A DNA stretch of 64,000 nucleotides from a virus. Shown piece after piece: positions 1 to 64,000 of this stretch. Where the stretch lies: positions 271,416 to 335,415 of IMG/VR virus record IMGVR_UViG_3300042558_004148; one strand, 5' to 3'. A program made the translations under genes and the position numbers. The notes below the pieces were generated by a model. That model searched no databases. It was not told the origin of the DNA and saw only the letters and a program-made list of their open reading frames with translations. Each line of letters opens with the position of its first letter. Positions within the stretch are counted from its first letter, which is position 1.

Positions 1-843
1 ATCTATTCAACATTGTTAAATGAATTTAGATTATTAGCTGAGCCCATCGAAGATTGGAAACATAAAAGAAACGTCTATGTCACTTCTGATGAAGAACCAA
101 AAGCTGGAGATTATGTATTAGATGATGAGCAAGATGTATTTCAAGTTTTAGAGATAAACCATACGCAAGGAATATTAAGAAGTGATGGATTTACTCATGT
201 AATAGCTATTTGTAAAAAAATAATACTAACAACAGATGACGAACTTATTAAGGATGGTGTACAAGCTATTGATGACGAGTTCTTAGAATGGTTTGTTAGG
301 AATCCAAGTTGTGAGAAAGTTGAGGTCAATTCAATACCAAGATGCTGCGGAAGATGTAATGGAATAGACGATTTATGTTTTACTGATATGACGTGCGATG
401 ATCATAAGGAAAGAGGCTGTGAAATTTGTTATGGAAAGATGGTTGAATATTTCATAATCATTCCAAAAGAAGAACCCAACCGGGAAATAACTTTTGAAAA
501 AGTCTTTGGTGAAGAAAAAAAGAAAGATCTTAAAGAGTTTATTGACAAACATAAAAAAGAAACACTCGACGAAGCTGTTGAAAGATTATTTAATTACCAT
601 TCAAATAATACATCATTGGCTGAAGGTCATTATGATTATATGATGGACAAGGAGGATTTTAAACAAGCATCATATGAATTGGTTAAATGGCAACATGAGC
701 AAGATAAGAATAAGTTTAGCGCGGAGGAGGTCAGAAGAATAGCGGAATGGTCATTTCACTTCTATAAGACTAACGAATTTGATGATGATGAGCTAGAAGC
801 AGAATGGAGCAGAATACTAGATAATAATTTAAAAAAGAAATAA
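1..843 (+). CDS. Hypothetical phage protein, 5' end outside window
   Basis: The frame is open to the window edge, so the true start is probably upstream; a TTG at 13 is the first possible internal start. The middle of the protein holds a cysteine cluster (CCGRC, then several single Cys and a CEIC pair) that could bind a metal. The C-terminal half is acidic and helical. No family is recognised. It heads a rightward set of very small genes separated by only a few bases. Confidence 0.75.
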   Translation: MYSTLLNEFRLLAEPIEDWKHKRNVYVTSDEEPKAGDYVLDDEQDVFQVLEINHTQGILRSDGFTHVIAICKKIILTTDDELIKDGVQAIDDEFLEWFVRNPSCEKVEVNSIPRCCGRCNGIDDLCFTDMTCDDHKERGCEICYGKMVEYFIIIPKEEPNREITFEKVFGEEKKKDLKEFIDKHKKETLDEAVERLFNYHSNNTSLAEGHYDYMMDKEDFKQASYELVKWQHEQDKNKFSAEEVRRIAEWSFHFYKTNEFDDDELEAEWSRILDNNLKKK

Positions 844-847
844 AACC

Positions 848-1075
848 ATGAAAAATTTAGCAAACGTTGAGGTATTTCACATAGAAATCACAGAAAAAGG
901 AGATTTTGCACACATTTCATTTCAAGATTTAGACAATTGGAGGGATATTAATAATGGATTTAACCACATTCGCGTTCCTATGAATTTAAGACCAATTCAA
1001 AAATCTGTTAGAGATAATGTATTAGTCGACCAATCGGTTAAATTAGAATCGGAAGTTCTAAATAAACAATTTTAA
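848..1075 (+). CDS. Small hypothetical protein, 75 aa
   Basis: ATG four bases after the preceding stop, in a tight rightward operon. Soluble, mixed alpha/beta composition, no recognisable motif. Function unknown. Confidence 0.65.
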   Translation: MKNLANVEVFHIEITEKGDFAHISFQDLDNWRDINNGFNHIRVPMNLRPIQKSVRDNVLVDQSVKLESEVLNKQF

Positions 1076-1087
1076 AGAAATAAGATC

Positions 1088-1330
1088 ATGGAACAATCAG
1101 CAGTAGAATGGTTAGAGCTTCAATTAAATTCAAAGTCCATTATTACGAAAAGCTTATTTAAGCAAGCCAAAGAAATGGGGAATCAACAACAAGACAAATT
1201 TGCTATTGACTTCTTTAACTGGTGTAACTCTGAAGATGCAGAAGATCTATTACACGATTTAATAATGGTTGGGGAAGTAGACAAAAATGTAACAATAGAA
1301 CAAATATTAGAAATTTATAAAAACAAATAG
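1088..1330 (+). CDS. Small protein, MEQSAVEWL family, copy 1
   Basis: 80 aa. The start MEQSAVEWLxxQ and a following FKQAKEM-like segment are shared with the gene at 1518, and even the upstream bases and start codon context are repeated, so the two are paralogues from a local duplication. This small family is common in phages of Bacteroidota as far as I recall; no function is known. Helical and acidic. Confidence 0.75.
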   Translation: MEQSAVEWLELQLNSKSIITKSLFKQAKEMGNQQQDKFAIDFFNWCNSEDAEDLLHDLIMVGEVDKNVTIEQILEIYKNK

Positions 1331-1333
1331 GAT

Positions 1334-1513
1334 ATGGAACCAAAGCAAACACCTTTAGAAGAACTTAGACAATCCGATTTAAAACACTATGATGAATTAT
1401 CAACAGAATGCCATCATTGGTCAAGTGGTGTACCAAGAGCAATAAATTTTTATTACGATTATAAAAAAATGAATTTAATTCAAAGAATTAAATTAGCATT
1501 TAAAAACAAATAA
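1334..1513 (+). CDS. Small hypothetical protein, 59 aa
   Basis: ATG three bases after the previous stop and stop four bases before the next ATG, which fits the packing of its neighbours. The protein is Tyr- and Lys-rich with a basic C-terminus (IKLAFKNK). No family recognised. Confidence 0.6.
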   Translation: MEPKQTPLEELRQSDLKHYDELSTECHHWSSGVPRAINFYYDYKKMNLIQRIKLAFKNK

Positions 1514-1517
1514 GATC

Positions 1518-1760
1518 ATGGAACAATCAGCAGTAGAATGGTTAGTAGAACAATTTGAAAAAATAGTATTTTACAGTGAAGAAGCTAAAGAAAATACTAT
1601 TAAACAAGCCAAAGAAATGCAAGAAAAACAATTATTAGAAATGCTTCACAAGTTTGGATTTGATTACACATACAATTACAGAGGAGAAAAAACTATTTAT
1701 GAGTGGATCCCTGAATGGTTTGAAGAACAAAAAAGATTAGAACAATTAAAAAATAAATAA
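1518..1760 (+). CDS. Small protein, MEQSAVEWL family, copy 2
   Basis: 80 aa paralogue of the gene at 1088, sharing MEQSAVEWL and KQAKEM. The rest is diverged, strongly helical and charged. The identical upstream context suggests tandem duplication with one gene caught between the copies. Function unknown. Confidence 0.75.
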   Translation: MEQSAVEWLVEQFEKIVFYSEEAKENTIKQAKEMQEKQLLEMLHKFGFDYTYNYRGEKTIYEWIPEWFEEQKRLEQLKNK

Positions 1761-1763
1761 GAT

Positions 1764-2006
1764 ATGAAAGCATTTTACCTGAAAAGCTCAGTAACAAAAG
1801 ACTTAACTCGTTCTTTTGAAGACATTATTAAAGATAGTGAAAATAATCCAGAATCATTTATCCCGGAAACTATGGAGATGAAGATGGGATTGGAATCTAT
1901 TGATATCCCTGAACATTTAGTTGAAAAATTCAAAGAACATTTCCACGATACTAAATCTCCTATAATGGAGGAAGAGATAATGGGGTTTTTAGAAAAAAAC
2001 AAATAG
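1764..2006 (+). CDS. Small hypothetical protein, 80 aa
   Basis: ATG four bases after the preceding stop. Acidic protein without membrane segment, metal motif or recognisable domain. It follows the operon spacing of its neighbours. Confidence 0.6.
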   Translation: MKAFYLKSSVTKDLTRSFEDIIKDSENNPESFIPETMEMKMGLESIDIPEHLVEKFKEHFHDTKSPIMEEEIMGFLEKNK

Positions 2007-2010
2007 GATC

Positions 2011-2262
2011 ATGAAGGTAACGGAAACAGCACAAAGCAAAAGAAAACACCACACAGTAGAGGTAGATGGTATTCCTTATTTTAGAAATGAATATTTTGAG
2101 TTTAATTTCGAAAAGAATAAATGGGTGAGAGAAAAACTAGGCTGGAGTATCGGAGATGAGAAAGGCGAAGGACCTTATGTAGAACCTAAAGGTGCTCTCG
2201 ACAGTCTAAGTAAGTACACCTCTCAGGAATTGGAAGAAATGTTTAAAAAACTAAATAAGTAA
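2011..2262 (+). CDS. Small hypothetical protein, 83 aa
   Basis: Starts four bases after the previous stop. Lys/Glu-rich with several Trp and Tyr residues (KWVREKLGW). No known domain. Same operon. Confidence 0.6.
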   Translation: MKVTETAQSKRKHHTVEVDGIPYFRNEYFEFNFEKNKWVREKLGWSIGDEKGEGPYVEPKGALDSLSKYTSQELEEMFKKLNK

Positions 2263-2266
2263 AATT

Positions 2267-2353
2267 GTGATAGCGGTAACAGTAACAGTGATTGTAGCCT
2301 TTGCAATTAGTTTTAAAGATAGATTTCTAGATTATTTGAATAACAGAAAATAA
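2267..2353 (+). CDS. Possible 28-aa membrane microprotein (GTG start)
   Basis: A GTG four bases after the preceding stop opens a frame of one hydrophobic helix (AVTVTVIVAFAISF) followed by a charged tail. Spacing fits the operon, but the non-ATG start and length make this tentative. Confidence 0.35.
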   Translation: MIAVTVTVIVAFAISFKDRFLDYLNNRK

Positions 2354-2411
2354 TTAAACAGGGAAGCTGAAAACTGTATAGAGTAAGCAACATACATAAA
2401 TTTATACATAA

Positions 2412-2684
2412 ATGTACACATTAAGAACAATTGAAACAGATGGAAGAGAAGTAAATCTGTATTTAGGAAGTCATTACACGATCCATAAAAAAGGAAGTGT
2501 AAGCGGAGAAGAATTCAAGCATAAAATTGACCAATTCTTTGGTGAGTCTTGTAGTGAAAACGAACATCCAGAACAAGTGAAATCTTTTATTGATGCAGAG
2601 AATTTACCAAACTCCCTACCTTTATATTGGGATAAAAACCACTACATCGTAAATGAATCAGGTAAAACATTTCAAAAACTTTAA
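2412..2684 (+). CDS. Small hypothetical protein, 90 aa
   Basis: Begins MYTLRT, similar to the MYTLKT start of the gene at 21325, so the two may be related. Mixed beta-rich composition, no catalytic motif seen. ATG lies about 60 bases after the previous frame. Confidence 0.65.
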   Translation: MYTLRTIETDGREVNLYLGSHYTIHKKGSVSGEEFKHKIDQFFGESCSENEHPEQVKSFIDAENLPNSLPLYWDKNHYIVNESGKTFQKL

Positions 2685-2697
2685 AAAAAGAATCAAG

Positions 2698-2901
2698 ATG
2701 ACATCAGAAAGAATCAAAGAGATACAAGACCAAACGGCTTATCCGGAGAGTAGAAGTGTTATGCTAGCATTAAAGCAGGTATGGAATGAGTGCGAACAGG
2801 ATAAGTCCAAATACACGCTAGACGATCTAAAAGAAGCCTATTCGATGGGTAGAACGGGTAAGAGCATTAGGGATTTTAATCAAACGTTTGAGAGAAAGTA
2901 G
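2698..2901 (+). CDS. Small protein, 67 aa, TAYPxSxSVxLALKQVWNE type
   Basis: I chose ATG 2698 (MTSERIKEIQ) over an upstream in-frame start that overlaps the previous gene. The segment TAYPESRSVMLALKQVWNE is one I recognise from many Bacteroidota phage proteins of unknown role. Helical; no enzymatic motif. Confidence 0.7.
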   Translation: MTSERIKEIQDQTAYPESRSVMLALKQVWNECEQDKSKYTLDDLKEAYSMGRTGKSIRDFNQTFERK

Positions 2902-2904
2902 GTT

Positions 2905-3087
2905 ATGGCAAATGCAAAACTTCACATCATCTGCGGTAACTGTGGACAGAACGACATGTTCGAACACCACATAAGTATCGAAATTGATGATGACACAGAC
3001 GAGGAAAGACAAGTGGTGTATATTGCTTGTAATAACTGTGGCACTTTACACGATTTAGAGAACAATTCAGAATTTATAAAAAAATAA
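2905..3087 (+). CDS. Zinc-ribbon protein, 60 aa
   Basis: Two CxxC knuckles, CGNCG near residue 10 and CNNCG near residue 42, are spaced as in a zinc ribbon, with an acidic loop between. Probably a small nucleic-acid or protein adaptor; target unknown. Start three bases after the previous stop. Confidence 0.75.
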   Translation: MANAKLHIICGNCGQNDMFEHHISIEIDDDTDEERQVVYIACNNCGTLHDLENNSEFIKK

Positions 3088-3090
3088 CAC

Positions 3091-3318
3091 ATGTCACATT
3101 CATCACCGGAAGGAATAATTTTAGGTAAAGGATCCAGATTGATATCATTTGATGCATCCATCAATGAAGAGAAAGTTATAAGCATAAAACAGGAACCCAA
3201 GTACAATGATCTGGCAGTAAAAAGATTATTGGTGGAATTAAGACACGACATCCTTATTAAGGGGGATGTTGACTTGGAAGAATGGTGGAATCAAAAAGAA
3301 AATAAGAATTTATTATGA
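3091..3318 (+). CDS. Small hypothetical protein, 75 aa
   Basis: Three bases after the zinc-ribbon gene; its stop overlaps the next start in an ATGA junction, which suggests translational coupling. No domain recognised. Confidence 0.6.
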   Translation: MSHSSPEGIILGKGSRLISFDASINEEKVISIKQEPKYNDLAVKRLLVELRHDILIKGDVDLEEWWNQKENKNLL

Positions 3319-3482
3319 AAAAATTAAATTGGTCAGGCTTCGGAATAACATTCCTCCTGTGCATGTTAGCAGGATTTGCAAGAGAGCAGGAAGGGGAAAC
3401 ACTATTACAAAGCGCAATCATAGGAGGAGTCTTTGGTGTGGTGTTTGGTGTAATGATCCTGATAATGGGAAGAAAAGATTAG
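3315..3482 (+). CDS. Two-helix membrane protein, 55 aa
   Basis: Starts within the stop of the previous gene (ATGA overlap). Two hydrophobic segments, around residues 6-20 and 33-51, flank a short charged loop (REQEGE). This fits better than the overlapping frame, which is basic and lacks operon spacing. Function unknown. Confidence 0.65.
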   Translation: MKKLNWSGFGITFLLCMLAGFAREQEGETLLQSAIIGGVFGVVFGVMILIMGRKD

Positions 3483-3508
3483 TAATCAGCAATTAAAGAA
3501 AAAAGAAT

Positions 3509-3766
3509 ATGAAAAGAGTAGCAATTACAGCATTATTATTTGGTGTACTATCATCATGTAACTTAGACAACCAAAACGAAAACAATGTTGTTGAATCTAT
3601 AGATTCACATAAACCACTTCATGTAAGCAAGATGCAGATTGAAACGTTGTCGGATGAGGTTGGTCACGGTCTGCACAAGGTAACATTAACTTCAGACAAA
3701 GACACGATCAACGTTCTAATCTATCGTGGAGTTGAGAGTGTGACCATGATACAGATTGATAAATAA
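3509..3766 (+). CDS. Small lipoprotein, 85 aa
   Basis: N-terminal signal with a lipobox ending LSSC at about residue 17, so a lipid-anchored protein exported by the host. The mature part ends in a beta-rich segment (DTINVLIYRGVESVTMIQI). A surface role such as superinfection exclusion is possible but not shown. Confidence 0.7.
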   Translation: MKRVAITALLFGVLSSCNLDNQNENNVVESIDSHKPLHVSKMQIETLSDEVGHGLHKVTLTSDKDTINVLIYRGVESVTMIQIDK

Positions 3767-3768
3767 CG

Positions 3769-4017
3769 ATGTGCATAAAAACATTTCTTTCCCTATTCAA
3801 AAAAACCAGAATAGAATACGAAAATAGGAATAGTCAATGGAACAGCGGACATATAATGGTTTATGTTAAAGGTGAGTTGATGGAACATATATTTGTCGAC
3901 GAGTACCTAGAGAACAATAAACATGAAGATGTGGTTGGTGTGGATGACATTATAGATCTGATGAAGATCAAATATGGTATAAGGAAGGTTGTGGAGGATG
4001 TTCACGATTGGAGATAA
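3769..4017 (+). CDS. Small hypothetical protein, 82 aa
   Basis: ATG three bases after the lipoprotein stop. Basic N-terminus, acidic C-terminus, no domain recognised. Last gene of the first rightward operon; a bidirectional terminator follows. Confidence 0.6.
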   Translation: MCIKTFLSLFKKTRIEYENRNSQWNSGHIMVYVKGELMEHIFVDEYLENNKHEDVVGVDDIIDLMKIKYGIRKVVEDVHDWR

Positions 4018-4029
4018 ACAGCAGTAACT

Positions 4030-4058
4030 AAAAAAGCAGACCTAAGTCTGCTTTTTTT
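4030..4058 (+). terminator. Bidirectional terminator between convergent genes
   Basis: Hairpin AGCAGAC/GTCTGCT with an A-run before and a T-run after, so it can stop transcripts from both sides. Confidence 0.85.
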
Positions 4059-4080
4059 ATATACGGTGATATCGAATCAC

Positions 4081-4779
4081 TTATTGCTTTCCCTTGCTTT
4101 GAAGTTCCTTACTGTACTCAGCAACTGGAACTGGTGTTCCTACAGGATAAGGAAATCCTACTTTAGCTGCAGTTACAGAAGTCTGTCCATTCTTAACAGG
4201 AACTGCTATTCGTAATGGAACTGCTGCTTCATTAAGTGGACCATAAACTTTAGCCAACACGATACCTGTTGATGTTGTATCAACGATAACACCCGGCATT
4301 GCAAACATGTTGCTCTCACTTGTAGCTGGTGAATCTAAGTCGATGACGAATGCTCTATTCACAGGAGCCATCATTTCCCATTCCTTTGTTGTTGGATTGA
4401 ATTGAGGAATTGTTGTTGATGCATCGTAGTACCAGAATAATGACCACACAGTATTAGCTGTTCCATCTGGGCTTTGAAAGTTTTTCTTTACATTGAAATC
4501 TCCGTAGGTTCCACTAACACCTTCCATTGCTAGATTGGATAGCGATGGTCCTGATAGCACTGGACATATTGCACACCCTTCAGCATACTCAACCCCCTGT
4601 ACAACAATCTTTCTTCCTGTAGGAACTGCTGCTGATGCACCACAAAAAGCAAAAGCTCCTTGGTGAACTTTCACTATGGTGTCCTTGTCCTTCTTGATGT
4701 CTTCAACAGTTTCTGGTTTTGTACTTGTGTTGCAGCTGAATAGCAGAGCAACCACAGCACCTAAAATAATCTTTTTCAT
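4081..4779 (-). CDS. Lipoprotein, 232 aa
   Basis: Signal peptide with lipobox LLFSC near residue 16, then a charged linker (EDIKKDKD). Later residues include CGASAA and a CAICP pair. No enzymatic family recognised. It has a lone late-type box about 30 bases upstream, unlike the accessory genes. Probably an outer-membrane-anchored or virion-associated protein. Confidence 0.75.
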   Translation of the reverse strand: MKKIILGAVVALLFSCNTSTKPETVEDIKKDKDTIVKVHQGAFAFCGASAAVPTGRKIVVQGVEYAEGCAICPVLSGPSLSNLAMEGVSGTYGDFNVKKNFQSPDGTANTVWSLFWYYDASTTIPQFNPTTKEWEMMAPVNRAFVIDLDSPATSESNMFAMPGVIVDTTSTGIVLAKVYGPLNEAAVPLRIAVPVKNGQTSVTAAKVGFPYPVGTPVPVAEYSKELQSKGKQ

Positions 4780-4809
4780 AATTTGATTTTGTTTATGTTA
4801 TTAATGACT

Positions 4810-4820
4810 CTATATATCCG
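4810..4820 (-). promoter_or_regulatory. Late-type box GGATATATAG
   Basis: GGATATATAG on the minus strand about 30 bases before the lipoprotein ATG, with no T-run/ATC element upstream. Confidence 0.5.
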
Positions 4821-4823
4821 CAC

Positions 4824-4850
4824 AAAAAAAGCAGACGTTTATCTGCTTTC
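4824..4850 (-). terminator. Terminator after the annexin-like gene
   Basis: On the minus strand, AGCAGAT and GTCTGCT pair and are followed by seven T. Confidence 0.75.
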
Positions 4851-4868
4851 ATATTATTATTTCAATAT

Positions 4869-5441
4869 TTAGAATTTCATTCCGAATTTCTTAATGATGC
4901 TATTAACCTTTGCAAGTTCTTCTTCGTCTAGCTCCTCTTTCAACCAGTAACTAAGAGCTGTTGATTTCATATTTGGATTTTTCTTATAGTAATCCTCTCT
5001 TGCTTTATAATAAGCATTAACGTTCTTATGTTCATTCTTGTCCCAGCTTGAGAATATGTCCTTTATTGTTAGTGGATAAAGTTTCCATTGATTACTAACG
5101 TGTTTAGTGAAAGCATCTGGAGTTCCTATTAGTGCAGGTATCAGTGATCCTATTCCTTGGTATTTATCATATTCCAGTCCAAGTAAATCCCAAATTGAAG
5201 ACAGTTCAATTAGCTCTTCCTTTGTTTTAATCTTGGAAAAAACTGCATATACTGCATCCTCGTCAGTTCCTGTACCTCTCATTGCTTTTAGCAGAGCCTT
5301 ACAATTTCCAGCTGCTTGTTTTGCTTTTGGATTCTTCTTAAAAAAATCAACTATCACTTTAGGATCGGACTCCTTGCTAGCCAGTTCATTAAGTACGCCA
5401 TGCTCGTCGCTAAATGCTTCGAATAATTTAATGTGTTTCAT
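4869..5441 (-). CDS. Tagged protein with annexin-like repeat, 190 aa
   Basis: Starts MKHIKLFEAF, the N-terminal tag shared by many unrelated proteins here; LFE fits a (L/I)xE prohead-protease site. Residues about 49-85 read LLKAMRGTGTDEDAVY and continue as a helical bundle. GxGTDED is the hallmark calcium-loop of annexin repeats. Only one repeat is seen instead of four. I infer a packaged protein; membrane or calcium binding is a guess from the loop. Confidence 0.75.
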   Translation of the reverse strand: MKHIKLFEAFSDEHGVLNELASKESDPKVIVDFFKKNPKAKQAAGNCKALLKAMRGTGTDEDAVYAVFSKIKTKEELIELSSIWDLLGLEYDKYQGIGSLIPALIGTPDAFTKHVSNQWKLYPLTIKDIFSSWDKNEHKNVNAYYKAREDYYKKNPNMKSTALSYWLKEELDEEELAKVNSIIKKFGMKF

Positions 5442-5464
5442 ATTACTTATTGTTTTTTGATACT

Positions 5465-5474
5465 CTATATATTC
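5465..5474 (-). promoter_or_regulatory. Late-type box GAATATATAG
   Basis: Lone box about 23 bases upstream of the annexin-like gene on the minus strand. Confidence 0.5.
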
Positions 5475-5476
5475 TT

Positions 5477-5878
5477 CTATAACGTGGAATCGCCGGCACC
5501 TTTATGAATTAATTCGATTGATGCGGGCGGGATCTTTTCAAATGTGATAACTCTCTTGTCTTCAGGTTCAAAGTTGGGATCAACGTACCACGTGTTACTT
5601 AGACCACCTGTATCTATTCTATAGATGTCATCATCGTATGTGGAATCCCACCAATCCTTCTTATCATCACTGTTAACTGCAAAGATGACTTCACCATCAA
5701 TGTCGGTATCAGATAGCCAGCTTTCACCCTTTCCCTTTGGCACCAGACCCTCTCTTGAGATTGTGTCTCTAAATATGGGATTGGACGTGTGATACAGATA
5801 TTGGTTTGGTGACACCTGTACTAAATGAGTATTAGATGATTCGGATATAAACTTCTCGAATAGTTCAATGTGTTTCAT
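5477..5878 (-). CDS. Tagged ADP-ribosyltransferase-like protein, 133 aa
   Basis: Starts MKHIELFEKF (tag). After about residue 26 it reads QYLYHTSNPIFRDTISREGL, the YHxT...I...GL opening typical of small ADP-ribosyltransferase and RNA 2'-phosphotransferase folds; an SxxxDIDGEVIFAV strand and a FEKIPPASIELI ending follow. No full catalytic triad can be assigned by eye. T4 carries a tagged, injected ADP-ribosyltransferase (Alt), so an analogous role is attractive but inferred. Confidence 0.6.
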   Translation of the reverse strand: MKHIELFEKFISESSNTHLVQVSPNQYLYHTSNPIFRDTISREGLVPKGKGESWLSDTDIDGEVIFAVNSDDKKDWWDSTYDDDIYRIDTGGLSNTWYVDPNFEPEDKRVITFEKIPPASIELIHKGAGDSTL

Positions 5879-5881
5879 GTT

Positions 5882-5891
5882 CTATATATCA
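5882..5891 (-). promoter_or_regulatory. Late-type box abutting the start codon
   Basis: TGATATATAG on the minus strand, three bases (AAC) before ATG. The same box-AAC-ATG arrangement occurs at 6943. A normal start site would give an almost leaderless mRNA. Confidence 0.45.
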
Positions 5892-6942
5892 CGGTTGTCA
5901 TTGGGCCTTTTCGGGGTAGATCTCCCAGAGGGCCCGGCCTCCAAATAGATTATACCAATAACAATACTAATACTAACAACCATGCCAATACCAATACTCA
6001 TAGTACTACTAGAGAGAGTCCTAGAGAGAGTCATAGAGAGAGAAGAAGTACTAGATAGACTAGAGAGAAGAACCAATAACATATTCCGTATCACAGTAGA
6101 CAAGTACATGAGCATAGACAAGTACATAGACATAGACACAAGCTTAGACATCATGTCCAACCTCATCCTATACTAGATAGAAACGACCAGTAGCATAGAC
6201 ACGTACATACACATAGTAACAGACCCAAACCAAGACTTATACTAGAGAGGCATAGAGTGGTTCATAGAGAGAGAAGACAGAGAGAGAAAGGTCAACCAAA
6301 CCCCTAGCCAATAGGCTTCATTAGAGAAGACCTTATAGATCCAACCGGATAGGCCCATTAACATAGTATGGTAGTAAGATACTATGTGGGATAGTCCCCT
6401 GTCATTCGCGTTAAAAGGGCCCGTTTGCAAGCCCCTCTCCAGGGCTGAGCTACCACCCAGGGTGTATATACACGGATTTCTCGGATGCCTCGTTTTCCCA
6501 TCCACATACCCACGGTTTCCATGTGTCCAAGCCAATCTGGAAAAATGTGGTATATTGTGGTAAAAAGTGTGATTTTGGGCCGAGTTCACCCTGCCCCGGT
6601 TGGATCCCAAAAGACCCGCCTCGAAAACCGCCCCGTATGGTCCATTGAGCGGCCTTATTTCCTTGCCCCGCCTCAGCTTGGTCAGGATACCAAGGATTCC
6701 CAGATCCACCCGCCTATCTCTATGTGATTCCGTATGTGATTCCAGTCTTCATTCTCTCTCTATACACCTCGGACTATCTCTCTCTAGTATCCTCTTTAGT
6801 TCTCTCTCTTCTCTCTATAGTACTAGGAGACGGAACAGTATTAGATTTATTTATTTGGGGCCGGATTTTTCTGAGGGTTGGGGTTAAGGTTAAGCTTCTG
6901 TTGCCCGCGGTGTTTCTCCCGTAGAGACGTGGATAATCCTGA
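5892..6942. other. Gene-poor 1 kb spacer of unusual composition
   Basis: Between two outward-facing tagged genes. Left part (about 6000-6300) is rich in GAGAGAG, CATAGAC and CTAG-containing short repeats; right part (about 6740-6840) is rich in the complementary CTCTCTC, CTAG and TACT strings; the centre is GC-richer with many CC/GG words. Open frames here are low-complexity and have no start context. It also holds one ACATAGTATG repeat. Candidate cis-acting region. Confidence 0.5.
6361..6387. repeat. ACATAGTATG inverted repeat, copy 1
   Basis: ACATAGTATG and ATACTATGT arms around a 7-9 base spacer. The only copy without an adjacent T-run/ATC promoter. Confidence 0.7.
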
Positions 6943-6952
6943 CGATATATAG
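6943..6952 (+). promoter_or_regulatory. Late-type box abutting the start codon
   Basis: CGATATATAG, then AAC, then ATG of the DUF5661-like gene; mirror image of the arrangement at 5882. Confidence 0.45.
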
Positions 6953-6955
6953 AAC

Positions 6956-7735
6956 ATGAAACACATCAAACTATTCGAAGAACATATCCCAGGTGGCAGA
7001 GCCTCCGGGATGACCATAGACCAACTTGCTGCATCCCACGGTGTAGAAGTTGAAGACATCCATAAACAACTGGCGGTGGGCATTGAAGTTGAAATGGAAC
7101 ACACCACAGATAGAGAGAAGGCCGAGGAGATTGCGATGGATCACGTATCTGAAGATCCCCAGTACTACACCAAGCTAATCCAGAAAGGGATAGCGGACGA
7201 ACCCTCAGCGATCAAGAAGTTCAAAGAGCTTTATGAGGGAGACTGGTTCGATTCACATCCAGACCATCCAGCTAACCAAGAGGACGCTAGAACTAAGATG
7301 GAGGTTGACTACCCATCTGCTAAGACCAAGTTTACAGGGTTCGCTAACCTACACATATCGGATCAGCTTGGTATCCTAGTAGGTAAGCCCGAGGTAGGCG
7401 GCGGGGTATGGGTAGTTAACACAGATGACCTACCCGAGGAATACCAATACTGTGTGGAGATCGGGGATGACGAATGGGAATGCGAGATAGCATCGGAATC
7501 GTTGGTTAACTACGCCACTGACCTATATGACGAGGGTGATAAGGGTGAAGGGTTAGCAGACTGGGAAGACGGGGTTAAGTTGGTTAAGGTTGACGAGGAG
7601 TTAAGGAACGAGTTGCTTGAATCATTCGAAAGATCTCTTAGACCTTCACACCGTTGGCAAGCCAGAACCAGAAGTAATGCAGTGATCTCTTCTCTTAAAC
7701 AAGTCATATGGGAGTTACCAAAGCTTCAATTATAA
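6956..7735 (+). CDS. Tagged DUF5661-like protein, 259 aa
   Basis: Starts MKHIKLFEEH (tag). Residues about 20-75 (MTIDQLAASHGVEVEDIHKQ, then GIEVEMEHT, then AMDHVSEDPQYY) match the pattern I know as DUF5661, a helical domain common in phage proteins. The remaining part is acidic and ends in a basic tail. GC content and codon use are higher than in neighbours. Virion location is inferred from tag and late-type box. Confidence 0.8.
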   Translation: MKHIKLFEEHIPGGRASGMTIDQLAASHGVEVEDIHKQLAVGIEVEMEHTTDREKAEEIAMDHVSEDPQYYTKLIQKGIADEPSAIKKFKELYEGDWFDSHPDHPANQEDARTKMEVDYPSAKTKFTGFANLHISDQLGILVGKPEVGGGVWVVNTDDLPEEYQYCVEIGDDEWECEIASESLVNYATDLYDEGDKGEGLADWEDGVKLVKVDEELRNELLESFERSLRPSHRWQARTRSNAVISSLKQVIWELPKLQL

Positions 7736-7758
7736 TATCTGTTGTTAATAACATTTCA

Positions 7759-7789
7759 AACACCTCGGATTTCTCTTAGGTGTTTTTTT
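7759..7789 (+). terminator. Terminator after the DUF5661-like gene
   Basis: AACACCT/AGGTGTT hairpin followed by T-run. Confidence 0.8.
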
Positions 7790-7873
7790 GTATCCCAACC
7801 TTTCCCCAATATAAAATTACGATATTTTCTCGAGATAAAAAAATAAAACGCCAATTATTTTTTATACCCATAT

Positions 7874-7900
7874 ACATACTATGGTCGTAACATACTATGT
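7874..7900. repeat. ACATAGTATG-type repeat, copy 2
   Basis: ACATACTATG appears twice in direct orientation around GTCGTA, followed by GTGCGGGCG. The left arm is flipped relative to other copies. It lies 13 bases before a promoter. Confidence 0.65.
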
Positions 7901-7912
7901 GCGGGCGTGTAA

Positions 7913-7945
7913 TTTTTTTATCCCGGGATTTTTTATTATATTTGC
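7913..7945 (+). promoter_or_regulatory. T-run/ATC promoter
   Basis: T7-ATCCCGG, then TTATATTTGC as -7 box. First member of the family in the window; drives the membrane gene at 8010. Confidence 0.65.
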
Positions 7946-8009
7946 TCTGATGAAATAAAATAATTTAATTTATTTCATATATAGAACTATAACAAAAACT
8001 TTTTGATTT

Positions 8010-8255
8010 ATGAAAAAACCCAACTGTTGTAAAAGAATATGTAATAGATCATTTAAAGAAGAAGGAAAGATATTGGTTGTTAGTCTTCTTCTGGTTTGGT
8101 TTCTATTAGCAATTCTAACCGAAGAACTTAATCCAGCCAAATGGCCATCGTTATTAAAGCCTCTACTCCTTATCCTAACTTCAGCGGTGTTCGGATACCT
8201 ATCAGGTTCCAAACAACCAACCAATAAGTTACACACCAAAAAAGAAGACGAATAA
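8010..8255 (+). CDS. Two-helix membrane protein, 81 aa
   Basis: Cys/Lys-rich cytoplasmic-looking start (KKPNCCKRICNR), then hydrophobic segments at about 22-38 and 48-63, and a charged tail. Its stop lies at the next promoter. Function unknown. Confidence 0.65.
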   Translation: MKKPNCCKRICNRSFKEEGKILVVSLLLVWFLLAILTEELNPAKWPSLLKPLLLILTSAVFGYLSGSKQPTNKLHTKKEDE

Positions 8256-8288
8256 TTTTTTTATCTGAATCGGATTCGTTATCTTTGC
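8256..8288 (+). promoter_or_regulatory. T-run/ATC promoter
   Basis: Starts directly at the previous stop; -7 box TTATCTTTGC, 25 bases before ATG 8314. Confidence 0.7.
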
Positions 8289-8313
8289 CATGTAACCAAA
8301 AAAAGGCAAAGAC

Positions 8314-8538
8314 ATGAACTCAGTAGAATCATCAATCAAATCACAGTTAGCAACCCTTAAGTCTAACAAGAGCTATATTGCTCTCTCGCTACACCCACCC
8401 GTGGGATCATCTATTATTATGGCGGAAGGAAATCGTATGTTCATCAATGAAGGCCGTCAAGGTAAGTTTGATAATGTATCCGAATCTTTTTACGATCAAA
8501 TGGTAGATAAATATGATAGCAGAAACAAAAAAAGATAA
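8314..8538 (+). CDS. Small hypothetical protein, 74 aa
   Basis: First gene behind its own promoter and probably co-transcribed with the next gene four bases away. No domain seen; ends in a basic tail. Confidence 0.65.
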   Translation: MNSVESSIKSQLATLKSNKSYIALSLHPPVGSSIIMAEGNRMFINEGRQGKFDNVSESFYDQMVDKYDSRNKKR

Positions 8539-8542
8539 TCCA

Positions 8543-9160
8543 ATGAAAACAATTAAAACATTCGAATCATTCAAACAGGGCATAAGCTTTGAAGACCTAT
8601 CGGATTCGGCCAAGGCTAACGCTATAGATAATGCTCGTAATATCAACGTGGATTATGACAGTTGGGCAGATCCTTATATAGAAGGCTTTGTCGAGGATAT
8701 GGAAAAGGCTGGGGTTAGTGATGTTGAGGTTGAGTATTCAGGATTTTGGAGTCAAGGTGATGGAGCTTCTTTTACCGGGGTGGTTAGAGGAGACGAGGAC
8801 AAATCAATATTGGTTAACAAAGAAATTGGTATGGCAGTTCCTAAAGAGGTCTTGGAGAACATTTATATCTCAATTAAAAAAACCGATAGCAGATACTCAC
8901 ACAGTAATACTATGGTAGCCGAGGTGGAAGTTGATGGAGACGATGAGGTTGAGATTTATATCGGTCCGGATGTTAATGTGACTTTGGATGTTGAACAACA
9001 ATGTGAATTGATACAACCTAAAGTAGAAGAATGGGCTAAAGGAAAAGCTGATGAGTTATACCGCAAATTAGAAAAGGCATACGAGGATCTATCTTCTGAT
9101 GAATCTGTAACAGCAACCTTAATAGATTATGAATTTGATGCGGATGGTAATATCATATAA
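8543..9160 (+). CDS. Possibly tagged protein with LSDxAKxxA motif, 205 aa
   Basis: I chose ATG 8543, giving MKTIKTFESFKQG, which resembles the tag; an upstream start would overlap the previous gene. Then FEDLSDSAKANAIDNAR, a motif also present as FSELSEEAKKRAI in the gene at 10025, and GFWSQGDGASF, a motif I know from other phage proteins of unknown role. Acidic. It sits in an accessory-type unit, so the tag assignment is weaker here. Confidence 0.7.
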   Translation: MKTIKTFESFKQGISFEDLSDSAKANAIDNARNINVDYDSWADPYIEGFVEDMEKAGVSDVEVEYSGFWSQGDGASFTGVVRGDEDKSILVNKEIGMAVPKEVLENIYISIKKTDSRYSHSNTMVAEVEVDGDDEVEIYIGPDVNVTLDVEQQCELIQPKVEEWAKGKADELYRKLEKAYEDLSSDESVTATLIDYEFDADGNII

Positions 9161-9191
9161 CTAATCTCCCAACCCGAACATAATGTATTAA

Positions 9192-9220
9192 GAATCACGT
9201 CTCTCCGGCGTGATTTTTTT
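9192..9220 (+). terminator. Terminator overlapping the next promoter
   Basis: AATCACG/CGTGATT hairpin; its T-run doubles as the T-run of the promoter at 9214. Confidence 0.75.
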
Positions 9221-9245
9221 TATCCGCGGAGTTTGCATACATTTG
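9214..9245 (+). promoter_or_regulatory. T-run/ATC promoter
   Basis: T7-ATCCGCG with -7 box CATACATTTG; shares its T-run with the upstream terminator. Confidence 0.65.
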
Positions 9246-9275
9246 TAGGAAGTTGAATACAAAAATAATTAGACG

Positions 9276-9950
9276 ATGGAAGACGAAGACAGCTTAGACG
9301 GATCAGCATATGCTAACTATCTCAGATATACCGATAAATGGGGACCTTCATTGAGCACAAATAACGATAACCGAGGCAGATCGATGCTGGCTGATATTCG
9401 GCGATATACAGATCCTTATGAAGCTGCTGTAAGAGCTCAAGAAGAAATCGATGAGGTTGCTCGTACAGCACAAAGACCAGATCATTTATATACAGATGGT
9501 AGGGTGTATACCTTGGAAGGATTGGGATATGCTATTCAGGAAATGGAACGAAACAGTACCTCCAAATATTACGAGAAAGAAAAGGAACCCGAGGTGGAAC
9601 CGGATTCTAAATCATTAGAGATCGTTCTCAGAAGAATGAAACTCGGATTAAAGCCGTATGTATATGAGTACGAATTAGTTTCGGCTACTAATGATTTTAT
9701 TTGTTGTGATATCGATGAATTTGATCCAGATAATGGTCGACATAAAATGGCTGAAACTGTACATTGGTTACACCCAAGAATATACGAAAAGATAAAAGCC
9801 AAGTGTAAGGATATTCAGGAAGCAATGGATCTAATGGATAAGACAGAGCAAGAATATGCGGATAAGCGTGATGAAATTAAAACAACAATAGCCTCACTTG
9901 TCGAGTCCACAAAAAATCTAGAAACAAAAGGCCACGACTTTATATTATAA
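9276..9950 (+). CDS. Hypothetical acidic protein, 224 aa
   Basis: Single gene between two promoters. Charged, mostly helical, with a C-terminal coiled-coil-like segment (about 180-215). No signal peptide or family recognised. Confidence 0.7.
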   Translation: MEDEDSLDGSAYANYLRYTDKWGPSLSTNNDNRGRSMLADIRRYTDPYEAAVRAQEEIDEVARTAQRPDHLYTDGRVYTLEGLGYAIQEMERNSTSKYYEKEKEPEVEPDSKSLEIVLRRMKLGLKPYVYEYELVSATNDFICCDIDEFDPDNGRHKMAETVHWLHPRIYEKIKAKCKDIQEAMDLMDKTEQEYADKRDEIKTTIASLVESTKNLETKGHDFIL

Positions 9951-9968
9951 AAATTATTTTCGTTTTTA

Positions 9969-10001
9969 TTTTTTTATCTGAAACTGAATGATTACCTTTA
10001 C
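9969..10001 (+). promoter_or_regulatory. T-run/ATC promoter
   Basis: T7-ATCTGAA and -7 box TTACCTTTAC, 24 bases before ATG 10025. Confidence 0.7.
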
Positions 10002-10024
10002 TTCATAATCAAACAACGGATATT

Positions 10025-10624
10025 ATGAGATCATTAAACCTTTACAATTTTTCAGAGCTATCAGAGGAGGCTAAGAAAAGAGCAATTCTAGATTATAAAG
10101 AGGAGATGGAGGAGAACGAACAACAAGAGGCATTCAGATGGGCTATTGATGATTGTGCCTTATTCGAACCCGAACATAATGAACTTGTTGCTGTGGTTGG
10201 TGACGACTACTACGATAGAAATGGCGGATTCATTATGGAGAATGGAAGAAAGGGTATAGAGATATCGGATTATTCTTGTATCAATATTAAAGATGCACTT
10301 ACCATAACAAACTCCACGATGTTTCTTAAATGGTTAGGCGTACCAGATATGTTCATTAATAAGGTTGAGTATGAAATATCAGATACAACCACAACCACAG
10401 AAATTGAAATGGTTCACAATAGGCTAATGGGTGATCCACTTGCAGATGCTCTAACAGGTATTCTTACTCAAGCCGAATCTAAATTTGCAAATCATATCAA
10501 TGTGATTAAACGCCGAATAGATTCTGGAATAGAGGAATACTTCTCAGATGATAATATCATAGATAGGCTGGCAGAGGATGAAGAGGTAGAATTCACAGAG
10601 GACGGAATTCTTTGGAATAGTTAA
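10025..10624 (+). CDS. Protein with LSEEAKxxA motif, 199 aa
   Basis: Starts MRSLNLYNFSELSEEAKKRA, related in its opening to the gene at 8543. This helical motif occurs in several phage families of unknown function. Acidic; no catalytic residues assignable. Heads a run of small genes to 12292. Confidence 0.7.
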   Translation: MRSLNLYNFSELSEEAKKRAILDYKEEMEENEQQEAFRWAIDDCALFEPEHNELVAVVGDDYYDRNGGFIMENGRKGIEISDYSCINIKDALTITNSTMFLKWLGVPDMFINKVEYEISDTTTTTEIEMVHNRLMGDPLADALTGILTQAESKFANHINVIKRRIDSGIEEYFSDDNIIDRLAEDEEVEFTEDGILWNS

Positions 10625-10676
10625 AAGGTTAAAGGTAAATAAAAACAAAAATCAAACAATTTAAAATTTAGAAATC

Positions 10677-10832
10677 ATGACAGTAGAAAACACAAATCGT
10701 ACATTGGAGCAATTAGTAGCGGACTTCAAAGCTTCAGAAGGCAACTTCACAGCATTCAACGAAGGTATGAATGAAGAGGAGAGAGCGATCTTCAAAGATT
10801 GGTTAGCAGATATGAGAGCTCCAATGGTGTAA
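10677..10832 (+). CDS. Small acidic protein, 51 aa
   Basis: MTVENTNRTLEQLVADFKAS then a helix ending DWLADMRAPMV. Length and spacing fit the operon. Confidence 0.6.
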   Translation: MTVENTNRTLEQLVADFKASEGNFTAFNEGMNEEERAIFKDWLADMRAPMV

Positions 10833-10901
10833 AAAGAGGTTGACATGATGGAATTTTTCCTTATTTCTGAACTAGAATAAATACATTGTAAACATTCAAT
10901 T

Positions 10902-11123
10902 ATGGGAGCTATTAGATTTATTTGTAAAACAGACACAAAAGCAAATCACAATGAGATCAAGAACATGACCTACATTGCGGGAGGAGCTATAGTAAGGGAG
11001 AAGATCTATAGAGATACGAGCACTAACTTTGAGAGTGAAATGGAAATCGTTTCTGAGGGAGGTACATTATACCGTCAAGTAAAGGAACTGGAGCTGGGAA
11101 AGAGTGTTTATATTTTAGAATAA
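10902..11123 (+). CDS. Small hypothetical protein, 73 aa
   Basis: Beta-rich small protein, no recognised domain. In the run of genes from 10025 to 12292 that ends at a terminator. Confidence 0.6.
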   Translation: MGAIRFICKTDTKANHNEIKNMTYIAGGAIVREKIYRDTSTNFESEMEIVSEGGTLYRQVKELELGKSVYILE

Positions 11124-11132
11124 TTAAATATT

Positions 11133-11459
11133 ATGTACGAGGACGACGAAGAAGAAGAATTTGGTCTAGGTGAGCAATTAAGAAATCAAGCCAACGAGTT
11201 TGCTAAGAAACTTGCTGCACAATCCAAAAAGGAATTTATCGATGGATGTTATACCGCATACGATATGCTTGTTGCTAAAGGTGGAAGTGCATTGGACGAC
11301 GGTGATATGGAAGCAATAGGAAAGGCAATAAATAGAATGACAACTCTCTTCATTCACCGTGAGGAGTATGAAAGATGTAAATTTCTAGCCGACTTTGTTG
11401 CTAACTATATGCCAGAACATGTTATAACTCAAGAGGAGGAAATCATAAATAATCTATAA
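11133..11459 (+). CDS. Small hypothetical protein, 108 aa
   Basis: Very acidic N-terminus (DDEEEEF) then a helical part with several Tyr, Cys and Met residues. No family recognised. Nine bases after the previous gene. Confidence 0.65.
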   Translation: MYEDDEEEEFGLGEQLRNQANEFAKKLAAQSKKEFIDGCYTAYDMLVAKGGSALDDGDMEAIGKAINRMTTLFIHREEYERCKFLADFVANYMPEHVITQEEEIINNL

Positions 11460-11468
11460 CCACTTATT

Positions 11469-11651
11469 ATGGCCATAGGAAAGAAATCATCAAGAGGAGA
11501 ATTTAAAGGATCAAGAACAATCAAATCCATGGGATGTAAGTACTGTGGTGAAAAGGTCCATAACGTAGACGAAAAAGTCGATGCAGTTACCTGTTATAAA
11601 TGTGTAATGAAATTATGTGCAGGTATACAATTAAAAATTAAACAACAATAA
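11469..11651 (+). CDS. Small zinc-finger-like protein, 60 aa
   Basis: Basic N-terminus followed by CKYCG near residue 24 and CYKC near residue 44, consistent with a four-Cys zinc site. Last base overlaps the next start (TAATG). Confidence 0.7.
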   Translation: MAIGKKSSRGEFKGSRTIKSMGCKYCGEKVHNVDEKVDAVTCYKCVMKLCAGIQLKIKQQ

Positions 11652-11839
11652 TGGATCCAAGAACCGAACAACTACTACAGGACTACAGAAAATCAGTAGA
11701 GAAGTTAGCCCGAGGTGCTTACCTTCAAGCATTAGCTCTGAAGAAGGAGTTAGATAATAGTGCAATTAATCCGGAAGACAAACACAAGTTACTTCTACAT
11801 TGCATTAATCTGCTTATAACAGAACAACCACAGAAATGA
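11651..11839 (+). CDS. Small helical protein, 62 aa
   Basis: Overlaps both neighbours by one to four bases, suggesting coupled translation. Helical; no motif seen. Confidence 0.6.
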   Translation: MDPRTEQLLQDYRKSVEKLARGAYLQALALKKELDNSAINPEDKHKLLLHCINLLITEQPQK

Positions 11840-12027
11840 AAAATTCAGAATGGGACAGAGATCTAGTTGCTAGTATAATCACGGACTATATTAGGAAACA
11901 TGGGGAAGCTAATATCGAAGAGATAAGAAAGATCTTAATGGAATCAGGAATAGAGGCCTCGACTGCGGTTATCGAATCTAGGGTTAAAATGTACTTAGAT
12001 AAGAATGAGGTTAAAGGAAATGGTTAG
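11836..12027 (+). CDS. Small winged-helix-like protein, 63 aa
   Basis: Pattern DRDLVASIITDYIRKHGEAN, then IEEIRKILMESG and IESRVKMYL, reminiscent of a short helix-turn-helix fold. DNA binding is only a suggestion. Confidence 0.5.
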   Translation: MKNSEWDRDLVASIITDYIRKHGEANIEEIRKILMESGIEASTAVIESRVKMYLDKNEVKGNG

Positions 12028-12292
12028 AACCATAACTAAAAGGTATGTGGTGTGGTCCAGAACGAGAAGTGTTGGAGGACGTATCTACAGAGACGAAGCA
12101 AGAGATTCGAGAAGAGGTTATCAGAGAAGGATGAAGACCGAGGTGTTAGACGATCTGATTCGTAGCTGGGAGATCGGAGAGATAAAGCCTCCGACCGAAC
12201 AGGAAAGATTTGATATACTTAATATCGGCGGAAGACTTAGCTGGAAATTTTTAGAAACACTCCAAAAAAAATATAGAGCAGAGAATATATAG
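12020..12292 (+). CDS. Small basic protein, 90 aa
   Basis: I chose ATG 12020 (MVRTITKRYV), preceded by AAAGGA, over ATG 12005 inside the previous gene. Arg-rich first half (RTRSVGGRIYRDEARDSRRG), could bind nucleic acid. Last gene before a terminator. Confidence 0.6.
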   Translation: MVRTITKRYVVWSRTRSVGGRIYRDEARDSRRGYQRRMKTEVLDDLIRSWEIGEIKPPTEQERFDILNIGGRLSWKFLETLQKKYRAENI

Positions 12293-12316
12293 ATTCATAA
12301 GCCCAATTAAAAGATT

Positions 12317-12354
12317 AGAAGCAGCATCGTTTATTCGTACTGCTTCTTTTTTTG
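12317..12354 (+). terminator. Terminator
   Basis: AGAAGCAG/CTGCTTCT hairpin then seven T. Confidence 0.85.
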
Positions 12355-12372
12355 TAAATAGTTTTCGTTTTA

Positions 12373-12405
12373 TTTTTTTATCTGTAGGTAATGCATTACT
12401 TTAGC
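12373..12405 (+). promoter_or_regulatory. T-run/ATC promoter
   Basis: T7-ATCTGTA with a -7 box TTACTTTAGC, one base off the family consensus; precedes the rhomboid-like gene. Confidence 0.6.
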
Positions 12406-12434
12406 GTTATACAAAAACATAAACCAATAAACAT

Positions 12435-13226
12435 ATGGAAATAGCAGTAGTAATTTTATTAGTATTAGTATTAGCTCTATTATTATTCATAGCGAATATT
12501 ATCGGTAAGCTGGGTTCTGAAAGAGAAATAGGGTATTCAACCCCATTTTGGATTAGTCTTCTATTTACACCACTGATAGGTATTCTTATAGTTATAGCAT
12601 CCAGACCACTTACGATGGTTGATAAGAAAGTAATAACTGTTAAGAATATTGAAAGAGGTCCTCTCCTAAGTAACCTTAGATCATCGCTAAAGATTACAGC
12701 TGGAGTTTTAGTACTTAGCATTATCGCATTCATCATATCAGCAATACTGATATTGGCGTTGGGAGAATCATCAAGTGGGTTCATCATGTACAACCCTTTC
12801 GTTAACGGATTCATGCATTCATCATTCGGTCACTTGGGTAGCAATATACTAAATGTTTTCCTACTATGCTTAGCGGACATTAATGCAATATACACACTAA
12901 AGAGATTCTATTGGACGGCGGTCATATTATCCGCAGTATACCTACCATTAGCATTATTGGGAATTGCATCACCCGTAGTTGGAATCTCAGGAGTGGTTTA
13001 CTTTTTAGCCTCCAGGTTCTTTATAACTAATAGTGCAACAGCAGCATGGATAAGATGGGTTGGATACATATTATATGGTCTTGTTATCTTGGGAGAGATG
13101 AGTATGCTGGGTAACTCAGATAACGTTGCACATCTTTTCCACCTATTCGGTGCGGCATTAGGAGCAGTAACGGTATTGCCGATAAATAGATGTATTCCAA
13201 ATAAAATAAACAAAATAATTAACTAA
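12435..13226 (+). CDS. Rhomboid-like intramembrane serine protease, 263 aa
   Basis: Polytopic membrane protein with two extra N-terminal helices (about 4-22 and 38-56). In the core it reads FMHSSFGHLGSN, like the H-x5-H-x3-N signature of rhomboid TM2, then GISG at 183-186 (catalytic Ser 185) and VAHLFHLFGAALG, where His 233 or His 236 would complete the dyad. Rhomboids cleave transmembrane helices in the bilayer. A phage copy could act on host membrane proteins, or be a regulator; target unknown. Followed two bases later by the next gene. Confidence 0.8.
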   Translation: MEIAVVILLVLVLALLLFIANIIGKLGSEREIGYSTPFWISLLFTPLIGILIVIASRPLTMVDKKVITVKNIERGPLLSNLRSSLKITAGVLVLSIIAFIISAILILALGESSSGFIMYNPFVNGFMHSSFGHLGSNILNVFLLCLADINAIYTLKRFYWTAVILSAVYLPLALLGIASPVVGISGVVYFLASRFFITNSATAAWIRWVGYILYGLVILGEMSMLGNSDNVAHLFHLFGAALGAVTVLPINRCIPNKINKIIN

Positions 13227-13227
13227 T

Positions 13228-13563
13228 ATGAAATTCTACGGTATAGCAGATTCACATGGATTGGAATCATTTAATCCAGAAACATACAATTCGGATACAG
13301 AAAGATTCGAAAGTGATACGAGAGCTCTTTCCATCATGGGATTAAGAGCAAATGCAAACAGACATCGACATGCGGTTGTCTATCAGGCAGACCTAGATCC
13401 AGAAGGGGTTAAGGAGATTAATGCACTCTTAAAGGCCGGTGAATATTCAGAGGCTCTAGTGAAACTAAAGGAGGTTGCAAAGAGTATAAGTTTAATGAGA
13501 TCACCTGGAGCGGAAAAGAGCTGGAAGCTTATTCCTAACGAGGACTTGGATCCATACAGTTAA
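13228..13563 (+). CDS. Hypothetical protein, 111 aa
   Basis: MKFYGIADSHGLESF opening and a Arg/His-rich stretch (RANANRHRHAVVYQADLD). No family recognised. Same transcript as the rhomboid-like gene by spacing. Confidence 0.65.
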   Translation: MKFYGIADSHGLESFNPETYNSDTERFESDTRALSIMGLRANANRHRHAVVYQADLDPEGVKEINALLKAGEYSEALVKLKEVAKSISLMRSPGAEKSWKLIPNEDLDPYS

Positions 13564-13595
13564 TCATCAATCATCAATCAGTAACAACAAACAAT

Positions 13596-13844
13596 ATGAG
13601 TCTACACGTAACAGACAATTTCAGAACAAACCCTCTTAGCTTAAAACCAGGTGGCTATGAGGTAACGGTTAACCACGAAGGTGGTAAGTCATTCATATAT
13701 GACAAGATTAAAAAACCAGGTAGTTACATCAAACGTATATCTAATGATAACGGACACGGAAGAATCATGGAGATTCTAATCGACGGTAAAACTGTATGGC
13801 AACTTGGCGTGCATGATTATGAACCCTGGGATAATCTAGATTAA
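13596..13844 (+). CDS. Small hypothetical protein, 82 aa
   Basis: Beta-rich, Gly- and Lys-rich; contains YEVTVNHEGGKSFIYDKIKK. Unknown role. One base before the next ATG. Confidence 0.65.
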   Translation: MSLHVTDNFRTNPLSLKPGGYEVTVNHEGGKSFIYDKIKKPGSYIKRISNDNGHGRIMEILIDGKTVWQLGVHDYEPWDNLD

Positions 13845-13845
13845 T

Positions 13846-14133
13846 ATGAAGAAGTTCACATCAGTGCTTAAGTCATTAAGTAAAGGTAAGATAGAAGGAA
13901 ATTCTTTACCCACGGTGTTATTGCTTCTTGTATCCGGAGCATCAATCATCGTAGCAATGCCTCTTCTTCTAGTTTGGGGATTACAGTTAATCGGATTACC
14001 CGTAGAAATTAGTTTATCATCATGGTTAGGAGCAGTGTTAGTTTTCTTCTTTATTAAACTGGCATCGGCAAACAATGATAACCCATCACAAAACAATAAA
14101 TCTCAGGATAATGAAAACAACATCTCTCTATAA
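13846..14133 (+). CDS. Two-helix membrane protein, 95 aa
   Basis: Hydrophobic segments at about 21-47 and 56-70, then a soluble Asn/Gln-rich tail. Overlaps the next gene by 23 bases. Confidence 0.65.
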   Translation: MKKFTSVLKSLSKGKIEGNSLPTVLLLLVSGASIIVAMPLLLVWGLQLIGLPVEISLSSWLGAVLVFFFIKLASANNDNPSQNNKSQDNENNISL

Positions 14134-14383
14134 GAATCAGACCAAGATGGTCGAATCGATATCTCTTCGTACAAGGTTGAGTATCCTTGTGGAGGATGCT
14201 GAGACACCAGACCTAATAGCATTAGGAAATCTAATGTTAAATAAGGATTGGGACGAAAAGGATATTGAGATGGATTTGGGATCTACCGCGATAGAAGCGC
14301 TATTAGATGAGATCGAAAATGCTGATCATCAAAAGGTTGATTCAATCTATAAGAACCTAGTAGAACAGGGTGTAAGAATTTAG
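14111..14383 (+). CDS. Small acidic helical protein, 90 aa
   Basis: ATG 14111 chosen (MKTTSLYKNQTKMVESISLR). Helical with many acidic residues; no family recognised. Followed by a strong terminator. Confidence 0.6.
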   Translation: MKTTSLYKNQTKMVESISLRTRLSILVEDAETPDLIALGNLMLNKDWDEKDIEMDLGSTAIEALLDEIENADHQKVDSIYKNLVEQGVRI

Positions 14384-14468
14384 CATCAAAAACGGAACAA
14401 ATTAACGTTAAGTTGATAATATATACATCTCTCATCCGACCATTTCGAGTTGGATTCTACATATATTG

Positions 14469-14509
14469 AAATCTTGAGGTTCCATCATGTTACCTCAAGA
14501 TTTTTTTTT
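14469..14509 (+). terminator. Terminator
   Basis: AAATCTTGAGGT/ACCTCAAGATTT hairpin, 12 pairs, with nine T. A second small hairpin (ATCCGAC/GTTGGAT) lies just upstream at 14433. Confidence 0.85.
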
Positions 14510-14530
14510 GTAACCTAATCACAATTACAT

Positions 14531-14740
14531 ATGTCACCTAAGAAACCACAAAAGATTATGTGCGGATCATGCACCGAAGAATTCGAAGAATCAAAGATTC
14601 AAATGGTAACACTTCCAATTAATCCGTCGTCCGATAAGAATGGATTCTATTACCGTAACCTTTGCGATAAGTGTGAGAAAGATCCTTTCTATGCAAATCG
14701 GATCGTAGACAGACAAGCACCTCGGAAACTAGGTAGGTAA
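14531..14740 (+). CDS. Zinc-finger-like protein, 69 aa
   Basis: CGSC near residue 12 and CDKC near residue 47 form a four-Cys site around a loop. Basic C-terminus. Possibly a nucleic-acid-binding adaptor. Confidence 0.7.
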   Translation: MSPKKPQKIMCGSCTEEFEESKIQMVTLPINPSSDKNGFYYRNLCDKCEKDPFYANRIVDRQAPRKLGR

Positions 14741-14757
14741 AAAAATGTTATGAATAA

Positions 14758-14790
14758 TTTTTTTATCTGAACCGTTATATTTACTTTTAC
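14758..14790 (+). promoter_or_regulatory. T-run/ATC promoter
   Basis: T7-ATCTGAA with -7 box TTACTTTTAC, 23 bases before ATG 14813. Confidence 0.7.
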
Positions 14791-14812
14791 ATCATAACCA
14801 AAAACAAATAAC

Positions 14813-15343
14813 ATGGGATTAGATATAAGAGCGGTAAGCAAAATCGAGATAGAACAATCGGATGAGATTAAAGCCATGAGACGTAGACTATTCATCGGTG
14901 GTGGTGAGGAGGAAGTGGTCACATTGGATCATGTTCTTAGAAAGCATGCTGAATACTCAATGCACACTCAAGATATGGAGGAAGGTACATATTACGAAAC
15001 TTCAGAATCCAAGTCTGAGTCTATTAGTTTTAGTTATGGCGGATATAATGGGTTTAGAAATGAAATATCATTAGCACTTATAGGTGCACCTGCAAAAGAA
15101 GTTTGGACTAACGAACAATACTACAAAGAATCTCCAGCATATAAGTTAATTAACTTCAGTGACTGTGAGGGTTTATTTGGACCTACAGTGTCTAAGGAGA
15201 TTCACGAACAACTTGTTGCTAATAGAGATAAGTATGCTGAATATATAGGAGAGAGGGAAGAAGTTTATCCATTATCAACTTATGATAAGTTAATCAAAAT
15301 CTTTGAATTGGGAGCTGATGAGGGAATAATTATGTTTCATTAA
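14813..15343 (+). CDS. Hypothetical phage protein, MGLDI type, 176 aa
   Basis: MGLDIRAVSK opening and an internal FSYGGYNGFRNEISL segment resemble a group of phage proteins of unknown role. Soluble, acidic. Its stop touches the next promoter. Confidence 0.7.
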   Translation: MGLDIRAVSKIEIEQSDEIKAMRRRLFIGGGEEEVVTLDHVLRKHAEYSMHTQDMEEGTYYETSESKSESISFSYGGYNGFRNEISLALIGAPAKEVWTNEQYYKESPAYKLINFSDCEGLFGPTVSKEIHEQLVANRDKYAEYIGEREEVYPLSTYDKLIKIFELGADEGIIMFH

Positions 15344-15375
15344 TTTTTTATCCCGATAAAATTAATTATATTTGT
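15344..15375 (+). promoter_or_regulatory. T-run/ATC promoter abutting a start codon
   Basis: T6-ATCCCG with -7 box TTATATTTG; ATG follows after only four bases, predicting a leaderless mRNA. Confidence 0.65.
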
Positions 15376-15378
15376 ACT

Positions 15379-15594
15379 ATGGAAAAATCACAAGAGCCGA
15401 TGGATTATGAAAGAGCTAAAAAAATATTAGATTCTTGTAACAATTCAGTACAGATTGATGCCGCAATTGAGTATTTTAATCTGTACATTTCTAAATGTAA
15501 AGACACAGCATCCGATGAGGCTATAAATGAGATGAACGAAGATTTTTCTCTTCTAGTGTCGGTTAAGATGCTTGAATTAAACCCAGGAATATAA
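15379..15594 (+). CDS. Small acidic protein, 71 aa
   Basis: ATG four bases behind the -7 box, as in the two CAP-domain genes at 44628 and 49986. Helical; no domain recognised. Confidence 0.65.
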   Translation: MEKSQEPMDYERAKKILDSCNNSVQIDAAIEYFNLYISKCKDTASDEAINEMNEDFSLLVSVKMLELNPGI

Positions 15595-15595
15595 T

Positions 15596-15835
15596 ATGAA
15601 CATTGTTAAGATAGAAGTACAAACGGTACTTAATGAGAATGAAGACTTTGATAGGTTATTTTTCGAGTACCTTGATGAGTATTCAATAGATCACAAAGTA
15701 CTTGAATCTGAAGAGAAATATCCGATGGTTGAATTCTCCGGAGGTGTTATAGCATTAACCAATATGCTTAAGGAAAGATTCGGATACACAAGAAATGAAA
15801 TTGAGGAAACATTCCCAGAATTGGTAATAGAATAA
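15596..15835 (+). CDS. Small acidic protein, 79 aa
   Basis: One base after the previous stop. Mixed alpha/beta, no recognised motif. Confidence 0.65.
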   Translation: MNIVKIEVQTVLNENEDFDRLFFEYLDEYSIDHKVLESEEKYPMVEFSGGVIALTNMLKERFGYTRNEIEETFPELVIE

Positions 15836-15861
15836 TTTGTTTGGTTAGGTTGGTTATAGAA

Positions 15862-15893
15862 AAAAGGTCTGATGTAATGTCAGACCTTTTTTT
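15862..15893 (+). terminator. Terminator
   Basis: AAAGGTCTGA/TCAGACCTTT hairpin with T-run; A-rich on the left as well, facing a convergent gene. About 40 bases downstream is a half-site AAACACCGTGG. Confidence 0.85.
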
Positions 15894-15944
15894 ATGTGTG
15901 AAGTAAAATGATTAAATGCATGAAGATGCGTGTAAACACCGTGG

Positions 15945-16766
15945 TTATCTAAGGTTGGTTAGCACCTTTGCTAATTCTTCATTTGATAGATTAAGATCCT
16001 TACCACTTACTGCTTTTGCTATACCTGATAATATACTACTAACAAATCCTCTGGCTGGTTCTGCCGAGAATCCAACCACACTATCACTAGGTAAACTTGA
16101 TGAATCAGGAACCGGGGTGTTTGGGATGGAACCAAGTCTTCCACCAATTCCCCCAGCGCTCTTTATTAAATCATCTTCAAATGCAGGTGTTCTTGATGTT
16201 TTAAAATAATCAATGAATCCGAATATGTTTTTATCCGTTATCTTTCTAACATTAACACCAACTCTATCACCTTCTCCTGATTTCTGATCACTCGTATTAC
16301 CTTCTATTGTAGTAAAAGTTTTCTTAGCAGGATCCACACTAATAACTATTCCTGTATGTCCAAGTCCTTTACCACCAGCTCTACTCATCATAAATATCTG
16401 TCCTGGTCTAAGAAGATTGATGTCTTTCCTTACTTGGTCTACAGTTATCTTTAAATCTGCTGGTGCTTTATCCCAGTGATACTTTACACCGCCGGTCTTA
16501 GGTAATGGATTGGTAGCTCCTAGTTTCTTAGAGAATTCATCAAACACATAATACACAAATGCCATGCACCATGGTAAACCTTCTTTCAATCCAACACTGG
16601 CGAGATATTTCTTTATCTCCACACCTTTATTGCTTCCGCTAGGTTCTTCCTGTACATTTCTATTCTTAGCTAGTATATCGGTTAATGCATCACCAGCAGC
16701 TTCAGGGTTACTTAAAGGTATCTGTGCCTCTGCCAGAAATTCGGAGAATGATTTTAATTTTTCCAT
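15945..16766 (-). CDS. Tagged CHAP-domain peptidoglycan hydrolase, 273 aa
   Basis: Starts MEKLKSFSEFLAEAQI, a tag ending in LAE. From about residue 45 it reads as a CHAP/NlpC-type amidase: Cys in PWCMAFVYYVFDEF (about residue 67), then GHTGIVISV with the His (about 137), and EGNTSD supplying the polar third residue. Such enzymes cut peptide or amide bonds in the cell wall. The C-terminal 90 residues are Gly/Ser-rich. Tag and late-type box suggest a virion enzyme, not a lysis endolysin. Confidence 0.85.
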   Translation of the reverse strand: MEKLKSFSEFLAEAQIPLSNPEAAGDALTDILAKNRNVQEEPSGSNKGVEIKKYLASVGLKEGLPWCMAFVYYVFDEFSKKLGATNPLPKTGGVKYHWDKAPADLKITVDQVRKDINLLRPGQIFMMSRAGGKGLGHTGIVISVDPAKKTFTTIEGNTSDQKSGEGDRVGVNVRKITDKNIFGFIDYFKTSRTPAFEDDLIKSAGGIGGRLGSIPNTPVPDSSSLPSDSVVGFSAEPARGFVSSILSGIAKAVSGKDLNLSNEELAKVLTNLR

Positions 16767-16782
16767 AATTTATTAGTATTCA

Positions 16783-16792
16783 CTATATATCA
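16783..16792 (-). promoter_or_regulatory. Late-type box TGATATATAG
   Basis: Lone box 16 bases upstream of the CHAP gene start on the minus strand. Confidence 0.5.
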
Positions 16793-16810
16793 AAAAAAAT
16801 TGGGGTATTA

Positions 16811-16843
16811 TTTTTTTATCTGAGTTGGTCTACTTATATTTGC
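16811..16843 (+). promoter_or_regulatory. T-run/ATC promoter
   Basis: T7-ATCTGAG with -7 box TTATATTTGC, 23 bases before ATG 16867; divergent from the late-type box at 16783. Confidence 0.75.
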
Positions 16844-16866
16844 TTAGTAATTAAAAACAAACAATC

Positions 16867-17106
16867 ATGGCACAAAAAGAAACACACATACTAATAGCTA
16901 CTGGAGGATCTCTCAATGATGAGGTAAGAGTGGAAATGATCGTTATTGATGAATCAAATATGGAAGAGGATGAATTTGATGACTTCGGAGAATATGCAGA
17001 CTACCTAATAGATGACGCGGTAGGAGAATATGAACAAGGATTCTGTAAGGTTCTAGTCATCAATGAATCTCAATTACCCAACTTGCTAAATGCTTTGGTG
17101 AGTTAG
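16867..17106 (+). CDS. Small acidic protein, 79 aa
   Basis: Strongly acidic centre (EEDEFDDFGEYADYLIDDAV). No family recognised. A DNA-mimic role is imaginable but unsupported. Confidence 0.65.
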   Translation: MAQKETHILIATGGSLNDEVRVEMIVIDESNMEEDEFDDFGEYADYLIDDAVGEYEQGFCKVLVINESQLPNLLNALVS

Positions 17107-17143
17107 CAAAAATGCAAAAAGTAACCGATTAAAATTTTAATAT

Positions 17144-17371
17144 ATGTTTTTACTAGTAAATTGTAATGTCGATGGAGACACCTATCAAATGTTTAATGAT
17201 GCTGATGAAGCTAAATCAGCATTCGATAAAGCATGTGATGGTATGTTCACTGAACGTGTTGTCCTAATGAAACCGAATGATGAAGGTAAAAGATTTGGCT
17301 TTGGTTCCCAAGGTGATGTCTTTGGTGCTGAAGTAGTATTCGAATTCGAAACTCATGAGATGGCAGATTAA
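17144..17371 (+). CDS. Small hypothetical protein, 75 aa
   Basis: MFLLVNCNVDGDTYQMF opening; acidic alpha/beta protein. Co-transcribed with the gene at 16867 by position, ending at a strong terminator. Confidence 0.65.
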   Translation: MFLLVNCNVDGDTYQMFNDADEAKSAFDKACDGMFTERVVLMKPNDEGKRFGFGSQGDVFGAEVVFEFETHEMAD

Positions 17372-17390
17372 TCCAGACCTCATCATACAA

Positions 17391-17427
17391 AAAACCCCAG
17401 ATTCTTTATGAGTCTGGGGTTTTTTTA
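17391..17427 (+). terminator. Bidirectional terminator
   Basis: AAACCCCAGA/TCTGGGGTTT hairpin with A-run left and T-run right, between convergent genes. Confidence 0.9.
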
Positions 17428-18252
17428 TGCGATTACTTGATTAGTCCAATCACCAACATTTAATGATGCCCAATCACCACCTAATAACTTTTTGAATCCT
17501 TTAACCTGTGAAGCTAACAACTTAATACCAGCTTCTGCATTTCTATCTGCATTTGCCCAATCTTTACCAACTGCTATTGTCTTACCACCGTAGTTACTGT
17601 TAGGTTGGATTGCATAAAGACCTTTATATGTTGAATTACCTGCCTTAGGATTAAGACCAGATTCAATCATTGCAACGGTGACAGCAAAGTCAAAAGGTAC
17701 AGAGTATTGGATACTGTATTTTTGAATTGCTTCTTTAACCGCAGCATTAGCGGGTTTTTCTATTTCCGTCATAGCCTGCTTTTGCTTAGCAAACCATTTC
17801 TCTTTCCAAGTATTCATGAATAAAGCTGATGCAGTTTTCTCATCACCGTTGTCTAGTGCTTTAATGACGTCAGCTTTAACCTGAGGCTTATCACTCGGTA
17901 TGTTCTTAACAATGTTTGCGTATTTAACACCACCTTTAGTTTTAACCGTATCGGAAGCTAAGTTGCCTGTTCCGTTTAATGCCTTAACTAAACCAGCTGC
18001 ACCTGCAGGTCCTTGCTGATGTTGAAGGTAGATAGCAAAGTCATCATTACCAGCAACTGGATTAAATTTCTTTGCACTGTATCCGGACACCGTCGAATCT
18101 ATAGTAGCATTGGTTGCTTCAGCTCCAGCTTTTTCAGCTCTTGCTTTTTCTTCCTTAGCCCTTGCTTCCAATTCAGCCTGACCTATTGCCATAGCAATAA
18201 TACCCATGTTATTCTCGTTGATATATTCGTTGAATGATTTTATCTTTCCCAT
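17425..18252 (-). CDS. Tagged lytic transglycosylase, 275 aa
   Basis: Starts MGKIKSFNEYINENNM, a tag ending in INE. Residues about 15-50 are Ala/Glu-rich and helical. From about residue 175 it shows a soluble lytic transglycosylase fold: MIESGLNPKAGNS (catalytic Glu), then YKGLYAIQPNSN and an NADRNAEAGIKLL helix. These enzymes cleave the glycan strand of peptidoglycan. With the tagged CHAP protein this makes two complementary wall enzymes in likely virion form. Confidence 0.85.
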   Translation of the reverse strand: MGKIKSFNEYINENNMGIIAMAIGQAELEARAKEEKARAEKAGAEATNATIDSTVSGYSAKKFNPVAGNDDFAIYLQHQQGPAGAAGLVKALNGTGNLASDTVKTKGGVKYANIVKNIPSDKPQVKADVIKALDNGDEKTASALFMNTWKEKWFAKQKQAMTEIEKPANAAVKEAIQKYSIQYSVPFDFAVTVAMIESGLNPKAGNSTYKGLYAIQPNSNYGGKTIAVGKDWANADRNAEAGIKLLASQVKGFKKLLGGDWASLNVGDWTNQVIA

Positions 18253-18279
18253 TATTACTATACAGTTTTTATTTATATT

Positions 18280-18290
18280 GTATATATCCG
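18280..18290 (-). promoter_or_regulatory. Late-type box GGATATATAC
   Basis: Minus strand, about 28 bases before the transglycosylase ATG. Confidence 0.45.
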
Positions 18291-18308
18291 AAAAAAATTC
18301 ATCAATTA

Positions 18309-18341
18309 TTTTTTTATCTAAGGAAGGTTTCTTATATTTGC
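18309..18341 (+). promoter_or_regulatory. T-run/ATC promoter
   Basis: T7-ATCTAAG with -7 box TTATATTTGC, 27 bases before ATG 18369. Confidence 0.75.
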
Positions 18342-18368
18342 TTTATAATCAAAAACAAACAAAAAGAT

Positions 18369-19376
18369 ATGGCACACACACCAGCAACAGGAACAAGAAA
18401 ACCGATGTCAGACGAAGCTAGAGCTAAGATTGCAGAGTCGGTAAGAGCAGCAGCAGCAAAGAAGAGAGAGGAGCAGGGGTTACCACCTCTTACTTCCAGT
18501 AGTACACCAGCACCAGATTTCATGGAACGCCCATTGGAATTGGTTCGTATGAGTGAACAGAATTTCCCGCCGGATCTATTCGTACCTCTTAAAACAGGTA
18601 AGCCGGTTGATTTTCTATTCACCCCACAAGGAGGTATACCTAAGGCTTGTAACTTCATGCTTATTGGAGGACCAGGGGTTGGTAAGTCAACCGTATCGTT
18701 AGATATGCTATCCGACCTTGCACTTGAAGGTAACAAAGTTCTATTCATTTCAGCGGAGATGACGAGGATCGACCTATATGGTTATGTCCAACGTTTCCCT
18801 AAGTTTGGTGAGGTTGATATTCTATTCACCGGTGAGTACTGTGACAGCAATCCAAAGACGGTTATCGAGCAGGCTCTGAAGCCAGGTTACGATGTGGTCT
18901 TAATTGACTCCTTCGCTGAGGTACAGGAAGATATCAAGGAAGTACTAAGATTGGGAACTTCCGGTGCTGAGAAGTGGTTGATTGATCTAATGCTAAGTCA
19001 TAACCTTGGAGGTAATGATGCTACAAAGAATACCACGTTCATAGCAATCCAACAAGTGACAAAAGGAGGCGTTTTCGTTGGTTCTAACAAGCTTAAGCAC
19101 AATACCACAGGTATGCTTGAGTTACGCTTAGATAAGGACAGTGGCTCACCTTATTTGATCTTTACCAAAAACCGTAGAGGTCAGGCAGAAAAAAGAATGT
19201 TCTATTCACTATCCGAGACAGGCGATGTACACTACGACCTAAAACGTTTCAACAACGATGAGAACGCTAGAGAGGCTTTGGCTCACGAAAGAACATTAAT
19301 CGAAGGTGAAGGAAATGCTTTCGATGAAATGTTTGGCTTTAATGAAGCTAATGATGATTTTGAAGCTGGGTTATAA
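18369..19376 (+). CDS. RadA-like RecA-superfamily ATPase, 335 aa
   Basis: I chose ATG 18369, behind the promoter; an upstream frame extension would cross it. N-terminal 90 residues are Ala/Arg-rich. Walker A GGPGVGKST lies at about 100-108, Walker B-like VVLIDSFAEV at about 177-186, and KNRRGQ near residue 268 resembles the KNRFG motif of RadA/Sms. RadA-type proteins act in branch migration and recombination; T4-type phages use UvsX at this step. Overlapping terminator at its stop. Confidence 0.8.
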   Translation: MAHTPATGTRKPMSDEARAKIAESVRAAAAKKREEQGLPPLTSSSTPAPDFMERPLELVRMSEQNFPPDLFVPLKTGKPVDFLFTPQGGIPKACNFMLIGGPGVGKSTVSLDMLSDLALEGNKVLFISAEMTRIDLYGYVQRFPKFGEVDILFTGEYCDSNPKTVIEQALKPGYDVVLIDSFAEVQEDIKEVLRLGTSGAEKWLIDLMLSHNLGGNDATKNTTFIAIQQVTKGGVFVGSNKLKHNTTGMLELRLDKDSGSPYLIFTKNRRGQAEKRMFYSLSETGDVHYDLKRFNNDENAREALAHERTLIEGEGNAFDEMFGFNEANDDFEAGL

Positions 19377-19391
19377 AAAACCCAGCTTTTA
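19362..19391 (+). terminator. Terminator overlapping a stop codon
   Basis: AAGCTGGGTT/AACCCAGCTT hairpin spans the stop of the ATPase gene and runs into the next promoter. Confidence 0.75.
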
Positions 19392-19423
19392 TTTTTTTAT
19401 CCGGTATTCTATTATTATATTTG
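19392..19423 (+). promoter_or_regulatory. T-run/ATC promoter
   Basis: T7-ATCCGGT with -7 box TTATATTTGC, 23 bases before ATG 19447. Confidence 0.75.
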
Positions 19424-19446
19424 CTTCATAATCAAAACAAACATCT

Positions 19447-20541
19447 ATGAAAAAATTTGAAACAATCTCACAATCTCTATTCGACCAAAGATCAGCAGAG
19501 GCCATTTTAAAAACTCCAATCAGAAAGGAAGTCAGTCTGAAGGATATCGAAATAGTAAAACCCAACACGCTAAAGGTTGAGGATAAACTTATCCGAATGA
19601 ATAGCGATGCATTCAAAGGTATCTGTAAGGTTGTTGGCCTACCGGTAGGTTTCGACAAAACATTCTCCTCAGCATTTGGGGATAAGGCTAGACAGGCTTT
19701 AGTTAACAGGTTAAAGGTGGCTGTTCAGGCTAAAGGGGCTACGAGCCTATCATTGGTAGTTAACCCTGACAGCAGAGAGATCGTTAGTGTACAGAAGGAT
19801 CCAAGAGATCTTATCAGCAACCAGATCTTTATGGAGACAACCGGACGTATTATTGATAAGTACAACCTATCAGTAAACAACTTCTCAATTGGGGATAACG
19901 GAGGTGTGGTTATCAATGCATCTTCACCTAACAACTCTTGGGGTGTAAAGGGGTTAAGCGACGAAGATCATTACGGAGGTGTTACCTTCACTAACAACCC
20001 AGAGGGTGGCTTTAGAGTTTCACCTTTCATGTATCGATTGGTTTGCGCAAATGGTATGATTGGTACAGCATTCGATGAGAGTATGGCTCTTGGTCAAATG
20101 GACAGGATGTCAATGGAAAGTTTCTGGGACAGATTAAACCTTCTAGCCGATAGAGGATTTCAACCTCTCCAATTCGAAGAGAAGCTAAGAGCAGCTATGA
20201 ACACCAGAGCATCACTATTCGAGTTGGAGTCAACACACGAAGCTCTAAGAAGATTTTCAGATGCGGAGCATAAAGAGTTGGAAGCTTGGGTACCTTTGCA
20301 CACAACGAGAGAACGTTTCCACGGTGCAAACATCGATACAATCTTGTTAAACCCACAGCAAAAGAAGAGTGCTAAAACAGGAACAACAATCTGGGATCTT
20401 GTAAATGGAGTCACGCATTTCGCTACCCATGATAACGGTATCAACATCAGCGACTACGACCGTCGCAGACTTCAAGTTCAGGCATCACAGTTACTAAGTA
20501 AAAAATATGATATGGCAAATATCATTTCGAGTCCTTATTAA
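19447..20541 (+). CDS. DUF932-like protein, 364 aa
   Basis: A central portion (GGVTFTNNPEGGFRVSPFMY, RLVCANGMIGT, then a long helical C-terminus) resembles the DUF932 family found on phages and plasmids, whose job is unknown. N-terminal part forms alternating strands. Neighbour of the RadA-like ATPase and one base overlap with the next gene, so a DNA-metabolism link is possible. Family call is from pattern memory. Confidence 0.6.
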   Translation: MKKFETISQSLFDQRSAEAILKTPIRKEVSLKDIEIVKPNTLKVEDKLIRMNSDAFKGICKVVGLPVGFDKTFSSAFGDKARQALVNRLKVAVQAKGATSLSLVVNPDSREIVSVQKDPRDLISNQIFMETTGRIIDKYNLSVNNFSIGDNGGVVINASSPNNSWGVKGLSDEDHYGGVTFTNNPEGGFRVSPFMYRLVCANGMIGTAFDESMALGQMDRMSMESFWDRLNLLADRGFQPLQFEEKLRAAMNTRASLFELESTHEALRRFSDAEHKELEAWVPLHTTRERFHGANIDTILLNPQQKKSAKTGTTIWDLVNGVTHFATHDNGINISDYDRRRLQVQASQLLSKKYDMANIISSPY

Positions 20542-20723
20542 TGGCTAAGAAGCCAAAGAAGATATTAAGAACAGATAACCAGGAGCAAAGAGAAGAGCTC
20601 CTGGTTATTCTGCGTAAGTACTATCCAAAGGGAAAGGATGTCTCACAGTATGAGTTTGCTTATAGCTTACCCGCGGAGAGATTGGAACACTATATACAGA
20701 TGATGGATCCGGCCAATACATAG
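20541..20723 (+). CDS. Small basic protein, 60 aa
   Basis: ATG overlaps the previous stop (TAATG). Basic, Lys-rich start. The coding DNA holds a near-perfect hairpin of about 12 pairs (20578-20611, AACCAGGAGC / GCTCCTGGTT), unusual inside a gene. Confidence 0.65.
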   Translation: MAKKPKKILRTDNQEQREELLVILRKYYPKGKDVSQYEFAYSLPAERLEHYIQMMDPANT

Positions 20724-20743
20724 TATGGGACTAACATACTATG
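20718..20743. repeat. ACATAGTATG inverted repeat, copy 3
   Basis: ACATAGTATG / CATACTATG arms, followed by CGTGCGAGG; ends 37 bases before a promoter and overlaps the end of the previous gene. Confidence 0.75.
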
Positions 20744-20779
20744 CGTGCGAGGCCTCGTTGCGGGATAGATTTGGTTTTA

Positions 20780-20812
20780 TTTTTTTATCTGAAACCAATT
20801 TATTATCTTTAC
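20780..20812 (+). promoter_or_regulatory. T-run/ATC promoter
   Basis: T7-ATCTGAA with -7 box TTATCTTTAC, only ten bases before ATG 20823. Confidence 0.7.
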
Positions 20813-20822
20813 CAATATCAAA

Positions 20823-21017
20823 ATGAATCATATGTTAGTAATACTTAAGAGATCAGTGTTTTCAAGGTTTAGTGGATCACTACCCAAAGGAGCAGTAACA
20901 ATATACAACGAAGATACCGGATCTATTATGATAAATCCAAAATCAACCAATCCAGTTTGGTTAAGTGTTGATGCAAAGAAAACGTTCACCCCAATGGAAT
21001 GGGATAAAGTAAAATAA
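20823..21017 (+). CDS. Small basic protein, 64 aa
   Basis: Two possible starts, ATG 20823 and ATG 20832 (MLVILKRSVF); promoter position leaves only a few untranslated bases. No domain recognised. Confidence 0.6.
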   Translation: MNHMLVILKRSVFSRFSGSLPKGAVTIYNEDTGSIMINPKSTNPVWLSVDAKKTFTPMEWDKVK

Positions 21018-21018
21018 C

Positions 21019-21270
21019 ATGGTACACATTGTTAAATTTGATGATCTTGTATTTGTCCCGCACCATCTTCCTGATTCGATCAAAACCGAGGTGGGATTTG
21101 CAGACGGCAGTAGCGTATCAATAGTTGCTGGTCCTATGTTATATGGCGACGGTGTTAACACCTTTGAGGTGTTTTTCTCAGATGAAGATAATCCCAGATG
21201 TTGGCAGACCAGAGAAGAGATTGAAGAAGAATTCACAAAGAGAGGCATTCCGTTCATTAACATGATTTAA
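21019..21270 (+). CDS. Small hypothetical protein, 83 aa
   Basis: One base after the previous stop. Beta-rich first half, helical end (QTREEIEEEFTKRGIPF). Stop touches the next promoter. Confidence 0.65.
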   Translation: MVHIVKFDDLVFVPHHLPDSIKTEVGFADGSSVSIVAGPMLYGDGVNTFEVFFSDEDNPRCWQTREEIEEEFTKRGIPFINMI

Positions 21271-21303
21271 TTTTTTTATCCGATACCAATTTATTATCTT
21301 TGC
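21271..21303 (+). promoter_or_regulatory. T-run/ATC promoter
   Basis: T7-ATCCGAT with -7 box TTATCTTTGC, directly after a stop codon. Confidence 0.75.
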
Positions 21304-21324
21304 TAAACACCAAAAATATAAACA

Positions 21325-21624
21325 ATGTACACATTAAAGACACAGTACGAAACATATGATGTTCGTTTGAAGTTCGGAAGATACAATAACAGAAGAACCG
21401 CTATCGAACTAATTGATCTTGAGGATGGATGCCCAGTCATGATGGCGACGGTGAATCTACCAGACGTATCGCTTTCAGATGATGAAGTTATCATAAAGAA
21501 CTATTCAGAGAATGAGGGCGTATTAGAATTTCTAATCGAAAATGGAATAGTAAGTGAACCAGTAAGAACTGTATCTTCAGGTTGGGTTACTTGTCCGGTT
21601 GTTAAATTACTTAAACAGGATTAA
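21325..21624 (+). CDS. Small hypothetical protein, 99 aa
   Basis: Opens MYTLKTQYETYDVRLKFGRY, like the gene at 2412. Beta-rich; ends WVTCPVVKLLKQD. Function unknown. Confidence 0.65.
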   Translation: MYTLKTQYETYDVRLKFGRYNNRRTAIELIDLEDGCPVMMATVNLPDVSLSDDEVIIKNYSENEGVLEFLIENGIVSEPVRTVSSGWVTCPVVKLLKQD

Positions 21625-21626
21625 TC

Positions 21627-22046
21627 ATGGATCTGGATAAGTTAATAGATACAGCAGATGAAAACAGGAAAGAATTAGTTTGGAGAAAAGTGGTAGGATC
21701 TGATTGGGAAAAAGAAAGGGAAAAAGTAATGGGATACATTTCTGGATTATCAAATAGGGATGAACTAAAAAATGAGTTAAAAAAGCTATCTGATAAATTT
21801 AGAGATCTAAATAGAGATTTAACAAAAAGTATGGAAGCCCAGAAATTGGTTGACCTTGGGTACTTCAGAACTCTTGATGAAGCTTTACTAAGAAGAAATA
21901 TCGAAGATGGTATAATAAACAAGCTTCATGAAGCAACTCCAAAACAGTTGGATGCTATCACGGACAAGTCAAAGGGATTCTTCGTATACTACAGAGATTT
22001 CTACAATGATGTTGAATTTTTTAAAATATCTGAAAATGATAATTAA
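21627..22046 (+). CDS. Helical coiled-coil-like protein, 139 aa
   Basis: Charged helices over about residues 5-75 with heptad-like spacing, then a more globular end (GFFVYYRDFYNDVEFF). Two bases after the previous stop. No family recognised. Confidence 0.65.
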   Translation: MDLDKLIDTADENRKELVWRKVVGSDWEKEREKVMGYISGLSNRDELKNELKKLSDKFRDLNRDLTKSMEAQKLVDLGYFRTLDEALLRRNIEDGIINKLHEATPKQLDAITDKSKGFFVYYRDFYNDVEFFKISENDN

Positions 22047-22068
22047 TACCAGGGAAGAAGAAATTAGA

Positions 22069-22350
22069 ATGACCCAGATCTATATCGAGATGATCCGAAC
22101 CTCCGGCAATAAAATTGAATTCGTATACGATTCTAATGTTGACCATGAGGTAAAAGAGAGACCAAAGTTTCGAATGCTTAACGGACAAAGTTATGTTATA
22201 CATCATAATGGACATACCACGGAGAGATATAACGAATTCACTATGACTGGTAAATTCGATGGTGGATTCACGTCAATCAATTTTGGTATAGATAGAATGA
22301 TTTGCATGGCACCTTTCATAATTGATACTGTATTCGAAAAAATCCAGTAA
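22069..22350 (+). CDS. Small hypothetical protein, 93 aa
   Basis: I prefer ATG 22069 (MTQIYIEMIRTSGNKIEFVY), preceded by a purine-rich GGGAAGAAG; ATG 22036 in frame would overlap the previous gene. Beta-rich; unknown role. Confidence 0.6.
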   Translation: MTQIYIEMIRTSGNKIEFVYDSNVDHEVKERPKFRMLNGQSYVIHHNGHTTERYNEFTMTGKFDGGFTSINFGIDRMICMAPFIIDTVFEKIQ

Positions 22351-22353
22351 TTA

Positions 22354-22386
22354 TTTTTTTATCTGAATCCAAATTTCTATATTTGC
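22354..22386 (+). promoter_or_regulatory. T-run/ATC promoter
   Basis: T7-ATCTGAA with -7 box CTATATTTGC, 27 bases before ATG 22414. Confidence 0.75.
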
Positions 22387-22413
22387 TCTATCAACAAACT
22401 AAAACAAAAAGAT

Positions 22414-22848
22414 ATGGGATTTTTTAGCTGGAAAACGTGCGATAATGGTGAATCAATTGCTAATGTGTACTCAGGGAAACCAACATACACTGTACACATG
22501 ATCACACCTGATGGTAGAGTATTTACTGAGAACGAGTATGATGGTTACGGTGAATTTGGAGGAAAGGACTTTTATGAATTACTTGCTGAACTAAATGGTC
22601 TTGGTTCAGACCGAAGTGCAGGAATCGATCTTTGCTTCAAAAATAATCCAAATGGTGATAATACACCGGGAGTGATTTATCCTAAGTTGGTAGAGGATTT
22701 GGAATCAGATGTGGTAGCTCAGTACAATAACTTACCCAATCCAGAAACATGTGAAGCTCAGGGTTACTTCTACGGTGATGAAGAGGAAGATGAAGATGAG
22801 TGGGAAGATGAGGACGAGGATGAGGATGAAGAAGATGAAGAAGAATAG
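22414..22848 (+). CDS. MGFFSWKT-type phage protein with acidic tail, 144 aa
   Basis: Opening MGFFSWKTCDNGESIANVYS is shared by a phage family of unknown role. The last about 25 residues are almost only Asp and Glu, as in DNA mimics or chaperone-like tails. Confidence 0.75.
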   Translation: MGFFSWKTCDNGESIANVYSGKPTYTVHMITPDGRVFTENEYDGYGEFGGKDFYELLAELNGLGSDRSAGIDLCFKNNPNGDNTPGVIYPKLVEDLESDVVAQYNNLPNPETCEAQGYFYGDEEEDEDEWEDEDEDEDEEDEEE

Positions 22849-22866
22849 TTTGTTTGTTTGGTTATA

Positions 22867-22893
22867 AGAAATGGGCCTCGTGATGAGGTCCAT
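22867..22893 (+). terminator. Hairpin, weak terminator
   Basis: GAAATGGGCCTC pairs with GAGGTCCATTTC, but the following T-run is poor. A half-site AAACACCGTGG lies 45 bases further. Confidence 0.55.
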
Positions 22894-22969
22894 TTCTGTT
22901 TGTAGCGGTTGCTAAGAATTCCTACCTGGCAGGGAGGAAACACCGTGGGTTAAAAATTATTTGATATTA

Positions 22970-23002
22970 TTTTTTTATCTGGAACCGATTACTTATATTT
23001 GC
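22970..23002 (+). promoter_or_regulatory. T-run/ATC promoter
   Basis: T7-ATCTGGA with -7 box TTATATTTGC, 24 bases before ATG 23027. Confidence 0.75.
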
Positions 23003-23026
23003 TCTGTAACTAAAACAAATAGCATT

Positions 23027-23239
23027 ATGGAGATTAAAAAATTATTCTGTGTGGCTTTCACCGGTCAGGAAGATTGGGACAGTCCAACAATCTTACACGT
23101 TAGAACAACTGATAGAGATTCAGCATTAAAGATAGCTTTAAATAAAATTGGATTCACTGAAGAGGCAGCTGACTCAATGGCGGAAGAAGGACTCAATGAC
23201 TATTTGGTAATTGAAGTTGACGATATAATTGAAGAATAA
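23027..23239 (+). CDS. Small acidic protein, 70 aa
   Basis: ATG 23027 chosen because the frame extension lies across the promoter. MEIKKLFCVAFTGQEDW opening, acidic C-terminus. Unknown. Confidence 0.65.
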   Translation: MEIKKLFCVAFTGQEDWDSPTILHVRTTDRDSALKIALNKIGFTEEAADSMAEEGLNDYLVIEVDDIIEE

Positions 23240-23272
23240 TTTTTTTATCTGGAAATAATATATTACTTTTAC
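23240..23272 (+). promoter_or_regulatory. T-run/ATC promoter
   Basis: T7-ATCTGGA with -7 box TTACTTTTAC, directly after the preceding stop. Confidence 0.75.
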
Positions 23273-23301
23273 TTCATAATCAAACTAAAAACAAAAAAGA
23301 T

Positions 23302-23718
23302 ATGGCAACACGTTCAAGAATTGGAATCGAAAAAGAAGATGGTACAATACTTTCAGTATACTGTCACTGGGATGGTTACCCATCACACAATGGAAAAATA
23401 TTATTAGAGAACTACACTGACCGAGAGAAAGTTTTAGCTCTAATTGAATTGGGAGCAATCTCAATTCTGGCTAAGAACTTAACACCGATTGATGGTGATG
23501 CTCACGATTTTGAGAAACCCGCTAAGGATGTGGTTGTGGCTTACCACAGAGACCGAGGTGAAGGACTTCAAATCCCAAGAGTTAATGCTTCATTGGAAGC
23601 TTTCTCAAGATCTGACTTTGAACAATATGGTTACATATTCACAAAAGACAATCAATGGAAAATAACATTTGGAAGTTCCAGAATTGCAGACCTAACTCCG
23701 GAAATGTGTAAGGAGTAA
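23302..23718 (+). CDS. MATRSxIxIxxEDGT-type phage protein, 138 aa
   Basis: Opening MATRSRIGIEKEDGT followed by YCHWDGYPSHNG is a family I recognise from many tailed phages. The conserved His, Trp and Asp suggest a binding or catalytic pocket, but no function is known to me. Confidence 0.8.
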   Translation: MATRSRIGIEKEDGTILSVYCHWDGYPSHNGKILLENYTDREKVLALIELGAISILAKNLTPIDGDAHDFEKPAKDVVVAYHRDRGEGLQIPRVNASLEAFSRSDFEQYGYIFTKDNQWKITFGSSRIADLTPEMCKE

Positions 23719-23743
23719 TAAAGAATTTGTTTGGTTGGTTGGA

Positions 23744-23775
23744 AGAAGGGTTCGGATTTTGTCCGGCCCTTTTTC
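23744..23775 (+). terminator. Terminator
   Basis: AAGGGTTCGGA / TCCGGCCCTT hairpin with one mismatch and a T-run. Confidence 0.7.
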
Positions 23776-23828
23776 TTTTTTGTTTAATGTATTTGCAAAT
23801 TGGTTAAACAAATGGTAAACACCCCGGA

Positions 23829-23854
23829 ACATAGTATGGTAGTAACATACCATG
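23829..23854. repeat. ACATAGTATG inverted repeat, copy 4
   Basis: ACATAGTATGGTAGTAACAT then ACCATGCACGC; 26 bases before a promoter. Nearly identical core to copy 5. Confidence 0.8.
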
Positions 23855-23880
23855 CACGCACGCACATTTCCGCGGAAATA

Positions 23881-23913
23881 TTTTTTTATCCTGAATCTTT
23901 TTATTATATTTGC
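23881..23913 (+). promoter_or_regulatory. T-run/ATC promoter
   Basis: T7-ATCCTGA with -7 box TTATATTTGC, 17 bases before ATG 23931. Confidence 0.75.
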
Positions 23914-23930
23914 TAATCAAAACCAAAGCC

Positions 23931-24143
23931 ATGAACGAACTAGTAGAAAGAACAAAAGAACATTTTGATAACAACTATCCTCACATTCACCTAAGACAAT
24001 TGGATGATAGAGAGATTGCATCCATATTATCAACCTCTCATATGCAATTCAATATGGACGGATCACCGTTACCATTTGATAAAAAAATGTATCTGTTGTA
24101 TGATTACCTTTTATCCCAATCCCTAGTAGATGTCGACGAATAA
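23931..24143 (+). CDS. Small hypothetical protein, 70 aa
   Basis: ATG 23931 chosen, downstream of the promoter. Contains LDDREIASILSTSHMQFNMD. Overlaps the next gene by 14 bases. Confidence 0.65.
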   Translation: MNELVERTKEHFDNNYPHIHLRQLDDREIASILSTSHMQFNMDGSPLPFDKKMYLLYDYLLSQSLVDVDE

Positions 24144-24477
24144 TAATAACGACGGTGTTATCCGTAGACGATCAGTGTTCAGTAAGAAAGATTATTATTT
24201 CATCTTTGGACAGATGCATAAGACTGTCGACGGTGTTTCCATGAAAGACAGATGGGTTAGAGTAAGAGCAAGAAATGAACGTGATGCAAAGATAGTATTC
24301 GAGAATGAATTCACATCTAAGTACATGCCCTCGGTGAATTCCTATAGCCGATCAGTACCCAAGAAAATAATGTATGGCAGAAAAATTTCTAATTCATGGC
24401 TCGACCCGCTAGAAGACCCGCTATCAGTTTTTCCTGATGGAGAGTATATGTTTTTTGATCAAAAATATATTCCGTAA
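24130..24477 (+). CDS. Small basic protein, 115 aa
   Basis: Arg/Lys-rich (WVRVRARNERDAKIVFENEF). The coding sequence itself contains GTCGACGGTGTTTCC, close to the intergenic CACCGT palindromes. Unknown function. Confidence 0.65.
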   Translation: MSTNNNNDGVIRRRSVFSKKDYYFIFGQMHKTVDGVSMKDRWVRVRARNERDAKIVFENEFTSKYMPSVNSYSRSVPKKIMYGRKISNSWLDPLEDPLSVFPDGEYMFFDQKYIP

Positions 24478-24479
24478 TA

Positions 24480-24512
24480 TTTTTTTATCTGAACCGGATT
24501 ACTTATATTTGC
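24480..24512 (+). promoter_or_regulatory. T-run/ATC promoter
   Basis: T7-ATCTGAA with -7 box TTATATTTGC, 26 bases before ATG 24539. Confidence 0.75.
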
Positions 24513-24538
24513 TATGTAACCAATTAAAACAAACAAAC

Positions 24539-24787
24539 ATGCCAGTATTAAAAAACATTTCACACGAAACATTAAGAAACAGATTAAGAGAAGGAGCAGT
24601 TACCTTTTCATTTAGAAAAACTGATGGTTCGCTCAGAAGAGCATTAGGAACTTTGGATTCTTCAAGAATTCCAGAATCAGGAAAACCAAAAGGAGGAACA
24701 CCACCTCCAGGAGTAACAACATTCTTCGATTTGGAAAAATCAGCTTGGCGTTCGGTTTCATATAGACAGGAAATCTGGGTTGATTAA
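24539..24787 (+). CDS. Small SH3-like beta-barrel protein, 82 aa
   Basis: MPVLKNISHETLRNRLREGA, then VTFSFRKTDGSLRRALGTLD and a conserved YFDLEK-like end (FFDLEKSAW). This pattern matches a small phage family usually described as SH3-fold (WYL_2/DUF2693-like). Binding partner unknown. ATG 24539 lies behind the promoter. Confidence 0.75.
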   Translation: MPVLKNISHETLRNRLREGAVTFSFRKTDGSLRRALGTLDSSRIPESGKPKGGTPPPGVTTFFDLEKSAWRSVSYRQEIWVD

Positions 24788-24818
24788 CCCACCACTTTCA
24801 TAGTTTAGATTTAGGCGA

Positions 24819-24847
24819 AAAAGGTCTGGAAATTCCAGACCTTTTTT
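24819..24847 (+). terminator. Terminator
   Basis: AAAGGTCTGG/CCAGACCTTT hairpin; an almost identical copy with its downstream 60 bases occurs at 25202. Confidence 0.85.
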
Positions 24848-24880
24848 GTGTGTGGTGTTTTCTGGTGTAGCAGTAGGGAA

Positions 24881-24898
24881 ACACCGTCGCCAACGGTG
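24881..24898. repeat. CACCGT/ACGGTG palindrome, copy 1
   Basis: CACCGT-CGCCA-ACGGTG, 35 bases after a terminator and 40 bases before a promoter. Confidence 0.8.
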
Positions 24899-24938
24899 GA
24901 TGTCCAGATGTGAGTAGCGAAAATTAATTCGGATACTA

Positions 24939-24971
24939 TTTTTTTATTACCCAGAAATTTCTTATATTTGC
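24939..24971 (+). promoter_or_regulatory. T-run promoter, ATT variant
   Basis: T7-ATTACCC in place of ATC, with -7 box TTATATTTGC, 23 bases before ATG 24995. Confidence 0.65.
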
Positions 24972-24994
24972 TATGTAACTAAAACATTATACCT

Positions 24995-25177
24995 ATGAAC
25001 AAACATGAAGTAATTGGAAAAACAAGAACCTATCTAACAACGGTGGGAATTGAGGAAGGATTGGATTACATAATAAGTCTTCAAGGACCAACGATAATCC
25101 CAACTGAATCCGGATCTGATAAATTCACGGATCCTATCAAAGATGAGGTCGGTAAGTTGAGAGCAAAGTTTTTATAA
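24995..25177 (+). CDS. Small hypothetical protein, 60 aa
   Basis: Single gene between promoter and terminator. MNKHEVIGKTRTYLTTVGIE opening. No domain recognised. Confidence 0.65.
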   Translation: MNKHEVIGKTRTYLTTVGIEEGLDYIISLQGPTIIPTESGSDKFTDPIKDEVGKLRAKFL

Positions 25178-25201
25178 AGATTCAAATTCATTTTAACTTA
25201 G

Positions 25202-25228
25202 AAAGGTCTGGTAATTCCAGACCTTTCT
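25202..25228 (+). terminator. Terminator
   Basis: GAAAGGTCTGG/CCAGACCTTTC hairpin, duplicate of the one at 24819. Confidence 0.8.
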
Positions 25229-25263
25229 TGTGTGTGGTGTTTTCTGGTGTAGCAGGAGGGAAT

Positions 25264-25280
25264 CACCGTCGCCGGAGGTG
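25264..25280. repeat. CACCGT palindrome, copy 2
   Basis: CACCGTCGCCGGAGGTG: right arm degenerate (GAGGTG). Same distance behind the terminator as copy 1. Confidence 0.7.
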
Positions 25281-25338
25281 TTTCTCTCCTGCCCAACCAG
25301 CTGGTCTGGAAATAAAAAATTATTTGGAAACTTTAACG

Positions 25339-25379
25339 TTTGGCATCGTTGCTATCTAAAAGAGAATCGTTATATTTGC
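25339..25379 (+). promoter_or_regulatory. Host-like promoter without T-run
   Basis: TTTGG about 31 bases before a perfect TTATATTTGC box. It lacks the T-run/ATC element and instead fits the host -33 TTTG / -7 TAnnTTTG pattern. Confidence 0.55.
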
Positions 25380-25404
25380 TTAACAACCAATTAAAAGAAT
25401 CGTT

Positions 25405-25533
25405 ATGAGCAGAGACCAATTTTTAGCAATGAGAAGAGAATTCATAAATTTAATTGAAGCACTAAGAAAGGAACATCAAGCATTTCAGGTTATCCAATCT
25501 AAGAACATCGAAGTACGAATTTGTTTAAACTAA
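25405..25533 (+). CDS. Small basic protein, 42 aa
   Basis: MSRDQFLAMRREFINLIEAL opening, 25 bases behind a host-like promoter. Helical. Seventeen bases before the next ATG. Confidence 0.6.
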   Translation: MSRDQFLAMRREFINLIEALRKEHQAFQVIQSKNIEVRICLN

Positions 25534-25549
25534 CCAATACACCATACAC

Positions 25550-25846
25550 ATGACAACAACAACTGAAGCAGCAAAAACAAAGGATGAGTTATTAGAGCAA
25601 CTCAATCACATAATGGAAAGATTTGATTTCGAAAAGGTTCATGCCTATATGAAGTTAACCAATTGGAAATGGATCGATGAGGTTCCCTCGGTGAATAAGC
25701 TGAGAACAACAGCAGAAAGACTTCTATATGATGTTATAGCTTCTGATGACCCAACCACAACTTCAGGTACTGGAGGATTCACAGCATCCAAATTCACTTG
25801 GGGAATACAATTGGCATTCTCAATAGAGGTTAGAAAAAGTTTTTAA
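25550..25846 (+). CDS. Hypothetical protein, 98 aa
   Basis: Helical N-terminus, then a Thr/Gly-rich loop (TTTSGTGGFTASKF). Unknown role. Confidence 0.65.
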   Translation: MTTTTEAAKTKDELLEQLNHIMERFDFEKVHAYMKLTNWKWIDEVPSVNKLRTTAERLLYDVIASDDPTTTSGTGGFTASKFTWGIQLAFSIEVRKSF

Positions 25847-25861
25847 AAATATCTGGTTTAA

Positions 25862-25894
25862 TTTTTTTACCAGAGCAGGAATAGTTATCTTTAC
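25862..25894 (+). promoter_or_regulatory. T-run promoter, ACC variant
   Basis: T7-ACCAGA with -7 box TTATCTTTAC, leader contains two ATAATCA repeats before ATG 25936. Confidence 0.65.
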
Positions 25895-25935
25895 ATCATA
25901 ATCAATAATCAATAATCAATTAAAACAAAAAAGAC

Positions 25936-26223
25936 ATGAGCAGATTAAGAGACCCAAAAACAGGAAGATTTCTTCCTAAGAATGCAGGACCACAAGCTTC
26001 AGCATCAGCATTGACTTTAGGTCAAAAGATTCACAGAGTACTTACATCAGGTATGAAGGTGTTTGGAAAGAAAGACATCTCAGGTAATCCAACCTCCATG
26101 CCTCAAGGATCCTCGGTGATTTTGGAGAAGACAGCAGAAATTGGACCAACAGGTACACACGTTGTCAGAGTTAAAAAAGAAAATTCTACCAGAACTTTCT
26201 ACACAACAGAAGAAGAAGTTTAG
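25936..26223 (+). CDS. Small basic protein, 95 aa
   Basis: MSRLRDPKTGRFLPKNAGPQ opening is typical of basic tails that bind nucleic acid or virion parts; the rest is beta-rich. No family assigned. Confidence 0.65.
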   Translation: MSRLRDPKTGRFLPKNAGPQASASALTLGQKIHRVLTSGMKVFGKKDISGNPTSMPQGSSVILEKTAEIGPTGTHVVRVKKENSTRTFYTTEEEV

Positions 26224-26244
26224 AAATAAAAACATCTATGATAA

Positions 26245-26275
26245 AGGAGACTTTGTAATGAAGTCTCCTTTTTTT
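26245..26275 (+). terminator. Terminator
   Basis: AGGAGACTT/AAGTCTCCT hairpin with seven T and the recurring GTGGAC tail. Confidence 0.85.
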
Positions 26276-26314
26276 GTGGACTAAGCTAATGCAATTCTGG
26301 ATGAGCTGTATCCG

Positions 26315-26334
26315 AACACCGCCGGCAACGGTGC
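26315..26334. repeat. CACCGT/ACGGTG palindrome, copy 3
   Basis: AACACCGCCGGCAACGGTGC, 40 bases behind a terminator. Confidence 0.75.
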
Positions 26335-26395
26335 GCCAGGTATAGGTTGATCGGATTTTATAGTTTACTATCAATAGTCAATAGTCAACTGTTTA

Positions 26396-26428
26396 TTTTT
26401 TTATCTGGAACAGATTCGTTATATTTGC
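26396..26428 (+). promoter_or_regulatory. T-run/ATC promoter
   Basis: T7-ATCTGGA with -7 box TTATATTTGC, 20 bases before ATG 26449. Confidence 0.75.
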
Positions 26429-26448
26429 TTTATAACCAATTAAAACTA

Positions 26449-26565
26449 ATGAGCATGAAAAAGAAAGAGAAAGCAATTGCACCAAATTCATTCTGGGCAA
26501 CCCAAATGGGACACAAGGACAACGGTGGATGGGACAACGATTCGTGGGCAACTCAAAGAGGATAG
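26449..26565 (+). CDS. Small protein, 38 aa
   Basis: Lys-rich start, then FWATQMGH and SWATQRG repeats around an Asp/Gly/Trp stretch. One base before the next ATG. Confidence 0.55.
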   Translation: MSMKKKEKAIAPNSFWATQMGHKDNGGWDNDSWATQRG

Positions 26566-26566
26566 G

Positions 26567-26767
26567 ATGAAAGTTAAAGTATTTTTCGAGGAGAATAGCG
26601 CCAAACTCCAGAATCTGGTGAATGAGTGGTTGGAAGAGAATTCAGGGTTTCAGATATTACAAATTCATCCAGTAGTTTCTAGAGCACAGGGGGGTAGCGG
26701 ACTTTATATGACCATTGTTTATAGTGAAGATCCTAATAACACATTCTCAAAATTAACCGATAGATAA
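26567..26767 (+). CDS. Small hypothetical protein, 66 aa
   Basis: MKVKVFFEENSAKLQNLVNE, then QILQIHPVVSRAQGG and a beta end: an alternating alpha/beta small family I have seen in phages, function unknown. Longer upstream frame overlaps the previous gene. Confidence 0.65.
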   Translation: MKVKVFFEENSAKLQNLVNEWLEENSGFQILQIHPVVSRAQGGSGLYMTIVYSEDPNNTFSKLTDR

Positions 26768-26800
26768 TTTTTTTATCTGAAACGGATTACTTACATTTGC
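26768..26800 (+). promoter_or_regulatory. T-run/ATC promoter
   Basis: T7-ATCTGAA with -7 box TTACATTTGC, two membrane microprotein genes follow. Confidence 0.75.
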
Positions 26801-26826
26801 TTTATAACCAACTAAAACAAAGAAGA

Positions 26827-26919
26827 ATGAACACTTTCAATTTTATTTTATATTACATTTTATGTGCAATGGTAGGTATTCTAATAGGATTATCCATATA
26901 CAGTAAAACTAGAAAATAA
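26827..26919 (+). CDS. Membrane microprotein, 30 aa
   Basis: MNTFNFILYYILCAMVGILI then a basic tail (SKTRK): one helix, inside-positive. Directly behind a promoter and leader. Confidence 0.6.
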   Translation: MNTFNFILYYILCAMVGILIGLSIYSKTRK

Positions 26920-26946
26920 ACACTAACCAACTAAAAACAATACATT

Positions 26947-27090
26947 ATGTCTAAAACAGAAAAAATTATCACAACAACATTCCAAGTTTGGAGCATTGGA
27001 TTAGGAGTTATCACTTTCGTTGCACTCGCAGTTACAATAGTAAACCTGATAACAGGTAACTATTGCGAAACAGCTTCCTTTGAGTTTTAA
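26947..27090 (+). CDS. Membrane microprotein, 47 aa
   Basis: One strongly hydrophobic helix (residues 15-38). Follows the previous microprotein; ends before a terminator. Confidence 0.6.
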   Translation: MSKTEKIITTTFQVWSIGLGVITFVALAVTIVNLITGNYCETASFEF

Positions 27091-27110
27091 CCTCACACAC
27101 TCATTAAATT

Positions 27111-27140
27111 ATTAAACCTGGACTAACCTCCAGGTTTTTT
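27111..27140 (+). terminator. Terminator
   Basis: AACCTGG/CCAGGTT hairpin with T-run and GTGG tail. Confidence 0.85.
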
Positions 27141-27184
27141 TGTGGGTTGCGGAGAAATTCATTTAAGCAGAGAGAGCTGCGGAG

Positions 27185-27208
27185 AAACACCGTCGTCAAC
27201 GGTGTTTT
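27185..27208. repeat. CACCGT/ACGGTG palindrome, copy 4
   Basis: AAACACCGTCGTCAACGGTG then TTTT: the longest arms in the family (AAACACCGT / ACGGTGTTT). It lies 15 bases before a late-type box. Confidence 0.8.
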
Positions 27209-27222
27209 CCGATCTTAGTCTA

Positions 27223-27232
27223 GGATATATAG
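27223..27232 (+). promoter_or_regulatory. Late-type box GGATATATAG
   Basis: Lone box 19 bases before the tagged gene at 27252, in a region otherwise full of T-run/ATC promoters. Confidence 0.5.
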
Positions 27233-27251
27233 AATAAAAATATAGACATAA

Positions 27252-27569
27252 ATGAAACATCTTAAAATTTTCGAAGGATACTCACCAAAGAGTAGATTCC
27301 CTAGTATCGCAGTATTCCTTGCAATACCTGCTGATAATGATAGCATGAAGACATCTTACCTTAAAGAAAAAAGCGGTAAATCAGGCGATGTTAATAATTC
27401 AATGGTTAATGCTGATTATGTTGTAAGAGGTATAGGTTCCTTACTTTCAGAAATTGAAGAAGCTGGACTGGATGCTAGATATAGTGGTGCTATTAAAAAA
27501 GCAAAAGCTGCTTTAATTCCTGCGGTTATGAAGACAAAAGAATATCAATTACCTAAGGAAATAGAATAA
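27252..27569 (+). CDS. Tagged protein, 105 aa
   Basis: MKHLKIFEGYSPKSRF: tag with IFE as possible cleavage site. The rest is basic and helical; no domain recognised. Own late-type box and terminator make it an isolated unit among accessory genes. Confidence 0.7.
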   Translation: MKHLKIFEGYSPKSRFPSIAVFLAIPADNDSMKTSYLKEKSGKSGDVNNSMVNADYVVRGIGSLLSEIEEAGLDARYSGAIKKAKAALIPAVMKTKEYQLPKEIE

Positions 27570-27585
27570 TTAAATACATCTCAAC

Positions 27586-27612
27586 TGAAGACTCCTATTG
27601 GAGTCTTTTTTT
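27586..27612 (+). terminator. Terminator
   Basis: AAGACTCC/GGAGTCTT hairpin, seven T, GTGGAC tail. Confidence 0.85.
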
Positions 27613-27644
27613 GTGGACTATTGCTTAACTGCTGCTCTACTGTC

Positions 27645-27667
27645 AAACACCGTTGCCGACGGTGTTT
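27645..27667. repeat. CACCGT/ACGGTG palindrome, copy 5
   Basis: AAACACCGTTGCCGACGGTG then TTT; 33 bases behind a terminator and 34 bases before an ACATAGTATG repeat. Confidence 0.8.
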
Positions 27668-27700
27668 CCCATCTCCACATCCAAAACTAGTATATCCTAT

Positions 27701-27726
27701 ACATAGTATGGTAGTAACATACCACG
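27701..27726. repeat. ACATAGTATG inverted repeat, copy 5
   Basis: Core as in copy 4, with ACCACGCTCG on the right; ends 28 bases before a promoter. Confidence 0.75.
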
Positions 27727-27753
27727 CTCGCGGGGGAAATAAATCTCATTTTA

Positions 27754-27786
27754 TTTTTTTATCCGAACCTAATACATTACTTTTAC
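27754..27786 (+). promoter_or_regulatory. T-run/ATC promoter
   Basis: T7-ATCCGAA with -7 box TTACTTTTAC, followed by the common CTTCATAATCAAACAAAC leader. Confidence 0.75.
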
Positions 27787-27815
27787 TTCATAATCAAACA
27801 AACACAAAATAAGCT

Positions 27816-27989
27816 ATGAAAAAATTATCTAAATTTCACTTTGCATTATTAAGTCTATTGGTTCCTGTTGGTTTCGCAACTCTTGGGTTCGTTATCAATC
27901 CTTCTGGTTTGGGAACTAATTTAATTTGGGCTGCATATGTTTTAATTTTTATTGGGGGAGCGTCTGTTGGAATGTTGTTGCGTAAATAA
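27816..27989 (+). CDS. Two-helix membrane protein, 57 aa
   Basis: Hydrophobic segments about 9-27 and 36-54 joined by a Pro/Gly loop. Single gene between two promoters. Unknown role. Confidence 0.65.
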   Translation: MKKLSKFHFALLSLLVPVGFATLGFVINPSGLGTNLIWAAYVLIFIGGASVGMLLRK

Positions 27990-28013
27990 AAAAGAAAAAA
28001 AATTATTTGATTA

Positions 28014-28046
28014 TTTTTTTATCTGAACCTAATACATTACTTTTAC
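28014..28046 (+). promoter_or_regulatory. T-run/ATC promoter
   Basis: T7-ATCTGAA with -7 box TTACTTTTAC; promoter core almost identical to the one at 27754. Confidence 0.75.
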
Positions 28047-28070
28047 TCCATAATCAAACAACATACACCT

Positions 28071-28352
28071 ATGAAAAGAATTGGATTTGGAATATTAGCG
28101 ATAGCATTATTATTAAACTTGGCATCATGCGCCGATGTTGAGGTTGTAAAGGAATGTGTAAGTGATAACACATATGGTTTCTGGGGAGGACTTTGGCACG
28201 GCATCGTAGCACCTTTCAGTTTCTTCGGTTCATTAATCTGGGACGATATTAGTATGTACGCTGTTAACAACAACGGTGGCTGGTATGATTTTGGATTCAT
28301 ACTTGGAGTTGGAGGTTTAACTTTCGGTTCAGGTAGAAAATCCAGTAAATAA
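28071..28352 (+). CDS. Small lipoprotein of the GFWGGLWHG family, 93 aa
   Basis: Signal with lipobox LASC near residue 20. The mature part (YGFWGGLWHGIVAPFSFFGS, then NNNGGWYDFGFILG) matches a family also found in cellular genomes, often as small membrane-associated proteins. Probably acquired from a host; role unknown. Confidence 0.75.
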   Translation: MKRIGFGILAIALLLNLASCADVEVVKECVSDNTYGFWGGLWHGIVAPFSFFGSLIWDDISMYAVNNNGGWYDFGFILGVGGLTFGSGRKSSK

Positions 28353-28385
28353 TTTTTTTATCTGATTAGGATTCATTACTTTTAC
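28353..28385 (+). promoter_or_regulatory. T-run/ATC promoter
   Basis: T7-ATCTGAT with -7 box TTACTTTTAC, immediately after the lipoprotein stop. Confidence 0.75.
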
Positions 28386-28410
28386 TTCATACCAAATAAC
28401 ACTCAATATT

Positions 28411-28608
28411 ATGAACGTAGAAAAATGTGAAAGATGCAAAAAACCGACAAATGGAACAACCATCATGTCGATGTTTAATACTCAAGTTATCTGTATGCCT
28501 TGCAAAGATGAAGAAAAAGAAAACCCAAGGTATATGGAAGCTGTAGAAGCTGATAGAAAAGCTATCGCAAAAGGCGATTATAATTTTAGAGGAATTGGTT
28601 TGGTTTAG
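28411..28608 (+). CDS. Zinc-binding small protein, 65 aa
   Basis: CERCKKPTNG near the start and CMPCKDEEKE near residue 29 form a CxxC pair; the end DYNFRGIGL is conserved in a phage family I recognise. Function unknown. Confidence 0.75.
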   Translation: MNVEKCERCKKPTNGTTIMSMFNTQVICMPCKDEEKENPRYMEAVEADRKAIAKGDYNFRGIGLV

Positions 28609-28636
28609 TTTGGTTGGTTAAAAAGATCCGGAATTA

Positions 28637-28669
28637 TTTTTTTATCCGGATCTTTTATATTACTTTTAC
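28637..28669 (+). promoter_or_regulatory. T-run/ATC promoter
   Basis: T7-ATCCGGA with -7 box TTACTTTTAC. The flanking GATCCGGA / ATCCGGATC words could form a small hairpin over the T-run. Confidence 0.7.
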
Positions 28670-28695
28670 TTCATAATCAAACAAAAACAAAAACT

Positions 28696-29043
28696 ATGGC
28701 TAAGGAATTATCAAAAAGAGAGAAAATAGAATTAAAGGTTAATCTTGCTGTTGCGAATTACTTTCGTGAGAATATGATTTCAACCAGAGTACCTTTTCAT
28801 ATCATACAGGATCAGGAAGCAGTTGGTCACATCATTAATATCGGAACAAGTATAATGATGAATAAGATTGGCATTGATACTTATCCGGGGAGTTTCGTAA
28901 AGGCAATACTCGATAATGATCTTCATGGAGCATTCTCAAGAGCAGACCACATCAATTCCCAGGTCCTAGGATTCTACATCACAATGATGTATAATCTAGG
29001 TATCGATGTTACTAACGAAGAAATTGAAGAGTTAAAAGTATAG
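28696..29043 (+). CDS. Hypothetical helical protein, 115 aa
   Basis: MAKELSKREKIELKVNLAVA opening, all-helical prediction by eye. No domain recognised. Ends before a terminator. Confidence 0.65.
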   Translation: MAKELSKREKIELKVNLAVANYFRENMISTRVPFHIIQDQEAVGHIINIGTSIMMNKIGIDTYPGSFVKAILDNDLHGAFSRADHINSQVLGFYITMMYNLGIDVTNEEIEELKV

Positions 29044-29073
29044 TTTGTTTAGTTTGGTTGGTTAAATGTGGAA

Positions 29074-29102
29074 GAGGCCTCGTGTATGCGAGGTCTTTTT
29101 TT
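29074..29102 (+). terminator. Terminator
   Basis: AGGCCTCG/CGAGGTCT hairpin and T-run, GTGGGC tail. Confidence 0.8.
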
Positions 29103-29147
29103 GTGGGCTGATGCTAAGCAACAGTTTCCAACAGCTCTCCAGCATCT

Positions 29148-29164
29148 CACCGTCGCCAACGGTG
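29148..29164. repeat. CACCGT/ACGGTG palindrome, copy 6
   Basis: CACCGT-CGCCA-ACGGTG; preceded by CAACAGCTCTCCAGC, a string repeated before copy 7. Confidence 0.8.
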
Positions 29165-29271
29165 TTTCTCCATCTACTCTACGGTTGGAGGAATTCTTGG
29201 AATTGATATTAACGATGAGGTCCTGATCGGATAATCCAGGTACACCGTTGAATGGAATGATTGGGGTTTTA

Positions 29272-29304
29272 TTTTTTTATCTGAACCTAATGTTCTATAT
29301 TTGC
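29272..29304 (+). promoter_or_regulatory. T-run/ATC promoter
   Basis: T7-ATCTGAA with -7 box CTATATTTGC; nearly the same 45 bases recur at 29545. Confidence 0.75.
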
Positions 29305-29327
29305 TCTGTAACCAAATAACAAACACT

Positions 29328-29534
29328 ATGAAAAAAGATACTACTATCAAAGCTGGAGATTTATTAAAAGTAACAACATCAGATGGTGAAGTTGGAGTTG
29401 GATTTGCTTATCATTCAGTTGAGGGTATACCTGACTCTGACCTATTAATTGACATATCCTGGAGAACCGGAGGTTCGACCGAGTGTGTCGACTTAAATGA
29501 AGTTGAAATGGAATTTGAAAAAATTTCATTTTAA
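29328..29534 (+). CDS. Small acidic protein, 68 aa
   Basis: ATG 29328 behind the promoter. Beta-rich (LLKVTTSDGEVGVGFAYHSV). Unknown. Confidence 0.65.
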   Translation: MKKDTTIKAGDLLKVTTSDGEVGVGFAYHSVEGIPDSDLLIDISWRTGGSTECVDLNEVEMEFEKISF

Positions 29535-29544
29535 TATTAAATAA

Positions 29545-29577
29545 TTTTTTTATCTGAACTTAATGTTCTATATTTGC
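29545..29577 (+). promoter_or_regulatory. T-run/ATC promoter
   Basis: T7-ATCTGAA with -7 box CTATATTTGC; duplicate of the promoter at 29272. Confidence 0.75.
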
Positions 29578-29603
29578 TCTGTAACCAAATAACAACACTC
29601 ACT

Positions 29604-29813
29604 ATGAAAAATTTATTCCACGTATTAGGATTTTTAGCTTGCATGTTAATCGCAGTAGGAACTGCAACAGGACATGTTCAATCAGTTATCAGCTTCGAAG
29701 GTGCTGCTAATGAGATGACATTTTGTTTATTATCCTTCATGGGAGCAGCTGGATTTATGTTCAGCGCATTATCAAAAGATATAAAGGCTGAGAAGAGACA
29801 TGGATTTGAGTAG
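29604..29813 (+). CDS. Two-helix membrane protein, 69 aa
   Basis: Hydrophobic segments about 4-22 and 38-56 (FCLLSFMGAAGFMFSAL). Cytosolic charged end. Unknown. Confidence 0.65.
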   Translation: MKNLFHVLGFLACMLIAVGTATGHVQSVISFEGAANEMTFCLLSFMGAAGFMFSALSKDIKAEKRHGFE

Positions 29814-29841
29814 GTTCTGCTAACTATTTCAAATTCAGAAA

Positions 29842-29867
29842 GGAAAGAGGCTTTGGCCTCTTTTTTT
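29842..29867 (+). terminator. Terminator
   Basis: AAAGAGGC/GCCTCTTT hairpin, T-run, GTGGACC tail. Confidence 0.85.
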
Positions 29868-29911
29868 GTGGACCAAGGTTAAGCATCAGATTCCAACAGC
29901 TCTCCAGCAAC

Positions 29912-29928
29912 TCACCGCCGGCAACGGT
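29912..29928. repeat. CACCGT/ACGGTG palindrome, copy 7
   Basis: CACCGCCGGCAACGGTG, with the same CAACAGCTCTCCAGCA string before it as copy 6. Confidence 0.75.
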
Positions 29929-29978
29929 GTTTATGCATGCACATGAAGATTCATGATTATACATATGATTAAGCTATT

Positions 29979-29988
29979 TGATATATAC
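29979..29988 (+). promoter_or_regulatory. Late-type box TGATATATAC
   Basis: 25 bases before ATG 30014; final base C instead of G. Confidence 0.4.
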
Positions 29989-30013
29989 ATCATAAAATAA
30001 ACCATATCATATA

Positions 30014-30355
30014 ATGATTATAGCTAAATTAAATCCAGGTATTTCTATTATCAAACAAGAAAGTCCATTCGAAGCGCCGGTGTCCATCACTTATGATTGG
30101 ATGACAGTATTTATACCAAGATATATCCCAGGTGCTGCCAATTTCAATGTGAATCTATCTTATGGTGATGCAGTAATGAATGATGAACCAACACCAGCAC
30201 CAAAAAAATTCAGAGGAGTTAAAGCCATATCGGTGGGTCTAACTGCTGGTGAAATTTCCAATTGGGGAACTAATGATGTTGTACTTCTAGAGATATTAGC
30301 AACAAAAATGAATCTTACCATAGAAAACACCTACGAAATAGATGATGACATATAA
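30014..30355 (+). CDS. Hypothetical protein, 113 aa
   Basis: Beta-rich with a Pro-rich linker (DEPTPAPKKF). Precedes a tagged gene by 21 bases, so probably co-transcribed late. No domain recognised. Confidence 0.65.
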   Translation: MIIAKLNPGISIIKQESPFEAPVSITYDWMTVFIPRYIPGAANFNVNLSYGDAVMNDEPTPAPKKFRGVKAISVGLTAGEISNWGTNDVVLLEILATKMNLTIENTYEIDDDI

Positions 30356-30376
30356 TAAAATTAAGTATCGCATATC

Positions 30377-30688
30377 ATGAAACATCTCCAACTATATGAA
30401 TCTTTCCATCACGAGAAAGAGTTGGTCTTCAAGTCAAGACAAGGTAGGGTAATCACCGTGAACTTATTAGGTGGTCGTATAGAAGACATCGATAACCAAG
30501 CAGGAGTTAGATTCCCTTTCATGAAAGGACAGCAATACACAAGAACTATAGAGACATGGGCATGTAATAATGGATTCACTATCAACGGTGAAGACACTTG
30601 TCCTGAGAAGAAAGTATTCGGGATACGTACATCAGACATTCCACAAGGACATGAGCTAAGAAGACTTTTTCCAAATAAGTTTAGGTAA
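30377..30688 (+). CDS. Tagged protein, 103 aa
   Basis: MKHLQLYESFHHEKEL: tag with LYE. Mature part is beta-rich and basic at the end (LRRLFPNKFR). Unknown role; inferred internal virion protein. Confidence 0.7.
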   Translation: MKHLQLYESFHHEKELVFKSRQGRVITVNLLGGRIEDIDNQAGVRFPFMKGQQYTRTIETWACNNGFTINGEDTCPEKKVFGIRTSDIPQGHELRRLFPNKFR

Positions 30689-30706
30689 GCGATCATCTGA
30701 TCGGTA

Positions 30707-30737
30707 AACTCCTCGGGTCGGTTGGATCCGAGGTTTT
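30707..30737 (+). terminator. Terminator
   Basis: AACTCCTCGG/CCGAGGTT with an offset pair and six T. Confidence 0.75.
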
Positions 30738-30744
30738 TTGTGCT

Positions 30745-30805
30745 TCTACATCTTCTGACATCTACTTACATCTTCTGACATCTACTAAACATCTGCTCTA
30801 CATCT
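30745..30805. repeat. Short imperfect tandem repeat
   Basis: ACATCTTCTGACATCTACTT occurs about two and a half times, then a half-site CACCGTTGGCC at 30810. Confidence 0.6.
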
Positions 30806-30848
30806 TTTTCACCGTTGGCCAAATTTTATTAAAAAAGATTCTGTTTTA

Positions 30849-30881
30849 TTTTTTTATCCGATGCATTATACTTATATTTGC
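30849..30881 (+). promoter_or_regulatory. T-run/ATC promoter
   Basis: T7-ATCCGAT with -7 box TTATATTTGC, 22 bases before ATG 30904. Confidence 0.75.
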
Positions 30882-30903
30882 TATGTAACTAAAAATAAAA
30901 CAT

Positions 30904-31299
30904 ATGCGGAAAATTCTAATTTTAATGTTGCTGATGGTGTCAATCACCACGTTCATTACTGCATGCAATTCAGAGAATGCTGCAAGGACGGATTTGATTA
31001 CGGAACTTCAGATGGAAGCTCTTGACCAGGACACAGCAAAGATTGCAAGAACCCAAGGTGCTATCGATTCTCTCCTGAAGCGAGTCGATAAGGAATATGC
31101 TATAACGGATGACCATGACACTAAGATGTTATTGATATCACAGAGGAGTGGACTCGAGTCAGCCAATTTATATAACAATACAAAGATCCTAAGTAAATCA
31201 ATAGATTCATTATCCAGGGTAATAAGGGCAATAGATAAATCCGATAATGAAATCAAACCAGATCCAAAGTTACATATAGATCCTGGCCGTAAATCATAG
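30904..31299 (+). CDS. Lipoprotein with coiled coil, 131 aa
   Basis: Signal with lipobox ITAC near residue 21. The mature part is a long charged helix (LITELQMEALDQDTAKIART to about residue 110). A periplasmic helical lipoprotein could be an outer-membrane spanin, but no inner-membrane partner or lysis cassette is adjacent, so this is only one option. Confidence 0.7.
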   Translation: MRKILILMLLMVSITTFITACNSENAARTDLITELQMEALDQDTAKIARTQGAIDSLLKRVDKEYAITDDHDTKMLLISQRSGLESANLYNNTKILSKSIDSLSRVIRAIDKSDNEIKPDPKLHIDPGRKS

Positions 31300-31326
31300 A
31301 AAGTTATAAAAAGAAAAATATGTTTA

Positions 31327-31357
31327 AAAGAGACTGAGATATTCAGTCTCTTTTTTT
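31327..31357 (+). terminator. Terminator
   Basis: AAGAGACTGA/TCAGTCTCTT hairpin with seven T; its following 45 bases, GTGGACCAAGAATTCCTAAA onward, are repeated after the terminator at 34570. Half-site AAACACCGTCGACC at 31389. Confidence 0.85.
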
Positions 31358-31419
31358 GTGGACCAAGAATTCCTAAAGCTACTACACTAAACACCGTCGA
31401 CCAAATACTTAGCATATTA

Positions 31420-31451
31420 TTTTTTTATCCCGAAGTATTATCTTATATTTG
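31420..31451 (+). promoter_or_regulatory. T-run/ATC promoter
   Basis: T7-ATCCCGA with -7 box TTATATTTG, 21 bases before ATG 31473. Confidence 0.75.
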
Positions 31452-31472
31452 TCATATCAAAATTCATTAGAG

Positions 31473-31733
31473 ATGTCAAAGAAAGTATTAATAGTTGGAG
31501 GAGACAAATCAATATCACCTTTACTCTTACAAAAGATGAGGGAAGAACACGGCGGTGATATTGTGTTGTATACACCAGAGGAAGCTTTGGAACAAGGATT
31601 AACAATGAATGACTTTGATAACCTCCCAACCATGACAATAACAGCACCCGAGGTGTTTTCACCTAGTCTTCATGGAAATTATCCAACGGGAAGAGAGAGT
31701 AGAAGAGCAAGAAGAAAAGCTCAAAGAAAGTAA
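31473..31733 (+). CDS. Small protein, MSKKVLIVGGDKS type, 86 aa
   Basis: N-terminal strand-loop VLIVGGDKS could be a nucleotide-binding-like turn, but the chain is too short for a Rossmann domain. Arg-rich tail (GRESRRARRKAQRK). Known to me only as a small phage family of unknown function. Confidence 0.7.
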   Translation: MSKKVLIVGGDKSISPLLLQKMREEHGGDIVLYTPEEALEQGLTMNDFDNLPTMTITAPEVFSPSLHGNYPTGRESRRARRKAQRK

Positions 31734-31744
31734 TCATCACATTA

Positions 31745-31777
31745 TTTTTTTATCCCGATACATTGTCTTATATTTGC
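31745..31777 (+). promoter_or_regulatory. T-run/ATC promoter of the first RNA cluster
   Basis: T7-ATCCCGA with -7 box TTATATTTGC; predicted start about 15 bases before the first tRNA-like RNA. Confidence 0.7.
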
Positions 31778-31798
31778 AACATAATAATTAAATAAAAA

Positions 31799-32006
31799 CG
31801 GCTAGTAACAGCATAGTCAAAATAAACGATTATAACTGAAAGGTTATCTGAACAGGTCGTTGGAGTAATCTATTAAGTATTTTGATATTATGTAGGTGTT
31901 AGATGGATATAGTAAAAAAGTATATGGACGAAATGTGTTGTTCAGACATGATAAGAAAATATGCAAGTATGAAATATCGTTGTGGGTTCGATTCCTTCCT
32001 AGCTGG
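31799..32006 (+). ncRNA. Enlarged tRNA-like RNA, about 207 nt
   Basis: Ends pair as a 7-bp acceptor stem (CGGCTAG with CTAGCTG, one G-T) and the 3' part has a T arm with TTCGATT loop. Between them lie about 170 bases with no normal D or anticodon arm. It is first after the cluster promoter. Could be a tRNA with a large insertion or a separate tRNA-like RNA. Confidence 0.5.
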
Positions 32007-32061
32007 CTAAATTAACGAGGTATCATAAGAGTCGCAAGTACTGGATAGATGAAGTTAAGTT

Positions 32062-32135
32062 TGTTGTGTAGCTCATTGGTAGAGCGGGTCCGTAATAGGA
32101 GTTGCCGTAAGCAGGTTCGATTCCTGTCACAACAT
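32062..32135 (+). ncRNA. tRNA-like RNA with poor anticodon arm
   Basis: Normal size (74 nt). Perfect acceptor stem (TGTTGTG/CACAACA), good D arm (GCTCATTGGTAGAGC) and T arm (GCAGG-TTCGATT-CCTGT), but the middle forms only about three pairs around GTAATA, so no anticodon can be assigned. Confidence 0.55.
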
Positions 32136-32239
32136 CGATTGCTGACATAACAATGCAGAGTAGAGGTTATTAACAGATTAATGCTGGGTTATTAAATTAG
32201 CTTTAACAATTGTTTGACAACTTGGAAAGACAAGTAAAT

Positions 32240-32337
32240 AGTCAGGTGGCGGAATGGTAGAGCGCTGGTCAGTGGGTTTAAACACCTAACGGTAAAAATG
32301 GGTACCAGATATGCAGGTTCGAGTCCTGTCCTGACTA
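32240..32337 (+). ncRNA. tRNA-like RNA with 34-nt anticodon loop
   Basis: Acceptor AGTCAGG/CCTGACT, D arm and T arm (GCAGG-TTCGAGT-CCTGT) are canonical. The anticodon-stem arms CTGGT and ACCAG are perfect but enclose 34 bases instead of 7. Either an intron-like insertion of about 27 bases or a non-decoding RNA. Confidence 0.6.
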
Positions 32338-32340
32338 CTA

Positions 32341-32466
32341 AAGCCACCTCAGAGAGGAGCAAGGTTAATGTACTGAGCGTCTTCCTAGTATGATTAACCC
32401 GCAATGGTGGTCCGCAAGACCTTTAACCCCAAGAGTAAAAGGACGTGAGGGGTTGGGTGGCTTTTT
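32341..32466 (+). ncRNA. Structured RNA closed by a long-range stem, with T-run
   Basis: AAGCCACC pairs with GGTGGCTT and is followed by T-run, like a terminator with a 110-base loop. Inside are hairpins AAGGTTAAT/ATTAACC and CCCC/GGGG. Directly behind the tRNA-like RNAs; no ORF. Similar long-stem RNAs occur at 55762 and 62879. Confidence 0.55.
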
Positions 32467-32485
32467 AAAAATAATTATCAGATTA

Positions 32486-32518
32486 TTTTTTTATCCGAGT
32501 AGTTAGTCATATATTTGC
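32486..32518 (+). promoter_or_regulatory. T-run/ATC promoter
   Basis: T7-ATCCGAG with -7 box ATATATTTGC, 26 bases before ATG 32544. Confidence 0.75.
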
Positions 32519-32543
32519 AATGTAATAATCAAACAAACATAGT

Positions 32544-32789
32544 ATGGGACAAATACCAACAGCAGCAGAGTTTGCATGGAACCAAGAAGATGATTTTAAA
32601 GAAACATTAGCTGAAGCAAATTATCAGAATGTTTATGCAATGATGATTGAATTTGCTAAACTCCATGTGGAAGCTGCATTGAAAGCAGCAGCATCAGATG
32701 CTCACACAAAGGACGTTCCTTACACAGATGATGTAGAGGTTGACAAGGAATCAATCCTTACCGCTTACCCATTAGAAAATATTAATTAA
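32544..32789 (+). CDS. Small acidic helical protein, 81 aa
   Basis: Ala/Glu-rich helices, ends SILTAYPLENIN. A family common in phages of Bacteroidota by its opening MGQIPTAAEF; role unknown. Confidence 0.7.
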   Translation: MGQIPTAAEFAWNQEDDFKETLAEANYQNVYAMMIEFAKLHVEAALKAAASDAHTKDVPYTDDVEVDKESILTAYPLENIN

Positions 32790-32802
32790 CCAATCACCAA
32801 TC

Positions 32803-33033
32803 ATGGAATCAGGAATCAAAGAAATATTAGATAGACTATCAACGGACGAGTTACAAAAACTTTCATTAGTTTTAAGTGGCATGGAAATTCAAAGCAAAAG
32901 AATGTATAGTGAGGAAGAGGTTGAGTTGATTGCTAACGAAATGGTAAATTGGGCTATCGATAACATAGGTAATCCATTTCCGCAAAGTGGCAAAAAGTTT
33001 GATGAGGTGATTGCAAAATACAAAAAGCAATAA
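32803..33033 (+). CDS. Small helical protein, 76 aa
   Basis: Acidic helices then a basic tail (FDEVIAKYKKQ). Two bases before the next ATG. Unknown role. Confidence 0.65.
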   Translation: MESGIKEILDRLSTDELQKLSLVLSGMEIQSKRMYSEEEVELIANEMVNWAIDNIGNPFPQSGKKFDEVIAKYKKQ

Positions 33034-33035
33034 GT

Positions 33036-33302
33036 ATGAAAACAGCATTACAAGATTTAAGAGAGGACCTTCAACTATCTATTGACTCCTCAAACGAGGC
33101 TCTAAATGAAATCGAAGACGTTAAGGTAAGATTAGCCTGTCAGGAGATGGTTAAGCTAACTCTTGAAAACGTTATCAAAAGAATCGATGAGGAACTTTTG
33201 GAAACTGAAAAGAACCAACTTGTCGAGGCTTATGACCAAGCTGAGGGTAAGGTGATAGGCGGAGGTGAACAATACTACAACAGGACATATTTAGGTAAAT
33301 AA
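33036..33302 (+). CDS. Small coiled-coil protein, 88 aa
   Basis: Long charged helix (about 1-70) with heptad-like pattern, then a Gly/Tyr-rich end. Unknown role. Confidence 0.65.
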   Translation: MKTALQDLREDLQLSIDSSNEALNEIEDVKVRLACQEMVKLTLENVIKRIDEELLETEKNQLVEAYDQAEGKVIGGGEQYYNRTYLGK

Positions 33303-33304
33303 GA

Positions 33305-33406
33305 ATGGGAAAATTCACAAAATCAGAAAACTTCATCTTTGGGGTACTGGTAGGCTTAGCCTTTTCGGCAACGGTGATTACATTGGTAAACATTTTTAAA
33401 AACTAA
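33305..33406 (+). CDS. Membrane microprotein, 33 aa
   Basis: Two bases after the previous stop. One hydrophobic helix, FIFGVLVGLAFSATVITLV. Unknown role. Confidence 0.6.
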   Translation: MGKFTKSENFIFGVLVGLAFSATVITLVNIFKN

Positions 33407-33409
33407 CAC

Positions 33410-33556
33410 ATGGAAGTATTCTGGGCATTGGGCGGATTAGCATTAGTCATCTTAGCAATGGGATTGCTATTCAACGGTTTTCCTGACATCAACATACATA
33501 GGCATTATGGAGGAGAAAAGAGTAAGAAGAGTAAAGAAGGAAGAAAAGATAAGTAG
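33410..33556 (+). CDS. Membrane microprotein with basic tail, 48 aa
   Basis: Hydrophobic helix (residues 4-22), then NINIHRHYGGEKSKKSKEGR. The tail overlaps the next gene by 50 bases in another frame, which is unusual here. Confidence 0.55.
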   Translation: MEVFWALGGLALVILAMGLLFNGFPDINIHRHYGGEKSKKSKEGRKDK

Positions 33557-33749
33557 TCTTCTTTGGTGGGGTTACCGACACGTCAACGGTATTTACCATG
33601 TGAAGAGATTCTTCGATGACAAAGACATCAAGGAAGCTAATGAGAGTGATTTCTGTTATGCTGTTGTTGGACCATTCGAAGCTCGAGACCGAAATGAAGC
33701 TCTGGTAATAACCGAGGGCAGAATCAAAAAAAGATTGGGCATTGTATAA
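33507..33749 (+). CDS. Small basic protein, 80 aa
   Basis: MEEKRVRRVKKEEKISSLLW opening; last base overlaps the next ATG. Unknown role. Confidence 0.65.
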   Translation: MEEKRVRRVKKEEKISSLLWWGYRHVNGIYHVKRFFDDKDIKEANESDFCYAVVGPFEARDRNEALVITEGRIKKRLGIV

Positions 33750-34003
33750 TGAATGAGATAGTTATCAAGAACGGAGACATTTGGGATATAGGGCAAACCG
33801 TCAACGGTGTTTCCCGCTTCGTCTTCATTGACAATATCTGGTACTACTATGGGAAATGGACATCACATGAACTTCGGGATCATCTCAATGAATACCAATA
33901 TGGACATGGTGCTTTAACCGAGGCCATCATGGATGATGCAAGACTGGGATTTGATGAATGTAAATGTATGGGTAACTTTCTTGATTTAGTTGTTGTGAAA
34001 TAA
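33749..34003 (+). CDS. Small hypothetical protein, 84 aa
   Basis: Start overlaps the previous stop (ATGA). The coding DNA includes ACCGTCAACGGTGTTTCCC, matching the intergenic palindrome family although it is translated (TVNGVS). Unknown role. Confidence 0.7.
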   Translation: MNEIVIKNGDIWDIGQTVNGVSRFVFIDNIWYYYGKWTSHELRDHLNEYQYGHGALTEAIMDDARLGFDECKCMGNFLDLVVVK

Positions 34004-34032
34004 TAATTATTTAAAAATTTCCGGCCCAAATA

Positions 34033-34065
34033 TTTTTTTATCTAGTTAGGTTGTCTTATATTAGC
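34033..34065 (+). promoter_or_regulatory. T-run/ATC promoter, weak -7 box
   Basis: T7-ATCTAGT with TTATATTAGC, one base off consensus. Confidence 0.65.
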
Positions 34066-34091
34066 TAAGTAATCAAACAAACAAAATCATT

Positions 34092-34367
34092 ATGAAAAGC
34101 ATTAAAAGAACATCAATCGTATTACTAGTAGCCATAGTAATATTCTTATTACCTTTATCACCTCTATTCTTTATAGAGCCAGTACATGTAGGTAAGGATC
34201 CAAACATCTATTCAGCATTTGGTGATGGCTATCAAAAGTTTCTTCTTGCCTTCGCAGGTCTTATATGGGCAACCATAGTACAAGGATTAACTAAGGCTTT
34301 CCTAAAAGGCGTGATAGTAGAGGAAGAAGAAGACGATAACGATCTAAGTGATTTATTAAAACCATAA
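34092..34367 (+). CDS. Two-helix membrane protein, 91 aa
   Basis: Helices about 8-28 and 51-68, with a strongly acidic cytosolic end (EEEEDDNDLSDLL). Unknown role. Confidence 0.7.
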   Translation: MKSIKRTSIVLLVAIVIFLLPLSPLFFIEPVHVGKDPNIYSAFGDGYQKFLLAFAGLIWATIVQGLTKAFLKGVIVEEEEDDNDLSDLLKP

Positions 34368-34370
34368 ACC

Positions 34371-34565
34371 ATGAACAGAGAACGCTCAGTTAATAAATAC
34401 CCTGATGGATACATTCCTAAGATCAAGTATTGGATCTCTAAGATGGATGAAGAGGTTGCTAAGGAAACCCCCTCGATACACCAACTGGAATCAATCCAAG
34501 AAAAGCTAAGGTACTTCATTGGAAGACAAAAGGAAATAGATCCTGAGTATCAACCCATACAATAG
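34371..34565 (+). CDS. Small helical protein, 64 aa
   Basis: MNRERSVNKYPDGYIPKIKY opening. Its coding string GAACGCTCAGTTA recurs at 35002 in the gene-free stretch downstream. Unknown role. Confidence 0.65.
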   Translation: MNRERSVNKYPDGYIPKIKYWISKMDEEVAKETPSIHQLESIQEKLRYFIGRQKEIDPEYQPIQ

Positions 34566-34569
34566 AACA

Positions 34570-34592
34570 AAAGAGACTTCGGTCTCTTTTTT
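34570..34592 (+). terminator. Terminator
   Basis: AAGAGAC-TTCG-GTCTCTT hairpin, seven T and GTGGACC tail. Confidence 0.9.
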
Positions 34593-34627
34593 TGTGGACC
34601 AAGAATTCCTAAAGCTACTCTACTAAA

Positions 34628-34644
34628 CACCGTTGGCAACGGTG
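34628..34644. repeat. CACCGT/ACGGTG palindrome, copy 8
   Basis: CACCGTTGGCAACGGTG; preceded by the same 40 bases as the half-site at 31389. Confidence 0.8.
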
Positions 34645-34898
34645 GTGGGATTATGTCAGCATTAAAATAAGCATGTTGGGTTAAGATGCCAACGGTGATC
34701 CTGGTATGCTTAATCCCAAATGGAGAAACATGCATCTTTCCCAACCCACGGTGTAATCCAGCTAATCCAAGGCAAACCCAACTTATCCACTATTTCCCAA
34801 CCCACGGTGTAATCTCCAATCTACATCCAATTTCCAATATCTGCATGCTTCTTGGAATCCGAGGTGGAAACCCCTTAGCCTCGTATAATTTTTGGATT

Positions 34899-34942
34899 GA
34901 GCTTTTTACACCCCCCTTGGGTATATTGGAGGGGGGTAAAAA
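34899..34942. repeat. Large palindrome with C6/G6 arms
   Basis: TTTTTACACCCCCC and GGGGGGTAAAAA arms around TTGGGTATATTGGA: a very stable hairpin without a gene in front of it. Confidence 0.75.
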
Positions 34943-34969
34943 CAGGGTCCTTTTTAGGGGGCTATGAAC

Positions 34970-35105
34970 CCCCCTCGTATATAGGCAACCTATTTGGGCC
35001 CAGAACGCTCAGTTAGGGGACCCTTATTTTGGTGAGGGGGCTAAAAGGCTAATTTAGGGGACCCTTATAGGGGATCTAAGTTGAGGGGCCTCGTATATAG
35101 GCATA
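34970..35105. repeat. G-rich direct repeats
   Basis: CCTCGTATATAGGCA occurs twice (about 34973 and 35088) and TTAGGGGACCCTTAT twice (about 35015 and 35055). Confidence 0.7.
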
Positions 35106-35164
35106 TGCACCGGGGTGGAAACGCTTAGCAAAATATTGACAATACACTTTGCATATTATGGTTG

Positions 35165-35282
35165 GAACAATAAGTCATAATAGATAAGTCATAATGTATA
35201 GGTAATAAGTCATAAGTCATAATACATAATGGATAAGTCATAATGGATAAGTCATAATGTATAGGTAATAAGACATAACAAT
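35165..35282. repeat. Iteron-like AT-rich repeats
   Basis: GATAAGTCATAATG and shortened forms (ATAAGTCATAAT, GTATAGGTAATAAG) occur about seven times, some back to back. Confidence 0.75.
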
Positions 35283-35390
35283 CAAAGACATGTCAAAGAC
35301 TATCCAAGTACTCTTCCGTCTCTAACACAACATCGAAACATTAGTCATACTATCCACTACAAACTTAGATAATTAAATAAAACAGAAATC

Positions 35391-35780
35391 ATGATGGATA
35401 GTTCAAATTCAGCTTCAGCCTCTTTTATGTCAGATGATGATCTAAAGGACATGGGTATCACAAGAGCCCTATGGGATCTTTGGTATGCAGCAATGAGTGC
35501 TTTATATGCAGTGGGTCTTCAACAGTATCCCACAGAGACAGCACAGATAGAAAACAATATTAACATCGGTGACATAGAGATCTCAGCCAACTTCGTTAAT
35601 GGAGGATGGATAGAGGTGTCAGTTGCTCAGGCATCTATTGATCACCTATCTATGAGACACAGAGGAAACATGGAGCTTCTAATTGGCATCGTGTTCGCTA
35701 TGGTTCAGGATCTAAGATCAGCATCAGAGAACAACGACAATGACACTGAGACGCCTACCGAGTCTGGATCACCAGAGTAA
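35391..35780 (+). CDS. Hypothetical acidic protein, 129 aa
   Basis: ATG 35391 or 35394. Ser-rich start, helical middle (LWDLWYAAMSALYAVGLQQY), acidic Thr/Glu tail. No tag, no domain recognised. Confidence 0.65.
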   Translation: MMDSSNSASASFMSDDDLKDMGITRALWDLWYAAMSALYAVGLQQYPTETAQIENNINIGDIEISANFVNGGWIEVSVAQASIDHLSMRHRGNMELLIGIVFAMVQDLRSASENNDNDTETPTESGSPE

Positions 35781-35934
35781 GTACAGCACTACTACAACAC
35801 CACAACCAAGCTCAGATACATTGAGAGACGGGATGATCAGATGATGTTCCGTCACTCAGTTATCTGTTACACTTAGCATCAAAGCCAGTCCAAGTCCTTT
35901 ATAAGGGGCTATATAAAAAACTCCTTATATTACC

Positions 35935-36351
35935 ATGATCAAGACAAAGACATTTTCGTTACTAGCATTCAACAGATTTGAATTCGGTACACAACCCATA
36001 TCACAATTCGTGATCTTCGAACACAAGTCACTATTCTCCATCATCATCTTCTACTTCCATAAGTCAGATGGAGCACAGGACAGATTTCACACTCATGCAT
36101 TCAATGCCATCTCATTTAAGTTGTGGGGTTCCTACACTGAGCACATCTTAGACAACGAGGAGACTGGTGAATGGCATGCTTCTGAGAGGACTTCGTTTAT
36201 CAAAAGATTTCCAAGAGACTCCTACCATCGTATAGCTAGTAGTAAGGGCTGTTGTACTGTACTCTTCTCTGGTTCATGGAGGAAAACATGGAAGGAGTAT
36301 ATTAATGGTCGTATACAGCATTATAACTGGGGCAGAGACGAAGAGGTCTAA
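35935..36351 (+). CDS. Cupin-like protein, 138 aa
   Basis: FHTHAFNAISFKLWGSYTEH fits the metal-binding strand pair of a small cupin (HxH), with SYHRIASSKGCCTVLFSG as the second conserved motif and YNWGRDEE at the end. Small phage cupins may bind metal and modify small molecules or peptides; substrate unknown. GC-richer than neighbours. Confidence 0.65.
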   Translation: MIKTKTFSLLAFNRFEFGTQPISQFVIFEHKSLFSIIIFYFHKSDGAQDRFHTHAFNAISFKLWGSYTEHILDNEETGEWHASERTSFIKRFPRDSYHRIASSKGCCTVLFSGSWRKTWKEYINGRIQHYNWGRDEEV

Positions 36352-36585
36352 TACTACTCTTACTCTACTACTCTATAGGTACTCTATCTACTCTGGTGGC
36401 CGGCCCTCTTTGAAATCCGTACATAAACCCCCAACATGATTCGGGCTCGGCCCACTGGGGGACCAGTGAAATAAAAGACCCCGGGGGATGCAGACCCAAA
36501 ACTGAGGGGGCCCAACCCGCGCTTTAGCCTTGGTGGAATGAAGAAAGCAAGGAGGCAGAGAGAGTTATAAACAACATCAACAGAG
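36352..36585. other. Non-coding stretch with TACTCT repeats and a GC-rich block
   Basis: TACTCT repeats at 36354-36401, then about 130 bases of GC-rich sequence unlike the surroundings (GGCCGGCC, CCCCGGGGG). No credible gene or promoter until the late-type box. Confidence 0.5.
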
Positions 36586-36595
36586 TGATATATAG
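36586..36595 (+). promoter_or_regulatory. Late-type box abutting a start codon
   Basis: TGATATATAG, three bases, then ATG 36599, as at 5882 and 6943. Confidence 0.5.
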
Positions 36596-36598
36596 TGC

Positions 36599-36763
36599 AT
36601 GATATTAACATACACCCAATACATAACGGAGAAAGCCAAAAGAGACAGCAATCCATGCTGGCCTGGTTACACACAACTTGGCACCAAAATCAAGAACGGC
36701 AAGACCGTGCCCAATTGTGTTGATGTTGATGACAAGAAAACACAGAACCAAAAACAGAAATAG
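36599..36763 (+). CDS. Small NPCWPGYTQLG peptide, 54 aa
   Basis: Central NPCWPGYTQLGTKIKNGKTV followed by PNCV. I recognise this CWxGY...G.K...GK.VPNC module as a piece that recurs in phage structural proteins, often fused to other domains. Here it stands alone behind a late-type box. Function unknown. Confidence 0.65.
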   Translation: MILTYTQYITEKAKRDSNPCWPGYTQLGTKIKNGKTVPNCVDVDDKKTQNQKQK

Positions 36764-36769
36764 GATATT

Positions 36770-37012
36770 ATGAAATACATTACACCATTTGACGCGGACA
36801 CCAACTTTGATAACCGTCTGGATGAATCATCACAGAAGATGATGCCGATCGCTAGATACTATAAGAAAGCAGGAGCTAAGATTCAAAAAGTTTCCAAAGA
36901 GATTGATGAGCTTATTAACGATGCTAAATTTAAAAACGTTGAGGACAAATACAGATTGCTTGATCTAATCACGAATTTGGTTGATGTGCATTTAGAAGAG
37001 GTTAAAAAATAA
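36770..37012 (+). CDS. Small protein with tag-like start, 80 aa
   Basis: MKYITPFDADTNFDNRLDES resembles the tag loosely (MKYIxxFD). Helical, charged. Start six bases after the previous gene. Confidence 0.6.
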   Translation: MKYITPFDADTNFDNRLDESSQKMMPIARYYKKAGAKIQKVSKEIDELINDAKFKNVEDKYRLLDLITNLVDVHLEEVKK

Positions 37013-37023
37013 TAGGGATCACG

Positions 37024-37623
37024 ATGAAAAACCTAGCACCATATAATCTATTCGAAGATGACAAGCCACCAGTTAAGAGTGAAAGAAAGCTTCTTGGATT
37101 TGCACTAAGTACTATTGCTAGCTATGATCAGGGTGATGCTATTTCATCATATCTTGTTGTTGGAAGCGCATACACATTTCAGGAATTTGCATTTCAAGTT
37201 CTAGAGGATCTACATGGGATGGAACCAGAGGACATCAGTGATGCAATAAAGGACATTGAAGATGTTGATGATGAGGTTTATAATACAGCTGAACCTTCTA
37301 GCTACGAATCAATGTTCTGGCATGGACTTGAACCAGTTTCAAATGAGGCATTCTATGACTCAATAAGTTTGACAAATCCTGTAATGGCATCACAGCTGCT
37401 TAGAAAGTACTTCAGTAATGCTGATGTGATAATGTCAAGAGACCGAAATGGTAACAATAATGACAACACTTACATAATCAAATCTATTAAAAATTCACCC
37501 GAGCTTCTATTTAGATATGAAAATGATGGTGCAAGATACAATGATATAATATCAAATCTTGGATTTACTGAGGATCAAATTAGATCACTCAAAAGTTATT
37601 CGCAAATTAAAAATCAATTATAA
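37024..37623 (+). CDS. Tagged protein, 199 aa
   Basis: MKNLAPYNLFEDDKPP: tag with LFE. Remainder acidic and helical. Its stop overlaps the next start (TAATG). Unknown role. Confidence 0.7.
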   Translation: MKNLAPYNLFEDDKPPVKSERKLLGFALSTIASYDQGDAISSYLVVGSAYTFQEFAFQVLEDLHGMEPEDISDAIKDIEDVDDEVYNTAEPSSYESMFWHGLEPVSNEAFYDSISLTNPVMASQLLRKYFSNADVIMSRDRNGNNNDNTYIIKSIKNSPELLFRYENDGARYNDIISNLGFTEDQIRSLKSYSQIKNQL

Positions 37624-38270
37624 TGGATAAGATAAAGAGCTATTCAGAATTTAACTCTGAATTAAATGAGGCAGATCTTGGTATATTTAAAACCATGCCT
37701 GTTTTTGCTAGAGCAATAGCAAACCCATTCTCGCTAAGTATAGCACCACAGATCGTTACGATGATGGATGGTGACATAAACGACGAAGCTTCAATAATGG
37801 AGCCTTATAAAAAGATCTTTCAAAAAGCATGCATCAAGTTTGGAGGGGGTAAACCAGGAAATGTTGGTAAAACATGTAACAAAGATCTCACACTACAAGC
37901 ACTTGCTGAATTTTATTTCGATCCTGCTAAAGGTAAAATGGATCCTAAAGCTATATCTAAATGGCTGGATGAAACTACAAAAGATCACGATCCTTCGGCA
38001 GAAGGTGAATGGGAAGTTACTGCTGCTGATATGGATGAGATCGTTATGAAGTTTGTAGATCTTCTTAAAAGAACAGGTGTTACACCAGGTGGTATTAAAA
38101 AGACAGGGACATATCTTCTAAATATTGGTCTTCCTATGATGAAGAGATTCTATAAGCCGGAGGACATAGAGAAAATGAAGATGATAACAAGCGGACAGTT
38201 AATAGATGCTGCTAAAGCTAAAGAACTTCTTGCTGGTGGAGCAAAAGGGGGAGAATTATCTCTGGATTAA
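37623..38270 (+). CDS. Tagged protein, 215 aa
   Basis: MDKIKSYSEFNSELNEADLG: extended tag with possible site after LNE. Mature part mixes helices with a Cys pair (KACIKFGGG, KTCNKDL) and a Gly-rich end. No family recognised. Confidence 0.7.
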   Translation: MDKIKSYSEFNSELNEADLGIFKTMPVFARAIANPFSLSIAPQIVTMMDGDINDEASIMEPYKKIFQKACIKFGGGKPGNVGKTCNKDLTLQALAEFYFDPAKGKMDPKAISKWLDETTKDHDPSAEGEWEVTAADMDEIVMKFVDLLKRTGVTPGGIKKTGTYLLNIGLPMMKRFYKPEDIEKMKMITSGQLIDAAKAKELLAGGAKGGELSLD

Positions 38271-38280
38271 GAATATATAG
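38271..38280 (+). promoter_or_regulatory. Late-type box GAATATATAG
   Basis: 21 bases before ATG 38302, directly behind the previous stop. Confidence 0.5.
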
Positions 38281-38301
38281 ATTATAAAAATATAAAAAAA
38301 T

Positions 38302-39162
38302 ATGAACAATAAACACATTAAATTATTCGAAGCTTATGTCTCTGAAACTAGCGACATTATAAATGAAGCTTATGATGATATGATGGCTAACCATGCTGAT
38401 GGTGATTTTAATATCGATGAAGACACTATGACTTATGACTTATCAGAAGATGACGAGGATATGGATTGGCTGGATGACGAAGAATTAGGAAGTGGAGAAA
38501 AAGCAGCACTTGCTAGGGATTTTCAAATTCTAACTAAACCACAATTAGCAGCACTTTACCTAAGGGCATTAGGAAAAGCTCAGGAAAATGATCCAGGTAA
38601 ATATTTGGTAATGGTTGATGGTATCGATCAGTTCGGTGAATATGATGATGACAGCAGAGCATTTAAAGTTAGTACTGCAGCTCTTGGTGATGCCATTGGA
38701 CTTGATTCAATCAGAACAGTTGGACGTACAGTTAACAAATTTGTTAATCTAATTAATGGTACTGGTGAAACTTCTTCTGAGACAATCTACCCTAAATTAC
38801 TTAGAGCATACGAATTTTTCCAAAATAAACCGGTTTCTCAAGTAGCTAATTTGGCATCTGAAGCAGTTCAGGATCCTACAGTTTCTACTAAACACAGAGA
38901 GGAAGCTATTGCAGCAGGACCTAGAGCAGCAGCTCAAAGAGCAGCTCAAAAGAAAATGCAATTGGAAGTTGGATCTAAAGTTTTTGCTCTTATTAATTCA
39001 CTAAGAAGAAACGAAATCTTCAGAGACATCACTAAAGCTCATAGAGCGGCAGTTAATAAGATGGCAGCTGAAACTGGATTAACAGCAGAGAGAATTAATC
39101 TTGCTTATAGAACATTCTTAACAGATAAAGGAATTATGTCAGGTGCTAATTACGCTATGTAA
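38302..39162 (+). CDS. Tagged protein, 286 aa
   Basis: MNNKHIKLFEAYVSETSDII: the tag preceded by two extra residues. Residues about 30-60 are highly acidic (DLSEDDEDMDWLDDEE), the rest helical and Ala-rich with a helix-turn-helix-like end (ETGLTAERINLAYRTFL). Possible scaffold or internal head protein; inferred. Confidence 0.7.
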   Translation: MNNKHIKLFEAYVSETSDIINEAYDDMMANHADGDFNIDEDTMTYDLSEDDEDMDWLDDEELGSGEKAALARDFQILTKPQLAALYLRALGKAQENDPGKYLVMVDGIDQFGEYDDDSRAFKVSTAALGDAIGLDSIRTVGRTVNKFVNLINGTGETSSETIYPKLLRAYEFFQNKPVSQVANLASEAVQDPTVSTKHREEAIAAGPRAAAQRAAQKKMQLEVGSKVFALINSLRRNEIFRDITKAHRAAVNKMAAETGLTAERINLAYRTFLTDKGIMSGANYAM

Positions 39163-39626
39163 TTATGCAATAGTATATAAAAGATTATAAAAGAGGCCAT
39201 CGTATTTAATATAGAAATTCGATGGCTTTTTAGTGTTTCCTTAATACCTGGAGGAGAAACCTGATAAACAGCATCAGAAAAAATATATTCCCGATCTGCT
39301 TCAGTTACATATACAGGATCGTCCGGAAATTCTTTGCTTTTTCCATTTACTGCGAAATCATCAGTAAGTAATATCTCGTCAACAAGACAGACATCCAATA
39401 ACTTGATCCTCGTTGATCTCACTGAATAATATTCAAACAATAAAACTAATAATAGGATAGTAAATAATACAATAGCTCCAGTTACAACAGATAGAAGCAG
39501 AGTCATAAATAATGAAGATATTATTAATACTGTTGGATTTATCTTAGGGAACTTAAGTATGTTGAATAATCTCCCCATCGAGACTGAGTCAAGTTTACTA
39601 TTATAATAAGATATAGAATTTGTCAT
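39150..39626 (-). CDS. Membrane protein, 158 aa
   Basis: Two adjacent hydrophobic segments (about 32-48 and 51-66), a soluble part with DDPVYVTEADREYIFSD, and a last hydrophobic stretch encoded by the terminator region. Overlaps the convergent gene by 13 bases. Unknown role. Confidence 0.6.
   Translation of the reverse strand: MTNSISYYNSKLDSVSMGRLFNILKFPKINPTVLIISSLFMTLLLSVVTGAIVLFTILLLVLLFEYYSVRSTRIKLLDVCLVDEILLTDDFAVNGKSKEFPDDPVYVTEADREYIFSDAVYQVSPPGIKETLKSHRISILNTMASFIIFYILLHNYIA
39190..39231 (+). terminator. Terminator inside the end of a convergent gene
   Basis: AGGCCATCG/CGATGGCTTTTT hairpin; it lies within the last codons of the minus-strand gene ending at 39150. Confidence 0.7.
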
Positions 39627-39678
39627 ATTTATATTTTTTATAAAAATAGTGATAATATTCGGTTTAAAAAAATATTAA

Positions 39679-40575
39679 TTAAAATATGTCGTGTTCCTTT
39701 ATGGATAATCTTCTTGCCTGTATTTTTAATTTTCTCATTGCCTTCTGGTATTTGACTCTTATATTCTCACCCGACATGGAATAAATTTTACCCATATCAG
39801 GGAATGAATGTGGATCACCATCATATTCACCAACACCATGTCTTCTAAAAACTATATCCTTCTCTGTTGGTGTTAACTTGTCAACGAGGTCATTTAGAAT
39901 TCTATTAAAATCGTTCTGTAAAACAGAGTCATCCGAGCTTTTTTCTCCTGATTCTATTATATCCAATAACGTCATTGAATCTGATTCTGATGATATTGGA
40001 TTACTAAAAGAACTTGGTCTATAGTCCGCAACAGTAGCTGAAAATAGAGCATCTCTTCTTAATGACTTGTATTTTTCTTTCTTCTCTTTTATCGAAGCAA
40101 AAGCTTCATCGAAGGTTGCATCTCTACCCTCCCGCATAGATATTTCATTAGAAGCTTCCCTCATTGCTCTTAAAACACCAATCTGATTCATTGGTAATCT
40201 AACTAATTTTTTAGATTCGCTCATGTGTGCTAGCATTTCTTTTCTGATATGCCATACAGCAAAAGAGATGAATTTGAATCCTCTAGTGGGATCGAATTTT
40301 CCGGAGGCTTCCACTAAACCTATGTTTCCTGCCGCAACTAGATCTGCATAATCTTCTGGACTGCTCGAATACATCTTAGCAACGGATAGCACAAATCTTA
40401 AATTAGCCTTAACCAATGTATCCCTTGCTTCCTGATCTCCTTCAGCAGCTAGATAAGCAATCTCAGCTTCTTTATCTGGACTCATCATCTTGTGTTGCTC
40501 AACTTCGTTGAAATAATCACCGGATGACCTGGTTAGTCTCGGTGTGAATTTTTCTGAAATTTTAAATTGTCTCAT
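39679..40575 (-). CDS. RNA polymerase sigma-70-type factor, 298 aa
   Basis: MRQFKISEKFTPR resembles the start of Bacteroidota RpoD. Region 1.2 (GDYFNEVEQHKMMSPDKEAE), region 2 (VKANLRFVLSVAKMY, DLVAAGNIGLVEASGKFDPT, GFKFISFAVWHIRKEM), region 3 (RLPMNQIG) and region 4 (LTPTEKDIVFRRHG, MSGENIRVKYQKAMRKLK) are present. It would redirect host RNA polymerase. Its own promoter is of the T-run/ATC type, so it is probably made early or middle and serves a later class such as the GATATATAG boxes. Confidence 0.9.
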   Translation of the reverse strand: MRQFKISEKFTPRLTRSSGDYFNEVEQHKMMSPDKEAEIAYLAAEGDQEARDTLVKANLRFVLSVAKMYSSSPEDYADLVAAGNIGLVEASGKFDPTRGFKFISFAVWHIRKEMLAHMSESKKLVRLPMNQIGVLRAMREASNEISMREGRDATFDEAFASIKEKKEKYKSLRRDALFSATVADYRPSSFSNPISSESDSMTLLDIIESGEKSSDDSVLQNDFNRILNDLVDKLTPTEKDIVFRRHGVGEYDGDPHSFPDMGKIYSMSGENIRVKYQKAMRKLKIQARRLSIKEHDIF

Positions 40576-40609
40576 ATTGAATTTTTAATACTTCTTCATT
40601 AATTTTTGA

Positions 40610-40642
40610 GCAAAGGTAACCACCTAATACGGATAAAAAAAA
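40610..40642 (-). promoter_or_regulatory. T-run/ATC promoter of the sigma gene
   Basis: On the minus strand T8-ATCCGTA then TTACCTTTGC, 34 bases before the sigma ATG. The only clear minus-strand member in the window. Confidence 0.75.
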
Positions 40643-40659
40643 TAATTTCATAATATTTT

Positions 40660-40669
40660 CGATATATAA
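40660..40669 (+). promoter_or_regulatory. Late-type box CGATATATAA
   Basis: 34 bases before the tagged gene at 40704; divergent from the sigma promoter. Confidence 0.45.
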
Positions 40670-40703
40670 TTAAATCGCGTATAAACAATAATATAATATA
40701 CCA

Positions 40704-41288
40704 ATGAAATACATCACCACATACGAATCAATGTCTTATACACAAAGAAATCAATCAATAAGTGAGGGTTTATCATATCACATAGATAAAAATATACCAC
40801 TTATGGAAAGTGTATATAGAATAGAATCTGAATCTTGGTTATCTATAATTAATGAGGCTAGGATTCTATGGGAGAACAACGTCATTGATCTATGTGAGGA
40901 TGATCTATTCCTAATCAGTACAGATGCTGGCAGTAAAGGTGTATATGAAAACGAAACAGTATTGCTAGATGTACCATTCTATGTTGATCATGAATTATAC
41001 GAGGCAGAATATAGGGGCAGAGATGTTGATCTGAATAAACCATTCAGAACTCCTGGAGGTCCTAGAAAATTCGCAGTGTATACAAAGAATGAATCAGGAA
41101 ATGTAATAAAGCTTGGATTTGGTCAGCCTGGTATGAGGGTTAATAATAACGATCCAGCTAAATCAAGATCATTTCAAAAAAGAATGAGGTGTGATAATCC
41201 TGGACCTAGATGGAAAGCTAGATGGTGGTCATGTAATGTTGCAAGGTATAGAAAATTACTTGGTATTAAATCTAGCAGACCATGGTAA
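40704..41288 (+). CDS. Tagged protein with CDNPGPxWKARWWSC module, 194 aa
   Basis: MKYITTYESMSYTQRNQ: tag-like start. C-terminal 70 residues (KFAVYTKNESGNVIKLGFGQ, then RMRCDNPGPRWKARWWSC) match a module I know from phage virion-type proteins, possibly DUF5872-like; the two Cys may bind metal. Overlaps the next gene. Confidence 0.7.
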   Translation: MKYITTYESMSYTQRNQSISEGLSYHIDKNIPLMESVYRIESESWLSIINEARILWENNVIDLCEDDLFLISTDAGSKGVYENETVLLDVPFYVDHELYEAEYRGRDVDLNKPFRTPGGPRKFAVYTKNESGNVIKLGFGQPGMRVNNNDPAKSRSFQKRMRCDNPGPRWKARWWSCNVARYRKLLGIKSSRPW

Positions 41289-41566
41289 AATCACCATTTA
41301 TGGAATCAGTGGTTTCCAAGGGATCTATAGAAACCGTTGTTAGAAAATTTGATAGCAATATAGACCCAAATGAACTCAAGTGGCACTGGGATAATGAGGA
41401 TAGAATAGTTTATCCTATCGGTGAAAGTGATTGGATGTTTCAGTTCGATAATGAATTACCGATTAATATTAGAGCTAAAATAAAAATACCAAAAGGTACT
41501 TGGCATAGAATAATAAAAGGAACCAGTGATCTTCAGATAATAGTTGAGAAGATTAAGGATATATAA
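41282..41566 (+). CDS. Small cupin-like protein, 94 aa
   Basis: KWHWDNEDRIVYPIGESDWM ... IPKGTWHRIIKGTSDLQI has the two strand motifs and His residues of a single-domain cupin. Start overlaps the previous stop. Ligand unknown. Confidence 0.65.
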   Translation: MVKSPFMESVVSKGSIETVVRKFDSNIDPNELKWHWDNEDRIVYPIGESDWMFQFDNELPINIRAKIKIPKGTWHRIIKGTSDLQIIVEKIKDI

Positions 41567-41582
41567 TAAAAAAATAATAGAT

Positions 41583-41879
41583 ATGGATAATATTAAGGGT
41601 TATGAATCATTCAGATCCAGTGAATCTGATATAAACGAGAGCTTCTGGAATAGTATTTTTGGTAAGCCAACAATAAAGGCTGCAACGAGAGATGCTCTAA
41701 AAACACAGGAATTTAGTGTTAGAGGAGAGGGTGAAAGATCCGAGGACAATTATATAGTTTTCAACGGAAAGAAGTTTTACCCAGATCAAATACAATATGA
41801 CGATTATCACTCAACAAAGGAACTACCAAGAGTGGAAGGTAACTTACTTATAATTGCAAATCCCGCTTGGAGTCTCTAA
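41583..41879 (+). CDS. Tagged protein, 98 aa
   Basis: MDNIKGYESFRSSESDINES: tag. ATG 41583 gives this start; an upstream frame extension overlaps the previous gene. Remainder mixed, unknown. Confidence 0.65.
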   Translation: MDNIKGYESFRSSESDINESFWNSIFGKPTIKAATRDALKTQEFSVRGEGERSEDNYIVFNGKKFYPDQIQYDDYHSTKELPRVEGNLLIIANPAWSL

Positions 41880-41910
41880 TTTAATCATATAACATAAATA
41901 ACAAATAACA

Positions 41911-42114
41911 ATGGAACACTTAAAGGAATACAACGAATATCTTCTTGAAAAGAAAGGAATCAGCCCAGCAATATACAAAGAACTTGAAATGTTTTTTGGA
42001 TCTGTTAAAAGCCCTTCATATAAGGATGCTAAATTATTTATAGCTAAAACTAATGATGGTTGGGAACTTTCGGAAGAGGATTATAAAGAGGCTAAATCTA
42101 AATTTAAAGGATAA
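41911..42114 (+). CDS. Tagged small protein, 67 aa
   Basis: MEHLKEYNEYLLEKKGISPA: tag ending in LLE. Short helical mature part. Three bases before the next ATG. Confidence 0.65.
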   Translation: MEHLKEYNEYLLEKKGISPAIYKELEMFFGSVKSPSYKDAKLFIAKTNDGWELSEEDYKEAKSKFKG

Positions 42115-42117
42115 AAT

Positions 42118-42699
42118 ATGAAATTTGTAAAATTATACGAAGATTTCGATCTGGATGATTTTATGAAAAATCCTGGTACATATTTTCATTCCGACGATTC
42201 AAAGGAAGTCGAGGATGGCGATTATATAACTTCATATAGAGGTATAGGTCAGGTTCTTGGTAAGGAGGGTGATTTTTTAAGGATACAGCTTATGGATGGT
42301 CCTAGAAATGTGGTAAGGGTTCCTTATGATATGGTAAGAAAAATAAAAAAATCAGAAGCTGAGGAGGCTGCTAATTCACTACCAAAAACGAAGGATGAAT
42401 TGAAGCTTATGAATAGCGAACTTTCTAAATATACTGAAACTGTAGTAACCACTGACGATAATGATAATGAGGTACTATCTGGAAATATAACATCATCCAT
42501 AGAATATCTTGAAGCAATACTGATTGATGTCATTTCATTATCGAAGAAAGACGCATATACAACATTCTATCCAGAGTATTCGCTTCTGGTATCAAATGTT
42601 GCAGAACTAGCACAGCTTATACTACAAACTACAAACGACGAAACAAAACAAAATTCGGTTGATGTTATTCTGGATAAATTCTATGAAATCTCCAATTAA
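42118..42699 (+). CDS. Tagged protein, 193 aa
   Basis: MKFVKLYEDFDLDDFMKNPG: tag with LYE. Middle part beta-rich (GQVLGKEGDFLRIQLMDG, KOW-like), C-terminal half helical. Unknown role. Confidence 0.7.
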   Translation: MKFVKLYEDFDLDDFMKNPGTYFHSDDSKEVEDGDYITSYRGIGQVLGKEGDFLRIQLMDGPRNVVRVPYDMVRKIKKSEAEEAANSLPKTKDELKLMNSELSKYTETVVTTDDNDNEVLSGNITSSIEYLEAILIDVISLSKKDAYTTFYPEYSLLVSNVAELAQLILQTTNDETKQNSVDVILDKFYEISN

Positions 42700-42711
42700 T
42701 TAAAATTAAAT

Positions 42712-42951
42712 ATGTCAAGAACATTTTACTCTAGATACGTCAAGGGTGATAATACAATTATTGAGGTATCTTCCTCCGATACTCAATATATTGAATCTTT
42801 AAAAAATTTTACAGATTCGTACAACAGGGAAAAAATCAGGACAGAAATTGTTAACGAGGGTAGAATTAAATCAATCCAAATTATTTTAGATAATGAAACA
42901 TGTGTGGATGCTGAATCTATCATTCACGAAATAATGGAATATGTCCCATGA
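42712..42951 (+). CDS. Small hypothetical protein, 79 aa
   Basis: Alpha/beta, no tag. ATGA overlap with the next gene. Unknown role. Confidence 0.6.
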   Translation: MSRTFYSRYVKGDNTIIEVSSSDTQYIESLKNFTDSYNREKIRTEIVNEGRIKSIQIILDNETCVDAESIIHEIMEYVP

Positions 42952-43109
42952 AAAAAATATCTATTGATAGTCTAAGAAAAATTAATCTGGATCATCTCAT
43001 ATTTTTAGCATTTGCTGGGCCAGAAGCTTTGGATGGCTATATACACATTAGAAACATAGCTAAAGAAAAAGCTAAAAAAATAATACTAACAAAAAAGCCG
43101 ATTAAATAA
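42948..43109 (+). CDS. Small basic protein, 53 aa
   Basis: Start inside the previous stop codon region. Lys-rich C-terminus (IAKEKAKKIILTKKPIK), whose last codons form part of the terminator. Confidence 0.6.
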   Translation: MKKISIDSLRKINLDHLIFLAFAGPEALDGYIHIRNIAKEKAKKIILTKKPIK

Positions 43110-43127
43110 TTTAATCGGCTTTTTCTT
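43091..43127 (+). terminator. Bidirectional terminator
   Basis: AAAGCCGATTAAAT/ATTTAATCGGCTTT hairpin with A-run and T-run, between convergent genes. Confidence 0.85.
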
Positions 43128-43143
43128 TTATGTGAAATTTAAT

Positions 43144-44538
43144 TTATGCTAATTCGATGTCCCATACAAGATCTTCAAATATAAAATGTGAATCCTCGAA
43201 TGAATTACATGTTGATTCCCAAACTGCTTTACCTGTATTGTACATCTGAGTAAAGAAATCTGTAGTTGCTTTAGCAGCTTCGTCATATGCGCTACTAAGT
43301 GCTTTACCTGCATCTGATAGCATTTTCTTACCTCCATTGTAAGCATTGGTAGTAAATTTAACTGATGCATCCCAACCAGCTTTAATAGTTTTGGCGAAAT
43401 CTGCTGCTCCGTCCTTAACATTCTTACCAATCCAAGCCATTCCTCCAGCAATCACTGCTGCTCCGTCCTTAGCTCCCTGAACTATTGTTTTTAATGCTGG
43501 TGACAAGAAAGTAGCTACTGATTTAAAAGCACTAACTGCTAGACCAGTAAGAACATATCCCAATGTTTTAGCTCCTGCTTTAATACCATCGAAAAAGGCT
43601 GTTGCCCCTTGTACTGTTGATTTAAGTGCCTTAGCTGAATCCTGAGCAAATTTGGTGAAGAATGCATTAGCTTTATCTGAAACCTTTTTATAGATGGCTG
43701 CACCTTTTATAGAAGCCCAATTCGCGATAGAAGCTAATCCTTGAATAGCTGCACCTGCCGTGTACATAACACCATCTGCAAGGAATTTAGAAGCAGATGC
43801 TACAGCAGATAAAATAGCCATTGCACCATCCAAAGCCATAACAACAGCTCCAGTTACAGTATAAACTATAGCCTTACCAACTGCAGTTGCTGCATTTTTA
43901 ATAAATGCTAAGTTAGCATCCAATAGTGTTGTACCCTCTAGTGCTTTTACTTGTGTGGCTGCATCTTTTTTAGGTATACATATAACTAATGTTTTGCTAC
44001 CGTATTTAACAACCGTTATAGATTGATAGATTTTAAGAAGAATTGGGTTAATCCCAGCTTTTTTAGCATCTTCAGCAGTTTTTACATTGTATCTTTTCAC
44101 TATATCAGCATCTTGCTTAGCAGTATCCTTTATTGATTTAGATAATTCTAATAATTTTCTAAGCGTTTGAACTCCAACAATACCATCAACGGTAAGTTTG
44201 TTAGTTTTCTGGAATTCCTTAACCTTAGCTTCAGTAGCTGAACCGAATGCTCCATCAGCCTCTTTAGCGCTCATTCCTAGGTCCTTTTGTAATTCAGTAA
44301 CCCTCTTACTCTTCTCGCCTTTTTTTAGAGGTTTGAATTCACTTGGTGTTGGTCCAGCCTCATCAACAGGCTTTTCTTCGGTTGGTGCTAATAGGTCTGC
44401 AATTTTTTCCGCATCAGCAGCGGGAGCAAATGGATCGAATAATAAAGGATCCTCTGCTTTTACTTCTGATTCGTTAATAAATCCATATGATTCATATAGG
44501 TGCTCGAAATCAGAAAATGATAATAATTTGTTTTCCAT
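43144..44538 (-). CDS. Tagged peptidoglycan-binding and tape-like protein, 464 aa
   Basis: MENKLLSFSDFEHLYESYGF: tag ending in LYE. Residues about 68-132 form a PG_binding_1 domain (LKKGEKSKRVTELQKDLGMS, then DGAFGSATEAKVKEFQK and DGIVGVQTLRKLL). From about 200 on, long Ala/Gly-rich helices with hydrophobic stretches (GKAIVYTVTGAVVMALDGAM) look like a membrane-inserting or tape-measure-like segment. I infer an injected protein that spans the envelope. Confidence 0.75.
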   Translation of the reverse strand: MENKLLSFSDFEHLYESYGFINESEVKAEDPLLFDPFAPAADAEKIADLLAPTEEKPVDEAGPTPSEFKPLKKGEKSKRVTELQKDLGMSAKEADGAFGSATEAKVKEFQKTNKLTVDGIVGVQTLRKLLELSKSIKDTAKQDADIVKRYNVKTAEDAKKAGINPILLKIYQSITVVKYGSKTLVICIPKKDAATQVKALEGTTLLDANLAFIKNAATAVGKAIVYTVTGAVVMALDGAMAILSAVASASKFLADGVMYTAGAAIQGLASIANWASIKGAAIYKKVSDKANAFFTKFAQDSAKALKSTVQGATAFFDGIKAGAKTLGYVLTGLAVSAFKSVATFLSPALKTIVQGAKDGAAVIAGGMAWIGKNVKDGAADFAKTIKAGWDASVKFTTNAYNGGKKMLSDAGKALSSAYDEAAKATTDFFTQMYNTGKAVWESTCNSFEDSHFIFEDLVWDIELA

Positions 44539-44563
44539 GTCTAAATTTATTTTTTACTATAAA

Positions 44564-44573
44564 CTATATATCA
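44564..44573 (-). promoter_or_regulatory. Late-type box TGATATATAG
   Basis: Minus strand, 25 bases before the PG-binding gene; divergent from the T-run promoter at 44592. Confidence 0.5.
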
Positions 44574-44591
44574 AAAATAAATTACAAATAT

Positions 44592-44624
44592 TTTTTTTAT
44601 ACCGGGAAGGTTTAATATATTTGC
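44592..44624 (+). promoter_or_regulatory. T-run promoter abutting a start codon
   Basis: T8-ATACCGG with -7 box ATATATTTG, then four bases and ATG 44628: leaderless arrangement. Confidence 0.65.
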
Positions 44625-44627
44625 AAT

Positions 44628-45302
44628 ATGAAAAAACAAATATTATTACTTGTCGTGTTTTTATCTTGTACATTATTATATGCACAGAATAGAACTTTCA
44701 GCTCCTCTGATGTTGATATAGCTACAATAGGATTTTCAAATGATCTGTCCGTGTATACTTCATATGGATCTAATGAAATTCATCGCGAACATTTTTTAGA
44801 TAGTGTTGCTAAGGTTAGGGTTAATTATTTTTCCAGTGTCCTTATAGAAACTGGCAGAAGATTTTCATTATGTAGTTTAGTTGAAAATATACCGGCAAAT
44901 AATTATGGGCATTCTAGATATTTCGGAAACGATAAACTATTTAAAGAACCAGCTGGTTGCAGATATCCTAATCCTTTACCTTTAATAGAAAACGCGAATA
45001 CAAAGGTAACCGCAGAAATTATGCAGCAAACATCATGGACAAAATCAAGCGAATATAAATATACAGATGCGCAACTTATAAAGATGTCGTTGCTTGCTAT
45101 CGGTAATAAATTCGGTAAAGATTTTATTTTGGATGGTTATAAGGAATCATCTTCCCATAGGAATGCAATAAAGAAATATGCAAAAGGTGCATATGGTTCT
45201 TATACGAAAGCTATAATCTCAAGAAAAAGAAATGAATTAGAAAATGTTTGGATTTATGAGGTAGTTATCTATAATCTAACTGTTTTTTCCAAACCCGCTT
45301 AA
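44628..45302 (+). CDS. Secreted CAP-like protein, 224 aa
   Basis: Signal peptide (residues 1-21, LLYAQ cut site). The region ESSSHRNAIKKYAKGAYGSY with a later EVVIYNLTVF is a diverged CAP/SCP-like pattern; a paralogue with a clearer CAP domain lies at 49986 with the same promoter spacing. CAP proteins are secreted, functions diverse; a phage role outside the cell or on the host surface is a guess. Confidence 0.55.
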   Translation: MKKQILLLVVFLSCTLLYAQNRTFSSSDVDIATIGFSNDLSVYTSYGSNEIHREHFLDSVAKVRVNYFSSVLIETGRRFSLCSLVENIPANNYGHSRYFGNDKLFKEPAGCRYPNPLPLIENANTKVTAEIMQQTSWTKSSEYKYTDAQLIKMSLLAIGNKFGKDFILDGYKESSSHRNAIKKYAKGAYGSYTKAIISRKRNELENVWIYEVVIYNLTVFSKPA

Positions 45303-45800
45303 TTATCTTAGCGTAAGTAGATATCTAGTTTGATCAACCAATGCTACAATTTCATCTAATATATTAAATATTTCGCTATCTGAATTCTCGTCTAATAATG
45401 CTCTACAATCAATAGCATAGCATTTATGCATAACATCCATAAATTTTTTAAGATCACATTTTTCAGGATCATTAAAATTCATTATTTTAATGCTAAGATT
45501 ATCGTCAGATAAAACTGGCTTACCATACTTACCCATTATAACTTCAGCAAGACTGTCGCTGAGATCAAGGAATTTTCCAAATAACTTATCTAATGCCTTG
45601 TGCTGTCCGTAAGTATATGCTTGCCAATGTAGCAATTTTATCTGGGCAGTATTTTGCATTATCATCTTAAATATATGGCCATATTTATTTGCTTCCTCAG
45701 ATGAAACGTTATCTTCTGGCTTCTTATTAGCAACCATATCCATATTTGCTGGATTCTTAATCACGTCTCCAAATGCGCTAAGGTTTAAAATTCCGTCCAT
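45303..45800 (-). CDS. DUF5856-like ferritin-fold protein, 165 aa
   Basis: KMIMQNTAQIKLLHWQAYTY then GQHKALDKLFGKFLDLSDSL is the helix pair of a family often found in myoviruses, similar in shape to Dps/ferritin helices (HW...H). Not tagged, but preceded by a late-type box. Role unknown; nucleic-acid or oxidative-stress link only by analogy. Confidence 0.7.
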   Translation of the reverse strand: MDGILNLSAFGDVIKNPANMDMVANKKPEDNVSSEEANKYGHIFKMIMQNTAQIKLLHWQAYTYGQHKALDKLFGKFLDLSDSLAEVIMGKYGKPVLSDDNLSIKIMNFNDPEKCDLKKFMDVMHKCYAIDCRALLDENSDSEIFNILDEIVALVDQTRYLLTLR

Positions 45801-45819
45801 TATTTAATGTATATTTTAA

Positions 45820-45829
45820 CTATATATCA
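45820..45829 (-). promoter_or_regulatory. Late-type box TGATATATAG
   Basis: Minus strand, 19 bases before the DUF5856-like gene; it overlaps the last codons of the upstream gene. Confidence 0.5.
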
Positions 45830-46233
45830 CCAATTGGATTTATTTTATTTACTATTGATGTTGTTGATAAATTGGGGATTTTGGTAAAAAATTCAACATT
45901 GCATAAATTTGATCCGGTTATCTTTCTCCCAATATATTCATCGCCTATTATTATCAGATCCACATTTTTTTCGACCAGCTTATCGCACATTTCAATTTCA
46001 CTAGAAAAAACGACGACCTCATCAACATATCGTATCGATTCAAGTATAATCTTTCTGTTATTTTGGTTGTTTATAGGTCTATCCTTACCCTTCAGAATTG
46101 ATACTCTTTCATCGGAATCTATACCAACAATAAGTAGATCCCCCCTGGATCTTGCATATTTTAGAATCTCTATATGCCCGGGATGTATTATATCGAAGCA
46201 TCCGTTGACCCATATTATTTTCTTTTTCTCCAT
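45820..46233 (-). CDS. Cytidylyltransferase-like nucleotidyltransferase, 137 aa
   Basis: WVNGCFDIIHPGHIEILKYA holds the HxGH signature of the glycerol-phosphate/RfaE cytidylyltransferase family; later VGIDSDERVSILKGKDRPIN and FFTKIPNLSTTSIVNKI fit the second nucleotide-binding motif. Such enzymes activate a phosphorylated sugar or alcohol with CTP or ATP. Phage substrate unknown; perhaps sugar or NAD chemistry. Confidence 0.85.
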   Translation of the reverse strand: MEKKKIIWVNGCFDIIHPGHIEILKYARSRGDLLIVGIDSDERVSILKGKDRPINNQNNRKIILESIRYVDEVVVFSSEIEMCDKLVEKNVDLIIIGDEYIGRKITGSNLCNVEFFTKIPNLSTTSIVNKINPIGDI

Positions 46234-46283
46234 GCAGGAAACTTTTTATTGTTATAGATCTTATATAGATATATTATTTCACT

Positions 46284-46736
46284 ATGGGATGGCGTAATTT
46301 TTCAACGCATAAAGAGATTGAGCTAAAAGAATATTTAGAGGAGTGGTTATTCGAAAATCCGGATCATCTAATTTACATTGGCTGTGATTCTCATAATGAT
46401 ATGGCTAATACAAATTTTGCAACTGTCATAGTACTTCATCATTATTCCAAAGGCGGACACGTTTTATATAATAAGGAGATAATACCAAGGGTCACTTCAG
46501 CACACGAAAGACTATGGAAAGAGGTTGAGTATAGTGTAAATGCTGCTAAAAAATTAATAGAGTGGGGAATACAATCTCCTGAATACATAGACATTGATAT
46601 GAATCCAGACCCTAAATATCAGTCAAATCAAATGCTTAGAGCTGCGGTTGGATTGGTTGAATCTGAGGGAATGAAAGCAAGATATAAAACACTTTCCCCA
46701 TGGTCAATATCAATAGCTGATGTTATCTGTAGATAA
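46284..46736 (+). CDS. RNase H-like protein (DUF458/YkuK type), 150 aa
   Basis: LIYIGCDSHNDMANTNFATV then IVLHHYSKGGHVLYNK and IDIDMNPDPKY match the RNaseH_like (YkuK) family; Asp in GCDSH and the IDIDMN Asp could be catalytic. Nuclease activity is unproven in this family. Confidence 0.75.
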   Translation: MGWRNFSTHKEIELKEYLEEWLFENPDHLIYIGCDSHNDMANTNFATVIVLHHYSKGGHVLYNKEIIPRVTSAHERLWKEVEYSVNAAKKLIEWGIQSPEYIDIDMNPDPKYQSNQMLRAAVGLVESEGMKARYKTLSPWSISIADVICR

Positions 46737-46744
46737 ATACCATT

Positions 46745-47212
46745 ATGGAGGTAGAAAAGGGCATAGTAACATTTAGTTCACAAATAGATAGCGAATATAC
46801 GGTTTTCATAGTATATGAGGAAAGCGAAAAATATCCAGCATTCAGAGAAATTTTCGAGCTACTTGATGATAGTGTTGGATTCCTAGATTTCAAGGGTAAG
46901 CTTATTTTCATAGATGGCGAGTGTAAAGATCTAACATTGGACCATATCATAGCAGTACAAGCACATGAGATATGTCATTTTATACTCCAGCATAATAATG
47001 GTGATTATAGTGAGGATAGAATGGAAATAGAAGCTGATATGGCATCAATAGAAATGCTTAATTGTATGGAAATGTATATTCCGGCAGATCTTATAAAGGA
47101 GAGGCTGCTTGAGAGGTATGGAATATTATACTCAACTGATAGCTTAGATTTTATATTATCTCCAGATAAAAGACTCATATTCAATGAATATCTAAAAAAA
47201 ATTAAAAAATAG
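46745..47212 (+). CDS. Zincin-type metalloprotease-like protein, 155 aa
   Basis: VQAHEICHFILQHN has the HExxH motif (about residue 78) and MEIEADMASIEML supplies the downstream Glu/Asp as third ligand, as in IrrE/ImmA-like and small zincin families. ImmA-type proteases cleave repressors; target here unknown. Confidence 0.7.
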   Translation: MEVEKGIVTFSSQIDSEYTVFIVYEESEKYPAFREIFELLDDSVGFLDFKGKLIFIDGECKDLTLDHIIAVQAHEICHFILQHNNGDYSEDRMEIEADMASIEMLNCMEMYIPADLIKERLLERYGILYSTDSLDFILSPDKRLIFNEYLKKIKK

Positions 47213-47221
47213 GATAAATAA

Positions 47222-47254
47222 TTTTTTTATATCGTGAAATATTATTATCTTTAC
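47222..47254 (+). promoter_or_regulatory. T-run promoter of a tRNA cluster
   Basis: T7-ATATCGT with -7 box TTATCTTTAC, 31 bases before tRNA-Arg. Confidence 0.65.
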
Positions 47255-47285
47255 GTCATACAAATAAGACACAATGAAAACTAAA

Positions 47286-47359
47286 GGCCCCGTAGCTCAG
47301 CTGGATAGAGCAATTCACTTCTAATGAATAGGTCACACGTTCGAATCGTGTCGGGGTCA
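47286..47359 (+). tRNA. tRNA-Arg (TCT)
   Basis: Acceptor GGCCCCG/CGGGGTC, anticodon stem ATTCA/TGAAT with loop CTTCTAA. No encoded CCA. Confidence 0.95.
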
Positions 47360-47367
47360 CAAAAAAT

Positions 47368-47449
47368 GCTCCTTTGGTGGAATTGGTAGACACGCTAGAC
47401 TTAGGATCTAGTGCCGAGAGGTGTGAGAGTTCGAGTCTCTCAGGGAGTA
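47368..47449 (+). tRNA. tRNA-Leu (TAG)
   Basis: Type II with variable arm; anticodon stem CTAGA/TCTAG, loop CTTAGGA. A second Leu-TAG lies at 61566. Confidence 0.95.
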
Positions 47450-47455
47450 CAACGG

Positions 47456-47501
47456 CTTTGATGGAGAGCCAAAAGTAGGTGATGAACCTACGTCCATCAA
47501 A
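47456..47501 (+). ncRNA. Structured spacer between tRNAs
   Basis: TTTGATGGA pairs with TCCATCAAA and encloses a second hairpin GTAGGT/ACCTAC. Not a tRNA and has no T-run. Confidence 0.5.
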
Positions 47502-47503
47502 AA

Positions 47504-47577
47504 GGTCTTGTAGCTCAGTTGGTTAGAGCACCGCACTCATAATGCGTAGGTCCCTGGTTCGAGTCCAGGCTGGACCA
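47504..47577 (+). tRNA. tRNA with CAT anticodon (Met or Ile)
   Basis: Acceptor GGTCTTG/CTGGACC with G1-C72, so elongator-type; loop CTCATAA. A lysidine-modified Ile tRNA is also possible since no other Ile tRNA is seen. Confidence 0.9.
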
Positions 47578-47580
47578 CTA

Positions 47581-47610
47581 AATCCCGCCCAATAAGGGTG
47601 GGATTTTTTA
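47581..47610 (+). terminator. Terminator of the tRNA cluster
   Basis: AATCCCGCCC/GGGTGGGATT hairpin with six T. Confidence 0.85.
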
Positions 47611-47627
47611 TTAAAAATAATTTTAAT

Positions 47628-48053
47628 ATGATATCAATTTATTTAGACGATTTTAGAACGCCCACCGAACATCCTAATAACGGGGAATGGATTATAGTAA
47701 GAAATTATGAGGAGTTCGTTAATAAGATATTAGAGGTTGGACTAGATAACATAGATATTCTCTCGCTGGACCATGACTTGGATCATTCAGCAACATCCCA
47801 CTATTTTGAATATGTTAAAAAAAATTACTCAATAGACTATTCACAAATACTAGAACCCACAGGAATGGACGTAGCTAAATGGCTTATCTTGCATTCTAGA
47901 GCAACTGGTCACAAAATACCCAAATGTTATATACACTCTCATAATCCAATAGGATCCGGAAATATGTTGGGTCAAATAAATCTATATTTAAAGGAAAAGA
48001 AATTACCGGAAAGCTGCGAGATTAAAAGATGGAAGTATATAAATAAGGAATAG
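47628..48053 (+). CDS. cREC-type receiver-like protein, 141 aa
   Basis: I chose ATG 47628 (MISIYLDDFRTP). The chain has IYLDDFRTP, ILSLDHDLDHS, PTGMDVAKWL and YIHSHNPIGSGNM, the pattern of the cyclic-phosphate processing receiver domain family (cREC). That family is linked by others to RNA end repair and is not a phospho-relay; the Asp/His residues would bind metal. Its place beside tRNAs is suggestive of tRNA repair; inferred. Confidence 0.75.
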   Translation: MISIYLDDFRTPTEHPNNGEWIIVRNYEEFVNKILEVGLDNIDILSLDHDLDHSATSHYFEYVKKNYSIDYSQILEPTGMDVAKWLILHSRATGHKIPKCYIHSHNPIGSGNMLGQINLYLKEKKLPESCEIKRWKYINKE

Positions 48054-48074
48054 CAAAACCCGATTCCTTGATTT

Positions 48075-48085
48075 GAATATATATA
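48075..48085 (+). promoter_or_regulatory. Late-type box GAATATATAT
   Basis: 13 bases before the fibre gene ATG 48099; last base differs from consensus. Confidence 0.4.
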
Positions 48086-48098
48086 AAAAAAGGAATCC

Positions 48099-49931
48099 AT
48101 GTCAAATCCAGTAAAATATTCAATAACACCACTACCATATACTATAGGGAGAAATAACATGAACCTAGGGGTTGGCGTAACGGGATATGGATCAACACCG
48201 GAAACTAATTTTTGGCAAGGCTATGACGTTACACCATCGGGATATGTCATCTATATAAATAAGGCAGAACAAGGACCTTCGATATATTCACCAGAATCTG
48301 ATTTGGATCTCGTTGGATTAATCTCAATTAATGCATTTGGTGGATCATCGATAACAACAGTATCTGATGCATTATTATGGTTATATGATCAGGACGATAC
48401 AATATGTATCAATATGGAATACCCCTCGATACCAACTGAAGGCCTTAATATGCTTCTGGATGCAGGATTTACTGCATCATATCCAAGAACAGGTAATGAG
48501 TGGTATGACCTCTCCAGAAATGGTAATTCAGGAAATCTAATGGGATCGACATTCAGTAATTTACAAAAAGGTAATATTGTATTTAATGGGGCAAGTGATT
48601 ATGTAGATATAAACAATGGTTCACCCGTATTATCAAATAACGAATACACCAAGATAATCTGGTTTTATGTTAATAGCTTTTCTAATGCAAATAATCTAAT
48701 AAGTGGAGGATCTGGATCTGGTCAGGGACAGCATGCTTTTTGGCTGGGCGCAACAAATAAATTACAATCTGGACATAATGGTTCCTGGAATATAGTTGAA
48801 TCATCAACCACTCTTAACCTTAATACTTGGTATTGTGGTGCAGTAACCTTTAGTTCGGCAGCAGGATGGAAACTATATCTGAATGGTGTATTGGAAGATA
48901 GTTCAGCTGATAATATTACATTTTCTGGTGACGGTAACGTTTTTATAGGTTCATATGATACAGGTTCAAATTTATTTAATGGATCCATATCCAATGCTAT
49001 TATATACGACAGAACATTAAGTGATTCCGAAATAACATCAATATATAATTCATTCTTGCCGAGATTCATAATACCGACGACTAGCACGACTACGACTAGC
49101 ACCACAAGCACCACAACTACGACGACTATAGCTCCTACGACTACGACTACGACTACAACTAGCACCACGACTACGACGACTATAGCCTCAACAACGACAA
49201 CAACGACAACTATAGCTCCAACAACGACAACAACGACAACTATAGCTCCCGGTATAATTACCAGTAGTTTATTCATGAAGCTTGATGCTAGTAATTATAC
49301 ATCAGGTACATGGACGGATGAGACTGGTAACGGAAATAATGCGACTATTAATGGGGCGACTTGGTCGTCAACGGACGGTGGTATTTTTGATTTAAATGGT
49401 ACTAGTAACACAATTAGTATTCCACACACTTCAAATCTTAGTTTAAATACCACGACACAAAGAACGATTCAGGTTTGGGTTAAATTCGATGTGTTACCTG
49501 CACTGAATACACAGATACCGGTCTTTGGTAAATTATCGGGATCGTTTGGGTTTGATGGATACTGGGGGGGTTTATTTTCTAATGGTGGTAAAGTTAGGTC
49601 AGTAACAAATGGAACAGGTGTTCAAAGAATTGTTGATTCTACTTTAACCGTCACAACAAATACTTGGTACTTATTTACTTTTATATCACAAATTACAGCA
49701 ACAGCAAATACAACTAAAGTTTATATTAATACTACGGAATATATTACAACGGCACACGGGACAGATGGGTATTCGGAATCGAATCCTCTATACCTAGGAT
49801 ATATTGGGGCGGGTATTGGATCAACATATCTAAATGGTAAAATCGGTGCATCATATTTCTATACTAGAGGGTTGAGCGCTTCGGAAATTTCAACTAATTA
49901 TAATTCAACAAAATCAAAATATGGTTTATAA
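48099..49931 (+). CDS. Lectin-domain tail fibre or surface protein, 610 aa
   Basis: N-terminal 120 residues unknown. Two concanavalin A/LamG-like domains (about 130-325 and 390-605), each with a NGSISNAIIYDRTLSDSEIT-like or YTRGLSASEI end. Between them is a Thr-rich linker (about 327-385) built of TTTTTTIAP-type repeats. Such modules bind glycans; adhesin or fibre decorating the virion is the best guess. ATG 48099 is 13 bases behind a late-type box. Confidence 0.8.
   Translation: MSNPVKYSITPLPYTIGRNNMNLGVGVTGYGSTPETNFWQGYDVTPSGYVIYINKAEQGPSIYSPESDLDLVGLISINAFGGSSITTVSDALLWLYDQDDTICINMEYPSIPTEGLNMLLDAGFTASYPRTGNEWYDLSRNGNSGNLMGSTFSNLQKGNIVFNGASDYVDINNGSPVLSNNEYTKIIWFYVNSFSNANNLISGGSGSGQGQHAFWLGATNKLQSGHNGSWNIVESSTTLNLNTWYCGAVTFSSAAGWKLYLNGVLEDSSADNITFSGDGNVFIGSYDTGSNLFNGSISNAIIYDRTLSDSEITSIYNSFLPRFIIPTTSTTTTSTTSTTTTTTIAPTTTTTTTTSTTTTTTIASTTTTTTTIAPTTTTTTTIAPGIITSSLFMKLDASNYTSGTWTDETGNGNNATINGATWSSTDGGIFDLNGTSNTISIPHTSNLSLNTTTQRTIQVWVKFDVLPALNTQIPVFGKLSGSFGFDGYWGGLFSNGGKVRSVTNGTGVQRIVDSTLTVTTNTWYLFTFISQITATANTTKVYINTTEYITTAHGTDGYSESNPLYLGYIGAGIGSTYLNGKIGASYFYTRGLSASEISTNYNSTKSKYGL
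49078..49250 (+). repeat. ACN/ACG repeat coding for Thr-rich linker
   Basis: Repeats of ACGACTACG, ACAACGACA and ACTATAGCTCC; repeat number may vary between isolates and change linker length. Confidence 0.8.
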
Positions 49932-49950
49932 TAAATAATACGTAAATTAT

Positions 49951-49982
49951 TTTTTTTATCCGATTACATATATTACATTTGA
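49951..49982 (+). promoter_or_regulatory. T-run/ATC promoter abutting a start codon
   Basis: T8-ATCCGAT with -7 box TTACATTTG, four bases, ATG 49986. Confidence 0.65.
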
Positions 49983-49985
49983 TAT

Positions 49986-50582
49986 ATGAAAAAAATGATT
50001 CTATTCCTATTATTAACTCTAGTTCAAAATGTTCTATATGCTCAGACCAATTTAGAAGGATTGGTCTTAAAAGAACTTAATGCTTATAGAAAATTAAATA
50101 AGCTAAAACCGGTAAAATATTCAGATACCATAAATAAAGCTGCTTATCACCACACCCAATGGATGTCCAGAGTTAGCTTTAATAAAATGAAGCAAATAAT
50201 GGAGGTTGATGATGGATCAGAGCAAATGGATGCACACACTGAAACAATCGACGTCCCGAACTTTAAGGAATTAAAAACCCCCGAGGATAGAGGAAAGGAA
50301 TTCGGTATAATTAAGGAAAGTACCAATTATACTTTAGGTGAGATCTGTAATATGGCAAATGCAAACGGCGGAAACTATTTCACTGCTTCTCAAAAATCCG
50401 ATGATATGCTCGCTAAGGATATAATAACAAAATTTTCAAAATCACCAGGCCACGATGCGGTAATGAGATTGGACCTTGATAATTGTTATGTCGGTATTTG
50501 TGTAATTGTTAAGAGTGTTATTATCGGTGGACAGGAGAATAAAATTGCATATACCACAATATATTTTATTGAAAAATACTAA
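49986..50582 (+). CDS. Secreted CAP/SCP-domain protein, 198 aa
   Basis: Signal peptide (about 1-19, LYAQ). LNAYRKLNKLKPVKYSDTIN, KAAYHHTQWM, DAHTET and KFSKSPGHDAVMRLDLDNCY then VGICVIV match the CAP (CRISP/PR-1) fold with its His and Glu pocket residues. Secreted outside the inner membrane. Function in a phage is unknown; related leaderless gene at 44628. Confidence 0.75.
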   Translation: MKKMILFLLLTLVQNVLYAQTNLEGLVLKELNAYRKLNKLKPVKYSDTINKAAYHHTQWMSRVSFNKMKQIMEVDDGSEQMDAHTETIDVPNFKELKTPEDRGKEFGIIKESTNYTLGEICNMANANGGNYFTASQKSDDMLAKDIITKFSKSPGHDAVMRLDLDNCYVGICVIVKSVIIGGQENKIAYTTIYFIEKY

Positions 50583-50592
50583 TATTGCTATT

Positions 50593-50602
50593 GGATATAT
50601 AG
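50593..50602 (+). promoter_or_regulatory. Late-type box GGATATATAG
   Basis: 21 bases before ATG 50624, ahead of two tagged genes. Confidence 0.5.
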
Positions 50603-50623
50603 TTAAAATAAATCCAAATAAGA

Positions 50624-51928
50624 ATGTCTAAGAAATTTGTTTTCGAATCATTAAGTGATTTCATAAATTATAAGCTTTTAACAGAGACTCCAAACGGAAC
50701 TCTAAATGAGGCTGACTCTAAATCCTCCCCTTGGGATTTTAAATTTGATAGCGGTGAATTTAAAAAAGATGACGTAAGTCCAGATCAGATAAAAAAATTA
50801 GAGGTAGATTTTAAAAATAGGATAATTCCAGTTTTAAATAATCAGAACTACATCGGTCAGAAACTTAATGTAACAATATCTTCAGCATCAAGTAAGGTTC
50901 CTGTCAATCCATCAGGATCTGTTGCAAAAGCATTAAAGGCTGCAGGTTATTCAACAGATAATGACGGCCTATGTAAAGCTAGAGGTAATACTGTTGTTGA
51001 GTTGATAAAAGACCTAATGTACAATACATTCGGTGAAGGTATGGACAGGAAGGAATTTCTTAAGTCCGCCGAAAAGAAAATGGAATTCATAAATAAGCCA
51101 ATGCCTAATATTGGACCAGATTATGATAAATCTAAAGGTGATAATCCGGATGATCAGAAATTTAAGGACAATCAATTTATTTCTGCGACACTCGTAGCAA
51201 GTGGTGAACCAATTGGTGATGATATAAAGATATCATGTAAAATGGATAAAAGTTTCTCTGGTAGAAAGGCTGATGCTAGCAACGGATATGCAGGTTATGA
51301 TAAAACAGTTTACCTTACAGCTAAGGCTGGCCAGAAAATGGAGATATTCTTTGATCCATTAGTTATACCAGATGCTATATTATTTTCATACTCAGGAAAG
51401 GAGATTAAACTTTCACCATTTATGGGTGCATTCGGTGCTAAATATATTAGAGGTGAATATAGCAAGGAAAAAGAGGATGCGTTAAATGCAGATGCTAAAG
51501 CGGGTAAAAATGCTCCTGGTAAAAGAGAGAACATTGGAGGAAAAAATTATTTAGTTATTGATTATAAGGATTACCTTAATAATGTTATCAATAAAGGTGG
51601 TTCATTGGTTAAAGCAATAGAGACTAAACTATCTTCGCTTGGTCTAAAACCTATCAAAGAACTTTGTCCGGAATTTTTTGATTCAGCAGGAAAAATAGAG
51701 GTCTATAGAAATAAGGATCTTAGTGAAATTAAAATAGATGACACCAATAAAGTTTGGGAATGGACATACGATCTGCTTAAATCTGGTGCATTAAAAGAAT
51801 CTCCAAAGGCTGACATAAAGAGTTTAAGTATAGAGGTTACTAAAAATGCAGTAAGAGACGCAGTTAAATTAGTTGCTTTCTCACCGGTAGCTGGAACCCA
51901 ATTTAAAATAAGAACAGTTTGTAAATAA
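50624..51928 (+). CDS. Tagged protein, 434 aa
   Basis: MSKKFVFESLSDFINYKLLT: extended tag; GTLNEADSK offers a LNE site near residue 28. The body is beta-rich with Lys and Asp, including a KISCKMDKSFSG stretch. No family recognised. Longest tagged protein apart from the PG-binding one; stop overlaps the next start. Confidence 0.7.
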   Translation: MSKKFVFESLSDFINYKLLTETPNGTLNEADSKSSPWDFKFDSGEFKKDDVSPDQIKKLEVDFKNRIIPVLNNQNYIGQKLNVTISSASSKVPVNPSGSVAKALKAAGYSTDNDGLCKARGNTVVELIKDLMYNTFGEGMDRKEFLKSAEKKMEFINKPMPNIGPDYDKSKGDNPDDQKFKDNQFISATLVASGEPIGDDIKISCKMDKSFSGRKADASNGYAGYDKTVYLTAKAGQKMEIFFDPLVIPDAILFSYSGKEIKLSPFMGAFGAKYIRGEYSKEKEDALNADAKAGKNAPGKRENIGGKNYLVIDYKDYLNNVINKGGSLVKAIETKLSSLGLKPIKELCPEFFDSAGKIEVYRNKDLSEIKIDDTNKVWEWTYDLLKSGALKESPKADIKSLSIEVTKNAVRDAVKLVAFSPVAGTQFKIRTVCK

Positions 51929-52323
51929 TGAGCAATAATATAAAAACTTTCGAAAGTTTCTCGTATCCAATTAACGAGGAGGCAGCTTTACCAAAGATGC
52001 CGGATTTTCTTAAAAAAGCTGGAGCTAAAGAAGACCACTTCCATGGAGGAGGACCTGTTAGGATGAACCCACCAAATAATTCTTGGATAATCGAGGTAAA
52101 ATCGCCCAAAGGTATATTTAAGAAAGAGCATACATGGGGATTAGTATTTTTTCCTAACGGTACATTCACAACCGGAATAACCCCAGAGGATTCAAACGGT
52201 CCATTCAATAGCGGTGGTAAATGGAAGGCTAGTCCTTCGGATTCATTTACTATGCTGAATAAAAAAATACAGGGAGTATCTATGACATTCAATAGCTTAT
52301 TTTCTCCTACCACATATATGTAA
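51928..52323 (+). CDS. Tagged protein, 131 aa
   Basis: MSNNIKTFESFSYPINEEAA: tag with INE as possible second site. The rest is beta-rich (SWIIEVKSPKGIFKKEHTWG). Partner of the preceding gene by overlap. Confidence 0.7.
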   Translation: MSNNIKTFESFSYPINEEAALPKMPDFLKKAGAKEDHFHGGGPVRMNPPNNSWIIEVKSPKGIFKKEHTWGLVFFPNGTFTTGITPEDSNGPFNSGGKWKASPSDSFTMLNKKIQGVSMTFNSLFSPTTYM

Positions 52324-52353
52324 ATAATAAAAATCAAAAAAAAATCAAAAAAT

Positions 52354-52386
52354 ATTTTTTTTAATCGAAACTTTATTATAAATTTG
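52354..52386 (+). promoter_or_regulatory. T-run promoter of the main tRNA array
   Basis: T8-AATCGAA with -7 box TATAAATTTGC, 53 bases before a micro-ORF. Confidence 0.6.
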
Positions 52387-52407
52387 CATAAAATATTAAA
52401 ATCAATT

Positions 52408-52417
52408 AGATATATAG
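52408..52417 (+). promoter_or_regulatory. Late-type box AGATATATAG
   Basis: Second promoter class in the same leader, 22 bases before ATG 52440. Confidence 0.45.
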
Positions 52418-52439
52418 TCTATTAAACATTAAAAACAAA

Positions 52440-52568
52440 ATGAAAACATTCTTCGGAAATATCGCCATTAATTTTATGCCACAAGGCAATAACCCGTTTG
52501 TACAGGTGGGGATTGCAAAATGGTATAATGGCCAATACGAGAAACCGGAAGATGTAATAGTAGGTTAA
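52440..52568 (+). CDS. Micro-ORF before the tRNA array, 42 aa
   Basis: MKTFFGNIAINFMPQGNNPF; no domain. It is followed by a terminator and then tRNAs, the same order as at 59595-59830, so it may act as a leader peptide. Confidence 0.5.
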   Translation: MKTFFGNIAINFMPQGNNPFVQVGIAKWYNGQYEKPEDVIVG

Positions 52569-52593
52569 GATAATAATAAAACTTAAATATTAA

Positions 52594-52628
52594 AAACTCC
52601 GATTCTCAAAAAGAATCGGAGTTTTTTT
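52594..52628 (+). terminator. Terminator or attenuator before tRNA-Phe
   Basis: AACTCCGATTCT/AGAATCGGAGTT hairpin, 12 pairs, seven T; lies between promoter and tRNA array. Confidence 0.85.
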
Positions 52629-52632
52629 ATTG

Positions 52633-52705
52633 GGTGAGGTAGCAAAGTTGGTCTATGCAGCGGACTGAAAATCCGATGATGACGGTTCGATCCCGTCCCT
52701 CACCA
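52633..52705 (+). tRNA. tRNA-Phe (GAA)
   Basis: Acceptor GGTGAGG/CCTCACC, loop CTGAAAA between CGGA and TCCG. Confidence 0.95.
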
Positions 52706-52790
52706 CAGAATAAATTAAATATTAAAATGAAGCGAAAACAGTAAGGTCCTCTAGCTTAGATTAAGCTATGGCCATTAATTAAAAAATAAT

Positions 52791-52865
52791 GATCCCGTAG
52801 CTCAGTTGGTTTAGAGCACCTCACTTTTAATGAGGGAGTCGTGAGTTCGAATCTCACCGGGATCA
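52791..52865 (+). tRNA. tRNA-Lys (TTT)
   Basis: Acceptor GATCCCG/CGGGATC, anticodon stem CCTCA/TGAGG, loop CTTTTAA. Confidence 0.95.
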
Positions 52866-52891
52866 CTCATAAATGAATTTCATTTATATAA

Positions 52892-52964
52892 CGGGGTGTA
52901 GATCAGTTGGTAGATCGCCTGGTTTGGGACCAGGAGGCCGTCAGTTCGAGCCTGGCCACCCCGA
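52892..52964 (+). tRNA. tRNA-Pro (TGG)
   Basis: Acceptor CGGGGTG/CACCCCG, stem CCTGG/CCAGG, loop TTTGGGA. Confidence 0.95.
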
Positions 52965-52973
52965 CAGAATAAA

Positions 52974-53049
52974 CGGGAAATAGAGGAGTTAGGTCGTCCT
53001 CGCCTGCCTTGGACGCAGGAGCTCGCAGGTTCGAATCCTGCTTTCCCGA
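52974..53049 (+). tRNA. tRNA-Pro-like (TGG), unusual D arm
   Basis: Acceptor CGGGAAA/TTTCCCG, stem CCTGC/GCAGG, loop CTTGGAC. The D arm AGGA-GTTAGGTCG-TCCT is unlike that of the first Pro tRNA. Confidence 0.75.
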
Positions 53050-53055
53050 CAAAAT

Positions 53056-53128
53056 GGGGCCGTAGTTTAATTGGCTAAAATTTCTGACTTGCACTCAGAG
53101 GACCCGGGTTCGATCCCCGGTAGCTCCA
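53056..53128 (+). tRNA. tRNA-Ala (TGC)
   Basis: Loop CTTGCAC between TCTGA and TCAGA; acceptor has weak pairs, D arm GTTTAATTGGCTAAAAT is AT-rich. Confidence 0.85.
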
Positions 53129-53138
53129 CTATTAAAAT

Positions 53139-53211
53139 ACGTCGGTAGCTCAATTGGTAGAGCACTGGTCTCCAAAACCAGGGGTTGTAGGTTCGATTCC
53201 TGCCCGGCGTG
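53139..53211 (+). tRNA. tRNA-Trp (CCA)
   Basis: Acceptor ACGTCGG/CCGGCGT, stem CTGGT/ACCAG, loop CTCCAAA, discriminator G. Confidence 0.95.
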
Positions 53212-53221
53212 CAAATTAAAT

Positions 53222-53292
53222 TGTCCTTTGGTCTAATGGCAGGACACGTGGTTTTGGTCCACGCGGTGGAGGTTCGAATCCTCCAGGGACAA
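53222..53292 (+). tRNA. tRNA-Gln (TTG)
   Basis: Acceptor TGTCCTT/AGGGACA, stem CGTGG/CCACG, loop TTTTGGT. Confidence 0.95.
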
Positions 53293-53296
53293 CAAA

Positions 53297-53314
53297 TTGT
53301 TCATTGACATATGG
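53297..53314 (+). promoter_or_regulatory. boxA-like sequence
   Basis: TTGTTCATTGACATATGG, close to the GTTCTTTGACATA motif of Bacteroidota rRNA leaders; two more copies at 59840 and 61917. Confidence 0.45.
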
Positions 53315-53369
53315 AATAGCAAGGTACGTAATACGTAAAGTGCATTTGCAAAAAGTTATTGGTTCGAAT

Positions 53370-53379
53370 AGATATATAG
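53370..53379 (+). promoter_or_regulatory. Late-type box AGATATATAG
   Basis: 16 bases before the endonuclease gene. Confidence 0.4.
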
Positions 53380-53395
53380 ATAAAAAATCTATTTT

Positions 53396-54055
53396 ATGCA
53401 AAGTTGTGAAAATTGTGGGAATGTACATAATGGTGAATTGGGTAGCGGGAGATTTTGCTCTCTAAAATGCTCTAGAGGATTTAGTACTAAATCTAAAAGA
53501 TCGGAAATAAATTATAAGGTTTCGAAAACATTGACAGGAAAGGGAAACCCGCCAGAAATAAAAGAATGTGGCCACTGTAAAAATAAATTTGAAATTTCTT
53601 GGTCAAAACGTCTACAGACATGTTGTTCAAGAAAATGCGCCGCACAATTAAAATGGCTGGATGATGATTATAGAAAAAATATAACGGAAGCTTCTTCAAA
53701 ATCAGCTTATGAAAAACACAAAAATCCAGACATTAAGTTCGGGTGGAGAACAAGGTCAAAATTTGAGATGTCATATCCTGAAAGTATAGCAAAATCAATT
53801 CTTGATGAATATGGCATACAATATGAATATGAATATCCATTTCATCCATATTTTATAGATTTTGCAATCGTTGATCATAAAATTGCTATCGAGATAGACG
53901 GAAGACAGCATAATCAAAACGAGAGAATGTTAATAGATATTAAAAAAGATAAAAAATTGATGGAGAATGGATGGAGAATATTTAGAATAAAGTTTCCAGA
54001 GGATAATATTAAAAATAGCATTAAAAATATATTGGCAGATATACCCTCCGCCTGA
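53396..54055 (+). CDS. Endonuclease with zinc fingers (VSR/DUF559-like), 219 aa
   Basis: Two CxxC zinc knuckles (CENCG...CSLKC and CGHCK...CSRKC) lead a VSR-like fold: SKFEMSYPES, EYEYPFHPYFIDFAI, then IAIEIDGRQHNQNERMLIDI with the Asp/Glu cluster and DKKLMENGWRIFRIKFPED. Free-standing homing-type nucleases of this kind often sit beside tRNA genes; it ends five bases before a truncated tRNA-like RNA. Confidence 0.8.
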   Translation: MQSCENCGNVHNGELGSGRFCSLKCSRGFSTKSKRSEINYKVSKTLTGKGNPPEIKECGHCKNKFEISWSKRLQTCCSRKCAAQLKWLDDDYRKNITEASSKSAYEKHKNPDIKFGWRTRSKFEMSYPESIAKSILDEYGIQYEYEYPFHPYFIDFAIVDHKIAIEIDGRQHNQNERMLIDIKKDKKLMENGWRIFRIKFPEDNIKNSIKNILADIPSA

Positions 54056-54060
54056 TACGC

Positions 54061-54108
54061 GGTAGAAAGGTTAACTGGTTATATGTGGGTTCGAATCCCA
54101 TTCTGCCA
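54061..54108 (+). ncRNA. tRNA minihelix-like RNA lacking the anticodon arm
   Basis: Seven-pair acceptor (GGTAGAA/TTCTGCC) and five-pair T arm (GTGGG-TTCGAAT-CCCAT) with only about 16 bases between. 48 nt. Either a deletion product near the endonuclease or a functional minihelix. Confidence 0.6.
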
Positions 54109-54142
54109 ACATAAGATTTGTAAAAAATCGACAACTAAAAAT

Positions 54143-54216
54143 TCTCCTGTAGCTCAGTTGGTTAGAGCATCTGACTGTTAATCAGAGGGTCACTGGTTCG
54201 AGTCCAGTCGGGAGAG
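54143..54216 (+). tRNA. tRNA-Asn (GTT), copy 1
   Basis: Acceptor TCTCCTG/CGGGAGA, loop CTGTTAA, discriminator G. Confidence 0.95.
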
Positions 54217-54222
54217 CAATAA

Positions 54223-54294
54223 GGATCTGTAGCTCAGTGGTAGAGCAGCGCACTGTTAATGCGCTGGTCGTAGGTTCGAATCCTACCGGGTCCT
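54223..54294 (+). tRNA. tRNA-Asn (GTT), copy 2
   Basis: Acceptor GGATCTG/CGGGTCC, stem GCGCA/TGCGC, loop CTGTTAA. Sequence differs from copy 1 outside the loop. Confidence 0.9.
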
Positions 54295-54318
54295 CAAAAA
54301 TAATATATTAACAATAAA

Positions 54319-54579
<261 letters not shown>

Positions 54580-54582
<3 letters not shown>

Positions 54583-54619
54583 TGTAGGTGCCTCAAGGGA
54601 CTGCAGCCCTACTACACTC
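54580..54619 (+). ncRNA. Structured spacer between two Gly tRNAs
   Basis: AGTGTAG pairs with CTACACT, enclosing GGG/CCC; no T-run. Confidence 0.45.
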
Positions 54620-54622
54620 TAT

Positions 54623-54694
54623 GCAGGTATCGTATAACGGCTATTACTCCAGACTTCCAATCTGGAGATTGGGGTTCGATTCCCCATACCTGCT
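54623..54694 (+). tRNA. tRNA-Gly (TCC)
   Basis: Acceptor GCAGGTA/TACCTGC, stem CCAGA/TCTGG, loop CTTCCAA. Confidence 0.95.
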
Positions 54695-54713
54695 CAGAAT
54701 GTGGAACCACATC

Positions 54714-54752
54714 GATCCCGTAATGCCACGGCTTGTGCACAAGTAACGGGAT
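54714..54752 (+). ncRNA. Structured spacer, nested hairpin
   Basis: ATCCCGT/ACGGGAT encloses CTTGTG/CACAAG. Confidence 0.5.
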
Positions 54753-54756
54753 GCAT

Positions 54757-54830
54757 GGCGAGATAGCTCAGATGGTTAGAGCGCGGGAGTCATAACCCCG
54801 AGGCCGTAGGTTCGATTCCTACTCTCGCTA
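54757..54830 (+). tRNA. tRNA with CAT anticodon (Met or Ile), copy 2
   Basis: Acceptor GGCGAGA/TCTCGCT, loop GTCATAA with an A-C mismatch at the top of the stem. Elongator-type. Confidence 0.85.
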
Positions 54831-54890
54831 CTAAAAAATAAATTAATATGAAAAAGAAATTCGACGCTCATTAGGTTTAATAACCTAAAA

Positions 54891-55088
54891 ATGAGTAAAA
54901 TGAGTAAAAACACAAACAGAGCAAAATTGAATAAGGCAACTTGTTCTAGAGACTACCGATTAATTTGGTTAAAATGGGAATTTCCTATGTATTGGGATGA
55001 AGGATTAAATTTTAAAAAAGGTCATCCCTCAATAAAATATAGAAGTTATAAAACATGGAAACATAGCAGAAAAACCAGATGGAAATAA
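54891..55088 (+). CDS. Small basic protein, 65 aa
   Basis: ATG 54891 or 54900. Ends IKYRSYKTWKHSRKTRWK; Trp/Lys/Arg-rich, likely nucleic-acid-binding. A hairpin with CTCAT/ATGAG arms covers the start codon region. Confidence 0.65.
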   Translation: MSKMSKNTNRAKLNKATCSRDYRLIWLKWEFPMYWDEGLNFKKGHPSIKYRSYKTWKHSRKTRWK

Positions 55089-55096
55089 TTATCTTA

Positions 55097-55131
55097 TTAT
55101 TTTTTAATCCCGTAGTATTTTATTAATCTTG
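55097..55131 (+). promoter_or_regulatory. T-run promoter, degenerate
   Basis: TTATTTTTTAATCCCG with TTAATCTTG as -7 box, 15 bases before ATG 55146. Confidence 0.5.
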
Positions 55132-55145
55132 TAAAAAATAAAAAG

Positions 55146-55667
55146 ATGAAAACAAAATTCTATGAACTGTCACAAAACAACAGCGGAGGATCATTCGTAG
55201 TTGATGATAAACTTTGTCACCGACTTTTCATTGAGGCTGAATCTGAGGAAGAAGCAATCAATATAGCGGAAGATCTTGGGTGCTATTGGGATGGTGTAGA
55301 TGAAGGTTCGGATTGTCCGTGTTGCGGAGATAGATGGTACAGATCCGGGAATTTAGTAGATCTAGAAAATATCAACTCCAAATGGGGAGGTTACGAGATC
55401 TCCGAATGGTTGACAGATCCCAAGGGTGCAAATGGCGATGATGCTATCAAGAAAATCAAAGCAGAATATGGTAAATCTGTATGGCTTACAGAACCTATTA
55501 TAGAAAAAAAATACGGATCTGATAGAATCATAGGTAAAATCAGGCTCGATTCAATAGAGCAATATGCACAGATTATGGCCAATCTTTATGGATGGACTAA
55601 ACCTGACTGTCGTATTTTCTATAAAGACGGTAGAATTAAAAACGTATACTCAAAGAAGCTGAAATAA
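55146..55667 (+). CDS. Phage protein with CPCCGDRW motif, 173 aa
   Basis: YELSQNNSGGSFVVDDKLCH and DCPCCGDRWYR are conserved in a phage family I recognise by pattern; the CxCC cluster may bind metal. Function unknown. A stem-loop covers its stop codon (55655-55679). Confidence 0.8.
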   Translation: MKTKFYELSQNNSGGSFVVDDKLCHRLFIEAESEEEAINIAEDLGCYWDGVDEGSDCPCCGDRWYRSGNLVDLENINSKWGGYEISEWLTDPKGANGDDAIKKIKAEYGKSVWLTEPIIEKKYGSDRIIGKIRLDSIEQYAQIMANLYGWTKPDCRIFYKDGRIKNVYSKKLK

Positions 55668-55683
55668 AAATCAGCTTCTCTAC

Positions 55684-55758
55684 AGTCCCTTAGCTCAGTT
55701 GGTTTAGAGCGATTGTTTTACACACAATAGGTCGTCGGTTCGATTCCGGCAGGGACTA
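55684..55758 (+). tRNA. tRNA-Val (TAC)
   Basis: Acceptor AGTCCCT/AGGGACT, stem ATTGT/ACAAT, loop TTTACAC. Confidence 0.95.
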
Positions 55759-55761
55759 CAA

Positions 55762-55954
55762 AAGATCCAATTAGTCCGAAAGGATAAAAAAGGAGGAATA
55801 AGATGAACAGACAAAAGTCATCTCCAAAGAGTAGAATTAAGCCGGTGTGAGCGCACGCGGAGGCATCCGAGGGAGGGTATGGAAACCTTCAGCTAGAAAT
55901 TCAAGGGTATGGAATCAAGGTGTTAGTAGCGGTCTAAAGTCTGAATTGGATCTT
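55762..55954 (+). ncRNA. Structured RNA closed by an 11-bp long-range stem
   Basis: AAGATCCAATT at the start pairs perfectly with AATTGGATCTT 180 bases later. Inside are a TCC-GAAA-GGA tetraloop hairpin, a GGGTATGGAA direct repeat and a possible AGGAGG-led 15-codon ORF. It lies tightly between tRNA-Val and tRNA-Tyr. Function unknown. Confidence 0.6.
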
Positions 55955-55960
55955 ATATAA

Positions 55961-56044
55961 GGGAATGCGCCAGAGTTGGAGAGTTGGGACGGACTGTAAA
56001 TCCGTTGGCTTGCGCCTGAGTAGGTTCGAATCCTACCATTCCCA
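55961..56044 (+). tRNA. tRNA-Tyr (GTA), copy 1, CCA encoded
   Basis: Acceptor GGGAATG/CATTCCC followed by ACCA; stem with loop CTGTAAA, long variable arm. Confidence 0.9.
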
Positions 56045-56065
56045 CCAATAAAAAAATAAATGGTT

Positions 56066-56275
56066 ATGGAATTAAATGAAATTAAAAAATCACTGTATAA
56101 GGAAAATCCACATGCAGTTTTGAGGATGATTAGAAAGAGTGTTGCTTATTATTCTGCGCATTTAGTTTCGAATGACTCCATTGTGCAATTTCAAGTTCCT
56201 ATTGAAGACATGGGTGATGCTGATTTCTTATCATCGATGGACTCGAAACTTTTAATCCGCTGGATAACTATATAA
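56066..56275 (+). CDS. Small helical protein, MELNEIKK type, 69 aa
   Basis: ATG 56066 chosen (MELNEIKKSLYKENP); ATG 56060 adds two residues. Contains MGDADFLSSMDSKLLIRWI, conserved in a small phage family of unknown role. Confidence 0.75.
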   Translation: MELNEIKKSLYKENPHAVLRMIRKSVAYYSAHLVSNDSIVQFQVPIEDMGDADFLSSMDSKLLIRWITI

Positions 56276-56295
56276 TATCGAAACATCCCTTAATC

Positions 56296-56378
56296 GGGTC
56301 AGTTGAGCAACTGGTTGGCTCGCCGGACTGTAAATCCGGTCCCTTCGGGGCGTGTAGGTTCGAATCCTACCTGGCCCA
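56296..56378 (+). tRNA. tRNA-Tyr (GTA), copy 2
   Basis: Acceptor GGGTCAG/CTGGCCC, stem CCGGA/TCCGG, loop CTGTAAA, variable arm CCC-TTCG-GGG. Confidence 0.9.
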
Positions 56379-56393
56379 CTAAATTTTTTAAAA

Positions 56394-56786
56394 ATGAACA
56401 AAGAAAGATTATCAAAATTAGCGGGTGATTTATTAGATATCCCATCAAGAATTTCTGAAATTCAAGGAAGAATCCTTGATCATAACGAGGAGATTCAAAC
56501 AACGAACAATGAGATTTCTCAGATCGAGGCAACAATAAAAAGCGAGATTGGCGCTCAGTTGGACGATAATGGGAAGAAACTTTACACTAATGCAGAATCA
56601 AGAGAAGCTGCTTTCGTCGAGATTTCAAATTCCAATCAGGAATTAGTTTCTAAAAGAAATAGATTAAGTTCTTTACAGGGATATGTTTCTATCGAAAGAA
56701 TAAAAATGGAATCTCTAAGTAATGAACAAAGAAATATTAGAGCAGTTCTATATTTCTTCGGAGGTAGCTTCGAGGATGTAGTATAA
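56394..56786 (+). CDS. Coiled-coil protein, 130 aa
   Basis: Two long heptad-like helices (about 1-55 and 70-115). Ends FGGSFEDVV. Lies between tRNAs; unknown role. Confidence 0.7.
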   Translation: MNKERLSKLAGDLLDIPSRISEIQGRILDHNEEIQTTNNEISQIEATIKSEIGAQLDDNGKKLYTNAESREAAFVEISNSNQELVSKRNRLSSLQGYVSIERIKMESLSNEQRNIRAVLYFFGGSFEDVV

Positions 56787-56791
56787 TAAAT

Positions 56792-56917
56792 GGGTAACCT
56801 TCCGGGGTGGGAACCGGAGCCAACGCGTAATTTTGGCGTCATCCATGACTAAGGTTAATAAGGAAACAGCAAGACTCGAGTAATTGCAAATCCAGGGTTC
56901 GATTCCCCTGTTACCCA
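56792..56917 (+). ncRNA. Enlarged tRNA-like RNA, 126 nt
   Basis: GGGTAAC/GTTACCC ends, extendable to ten pairs, Ser-like D arm (TCCGG/CCGGA) and a TTCGATT T arm. The intervening 70 bases hold no canonical anticodon arm; a GACTCGAGT string could hold CGA. Confidence 0.5.
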
Positions 56918-56949
56918 CAAAAATAATGAAGATTAATAATTAAAAGATT

Positions 56950-57408
56950 ATGACAATTAGAGAACAGATAAATGCAGATTTCGTAACTGCAATGAAAGCA
57001 AAGGACGAAAATGCTAAAATGGCTTTAAATAGCATCAAGGCTTCTATTACTAATTCAGAAAAGGCAAGTCCAACATGGATTGCAACTGACGATGAGGTAA
57101 TTAAAATTGTCAGCAAAGGAATCAAACAACGTGAGGAATCTATTAAAATGTATGATTTGGCAAATAGACCAGAATTGGTTACTAAAGAACAGGATGAAAT
57201 TAGTATTCTGAAAAAATACATGCCTGCTCAGATGAGTGAACAAGAGATTGCGGATGCCTTGACAGTAATCATGCAAGGTTTTGCTGGAGTAATTACAAAT
57301 TCTCAAGCACTTGTTGGTAAAACTATTGGAGAATTCAATAAACAATACCAAGGTCGTGCAGATATCGGAACAGTTAAAATGCTAGTTAATTCATTAGTTG
57401 AATGTTAA
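56950..57408 (+). CDS. YqeY-like (GatB/YqeY domain) protein, 152 aa
   Basis: MTIREQINADFVTAMKAKDE, then IKQREESIKMYDLANRPELV, ISILKKYMPAQMSEQEI and IGEFNKQYQGRADIGTVKML match the whole-length YqeY family, related to the tRNA-binding tail of the GatB amidotransferase. Its cellular role is unsettled. Being encoded inside a tRNA array supports a tRNA-related job; inferred. Confidence 0.9.
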   Translation: MTIREQINADFVTAMKAKDENAKMALNSIKASITNSEKASPTWIATDDEVIKIVSKGIKQREESIKMYDLANRPELVTKEQDEISILKKYMPAQMSEQEIADALTVIMQGFAGVITNSQALVGKTIGEFNKQYQGRADIGTVKMLVNSLVEC

Positions 57409-57430
57409 TTAGTTAATTTTTGCTAAATAA

Positions 57431-57463
57431 TTTTTTTACCCCGTATCTATGTGATACATTTGC
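57431..57463 (+). promoter_or_regulatory. T-run promoter, ACC variant
   Basis: T7-ACCCCGT with -7 box GATACATTTGC, 42 bases before ATG 57505. Confidence 0.65.
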
Positions 57464-57504
57464 AGAAATAATAAAAATATAGTTAATCTTTAAAGATAAT
57501 AAAT

Positions 57505-58422
57505 ATGAGAAGAAATTCATTAGAATCAAAGGGTCTTTCAATGTCACAGGCTCAGTCAGTATCAAATCTTTGTAACCAAAGAGCTAGAGACATCAACTTT
57601 AAATTAGCTGATATAAATAATATCAGCAAATCGATCACTGTCGATGGAATGGAATATCATGAAGTTGAGGCTAAACCAATCCCGGTGAATGTTAATGAGC
57701 TTCTTGATCAAAAGTCTAAGCTGCATGCAACCCAATCATTTCTTATGGAGAATATCAAAGCCAAGGAGGAAATGCTAAACGATGTCAAATGGGATGAATT
57801 TGAATTCGATAGGGACCAGCCTGTTAAGGGAGAATTAAAATCAATCAAGAAGTTAAACGAGGTTGATGAAAAATGGGGATGGGAACAGTTATCGACTGCC
57901 GAATATAATGAATATTTGGAGGCTGAAGCATATGCTTCCCATGTTGGTCAATTCATCCACAAAGGTGGTAAATTAGATCAATTAAGAAGTGAGCTTCCGA
58001 ATATTAAGAAATTGGAATGGATGGAAATCGAGGCTGGAAAAAAGACTCCGGTTAAGGTTGAGATTCATCACACAAGTGATGATCTTTTAAAAATCCATGA
58101 AGATCTTGCTTCTACCCACAGAAAGCATGAACAAAGGGTTAACTACTTTAAAGCAAAAATAAAGAACCTTGTTACTTCGGAAAATGCAAGGATTGCTAAA
58201 GAAAATGCAGTTGCTCAGGCTGGAATAAAAGAACACAACGATAATGTTCTTGATGCTTATAATAAAGCAATGGAAGAATACAGATCTAGCTATAGAGAAG
58301 CTTCGGATTTATTCGAAGAAAAAAGACAAAAAGAGATCGCTCGAATCTCAGCTCTAAGAATTGAGGTTGATCCAAGATTTAAAGAAACAATTGATATGTT
58401 TCTATCTGAGGTTTCAGAATAA
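57505..58422 (+). CDS. Phage protein, MSQAQSVSNLCNQRA type, 305 aa
   Basis: GLSMSQAQSVSNLCNQRARD then helical, charged segments with heptad spacing up to about residue 280. A family seen in phages of Bacteroidota by its opening; function unknown. Confidence 0.75.
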   Translation: MRRNSLESKGLSMSQAQSVSNLCNQRARDINFKLADINNISKSITVDGMEYHEVEAKPIPVNVNELLDQKSKLHATQSFLMENIKAKEEMLNDVKWDEFEFDRDQPVKGELKSIKKLNEVDEKWGWEQLSTAEYNEYLEAEAYASHVGQFIHKGGKLDQLRSELPNIKKLEWMEIEAGKKTPVKVEIHHTSDDLLKIHEDLASTHRKHEQRVNYFKAKIKNLVTSENARIAKENAVAQAGIKEHNDNVLDAYNKAMEEYRSSYREASDLFEEKRQKEIARISALRIEVDPRFKETIDMFLSEVSE

Positions 58423-58786
58423 TTAAAAGTGGGGTTGGTTATGGATAGTCAGGAGACGATTCCATAACCATTTGATTGAAGGTGGTAATGTTTTATATAA
58501 AATCTTATCGATGATAGTTATAAACTAATTTAAGTGTTTCTACGGAAACAGATAAAACAGCAACCGCTTCCTTTACAAAAACAAAAAAAACTGAGATAGA
58601 ACTCAATTGTTAAACAAGTTACTGAAATCTCATAGAGAAAGAGGAATCTTTACCACTAGACAGATAATTGGTTAGCAAAAAGAGACTTGGTTTTTGACTT
58701 TGCCTTTGTAGTAAAGGAAGGTCTTTGACGTTGGCATTGTCGTTAGCATAGTCTATACACTTTATCATTTTCATAACCCATAATAT
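58423..58786. other. Non-coding stretch with one strong hairpin
   Basis: A hairpin GGTTATGGA/TCCATAACC at 58437-58471 and a GTTTC/GAAAC hairpin at 58536. No tRNA or credible ORF found; may be part of the transcribed array. Confidence 0.4.
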
Positions 58787-58856
58787 TACCAGTTGGCGTA
58801 TTGGCATACGCACCCGATCGTAAGGGAGATATTAGGTTCGATTCCTATGCTGGTAG
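58787..58856 (+). ncRNA. tRNA-like RNA, anticodon unclear
   Basis: Acceptor TACCAGT/GCTGGTA, D arm GCGTATTGGCATACGC, T loop TTCGATT. The anticodon arm (CACCC-GATCGTAA-GGGAG) has an eight-base loop; CGT or TCG could be read. Confidence 0.6.
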
Positions 58857-59049
58857 CAAATAGAGTTTGTCGGTCCGTGATGATGATTAATTCTTTTATG
58901 GATGCAGTAGGAGTAAACGTGTTGTTGGCGTAAACCACATTGCTATAAACCACATTAGTAGACCTGTAGATGGTGATAATTAATTATCCCGTAGGGTTAT
59001 AATAATAAATCAATCCATAGTGAATACAGCGTCGGCAAGCTCCATTTAT

Positions 59050-59164
59050 GTTACTGTAGCTTAGCGGAAGAGCAGTCTCCCTGTAACCGTGCGTAGGGTT
59101 CGATTCCCTTTCAGATTGGATGCGAGACGTGGGATTGGCATAGGTTCGAATCCTATCAGTAACT
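59050..59164 (+). ncRNA. Enlarged tRNA-like RNA with a second T arm inside, 115 nt
   Basis: Acceptor GTTACTG/CAGTAAC, D arm, and 3' T arm ATAGG-TTCGAAT-CCTAT are canonical. The anticodon stem GTCTC/GAGAC encloses 44 bases that include a further GTAGGG-TTCGATT-CCC element. Confidence 0.6.
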
Positions 59165-59169
59165 CAAAA

Positions 59170-59368
59170 GTGTTGTTAGCTCAATTTGGTCAGAGCTTCC
59201 GATGGGTAGATATTAAGAAGATTCTAGACACTATCTTAAAAAGGGCCACAGGGACACGGAGTGCTAGGTGATATGCGTAATGAAATTAATTACTTCATGT
59301 AACAGGTCATAGGGTCCGTAAACGGTACATAAGGCCGTTGGGTATAGGTTCGAATCCTGTACAACACA
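59170..59368 (+). ncRNA. Enlarged tRNA-like RNA, about 199 nt
   Basis: Acceptor GTGTTGT/ACAACAC perfect; D arm GCTCAATTTGGTCAGAGC; T arm ATAGG-TTCGAAT-CCTGT. About 130 extra bases lie in place of the anticodon arm, including an AATGAAATTAATTACTTCAT palindrome. Confidence 0.55.
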
Positions 59369-59381
59369 CGATGTGGCGTTG

Positions 59382-59484
59382 ACCTGTCTGCTGCCACAAT
59401 GGATAAGAGGAATAGCTTTTAGGAAGTAGATCCAATTTGATGCGCAAAAAAGTGGAGGGTGACGAACGGGGAGAGACTCGTCCA
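59382..59484 (+). ncRNA. Structured spacer with two hairpins
   Basis: TGTGGC/GCCACA near 59382-59408 and GACGA/TCGTC near 59461-59482. No ORF. Confidence 0.4.
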
Positions 59485-59485
59485 T

Positions 59486-59557
59486 AGTTCCATAGTTTAA
59501 CGGATAGAATTTCCCACTACGGATGGGAAGATGAGGGTTCGAATCCTTCTGGGACTA
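59486..59557 (+). tRNA. tRNA-Arg (ACG)
   Basis: Acceptor AGTTCCA/TGGGACT, stem TCCCA/TGGGA, loop CTACGGA. Needs host A34 deamination to read CGN codons. Confidence 0.9.
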
Positions 59558-59594
59558 CTAATTATCGAATAATATTTAGAAAATAATAGAAAAT

Positions 59595-59627
59595 ATTTTT
59601 TTTATCCGAAACTTTTCCCTATTTTTG
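59595..59627 (+). promoter_or_regulatory. T-run/ATC promoter of a tRNA sub-array
   Basis: T8-ATCCGAA with -7 box CTATTTTTGC; a late-type AGATATATAA box follows at 59649. Confidence 0.65.
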
Positions 59628-59676
59628 CATAGAAATTAAAAGGGAGAAAGATATATAAATCTCAAAATAACATAAA

Positions 59677-59778
59677 ATGAAACAAGTACAATACACATTA
59701 TCGTCACTGCATTTAGATACAACAAGTACATCTTGTGAGTTATCACTGTGCGTTGAAAAGGAGAAGGTATTGGTATAA
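59677..59778 (+). CDS. Micro-ORF before a tRNA sub-array, 33 aa
   Basis: MKQVQYTLSSLHLDTTSTSC opening, Ser/Thr/Leu-rich. Followed by a terminator and boxA-like site, as in the module at 52354. Confidence 0.5.
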   Translation: MKQVQYTLSSLHLDTTSTSCELSLCVEKEKVLV

Positions 59779-59799
59779 GTATATAAAAACTTAAATCTA

Positions 59800-59830
59800 A
59801 AAGGTCTCCTCTAAAAAGGAGACCTTTTTT
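59800..59830 (+). terminator. Terminator or attenuator before tRNA-Ser
   Basis: AAGGTCTCC/GGAGACCTT hairpin with T-run, ten bases before a boxA-like site. Confidence 0.85.
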
Positions 59831-59839
59831 ATTTTACGA

Positions 59840-59856
59840 GATCTTTGACATATTGG
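59840..59856 (+). promoter_or_regulatory. boxA-like sequence, copy 2
   Basis: GATCTTTGACATATTGG; the best match of the three to the rRNA-leader motif. Confidence 0.5.
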
Positions 59857-59867
59857 AAGCCAAAAAA

Positions 59868-59951
59868 GGAGGAGTAATTAAGCTGGCGCTTGACCTAGTC
59901 TTGAAAACTAGCGGTACCCTCGGGTATGGGGATCGATACCTCACTCCTCCG
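59868..59951 (+). tRNA. tRNA-Ser (TGA), copy 1
   Basis: Acceptor GGAGGAG/CTCCTCC, stem CTAGT/ACTAG, loop CTTGAAA, long variable arm, discriminator G. Confidence 0.95.
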
Positions 59952-59960
59952 CAAATGAAT

Positions 59961-60047
59961 GGAAAGTTGTCCGAGTGGCTTAAGGAGCACGCTTGGAAAG
60001 CGTGTGCATCCGAAAGGGTGCCATAGGTTCGAATCCTATACTTTCCG
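59961..60047 (+). tRNA. tRNA-Ser (GGA)
   Basis: Acceptor GGAAAGT/ACTTTCC, stem CACGC/GCGTG, loop TTGGAAA. Confidence 0.95.
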
Positions 60048-60052
60048 CACAT

Positions 60053-60125
60053 TCCTCCGTGGCTCAATTGGTAGAGCAGCTGATTTGTAATCAGCAGGTT
60101 GCAGGTTCGATCCCTGTCGGAGGAT
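60053..60125 (+). tRNA. tRNA-Thr (TGT)
   Basis: Acceptor TCCTCCG/CGGAGGA, stem GCTGA/TCAGC, loop TTTGTAA. Confidence 0.95.
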
Positions 60126-60140
60126 CTAATAAATAAAAAT

Positions 60141-60212
60141 GGCACTGTGGTCGATTGGCTCAGGCGTCCGCCTGCAAAGCGGAAGAGATAGGTTCGATTC
60201 CTATTGGTGCCT
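60141..60212 (+). tRNA. tRNA-Cys (GCA)
   Basis: Acceptor GGCACTG/TGGTGCC, stem TCCGC/GCGGA, loop CTGCAAA. Confidence 0.95.
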
Positions 60213-60230
60213 CTAATTAATAACTTGCTT

Positions 60231-60653
60231 ATGAATGATATAGAAAAAATAGCTTTAGCAAAAGCTAAGATCGAGGAGGAAAGAGCTAACAGGAAAGAAG
60301 CTATGATTAAATACTGGAATAATTTAAAGAAATTTGAAAATCCATGCGACGTTCCAGGTATTCCTAGAGTTGAAGAAAAGGAGTATAAAGAATTCTATGT
60401 ACCCAGACTTATAGCTGCTGGAGCAATACCGAAAGCAGATCTTGTAGATGGACAATTTTACTTCGGTGAATATAGAAATGCTAATGTTGGTAAATGGATA
60501 GCTGAAAAAAACTTATTTGAACACTGGAGATATAAATTCGGATTTCGTTTAGATACTTGTAATCACTTCGAGGATGATAATGGATTTGCATTATTCGTTC
60601 CTATTAGATTAGCAAATGATGCTGAAATAGAGGAATACCTCAGCACAAAATAA
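60231..60653 (+). CDS. Phage protein, CDVPGIPRVEEKEYKEF type, 140 aa
   Basis: ATG 60231 (MNDIEKIALAKAKIEEER) chosen; the upstream frame runs through tRNA-Cys. Conserved string CDVPGIPRVEEKEYKEFYVP and DTCNHFEDDNGFALFVP are known to me from a phage family without function. Confidence 0.8.
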   Translation: MNDIEKIALAKAKIEEERANRKEAMIKYWNNLKKFENPCDVPGIPRVEEKEYKEFYVPRLIAAGAIPKADLVDGQFYFGEYRNANVGKWIAEKNLFEHWRYKFGFRLDTCNHFEDDNGFALFVPIRLANDAEIEEYLSTK

Positions 60654-60658
60654 TACAT

Positions 60659-60733
60659 GGTGGCCGTAGTTCAGTTGGTTAGAACGTCTGGTTGTGGTCC
60701 AGAAGGTCGTCGGTTCGATCCCGACCGGTCACC
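60659..60733 (+). tRNA. tRNA-His (GTG)
   Basis: Has G at -1 opposite C73, the His identity pair; stem CTGG/CCAG, loop TTGTGGT. T-run directly after. Confidence 0.95.
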
Positions 60734-60837
60734 CTTTTTTATTACTAAGATTATGGCTTTTATTAAGATCCATCAAAGGTTTTGAATTAGTTTAGATTCT
60801 CAGGGCTAATATAGTCGACGATTCGAAATCAACTTTA

Positions 60838-60847
60838 GAATATATAA
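60838..60847 (+). promoter_or_regulatory. Late-type box GAATATATAA
   Basis: 17 bases before the HNH gene. Confidence 0.4.
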
Positions 60848-60864
60848 TTATAAAAATAAAATTT

Positions 60865-61548
60865 ATGTGGAATGAAACCGAGTCTATTCTTGCTAAAAAA
60901 TTACTAGAGGATGGAAAAAAATATAGAGAAATATCAGAAGTAATAGGTAAAAGTTACAATTCAATTAAAAACCATCTTTTGAAAAAATATGGAATAAATC
61001 AATCTCAATTCGACAACTTAAGAAATATCGATATTCTAATTTGCCTTTGTTGTGGAGATGAGTTCGATAATGAGAAATCTGGCAAGACAAGAAAATATTG
61101 CTCAGTGACGTGTTCAAATATAAGTAGAGGGAAAAAAAATCTAAAAAATTGTCCGATCTGTTTTAATACAGTAGATAAAGAAAAAAGAACCAAATACTGT
61201 TCACCAGAATGTCATAGTAAATCTATAACAAAAATAAATCAGGAAAAATTAGACGGCGGGATTTTTACTGATTCAAACAGAAAAACTATTAAGAAGTTTT
61301 TAATATTAAAAAGAGGACACTGCTGTGAAATTTGTAAAAATGAAAGTTGGAATGGCGTAAATATACCATTAATATTGGATCACATTGACGGAAATCCCCA
61401 AAATAACCTAGAAAATAATTTTAGGTTGATTTGTCCAAATTGTGACGCACTAACACCAACTTATATGGGGAGAAATATAAAAAATATAAAAAGAAAACCC
61501 CGACAAAGAGATTTAGATAGGGATATAAAAATACAGAAGAATTCGTGA
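60865..61548 (+). CDS. HNH endonuclease with HTH and zinc fingers, 227 aa
   Basis: N-terminal helix-turn-helix (KKYREISEVIGKSYNSIKNH), two CxxC knuckle pairs (CLCCG...CSVTC, CPICF...CSPEC), then HCCEICKNESW and LILDHIDGNPQNNLENNF with CPNCD: an HNH nuclease. Probably a free-standing homing endonuclease in the tRNA array. Confidence 0.85.
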   Translation: MWNETESILAKKLLEDGKKYREISEVIGKSYNSIKNHLLKKYGINQSQFDNLRNIDILICLCCGDEFDNEKSGKTRKYCSVTCSNISRGKKNLKNCPICFNTVDKEKRTKYCSPECHSKSITKINQEKLDGGIFTDSNRKTIKKFLILKRGHCCEICKNESWNGVNIPLILDHIDGNPQNNLENNFRLICPNCDALTPTYMGRNIKNIKRKPRQRDLDRDIKIQKNS

Positions 61549-61565
61549 TTATGATCGGATCAATT

Positions 61566-61646
61566 GCTTGAGTGGTGGAATTAGGTAGACACGCTAGATT
61601 TAGGATCTAGTGCTTCGGCGTGAGGGTTCGATTCCCTCCTTGAGTA
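61566..61646 (+). tRNA. tRNA-Leu (TAG), copy 2
   Basis: Stem CTAGA/TCTAG, loop TTTAGGA; acceptor has several G-T pairs. Confidence 0.9.
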
Positions 61647-61651
61647 CAAAT

Positions 61652-61737
61652 GCCCCGGTGGTGAAACTGGTAGACACGCTGGACTTAAAATTCAGTGGGC
61701 CGTAAGGTCCGTGCGGGTTCGACTCCCGCCCGGGGTA
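61652..61737 (+). tRNA. tRNA-Leu (TAA)
   Basis: Acceptor GCCCCGG/CCGGGGT, stem CTGGA/TTCAG, loop CTTAAAA. Confidence 0.95.
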
Positions 61738-61742
61738 CAATT

Positions 61743-61828
61743 GGAGAGTGATCCGTGATGGCGATCGGGTCCGCCTGCTAAGCGTGACGTACGGGAAACC
61801 GTATGAGGTTCGATTCCTCCGCTCTCCG
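61743..61828 (+). tRNA. tRNA-Ser (GCT)
   Basis: Acceptor GGAGAGT/GCTCTCC, loop CTGCTAA, long variable arm. Confidence 0.9.
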
Positions 61829-61852
61829 CTTTTAATTAAAAAAATTAGATAT

Positions 61853-61887
61853 TATTTTTATTACCCGTGAAACATTATTATATTTGC
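61853..61887 (+). promoter_or_regulatory. T-run promoter, ATTACC variant
   Basis: TATTTTTATTACCCG with -7 box TTATATTTGC; heads the last sub-array. Confidence 0.65.
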
Positions 61888-61916
61888 AGAGTAATAAAAA
61901 TAACATATAATAAACA

Positions 61917-61935
61917 GTTCATTGAAAATATATCG
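61917..61935 (+). promoter_or_regulatory. boxA-like sequence, copy 3
   Basis: AGTTCATTGAAAATATATC just before the first initiator-type tRNA. Confidence 0.45.
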
Positions 61936-62006
61936 TGGGGTAGAGCAGTAGGTAGCTCATTGGGCTCATAACCCAAAGGTCGTCGGTTCGAGTCCGGCCC
62001 CCGCTA
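61934..62006 (+). tRNA. Initiator-type tRNA-fMet (CAT), copy 1
   Basis: C1-T72 mismatch at the acceptor end (CGTGGGG/CCCCGCT) and three G-C pairs next to the CTCATAA loop (TTGGG/CCCAA), both initiator marks. Confidence 0.9.
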
Positions 62007-62027
62007 CTAAAGGTTGCGAAAGCTATA

Positions 62028-62159
62028 GGTCAGTATGTAATGCTGATTGGCCAATGGATTAATGATGATTTAGTATTACTGCCCGAGATACCGGTTAAGC
62101 AGCATGGTAAGTGACTAAGTAAGTAATTGATATAGTAGGTTCGATTCCTACCGTGACCA
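62028..62159 (+). ncRNA. Possible enlarged tRNA-like RNA between two initiator tRNAs
   Basis: 3' half is clear: T arm GTAGG-TTCGATT-CCTAC and CGTGACC end. GGTCAGT at 62028 matches five of seven acceptor positions. No normal D or anticodon arm in the 100 bases between. Confidence 0.4.
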
Positions 62160-62164
62160 CATAT

Positions 62165-62237
62165 TGCGGAGTAGAGCAGTTGGTAGCTCAGTGGGCTCAT
62201 AACCCAAAGGTCGCAGGTTCGAGTCCTGCCTCCGCTA
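62165..62237 (+). tRNA. Initiator-type tRNA-fMet (CAT), copy 2
   Basis: T1-T72 mismatch (TGCGGAG/CTCCGCT) and GTGGG/CCCAA stem with loop CTCATAA. Differs from copy 1 in acceptor and T stems. Confidence 0.9.
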
Positions 62238-62425
62238 CGAGTCGCTTTTAGTTATCCCTGTAGAAGATAGAGGTTTGGGTAGTGAAGTAAACCAGTGGAA
62301 TTCTACAACTTTAAAAGTTTGTGTGACAAAGTAAGGTCTAATTTTCCTGACAAGGGGGCTTCCCGACGAAAAATAGAAGCTCAACTAATTAAGTAGAATC
62401 TGAATCGCTCAATTCAGATTCGAAA
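62238..62425 (+). ncRNA. Structured spacer
   Basis: TGTAGAA/TTCTACA encloses GGTTT/AAACC; near the end GAATCTGAAT pairs with ATTCAGATTC. No ORF or tRNA. Confidence 0.45.
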
Positions 62426-62426
62426 C

Positions 62427-62527
62427 GGTCCGGTGGTGAAGTTGGTAAACACTAAGGTGGATGTATTCGAAGGCCAAGAATAACTAACATCTACTAGGCG
62501 TCGCAGGTTCGAATCCTGCCCGGTCCA
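62427..62527 (+). ncRNA. Enlarged tRNA-like RNA, Leu-type D arm, 101 nt
   Basis: Acceptor GGTCCGG/CCGGTCC with one mismatch and T arm GCAGG-TTCGAAT-CCTGC. In place of the anticodon arm: GTGGATGT/ACATCTAC, eight pairs, enclosing 22 bases that hold an ATTC/GAAT hairpin. Confidence 0.55.
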
Positions 62528-62570
62528 CAAATCTCAAGATTAATTACCTTGAGGCTGTCAGGTTCGAAAC

Positions 62571-62679
62571 TGACGATTGGCTATAGTGTATTGGAGCACA
62601 GCAGAACGGAGTACAAGAATAGTGCTTAGCACTCACGGAAAGGGGACGCAGGTTTAAGGTTCGAATCCTTATTAGTCAC
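62571..62679 (+). ncRNA. Enlarged tRNA-like RNA, 109 nt
   Basis: TGACGAT/TTAGTCA (five of seven pairs), D-like GCT..AGC arm and T arm TAAGG-TTCGAAT-CCTTA. An extra T-arm-like GTCAG-GTTCGAAA-CTGAC lies at 62557 just in front. Confidence 0.45.
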
Positions 62680-62689
62680 CAAATTTAAA

Positions 62690-62804
62690 AGTACACCGGA
62701 ACGCTCTGATTTGTCGAAAGACTTTTCAACGACGGTACGAGGCAGTCTCTGTTTATTCGCGGTACAGAGAAAGAGAGGTTCATCCCGCTGCGTCCTCGTT
62801 ATAA
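62690..62804 (+). ncRNA. Structured spacer before tRNA-Asp
   Basis: ACGAGG/CCTCGT long-range stem enclosing TCTCTGT/ACAGAGA; a GTC-GAAA-GAC hairpin in front. Confidence 0.45.
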
Positions 62805-62805
62805 T

Positions 62806-62877
62806 GGTCCTGTAGTTAAACGGCTATAATGCTGCCCTGTCACGGCAGAGTTCGGAGTTCGATTCTCCGTGGGACCG
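62806..62877 (+). tRNA. tRNA-Asp (GTC)
   Basis: Acceptor GGTCCTG/TGGGACC, stem CTGCC/GGCAG, loop CTGTCAC, discriminator G. Confidence 0.95.
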
Positions 62878-62878
62878 C

Positions 62879-63022
62879 AAAAAGATAATGGTTCTTTCTA
62901 CGTAGGTTGTCGACAAACCGAAATAGGTAAAAAAAGTTCACCACCCCTTGTGCCTGGATCCAGTAAAACTCAGGAAAGCACTTAAGATTGGAGCGAGAAG
63001 GGTACTCCATCATTATCTTTTT
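62879..63022 (+). ncRNA. Structured RNA closed by a 12-bp long-range stem
   Basis: AAAAAGATAATG pairs perfectly with CATTATCTTTTT across about 120 bases. Inside is GGTTG-TCGA-CAAACC. It fills exactly the gap between tRNA-Asp and tRNA-Ser. Confidence 0.6.
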
Positions 63023-63026
63023 AACC

Positions 63027-63113
63027 GGAGGAGTCGCATAGTGGTTTAGTGCACCGGTCTTGAAAACCGGCGATCCTGAAAGGGGTCCGTGAGTTCGAAT
63101 CTCACCTCCTCCG
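63027..63113 (+). tRNA. tRNA-Ser (TGA), copy 2
   Basis: Acceptor GGAGGAG/CTCCTCC, stem CCGGT/ACCGG, loop CTTGAAA. Confidence 0.95.
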
Positions 63114-63416
63114 CAAAGGGTAAGAGATACCCTCCATGTTTAGATCTCATTAAAGGATCTCGGTTAATGTCCAGGTGGTAACCGAAAGCTGGTTTGGAAA
63201 GCAATCATCTCATGGGTGGTAATGAGTCAAATTAGTTAAAATACTGGAACTGAGAACAAAGGCAGGTAGCAGAGCCTCTCAGTAGCTTGACAGGTTTTTA
63301 TGTGGTAAGACACTAATGAAAAGCTTCGCATGGCTCGTACCCATGGGAGTGATGGTTCTCGAAACAGCTAGAGTAACCCGTTAAAATCTAGCTTAGCACA
63401 TCTCACTAAGTGAACA
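63114..63416 (+). ncRNA. 300-nt structured non-coding stretch
   Basis: At least five hairpins: GGGTA/TACCC (63118), CTCAT/ATGAG (63209), CTGAGA/TCTCAG (63251), CCATGG-centred (63330) and AGCTAGA/TCTAGCT (63367). GGTTTGGAAAGCAATC resembles a Ser-GGA anticodon arm but the other arms are missing. No ORF. Confidence 0.45.
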
Positions 63417-63417
63417 T

Positions 63418-63489
63418 GGCCCGTTCGACTATCGGTTAGGTCGTCAGGTTTTCATCCTGGAAAGAGGGGTTCGATTCCCCTACGGGCTA
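63418..63489 (+). tRNA. tRNA-Glu (TTC)
   Basis: Acceptor GGCCCGT/ACGGGCT, stem TCAGG/CCTGG, loop TTTTCAT. Confidence 0.9.
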
Positions 63490-63559
63490 CTATGTGTTAG
63501 ATACTGTAATATTTAACACAGAGCCAATGAAAGTGATTTACAGATTGCTTGAATTGGTT

Positions 63560-63628
63560 GAAGCTTTCGTCTAGCGTTCTAGGACTCCGCGTGTAGCGGG
63601 AACATCGGTTAGAATCCGATATGCTTTA
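63560..63628 (+). ncRNA. tRNA-like RNA with short anticodon loop
   Basis: GAAGCTT/ATGCTTT ends (six of seven), Glu-like D arm TCGTCTAGCGTTCTAGGAC, T arm ATCGG-TTAGAAT-CCGAT. The anticodon stem TCCGC/GCGGG has a five-base loop. Probably degenerate. Confidence 0.45.
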
Positions 63629-63639
63629 CTAAACATTTA

Positions 63640-63673
63640 AAAGTCGGTACATTTAAAAGTATCGACTTTTTTT
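63640..63673 (+). terminator. Terminator of the tRNA array
   Basis: AAGTCGGTAC/GTATCGACTT hairpin with seven T and the GTGGCC tail seen at other terminators. Confidence 0.85.
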
Positions 63674-63737
63674 GTGGCCTAAAAAAGAGCAATTTCAGAT
63701 AAATATTCCGAACCAAAATAAACCAAAATAAACATCT

Positions 63738-64000
63738 ATGAAAAAATTACTCATTCTCATTTTTGGAATCCTGCTGATACCATATCTAGGATTCTCACAA
63801 TGTCCAACAGCTCCGGGAAATGGAGTCTATGTTATGGTCAATTCACAATATCAGGTAGGTACTGTAGCATCAGGAAAAACCAATATAGGTCTATGTTATC
63901 AAAACACGACATCTACCTTGATCACCGGTTTGCAATACAGAGTTTGGTATGATAAGAATGCATTCGGCGGTGGAGCTCCTATAGTAACATCAACAAATAC
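63738..64000 (+). CDS. Secreted protein, 3' end outside window
   Basis: Signal peptide MKKLLILIFGILLIPYLGFS with cut near residue 20 (GFSQ). The 67 or so visible mature residues start QCPTAPGNGVYVMV and are beta-rich. Continues past the window edge. Family not assignable. Confidence 0.7.
   Translation, partial: MKKLLILIFGILLIPYLGFSQCPTAPGNGVYVMVNSQYQVGTVASGKTNIGLCYQNTTSTLITGLQYRVWYDKNAFGGGAPIVTSTN

Follow-up and report, generated by a model that had tools for sequence, protein, structure and literature searches.

The short N-terminus shared by many otherwise unrelated proteins of this phage is very probably a capsid-targeting sequence (CTS) that works like the CTS of the T4 internal proteins. 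The window, the whole stretch analysed, spans 64,000 nucleotides (positions 271,416 to 335,415 of IMGVR_UViG_3300042558_004148), and a sequence-only reading of it had proposed capsid targeting followed by gp21-type removal at (L/I)xE sites. Targeting and removal are supported by several lines: genes for the protease and gp23, a cut motif in the capsid protein and behind the tags, an upstream box shared with virion genes, conservation of the site in orthologues, and the annotated proteins of the cultured relative PAU. Cleavage at (L/I)xE in general, or at the LFE or LYE within the tag, did not hold up. We infer packaging and cleavage in this phage from sequence, and injection into the next host is plausible by analogy. 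Where T4 tags about four proteins, this phage would apply the idea to about forty.

All 19 N-termini claimed were confirmed, each read at an ATG codon; the five minus-strand positions given were left (stop) ends, and the N-termini lie at 5441, 5878, 16766, 18252, and 44538. The tag consensus is MKxIKx[FY]xx[FY]. In a leave-one-out (LOO) profile test with 1457 internal-Met 25-mers as controls, 17 of the 19 stand out: 14 outscore every control, and 37024, 42118, and 43144 are outscored by 3, 1, and 2 controls, respectively. On the tag alone, 36770 (41/1457 controls score higher) and 50624 (277/1457) fail this test. Both of these have a candidate cut site (LDE/S in the former, LTE and LNE/A in the latter; slashes mark predicted cuts).

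Table. Tagged genes and upstream boxes in the window.
Feature	Position	Strand	Remarks
Tagged protein, 190 aa	4869..5441	-	MKHIKLFEAF..VLNE(19)/L; LOO 26.3 bits
Tagged protein, 133 aa	5477..5878	-	MKHIELFEKFISE(13)/S; weak RNA 2'-phosphotransferase match, phrog_5470 E 1.9e-4
Tagged DUF5661 protein, 259 aa	6956..7735	+	GATATAT 12 nt upstream of ATG
Tagged protein, 205 aa	8543..9160	+	Another in-frame ATG at 8513; phrog_5162 body starts at residue 12
Tagged CHAP-domain protein, 273 aa	15945..16766	-	MEKLKSFSEFLAE(13)/A
GATATATA box	16784..16791	-	25 nt upstream of 15945 ATG
Tagged SLT transglycosylase-domain protein, 275 aa	17425..18252	-	FNEYINE(13)/N
GATATATA box	18281..18288	-	36 nt upstream of 17425 ATG
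GATATATA box	27224..27231	+	28 nt upstream of 27252
Tagged protein, 105 aa	27252..27569	+	Profile
Tagged protein, 103 aa	30377..30688	+	Outside gene-caller set; added from the list of the sequence-only reading
Weak tag, 80 aa	36770..37012	+	RLDE(19)/S; tag score by itself not significant
Tagged protein, 199 aa	37024..37623	+	Profile
Tagged protein, 215 aa	37623..38270	+	ELNE(16)/A
Tagged protein, 286 aa	38302..39162	+	VSE(15) and IINE(22)/A
GATATATA box	40661..40668	+	43 nt upstream of 40704
Tagged protein, 194 aa	40704..41288	+	SISE(21)/G
GATATATA box	41558..41565	+	25 nt upstream of 41583
Tagged protein, 98 aa	41583..41879	+	DINE(19)/S
Tagged protein, 67 aa	41911..42114	+	Profile
Tagged protein, 193 aa	42118..42699	+	By eye resembles L155 and L160, two tagged proteins from IMG/VR
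Tagged peptidoglycan-binding-domain protein, 464 aa	43144..44538	-	FINE(23)/S
GATATATA box	44565..44572	-	34 nt upstream of 43144 ATG
GATATATA box	50594..50601	+	30 nt upstream of 50624
Candidate tagged protein, 434 aa	50624..51928	+	LTE(21), LNE(29)/A; tag score by itself not significant (LOO)
Tagged protein, 131 aa	51928..52323	+	PINE(17)/E

The tag occurs within 4869-52323 as originally read but is not confined to it. A profile trained on the 19 and run on the 350 called genes that lie at least partly outside the window scored at least 6 bits in 23 (vs 3/1267 internal-Met and 17/6220 random fragments) and at least 12 bits in 12 (vs no internal-Met and one random fragment). The profile revealed further tagged genes outside the window, genome-wide, and also picked out tagged genes of a related huge phage. 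Of the 433 proteins of this phage, 42 score as tagged at 6 bits, a count that includes the 19 training proteins and some likely chance matches (29168, 148426, 135377), and several sub-threshold proteins look real. A DNA pattern for MKHIKLFExF matched at least 120 IMG/VR stretches versus two matches in 84,980 cellular genomes. Megablast of window positions 36000-52400 against a phage collection returned only pieces shorter than 70 bases, mostly tRNA where annotated. Open-access PMC literature yielded neither MKHIKLFE, MKTYQEFIAE, or MKTYQEF nor any report of the tag, and the accessible portions of PMC12363816 (Jug phages) and PMC10537231 (MA9V-1) contain nothing on tags.

As the sequence-only reading held, the tagged bodies are unrelated: the 42 proteins fall into 41 blastp clusters, on which ground paralogy was rejected, and 134 tagged bodies from IMG/VR form 74 families. 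A short N-terminal peptide common to otherwise unrelated proteins is what characterizes a T4-type CTS, and this is what we found. The tag is an add-on: adenylate kinase matches begin after it (in the 15 listed of 16 matches in other phages, the alignment starts only at residue 23 or 25), and in the model of a tagged 2H protein pLDDT is below 50 at residues 1-6 and 8-18 and about 90 in the body. The predicted cargo of this phage includes an adenylate kinase, an ATP-grasp protein, and cell-wall enzymes; relatives add GNATs, zeta-like kinases, and 2H phosphoesterases. Part of the cargo may instead be inner-head structural proteins. The 2H phosphoesterase fold, tagged in relatives, includes the anti-CBASS protein Acb1. 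The 5477 protein is patchily distributed, being found only as three 100% identical copies. Its assignment as an ADP-ribosyltransferase was rejected (only phrog_5470 at E 1.9e-4, no PDB relative below E 0.09, model pLDDT 35.6).

Behind the tag, [LIV]NE occurs in residues 10-40 of 17/42 tagged proteins (25/42 are without it) versus 21/391 untagged proteins and 1/184 internal windows. The broader [LIV]xE is present there in 28/42 and absent in 14/42, but forms with a residue other than Asn in the middle are not enriched (15/42 tagged vs 159/391 untagged), which removes the generic (L/I)xE claim; Asn at P2 appears to carry the cut-site signal in this phage. Cleavage at LFE or LYE inside the tag, also proposed, is unlikely here because the position is variable, being occupied by L, T, S, I, P, G, E, or V, and only 7/19 tags contain [LI]xE themselves (LFE, LYE, IFE). 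In PAU and Lak, where LYE prevails, LYE/[ASG] itself would fit the cut rule. An [LIV]xE-type site follows the tag in 21/34 LR756500 proteins, and in 76/118 IMG/VR tags [LIVMF]xE occupies precisely residues 11-13 (0-9 at any other start position). Near orthologues of the CHAP protein (15945) retain tag and site; no candidate cut site was found behind the tag of 6956.

A gp21-type prohead protease, implied by the sequence-only reading, is encoded by the phage (PF03420, E 1.1e-7; phrog_207, 4.6e-37), with H79, S134, and D156 invariant in six sequences, T4 gp21 among them. This gp21-family (S77) protease is fused to a coiled-coil scaffold with 13 repeats of [YF]xx[YH][LVI]AE, which seem to resemble the tag. 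The gp23 capsid protein (PF07068, E 2e-40) has the tag-type cut motif at the expected place (predicted boundary LNE/SA), and SLNE/SA is found in 80/80 sequences (the best 80 of 172 loci). In the first gene past the capsid gene, which is tagged, E42 is present in 50/50 aligned rows, P3 is V, I, or L in 50/50, and P2 is N in 40/50. The second gene has a start too diverged for the profile, with E13 in 49/49, N at P2 in 40/49, and F5 and W8 each in 48/49. Both look coiled-coil by eye.

Tagged genes and virion genes have the GATATATA box in common. When 7-mers were ranked by enrichment upstream of untagged structural-block genes, the top one was GATATAT, which precedes 24/41 tagged versus 23/301 other genes, and 22/29 versus 20/183 where the intergenic gap is 20 nt or more; it lies 12 nt upstream of the called ATG of 5477. 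It is again the top 7-mer upstream of IMG/VR tags (30/140 vs 73/906) and is not enriched upstream of LR756500 tagged genes (3/34 vs 34/587), so that a single promoter box across all relatives was rejected. The T4-like TATAAATA is no mark of tagged genes, because it precedes only 1/41 of them versus 6/90 structural and 6/301 other genes.

Tags are lineage-specific, because at 10 bits the profile of this phage finds almost none in T4 (0/234), PTm1 (0/285), MA9V-1 (1/227), MaF61 (0/148), or Lak-B5 (1/546). Lineage versions are MKHIKLFEQFINE, MKYIKEYEEFLLE in LR756500, LYEAKLNE in PAU, and LYESIMKSVSK..KKLNE in Lak. Counting against the capsid-targeting reading, 1 of 32 tagged LR756500 proteins matches RecA, which has a cytosolic function; the tagged proteins without [LIV]NE or [LIV]xE, the lack of GATATAT enrichment in LR756500, and the lineage specificity of the tags count against it too. 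In PAU, a Sphingomonas phage, MK[TSGH][IL]xx[LM][YF]E begins 19 of the 294 proteins read, often as LYEAKLNE/A, and only 7/19 have [LIV]NE. It is present on 4/5 "internal capsid proteins" versus 11/289 others (p 2e-5), with these annotations taken at face value and the pattern set after seeing gp152-154, of which gp154 is one of the four (3/4 without it). The "internal capsid vertex proteins" gp1 and gp10, and gp70, lack it; gp152, labelled "scaffolding," carries it. Excerpts of PMC5646251 give the PAU capsid protein 585 residues and its mature form 520. Cutting the protein behind LME-64 would yield this mature length to within a single residue.

We propose that late in infection tagged and head genes would be co-expressed from predicted GATATATA promoters, and that the tag would bind the prohead core, probably the protease-fused coiled-coil scaffold, given the likeness of its repeats. 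Within the prohead, the protease would cut the capsid protein at LNE/SA, degrade its own scaffold, and remove tags where [LIV]NE/[ASG] follows, as motif and conservation suggest. Freed cargo may remain in the head and enter the next host with the DNA, the least certain step, drawn from T4. A more tentative idea, to which we give somewhat less than an even chance, is that the tag represents a copy of a single scaffold repeat, detached and portable, with which huge Bacteroidota-type phages bring almost any protein into the head.

Alternatively, the tag could anchor its carriers at the inner shell or the prohead core, where they would serve in structure or assembly (as core, in size control, or in DNA condensation) without being injected. 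The tagged or diverged-tagged coiled-coil-like genes past the capsid gene and the "scaffolding" label of PAU gp152 speak for this, as does T4 IPIII, which has a CTS and, according to extracts of PMC9026906, functions in head morphogenesis; the 74 families among 134 IMG/VR bodies, the patchiness of some cargo (5477), and enzymes with no evident structural role speak against it, and we consider it rather unlikely. Because some short N-termini are able to bind membranes, the tag might also direct proteins elsewhere in the cell (membrane, replication compartment, or tail), with cutting by the head protease incidental. T4 heads begin on the inner membrane (PMC5694885, in part), which would suit this destination, whereas the capsid-type cut motif, the box in common with head genes, the adjoining capsid gene, and the PAU labels make it improbable.

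Sequence upstream of IMG/VR tag starts is A-rich throughout, as might be expected if the common start were a translation-initiation or mRNA element with the peptide as by-product. We reject such a DNA-level or translational reading as highly improbable because synonymous sites vary (49 distinct 24-mers among 143; His as CAC in 74 and CAT in 69), and a second peptide motif trails at variable distance. Chance or paralogy could account for the few doubtful 6-bit matches named above, but is a negligible prospect for the tag as a whole given the held-out and internal-Met controls, the unrelated bodies, and the near-absence from cellular genomes.

If proteins with the tag are indeed packaged, what huge phages carry into their hosts besides DNA could be read from sequence alone, as signal peptides allow for secretion, and tested protein by protein; T4 capsid targeting would become a general delivery system with dozens of cargoes, a route to counter-defence proteins acting at time zero, and a source of loading tags for phages that infect bacterial hosts besides E. 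coli. Should the scaffold-repeat idea hold, the tag would be to phages what a secretion signal is to cells, and reading it would list the injected proteins of many uncultured phages; anti-CBASS-like phosphoesterases among the cargo would be active ahead of the first phage gene expression.

Like the T4 CTS (IPI, IPII, IPIII, Alt), the tag is a short N-terminal peptide on unrelated proteins with an MK start, an aromatic pair, and, in part of the tagged proteins, [IL]xE behind it; the phage likewise encodes a gp21-family protease, and its capsid protein has a predicted boundary of the [LI]xE type. In T4, residues 4 and 7 target and 8 and 10 process (PMC9026906, from the sections available). Y4 and F7, three apart, would correspond to F7 and F10 of the tag, and Y4-F7-I8-E10 and F7-F10-I11-E13 have equal spacing, a likeness too short to prove common descent; the T4-spacing pattern picks 3/234 T4 genes, which is not significant (p 0.05). 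Unlike T4, with about four tagged proteins, this phage has about 40, three more residues ahead of the first aromatic, mostly Asn at P2, a site sometimes 5-30 residues further along or not found, a protease-scaffold fusion, and tags that vary between lineages.

Phages phiKZ and SPN3US (proteases gp175 and gp245) similarly have several head proteins whose N-terminal propeptides a diverged gp21 relative cuts; their cargo is ejected, as may be the case here. The excerpted SPN3US study (PMC10052503) describes nine substrates, most with propeptides longer than 100 residues and two with propeptides of just 20 and 24, and the motif AXE, unlike the approximately 13-40-residue tag common to many proteins and the [LIV]NE motif here; long propeptides with AxE as excerpted there were not found, candidate sites lying mostly at residue 13-42 with L, I, or V at P3. 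For P1, the portions of PMC9024508 available state that the first 30 residues of DarB are enough to bring a reporter into the head and that no separate scaffold is seen; that signal, N-terminal like the tag, is described there for one 250-kDa protein. PAU resembles this phage in having gp23 and gp21 relatives and a tag on many proteins, and differs in its LYEAKLNE versus LFEQFINE and in a protease and scaffold annotated as separate genes.

The window covers bases 271416–335415 of a 373,485-base virus record. Nearly the whole record was analysed, yielding 432 genes by our own codon-usage caller, so gene counts are approximate. The capsid protein is a relative of T4 gp23 (PF07068, E 2e-40). In the phage collection, its nearest named relatives come from the uncultured 462-kb phage LR756500 (46% identity), Prevotella Lak megaphages (38–46% among the matches listed), other huge phages, and cultured phages of Flavobacterium, Tenacibaculum, Chryseobacterium, and "Sphingomonas" (PAU). 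Given these nearest named relatives, the host is likely a member of the Bacteroidota.

The sequence-only reading had described about 19 unrelated proteins that start with variants of MKHIKLFExF, a candidate capsid-targeting tag, and all 19 starts were located (minus-strand coordinates denote the stop end). Leave-one-out profile scoring placed 14 of the 19 tags above all 1457 fragments starting at an internal Met; three were outscored by one to three fragments, and two (36770 and 50624) failed on the tag alone. The whole-proteome scan proposed by that reading revealed the tag on additional genes outside the window: the profile trained on the 19 recovered 23/350 held-out genes at 6 bits, compared with 3/1267 internal-Met and 17/6220 random fragments as controls. 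The bodies behind the tag are indeed unrelated, with 42 proteins falling into 41 clusters.

Tagged genes often share an upstream box with virion genes. Ranking 7-mers by enrichment before 90 structural-block genes (genes 14–107, assigned from their position and excluding tagged genes) versus 301 others placed GATATAT first (19/90 versus 23/301), and this box precedes 24/41 tagged genes. Where the intergenic space is 20 nt or longer, it is found before 22/29 tagged, 15/45 structural, and 20/183 other genes. It lies 24–43 nt upstream in the 17 tagged cases found at 16–82 nt, and 12 nt upstream of two tagged genes in the window. The terminase, portal, and protease genes also carry it, and it is again the top 7-mer before IMG/VR tags (30/140 versus 73/906); in LR756500 it is not enriched (3/34 versus 34/587). 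We infer that GATATAT is a late promoter.

Coordinates and assignments of features in this phage and its relatives (↓, presumed cut)
Feature	Coordinates	Observation
Prohead serine protease domain, 656-residue gene	record 50884-52854 (L009:12884-14854)	PF03420 E 1.1e-7; phrog_207 4.6e-37
Scaffold-like part fused to protease	record 50884-52854	~13 tyrosine-rich repeats, nearly all with [LVI]AE, which the head protease could cut
gp23	next gene after protease gene	SLNE↓SAGAY where T4 propeptide ends, by comparison
33 tRNA genes (ARAGORN)	window 32062-63490	most between 47 and 63.5 kb
Series of small ORFs, ~80 codons	window 1088-2262	two start MEQSAVEWL; probably tandem paralogues
Two called genes (98, 662 residues)	record 1364-4042, minus strand	starts built of PDVPLVPE-type repeats
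Tagged 8543, untagged 10025	window 8513-10624	apparently related by eye (ISFEDLSDSAKANAI / YNFSELSEEAKKRAI), which would give a natural tagged/untagged pair
Gene below tag score	window 45303-45800, minus strand	GATATAT box; N-terminus MDGILNLSAFGDVI may be a diverged tag
Five of the 23 "other" genes with GATATAT	136526, 180155, 213008, 245519, 248796	resemble sub-threshold tags by eye
Lak-B5 (MK250024) tag examples	40558, 95230, 134369, 193461, 197032, 227676, 231476, 525775	
MA9V-1 (OR050627), Chryseobacterium phage	122538, 126193, 176213	T4-like starts MKxFxxF[IV]NE[AS]; two of three near protease gene
Pfam matches, tagged proteins of this phage		CHAP; two SLT transglycosylase domains; peptidoglycan-binding protein; DUF5661; adenylate kinase; RimK-like ATP-grasp
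Pfam matches, IMG/VR cargo		2'-5' RNA ligase (2H); GNAT; zeta-like kinase; NMNAT-like; ATP-grasp; DUF5661; DUF5824; DUF551

The generic (L/I)xE end proposed for the tag did not hold up, as [LIV]xE with a middle residue other than Asn is not enriched (15/42 tagged versus 159/391 untagged). A narrower motif, [LIV]NE, occurs within residues 10–40 of 17/42 tagged and 21/391 untagged proteins and in 1/184 internal windows of tagged proteins; followed by Ala or Ser, the counts are 9/42, 6/391, and 0/184. Independently of the tag, we ranked by p-value the middle residues of [LI]xE in residues 8–45, with expectations from internal positions. Asn ranks first in this phage (36 seen, 12.1 expected), in Lak-B5 (57 seen, 26.4 expected), and in LR756500 (56 seen, 33.4 expected, p 1e-3); it is also first in MA9V-1, not significantly (16 seen, 10.8 expected), and falls outside the four middle residues listed for T4, PTm1, and MaF61.

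The gp21-type prohead protease that the sequence-only reading said to look for is present elsewhere in the genome, and when it is aligned with T4 gp21 and four relatives, His79, Ser134, and Asp156 do not vary. The gp23 junction SLNE↓SA is found in 80/80 IMG/VR capsid loci kept (best 80 of 172). For PAU, Table 1 of PMC5646251 lists a capsid protein of 585 residues that is 520 residues long once processed, by N-terminal sequencing; cutting the sequence behind Leu-Met-Glu64 would give a length that differs from this by one residue. In its scaffold half, the protease gene contains 13 copies of [FYH]xx[FYH][LIVM]xE (e.g., YSEYLAE), out of 43 in all called proteins of this phage; the 62/62 orthologues found have 8–17 copies, the LR756500 scaffold has four, and no protein of T4, PTm1, MA9V-1, or Lak-B5 has more than two. 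Because of these copies, the tag resembles, in sequence, one detached scaffold repeat, and part of this resemblance may come from the common cut motif alone.

The presumed cut site is kept by selection in the two genes that follow gp23. The first carries the tag at 14.0 bits; the second begins with MTLKFKEW..LNE, taken for a diverged tag, and scores -2.4, so it was counted as untagged in the [LIV]NE statistics. The presumed cut-site Glu is present in 50/50 aligned orthologue rows from capsid loci for the first gene (one row probably duplicates this phage itself) and 49/49 for the second; the first gene has V, I, or L at P3 in every row, and Asn predominates at P2 in both genes (40/50 and 40/49), while most residues separating tag from site vary. 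The adenylate kinase has a tag-like start and an NE site in 24/24 loci, with small indels within the tag; several loci are identical or nearly so, and one of the six search patterns fell in the tag. The CHAP protein has the tag and [LIV]xE↓A in 11/16 loci, with variable P2, in four distant homologues, whose starts are unsettled, the domain stands without a tag before it, and a single match is only partial.

A DNA pattern for MKHIKLFExF, with x restricted to NAN codons, matches at least 120 IMG/VR stretches and two sites in 84,980 cellular genomes. One cellular match shares contig 291 of its assembly with gp23; the other is on a 3.9 kb contig, and a search of its assembly for gp23 gave no match. 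The 143 IMG/VR tag starts represent 125 distinct proteins, and the 134 with a body fall into 74 families. Synonymous sites of these tags vary, thus constraint acts on the peptide. [LIVMF]xE occupies exactly residues 11–13 in 76/118 distinct proteins, compared with 0–9 at any other start position.

Among relatives, LR756500 has its own version, MKYIKEYEEFLLE, on 34/621 genes at 10 bits (controls, 4/1587 and 16/10260), 21 of which have [LIVMF]xE right behind the place of the second aromatic. The tag of our phage scores 10 bits in 0/234 T4, 0/285 PTm1, 0/148 MaF61, 1/227 MA9V-1, and 1/546 Lak-B5 genes. At 6 bits, Lak-B5 gives 16/546 versus 15/2370 internal-Met fragments, and three of these bear Lak's own tag, approximately KKxLYESIMKSVSKxVKKKLNE. 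This pattern matches 10/546 genes, eight clearly (controls, 9/2370 internal-Met and 41/9640 random fragments). The Lak-B5 tag ends in [LI]NE, as does the Lak capsid propeptide (KLNE↓DAF).

In PAU, a tag MK[TSGH][IL]xx[LM][YF]E is present in 19/294 proteins versus 0/1153 internal-Met controls, and 7/19 have [LIV]NE soon behind it. In the depositors' annotation, gp70, 142, 154, 199, and 270 are each labelled "internal capsid protein", and four of these five carry the LYE form, versus 11/289 other proteins (p 2e-5); including the untagged "internal capsid vertex proteins" gp1 and gp10, the figures are 4/7 versus 11/287 (p 1e-4). Tagged gp152 is labelled "scaffolding". The pattern was set after gp152–154 were known, and gp154 is among the four. 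A passage of the 2017 PAU paper defers inner structures to a future manuscript (PMC5646251).

Pfam cut-offs were passed by 7/30 tagged or tag-like proteins searched in this phage, with two further tagged proteins failing, and by 8 of 30 searched representatives of the 74 IMG/VR families. The LR756500 search took in 32 of 34 tagged proteins: six match leucine-rich repeats, and DUF5661, PNK3P, RecA, ATP-grasp, DUF2201, and others are matched once each. The 2H protein retains both HxT motifs in 5/5 members, and the best PDB match of its model (pLDDT 82.6) by E-value is the anti-CBASS nuclease Acb1. The match is modest (E 2.7e-5, TM 0.45/0.57), with other 2H enzymes close behind, and viral models named cyclic phosphodiesterase or 2'-5' RNA ligase (TM ~0.7) fit better than those named Acb1, so Acb1 activity is a guess. 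Among the matches listed, homologues in other phages appear to begin behind the tag, with 2H exceptions: adenylate kinases align from residue 23 or 25 (15 listed of 16) and NMNATs from 24 or 26 (15 listed of 17). For 2H, with 15 of 16 records listed, two huge phages align from residue 4 and so have the tag in common with it, and the remaining 13 begin at residues 10–40.

Several observations count against the reading of the tag as a capsid-targeting signal that is cleaved off. Many tagged proteins have no site, a RecA-family protein is in the LR756500 tagged set, and tags are lineage-specific. Two lines in favour carry caveats: divergence alone could also explain the late start of local matches, and the PAU label evidence would be circular if depositors drew labels from the common N-terminus itself. 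Under the capsid-targeting reading, the most likely one, we propose that the tag would dock in the scaffold coiled coil, and protease action would both destroy the scaffold and free the cargo. By analogy with T4, this cargo might then be injected; its diversity, the cell-wall enzymes, and the 2H phosphoesterase are consistent with injection, and for some cargo an inner-head structural role is possible instead.

According to PMC9026906, the first 10 residues of T4 IPIII are enough for loading, with positions 4 and 7 important in targeting and positions 8 and 10 in processing, and gp21 cuts after [LI]xE. Tyr4, Phe7, Ile8, and Glu10 of MKTYQEFIAE are spaced as Phe7, Phe10, Ile11, and Glu13 of MKHIKLFEQFINE. 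Cast as a generic pattern, this spacing matches 3/234 T4 genes, not significant by itself (p 0.05); two of the three start MKTYQEFIAE, and T4 proteins such as one starting MMELITELFDE are missed. It matches 23/621 genes in LR756500 (p 5e-12), 4/227 in MA9V-1, 4/285 in PTm1, 0/148 in MaF61, and 1/546 in Lak-B5. Searches of open-access PMC papers turned up neither this tag, nor a set of comparable size, nor the scaffold-repeat resemblance.
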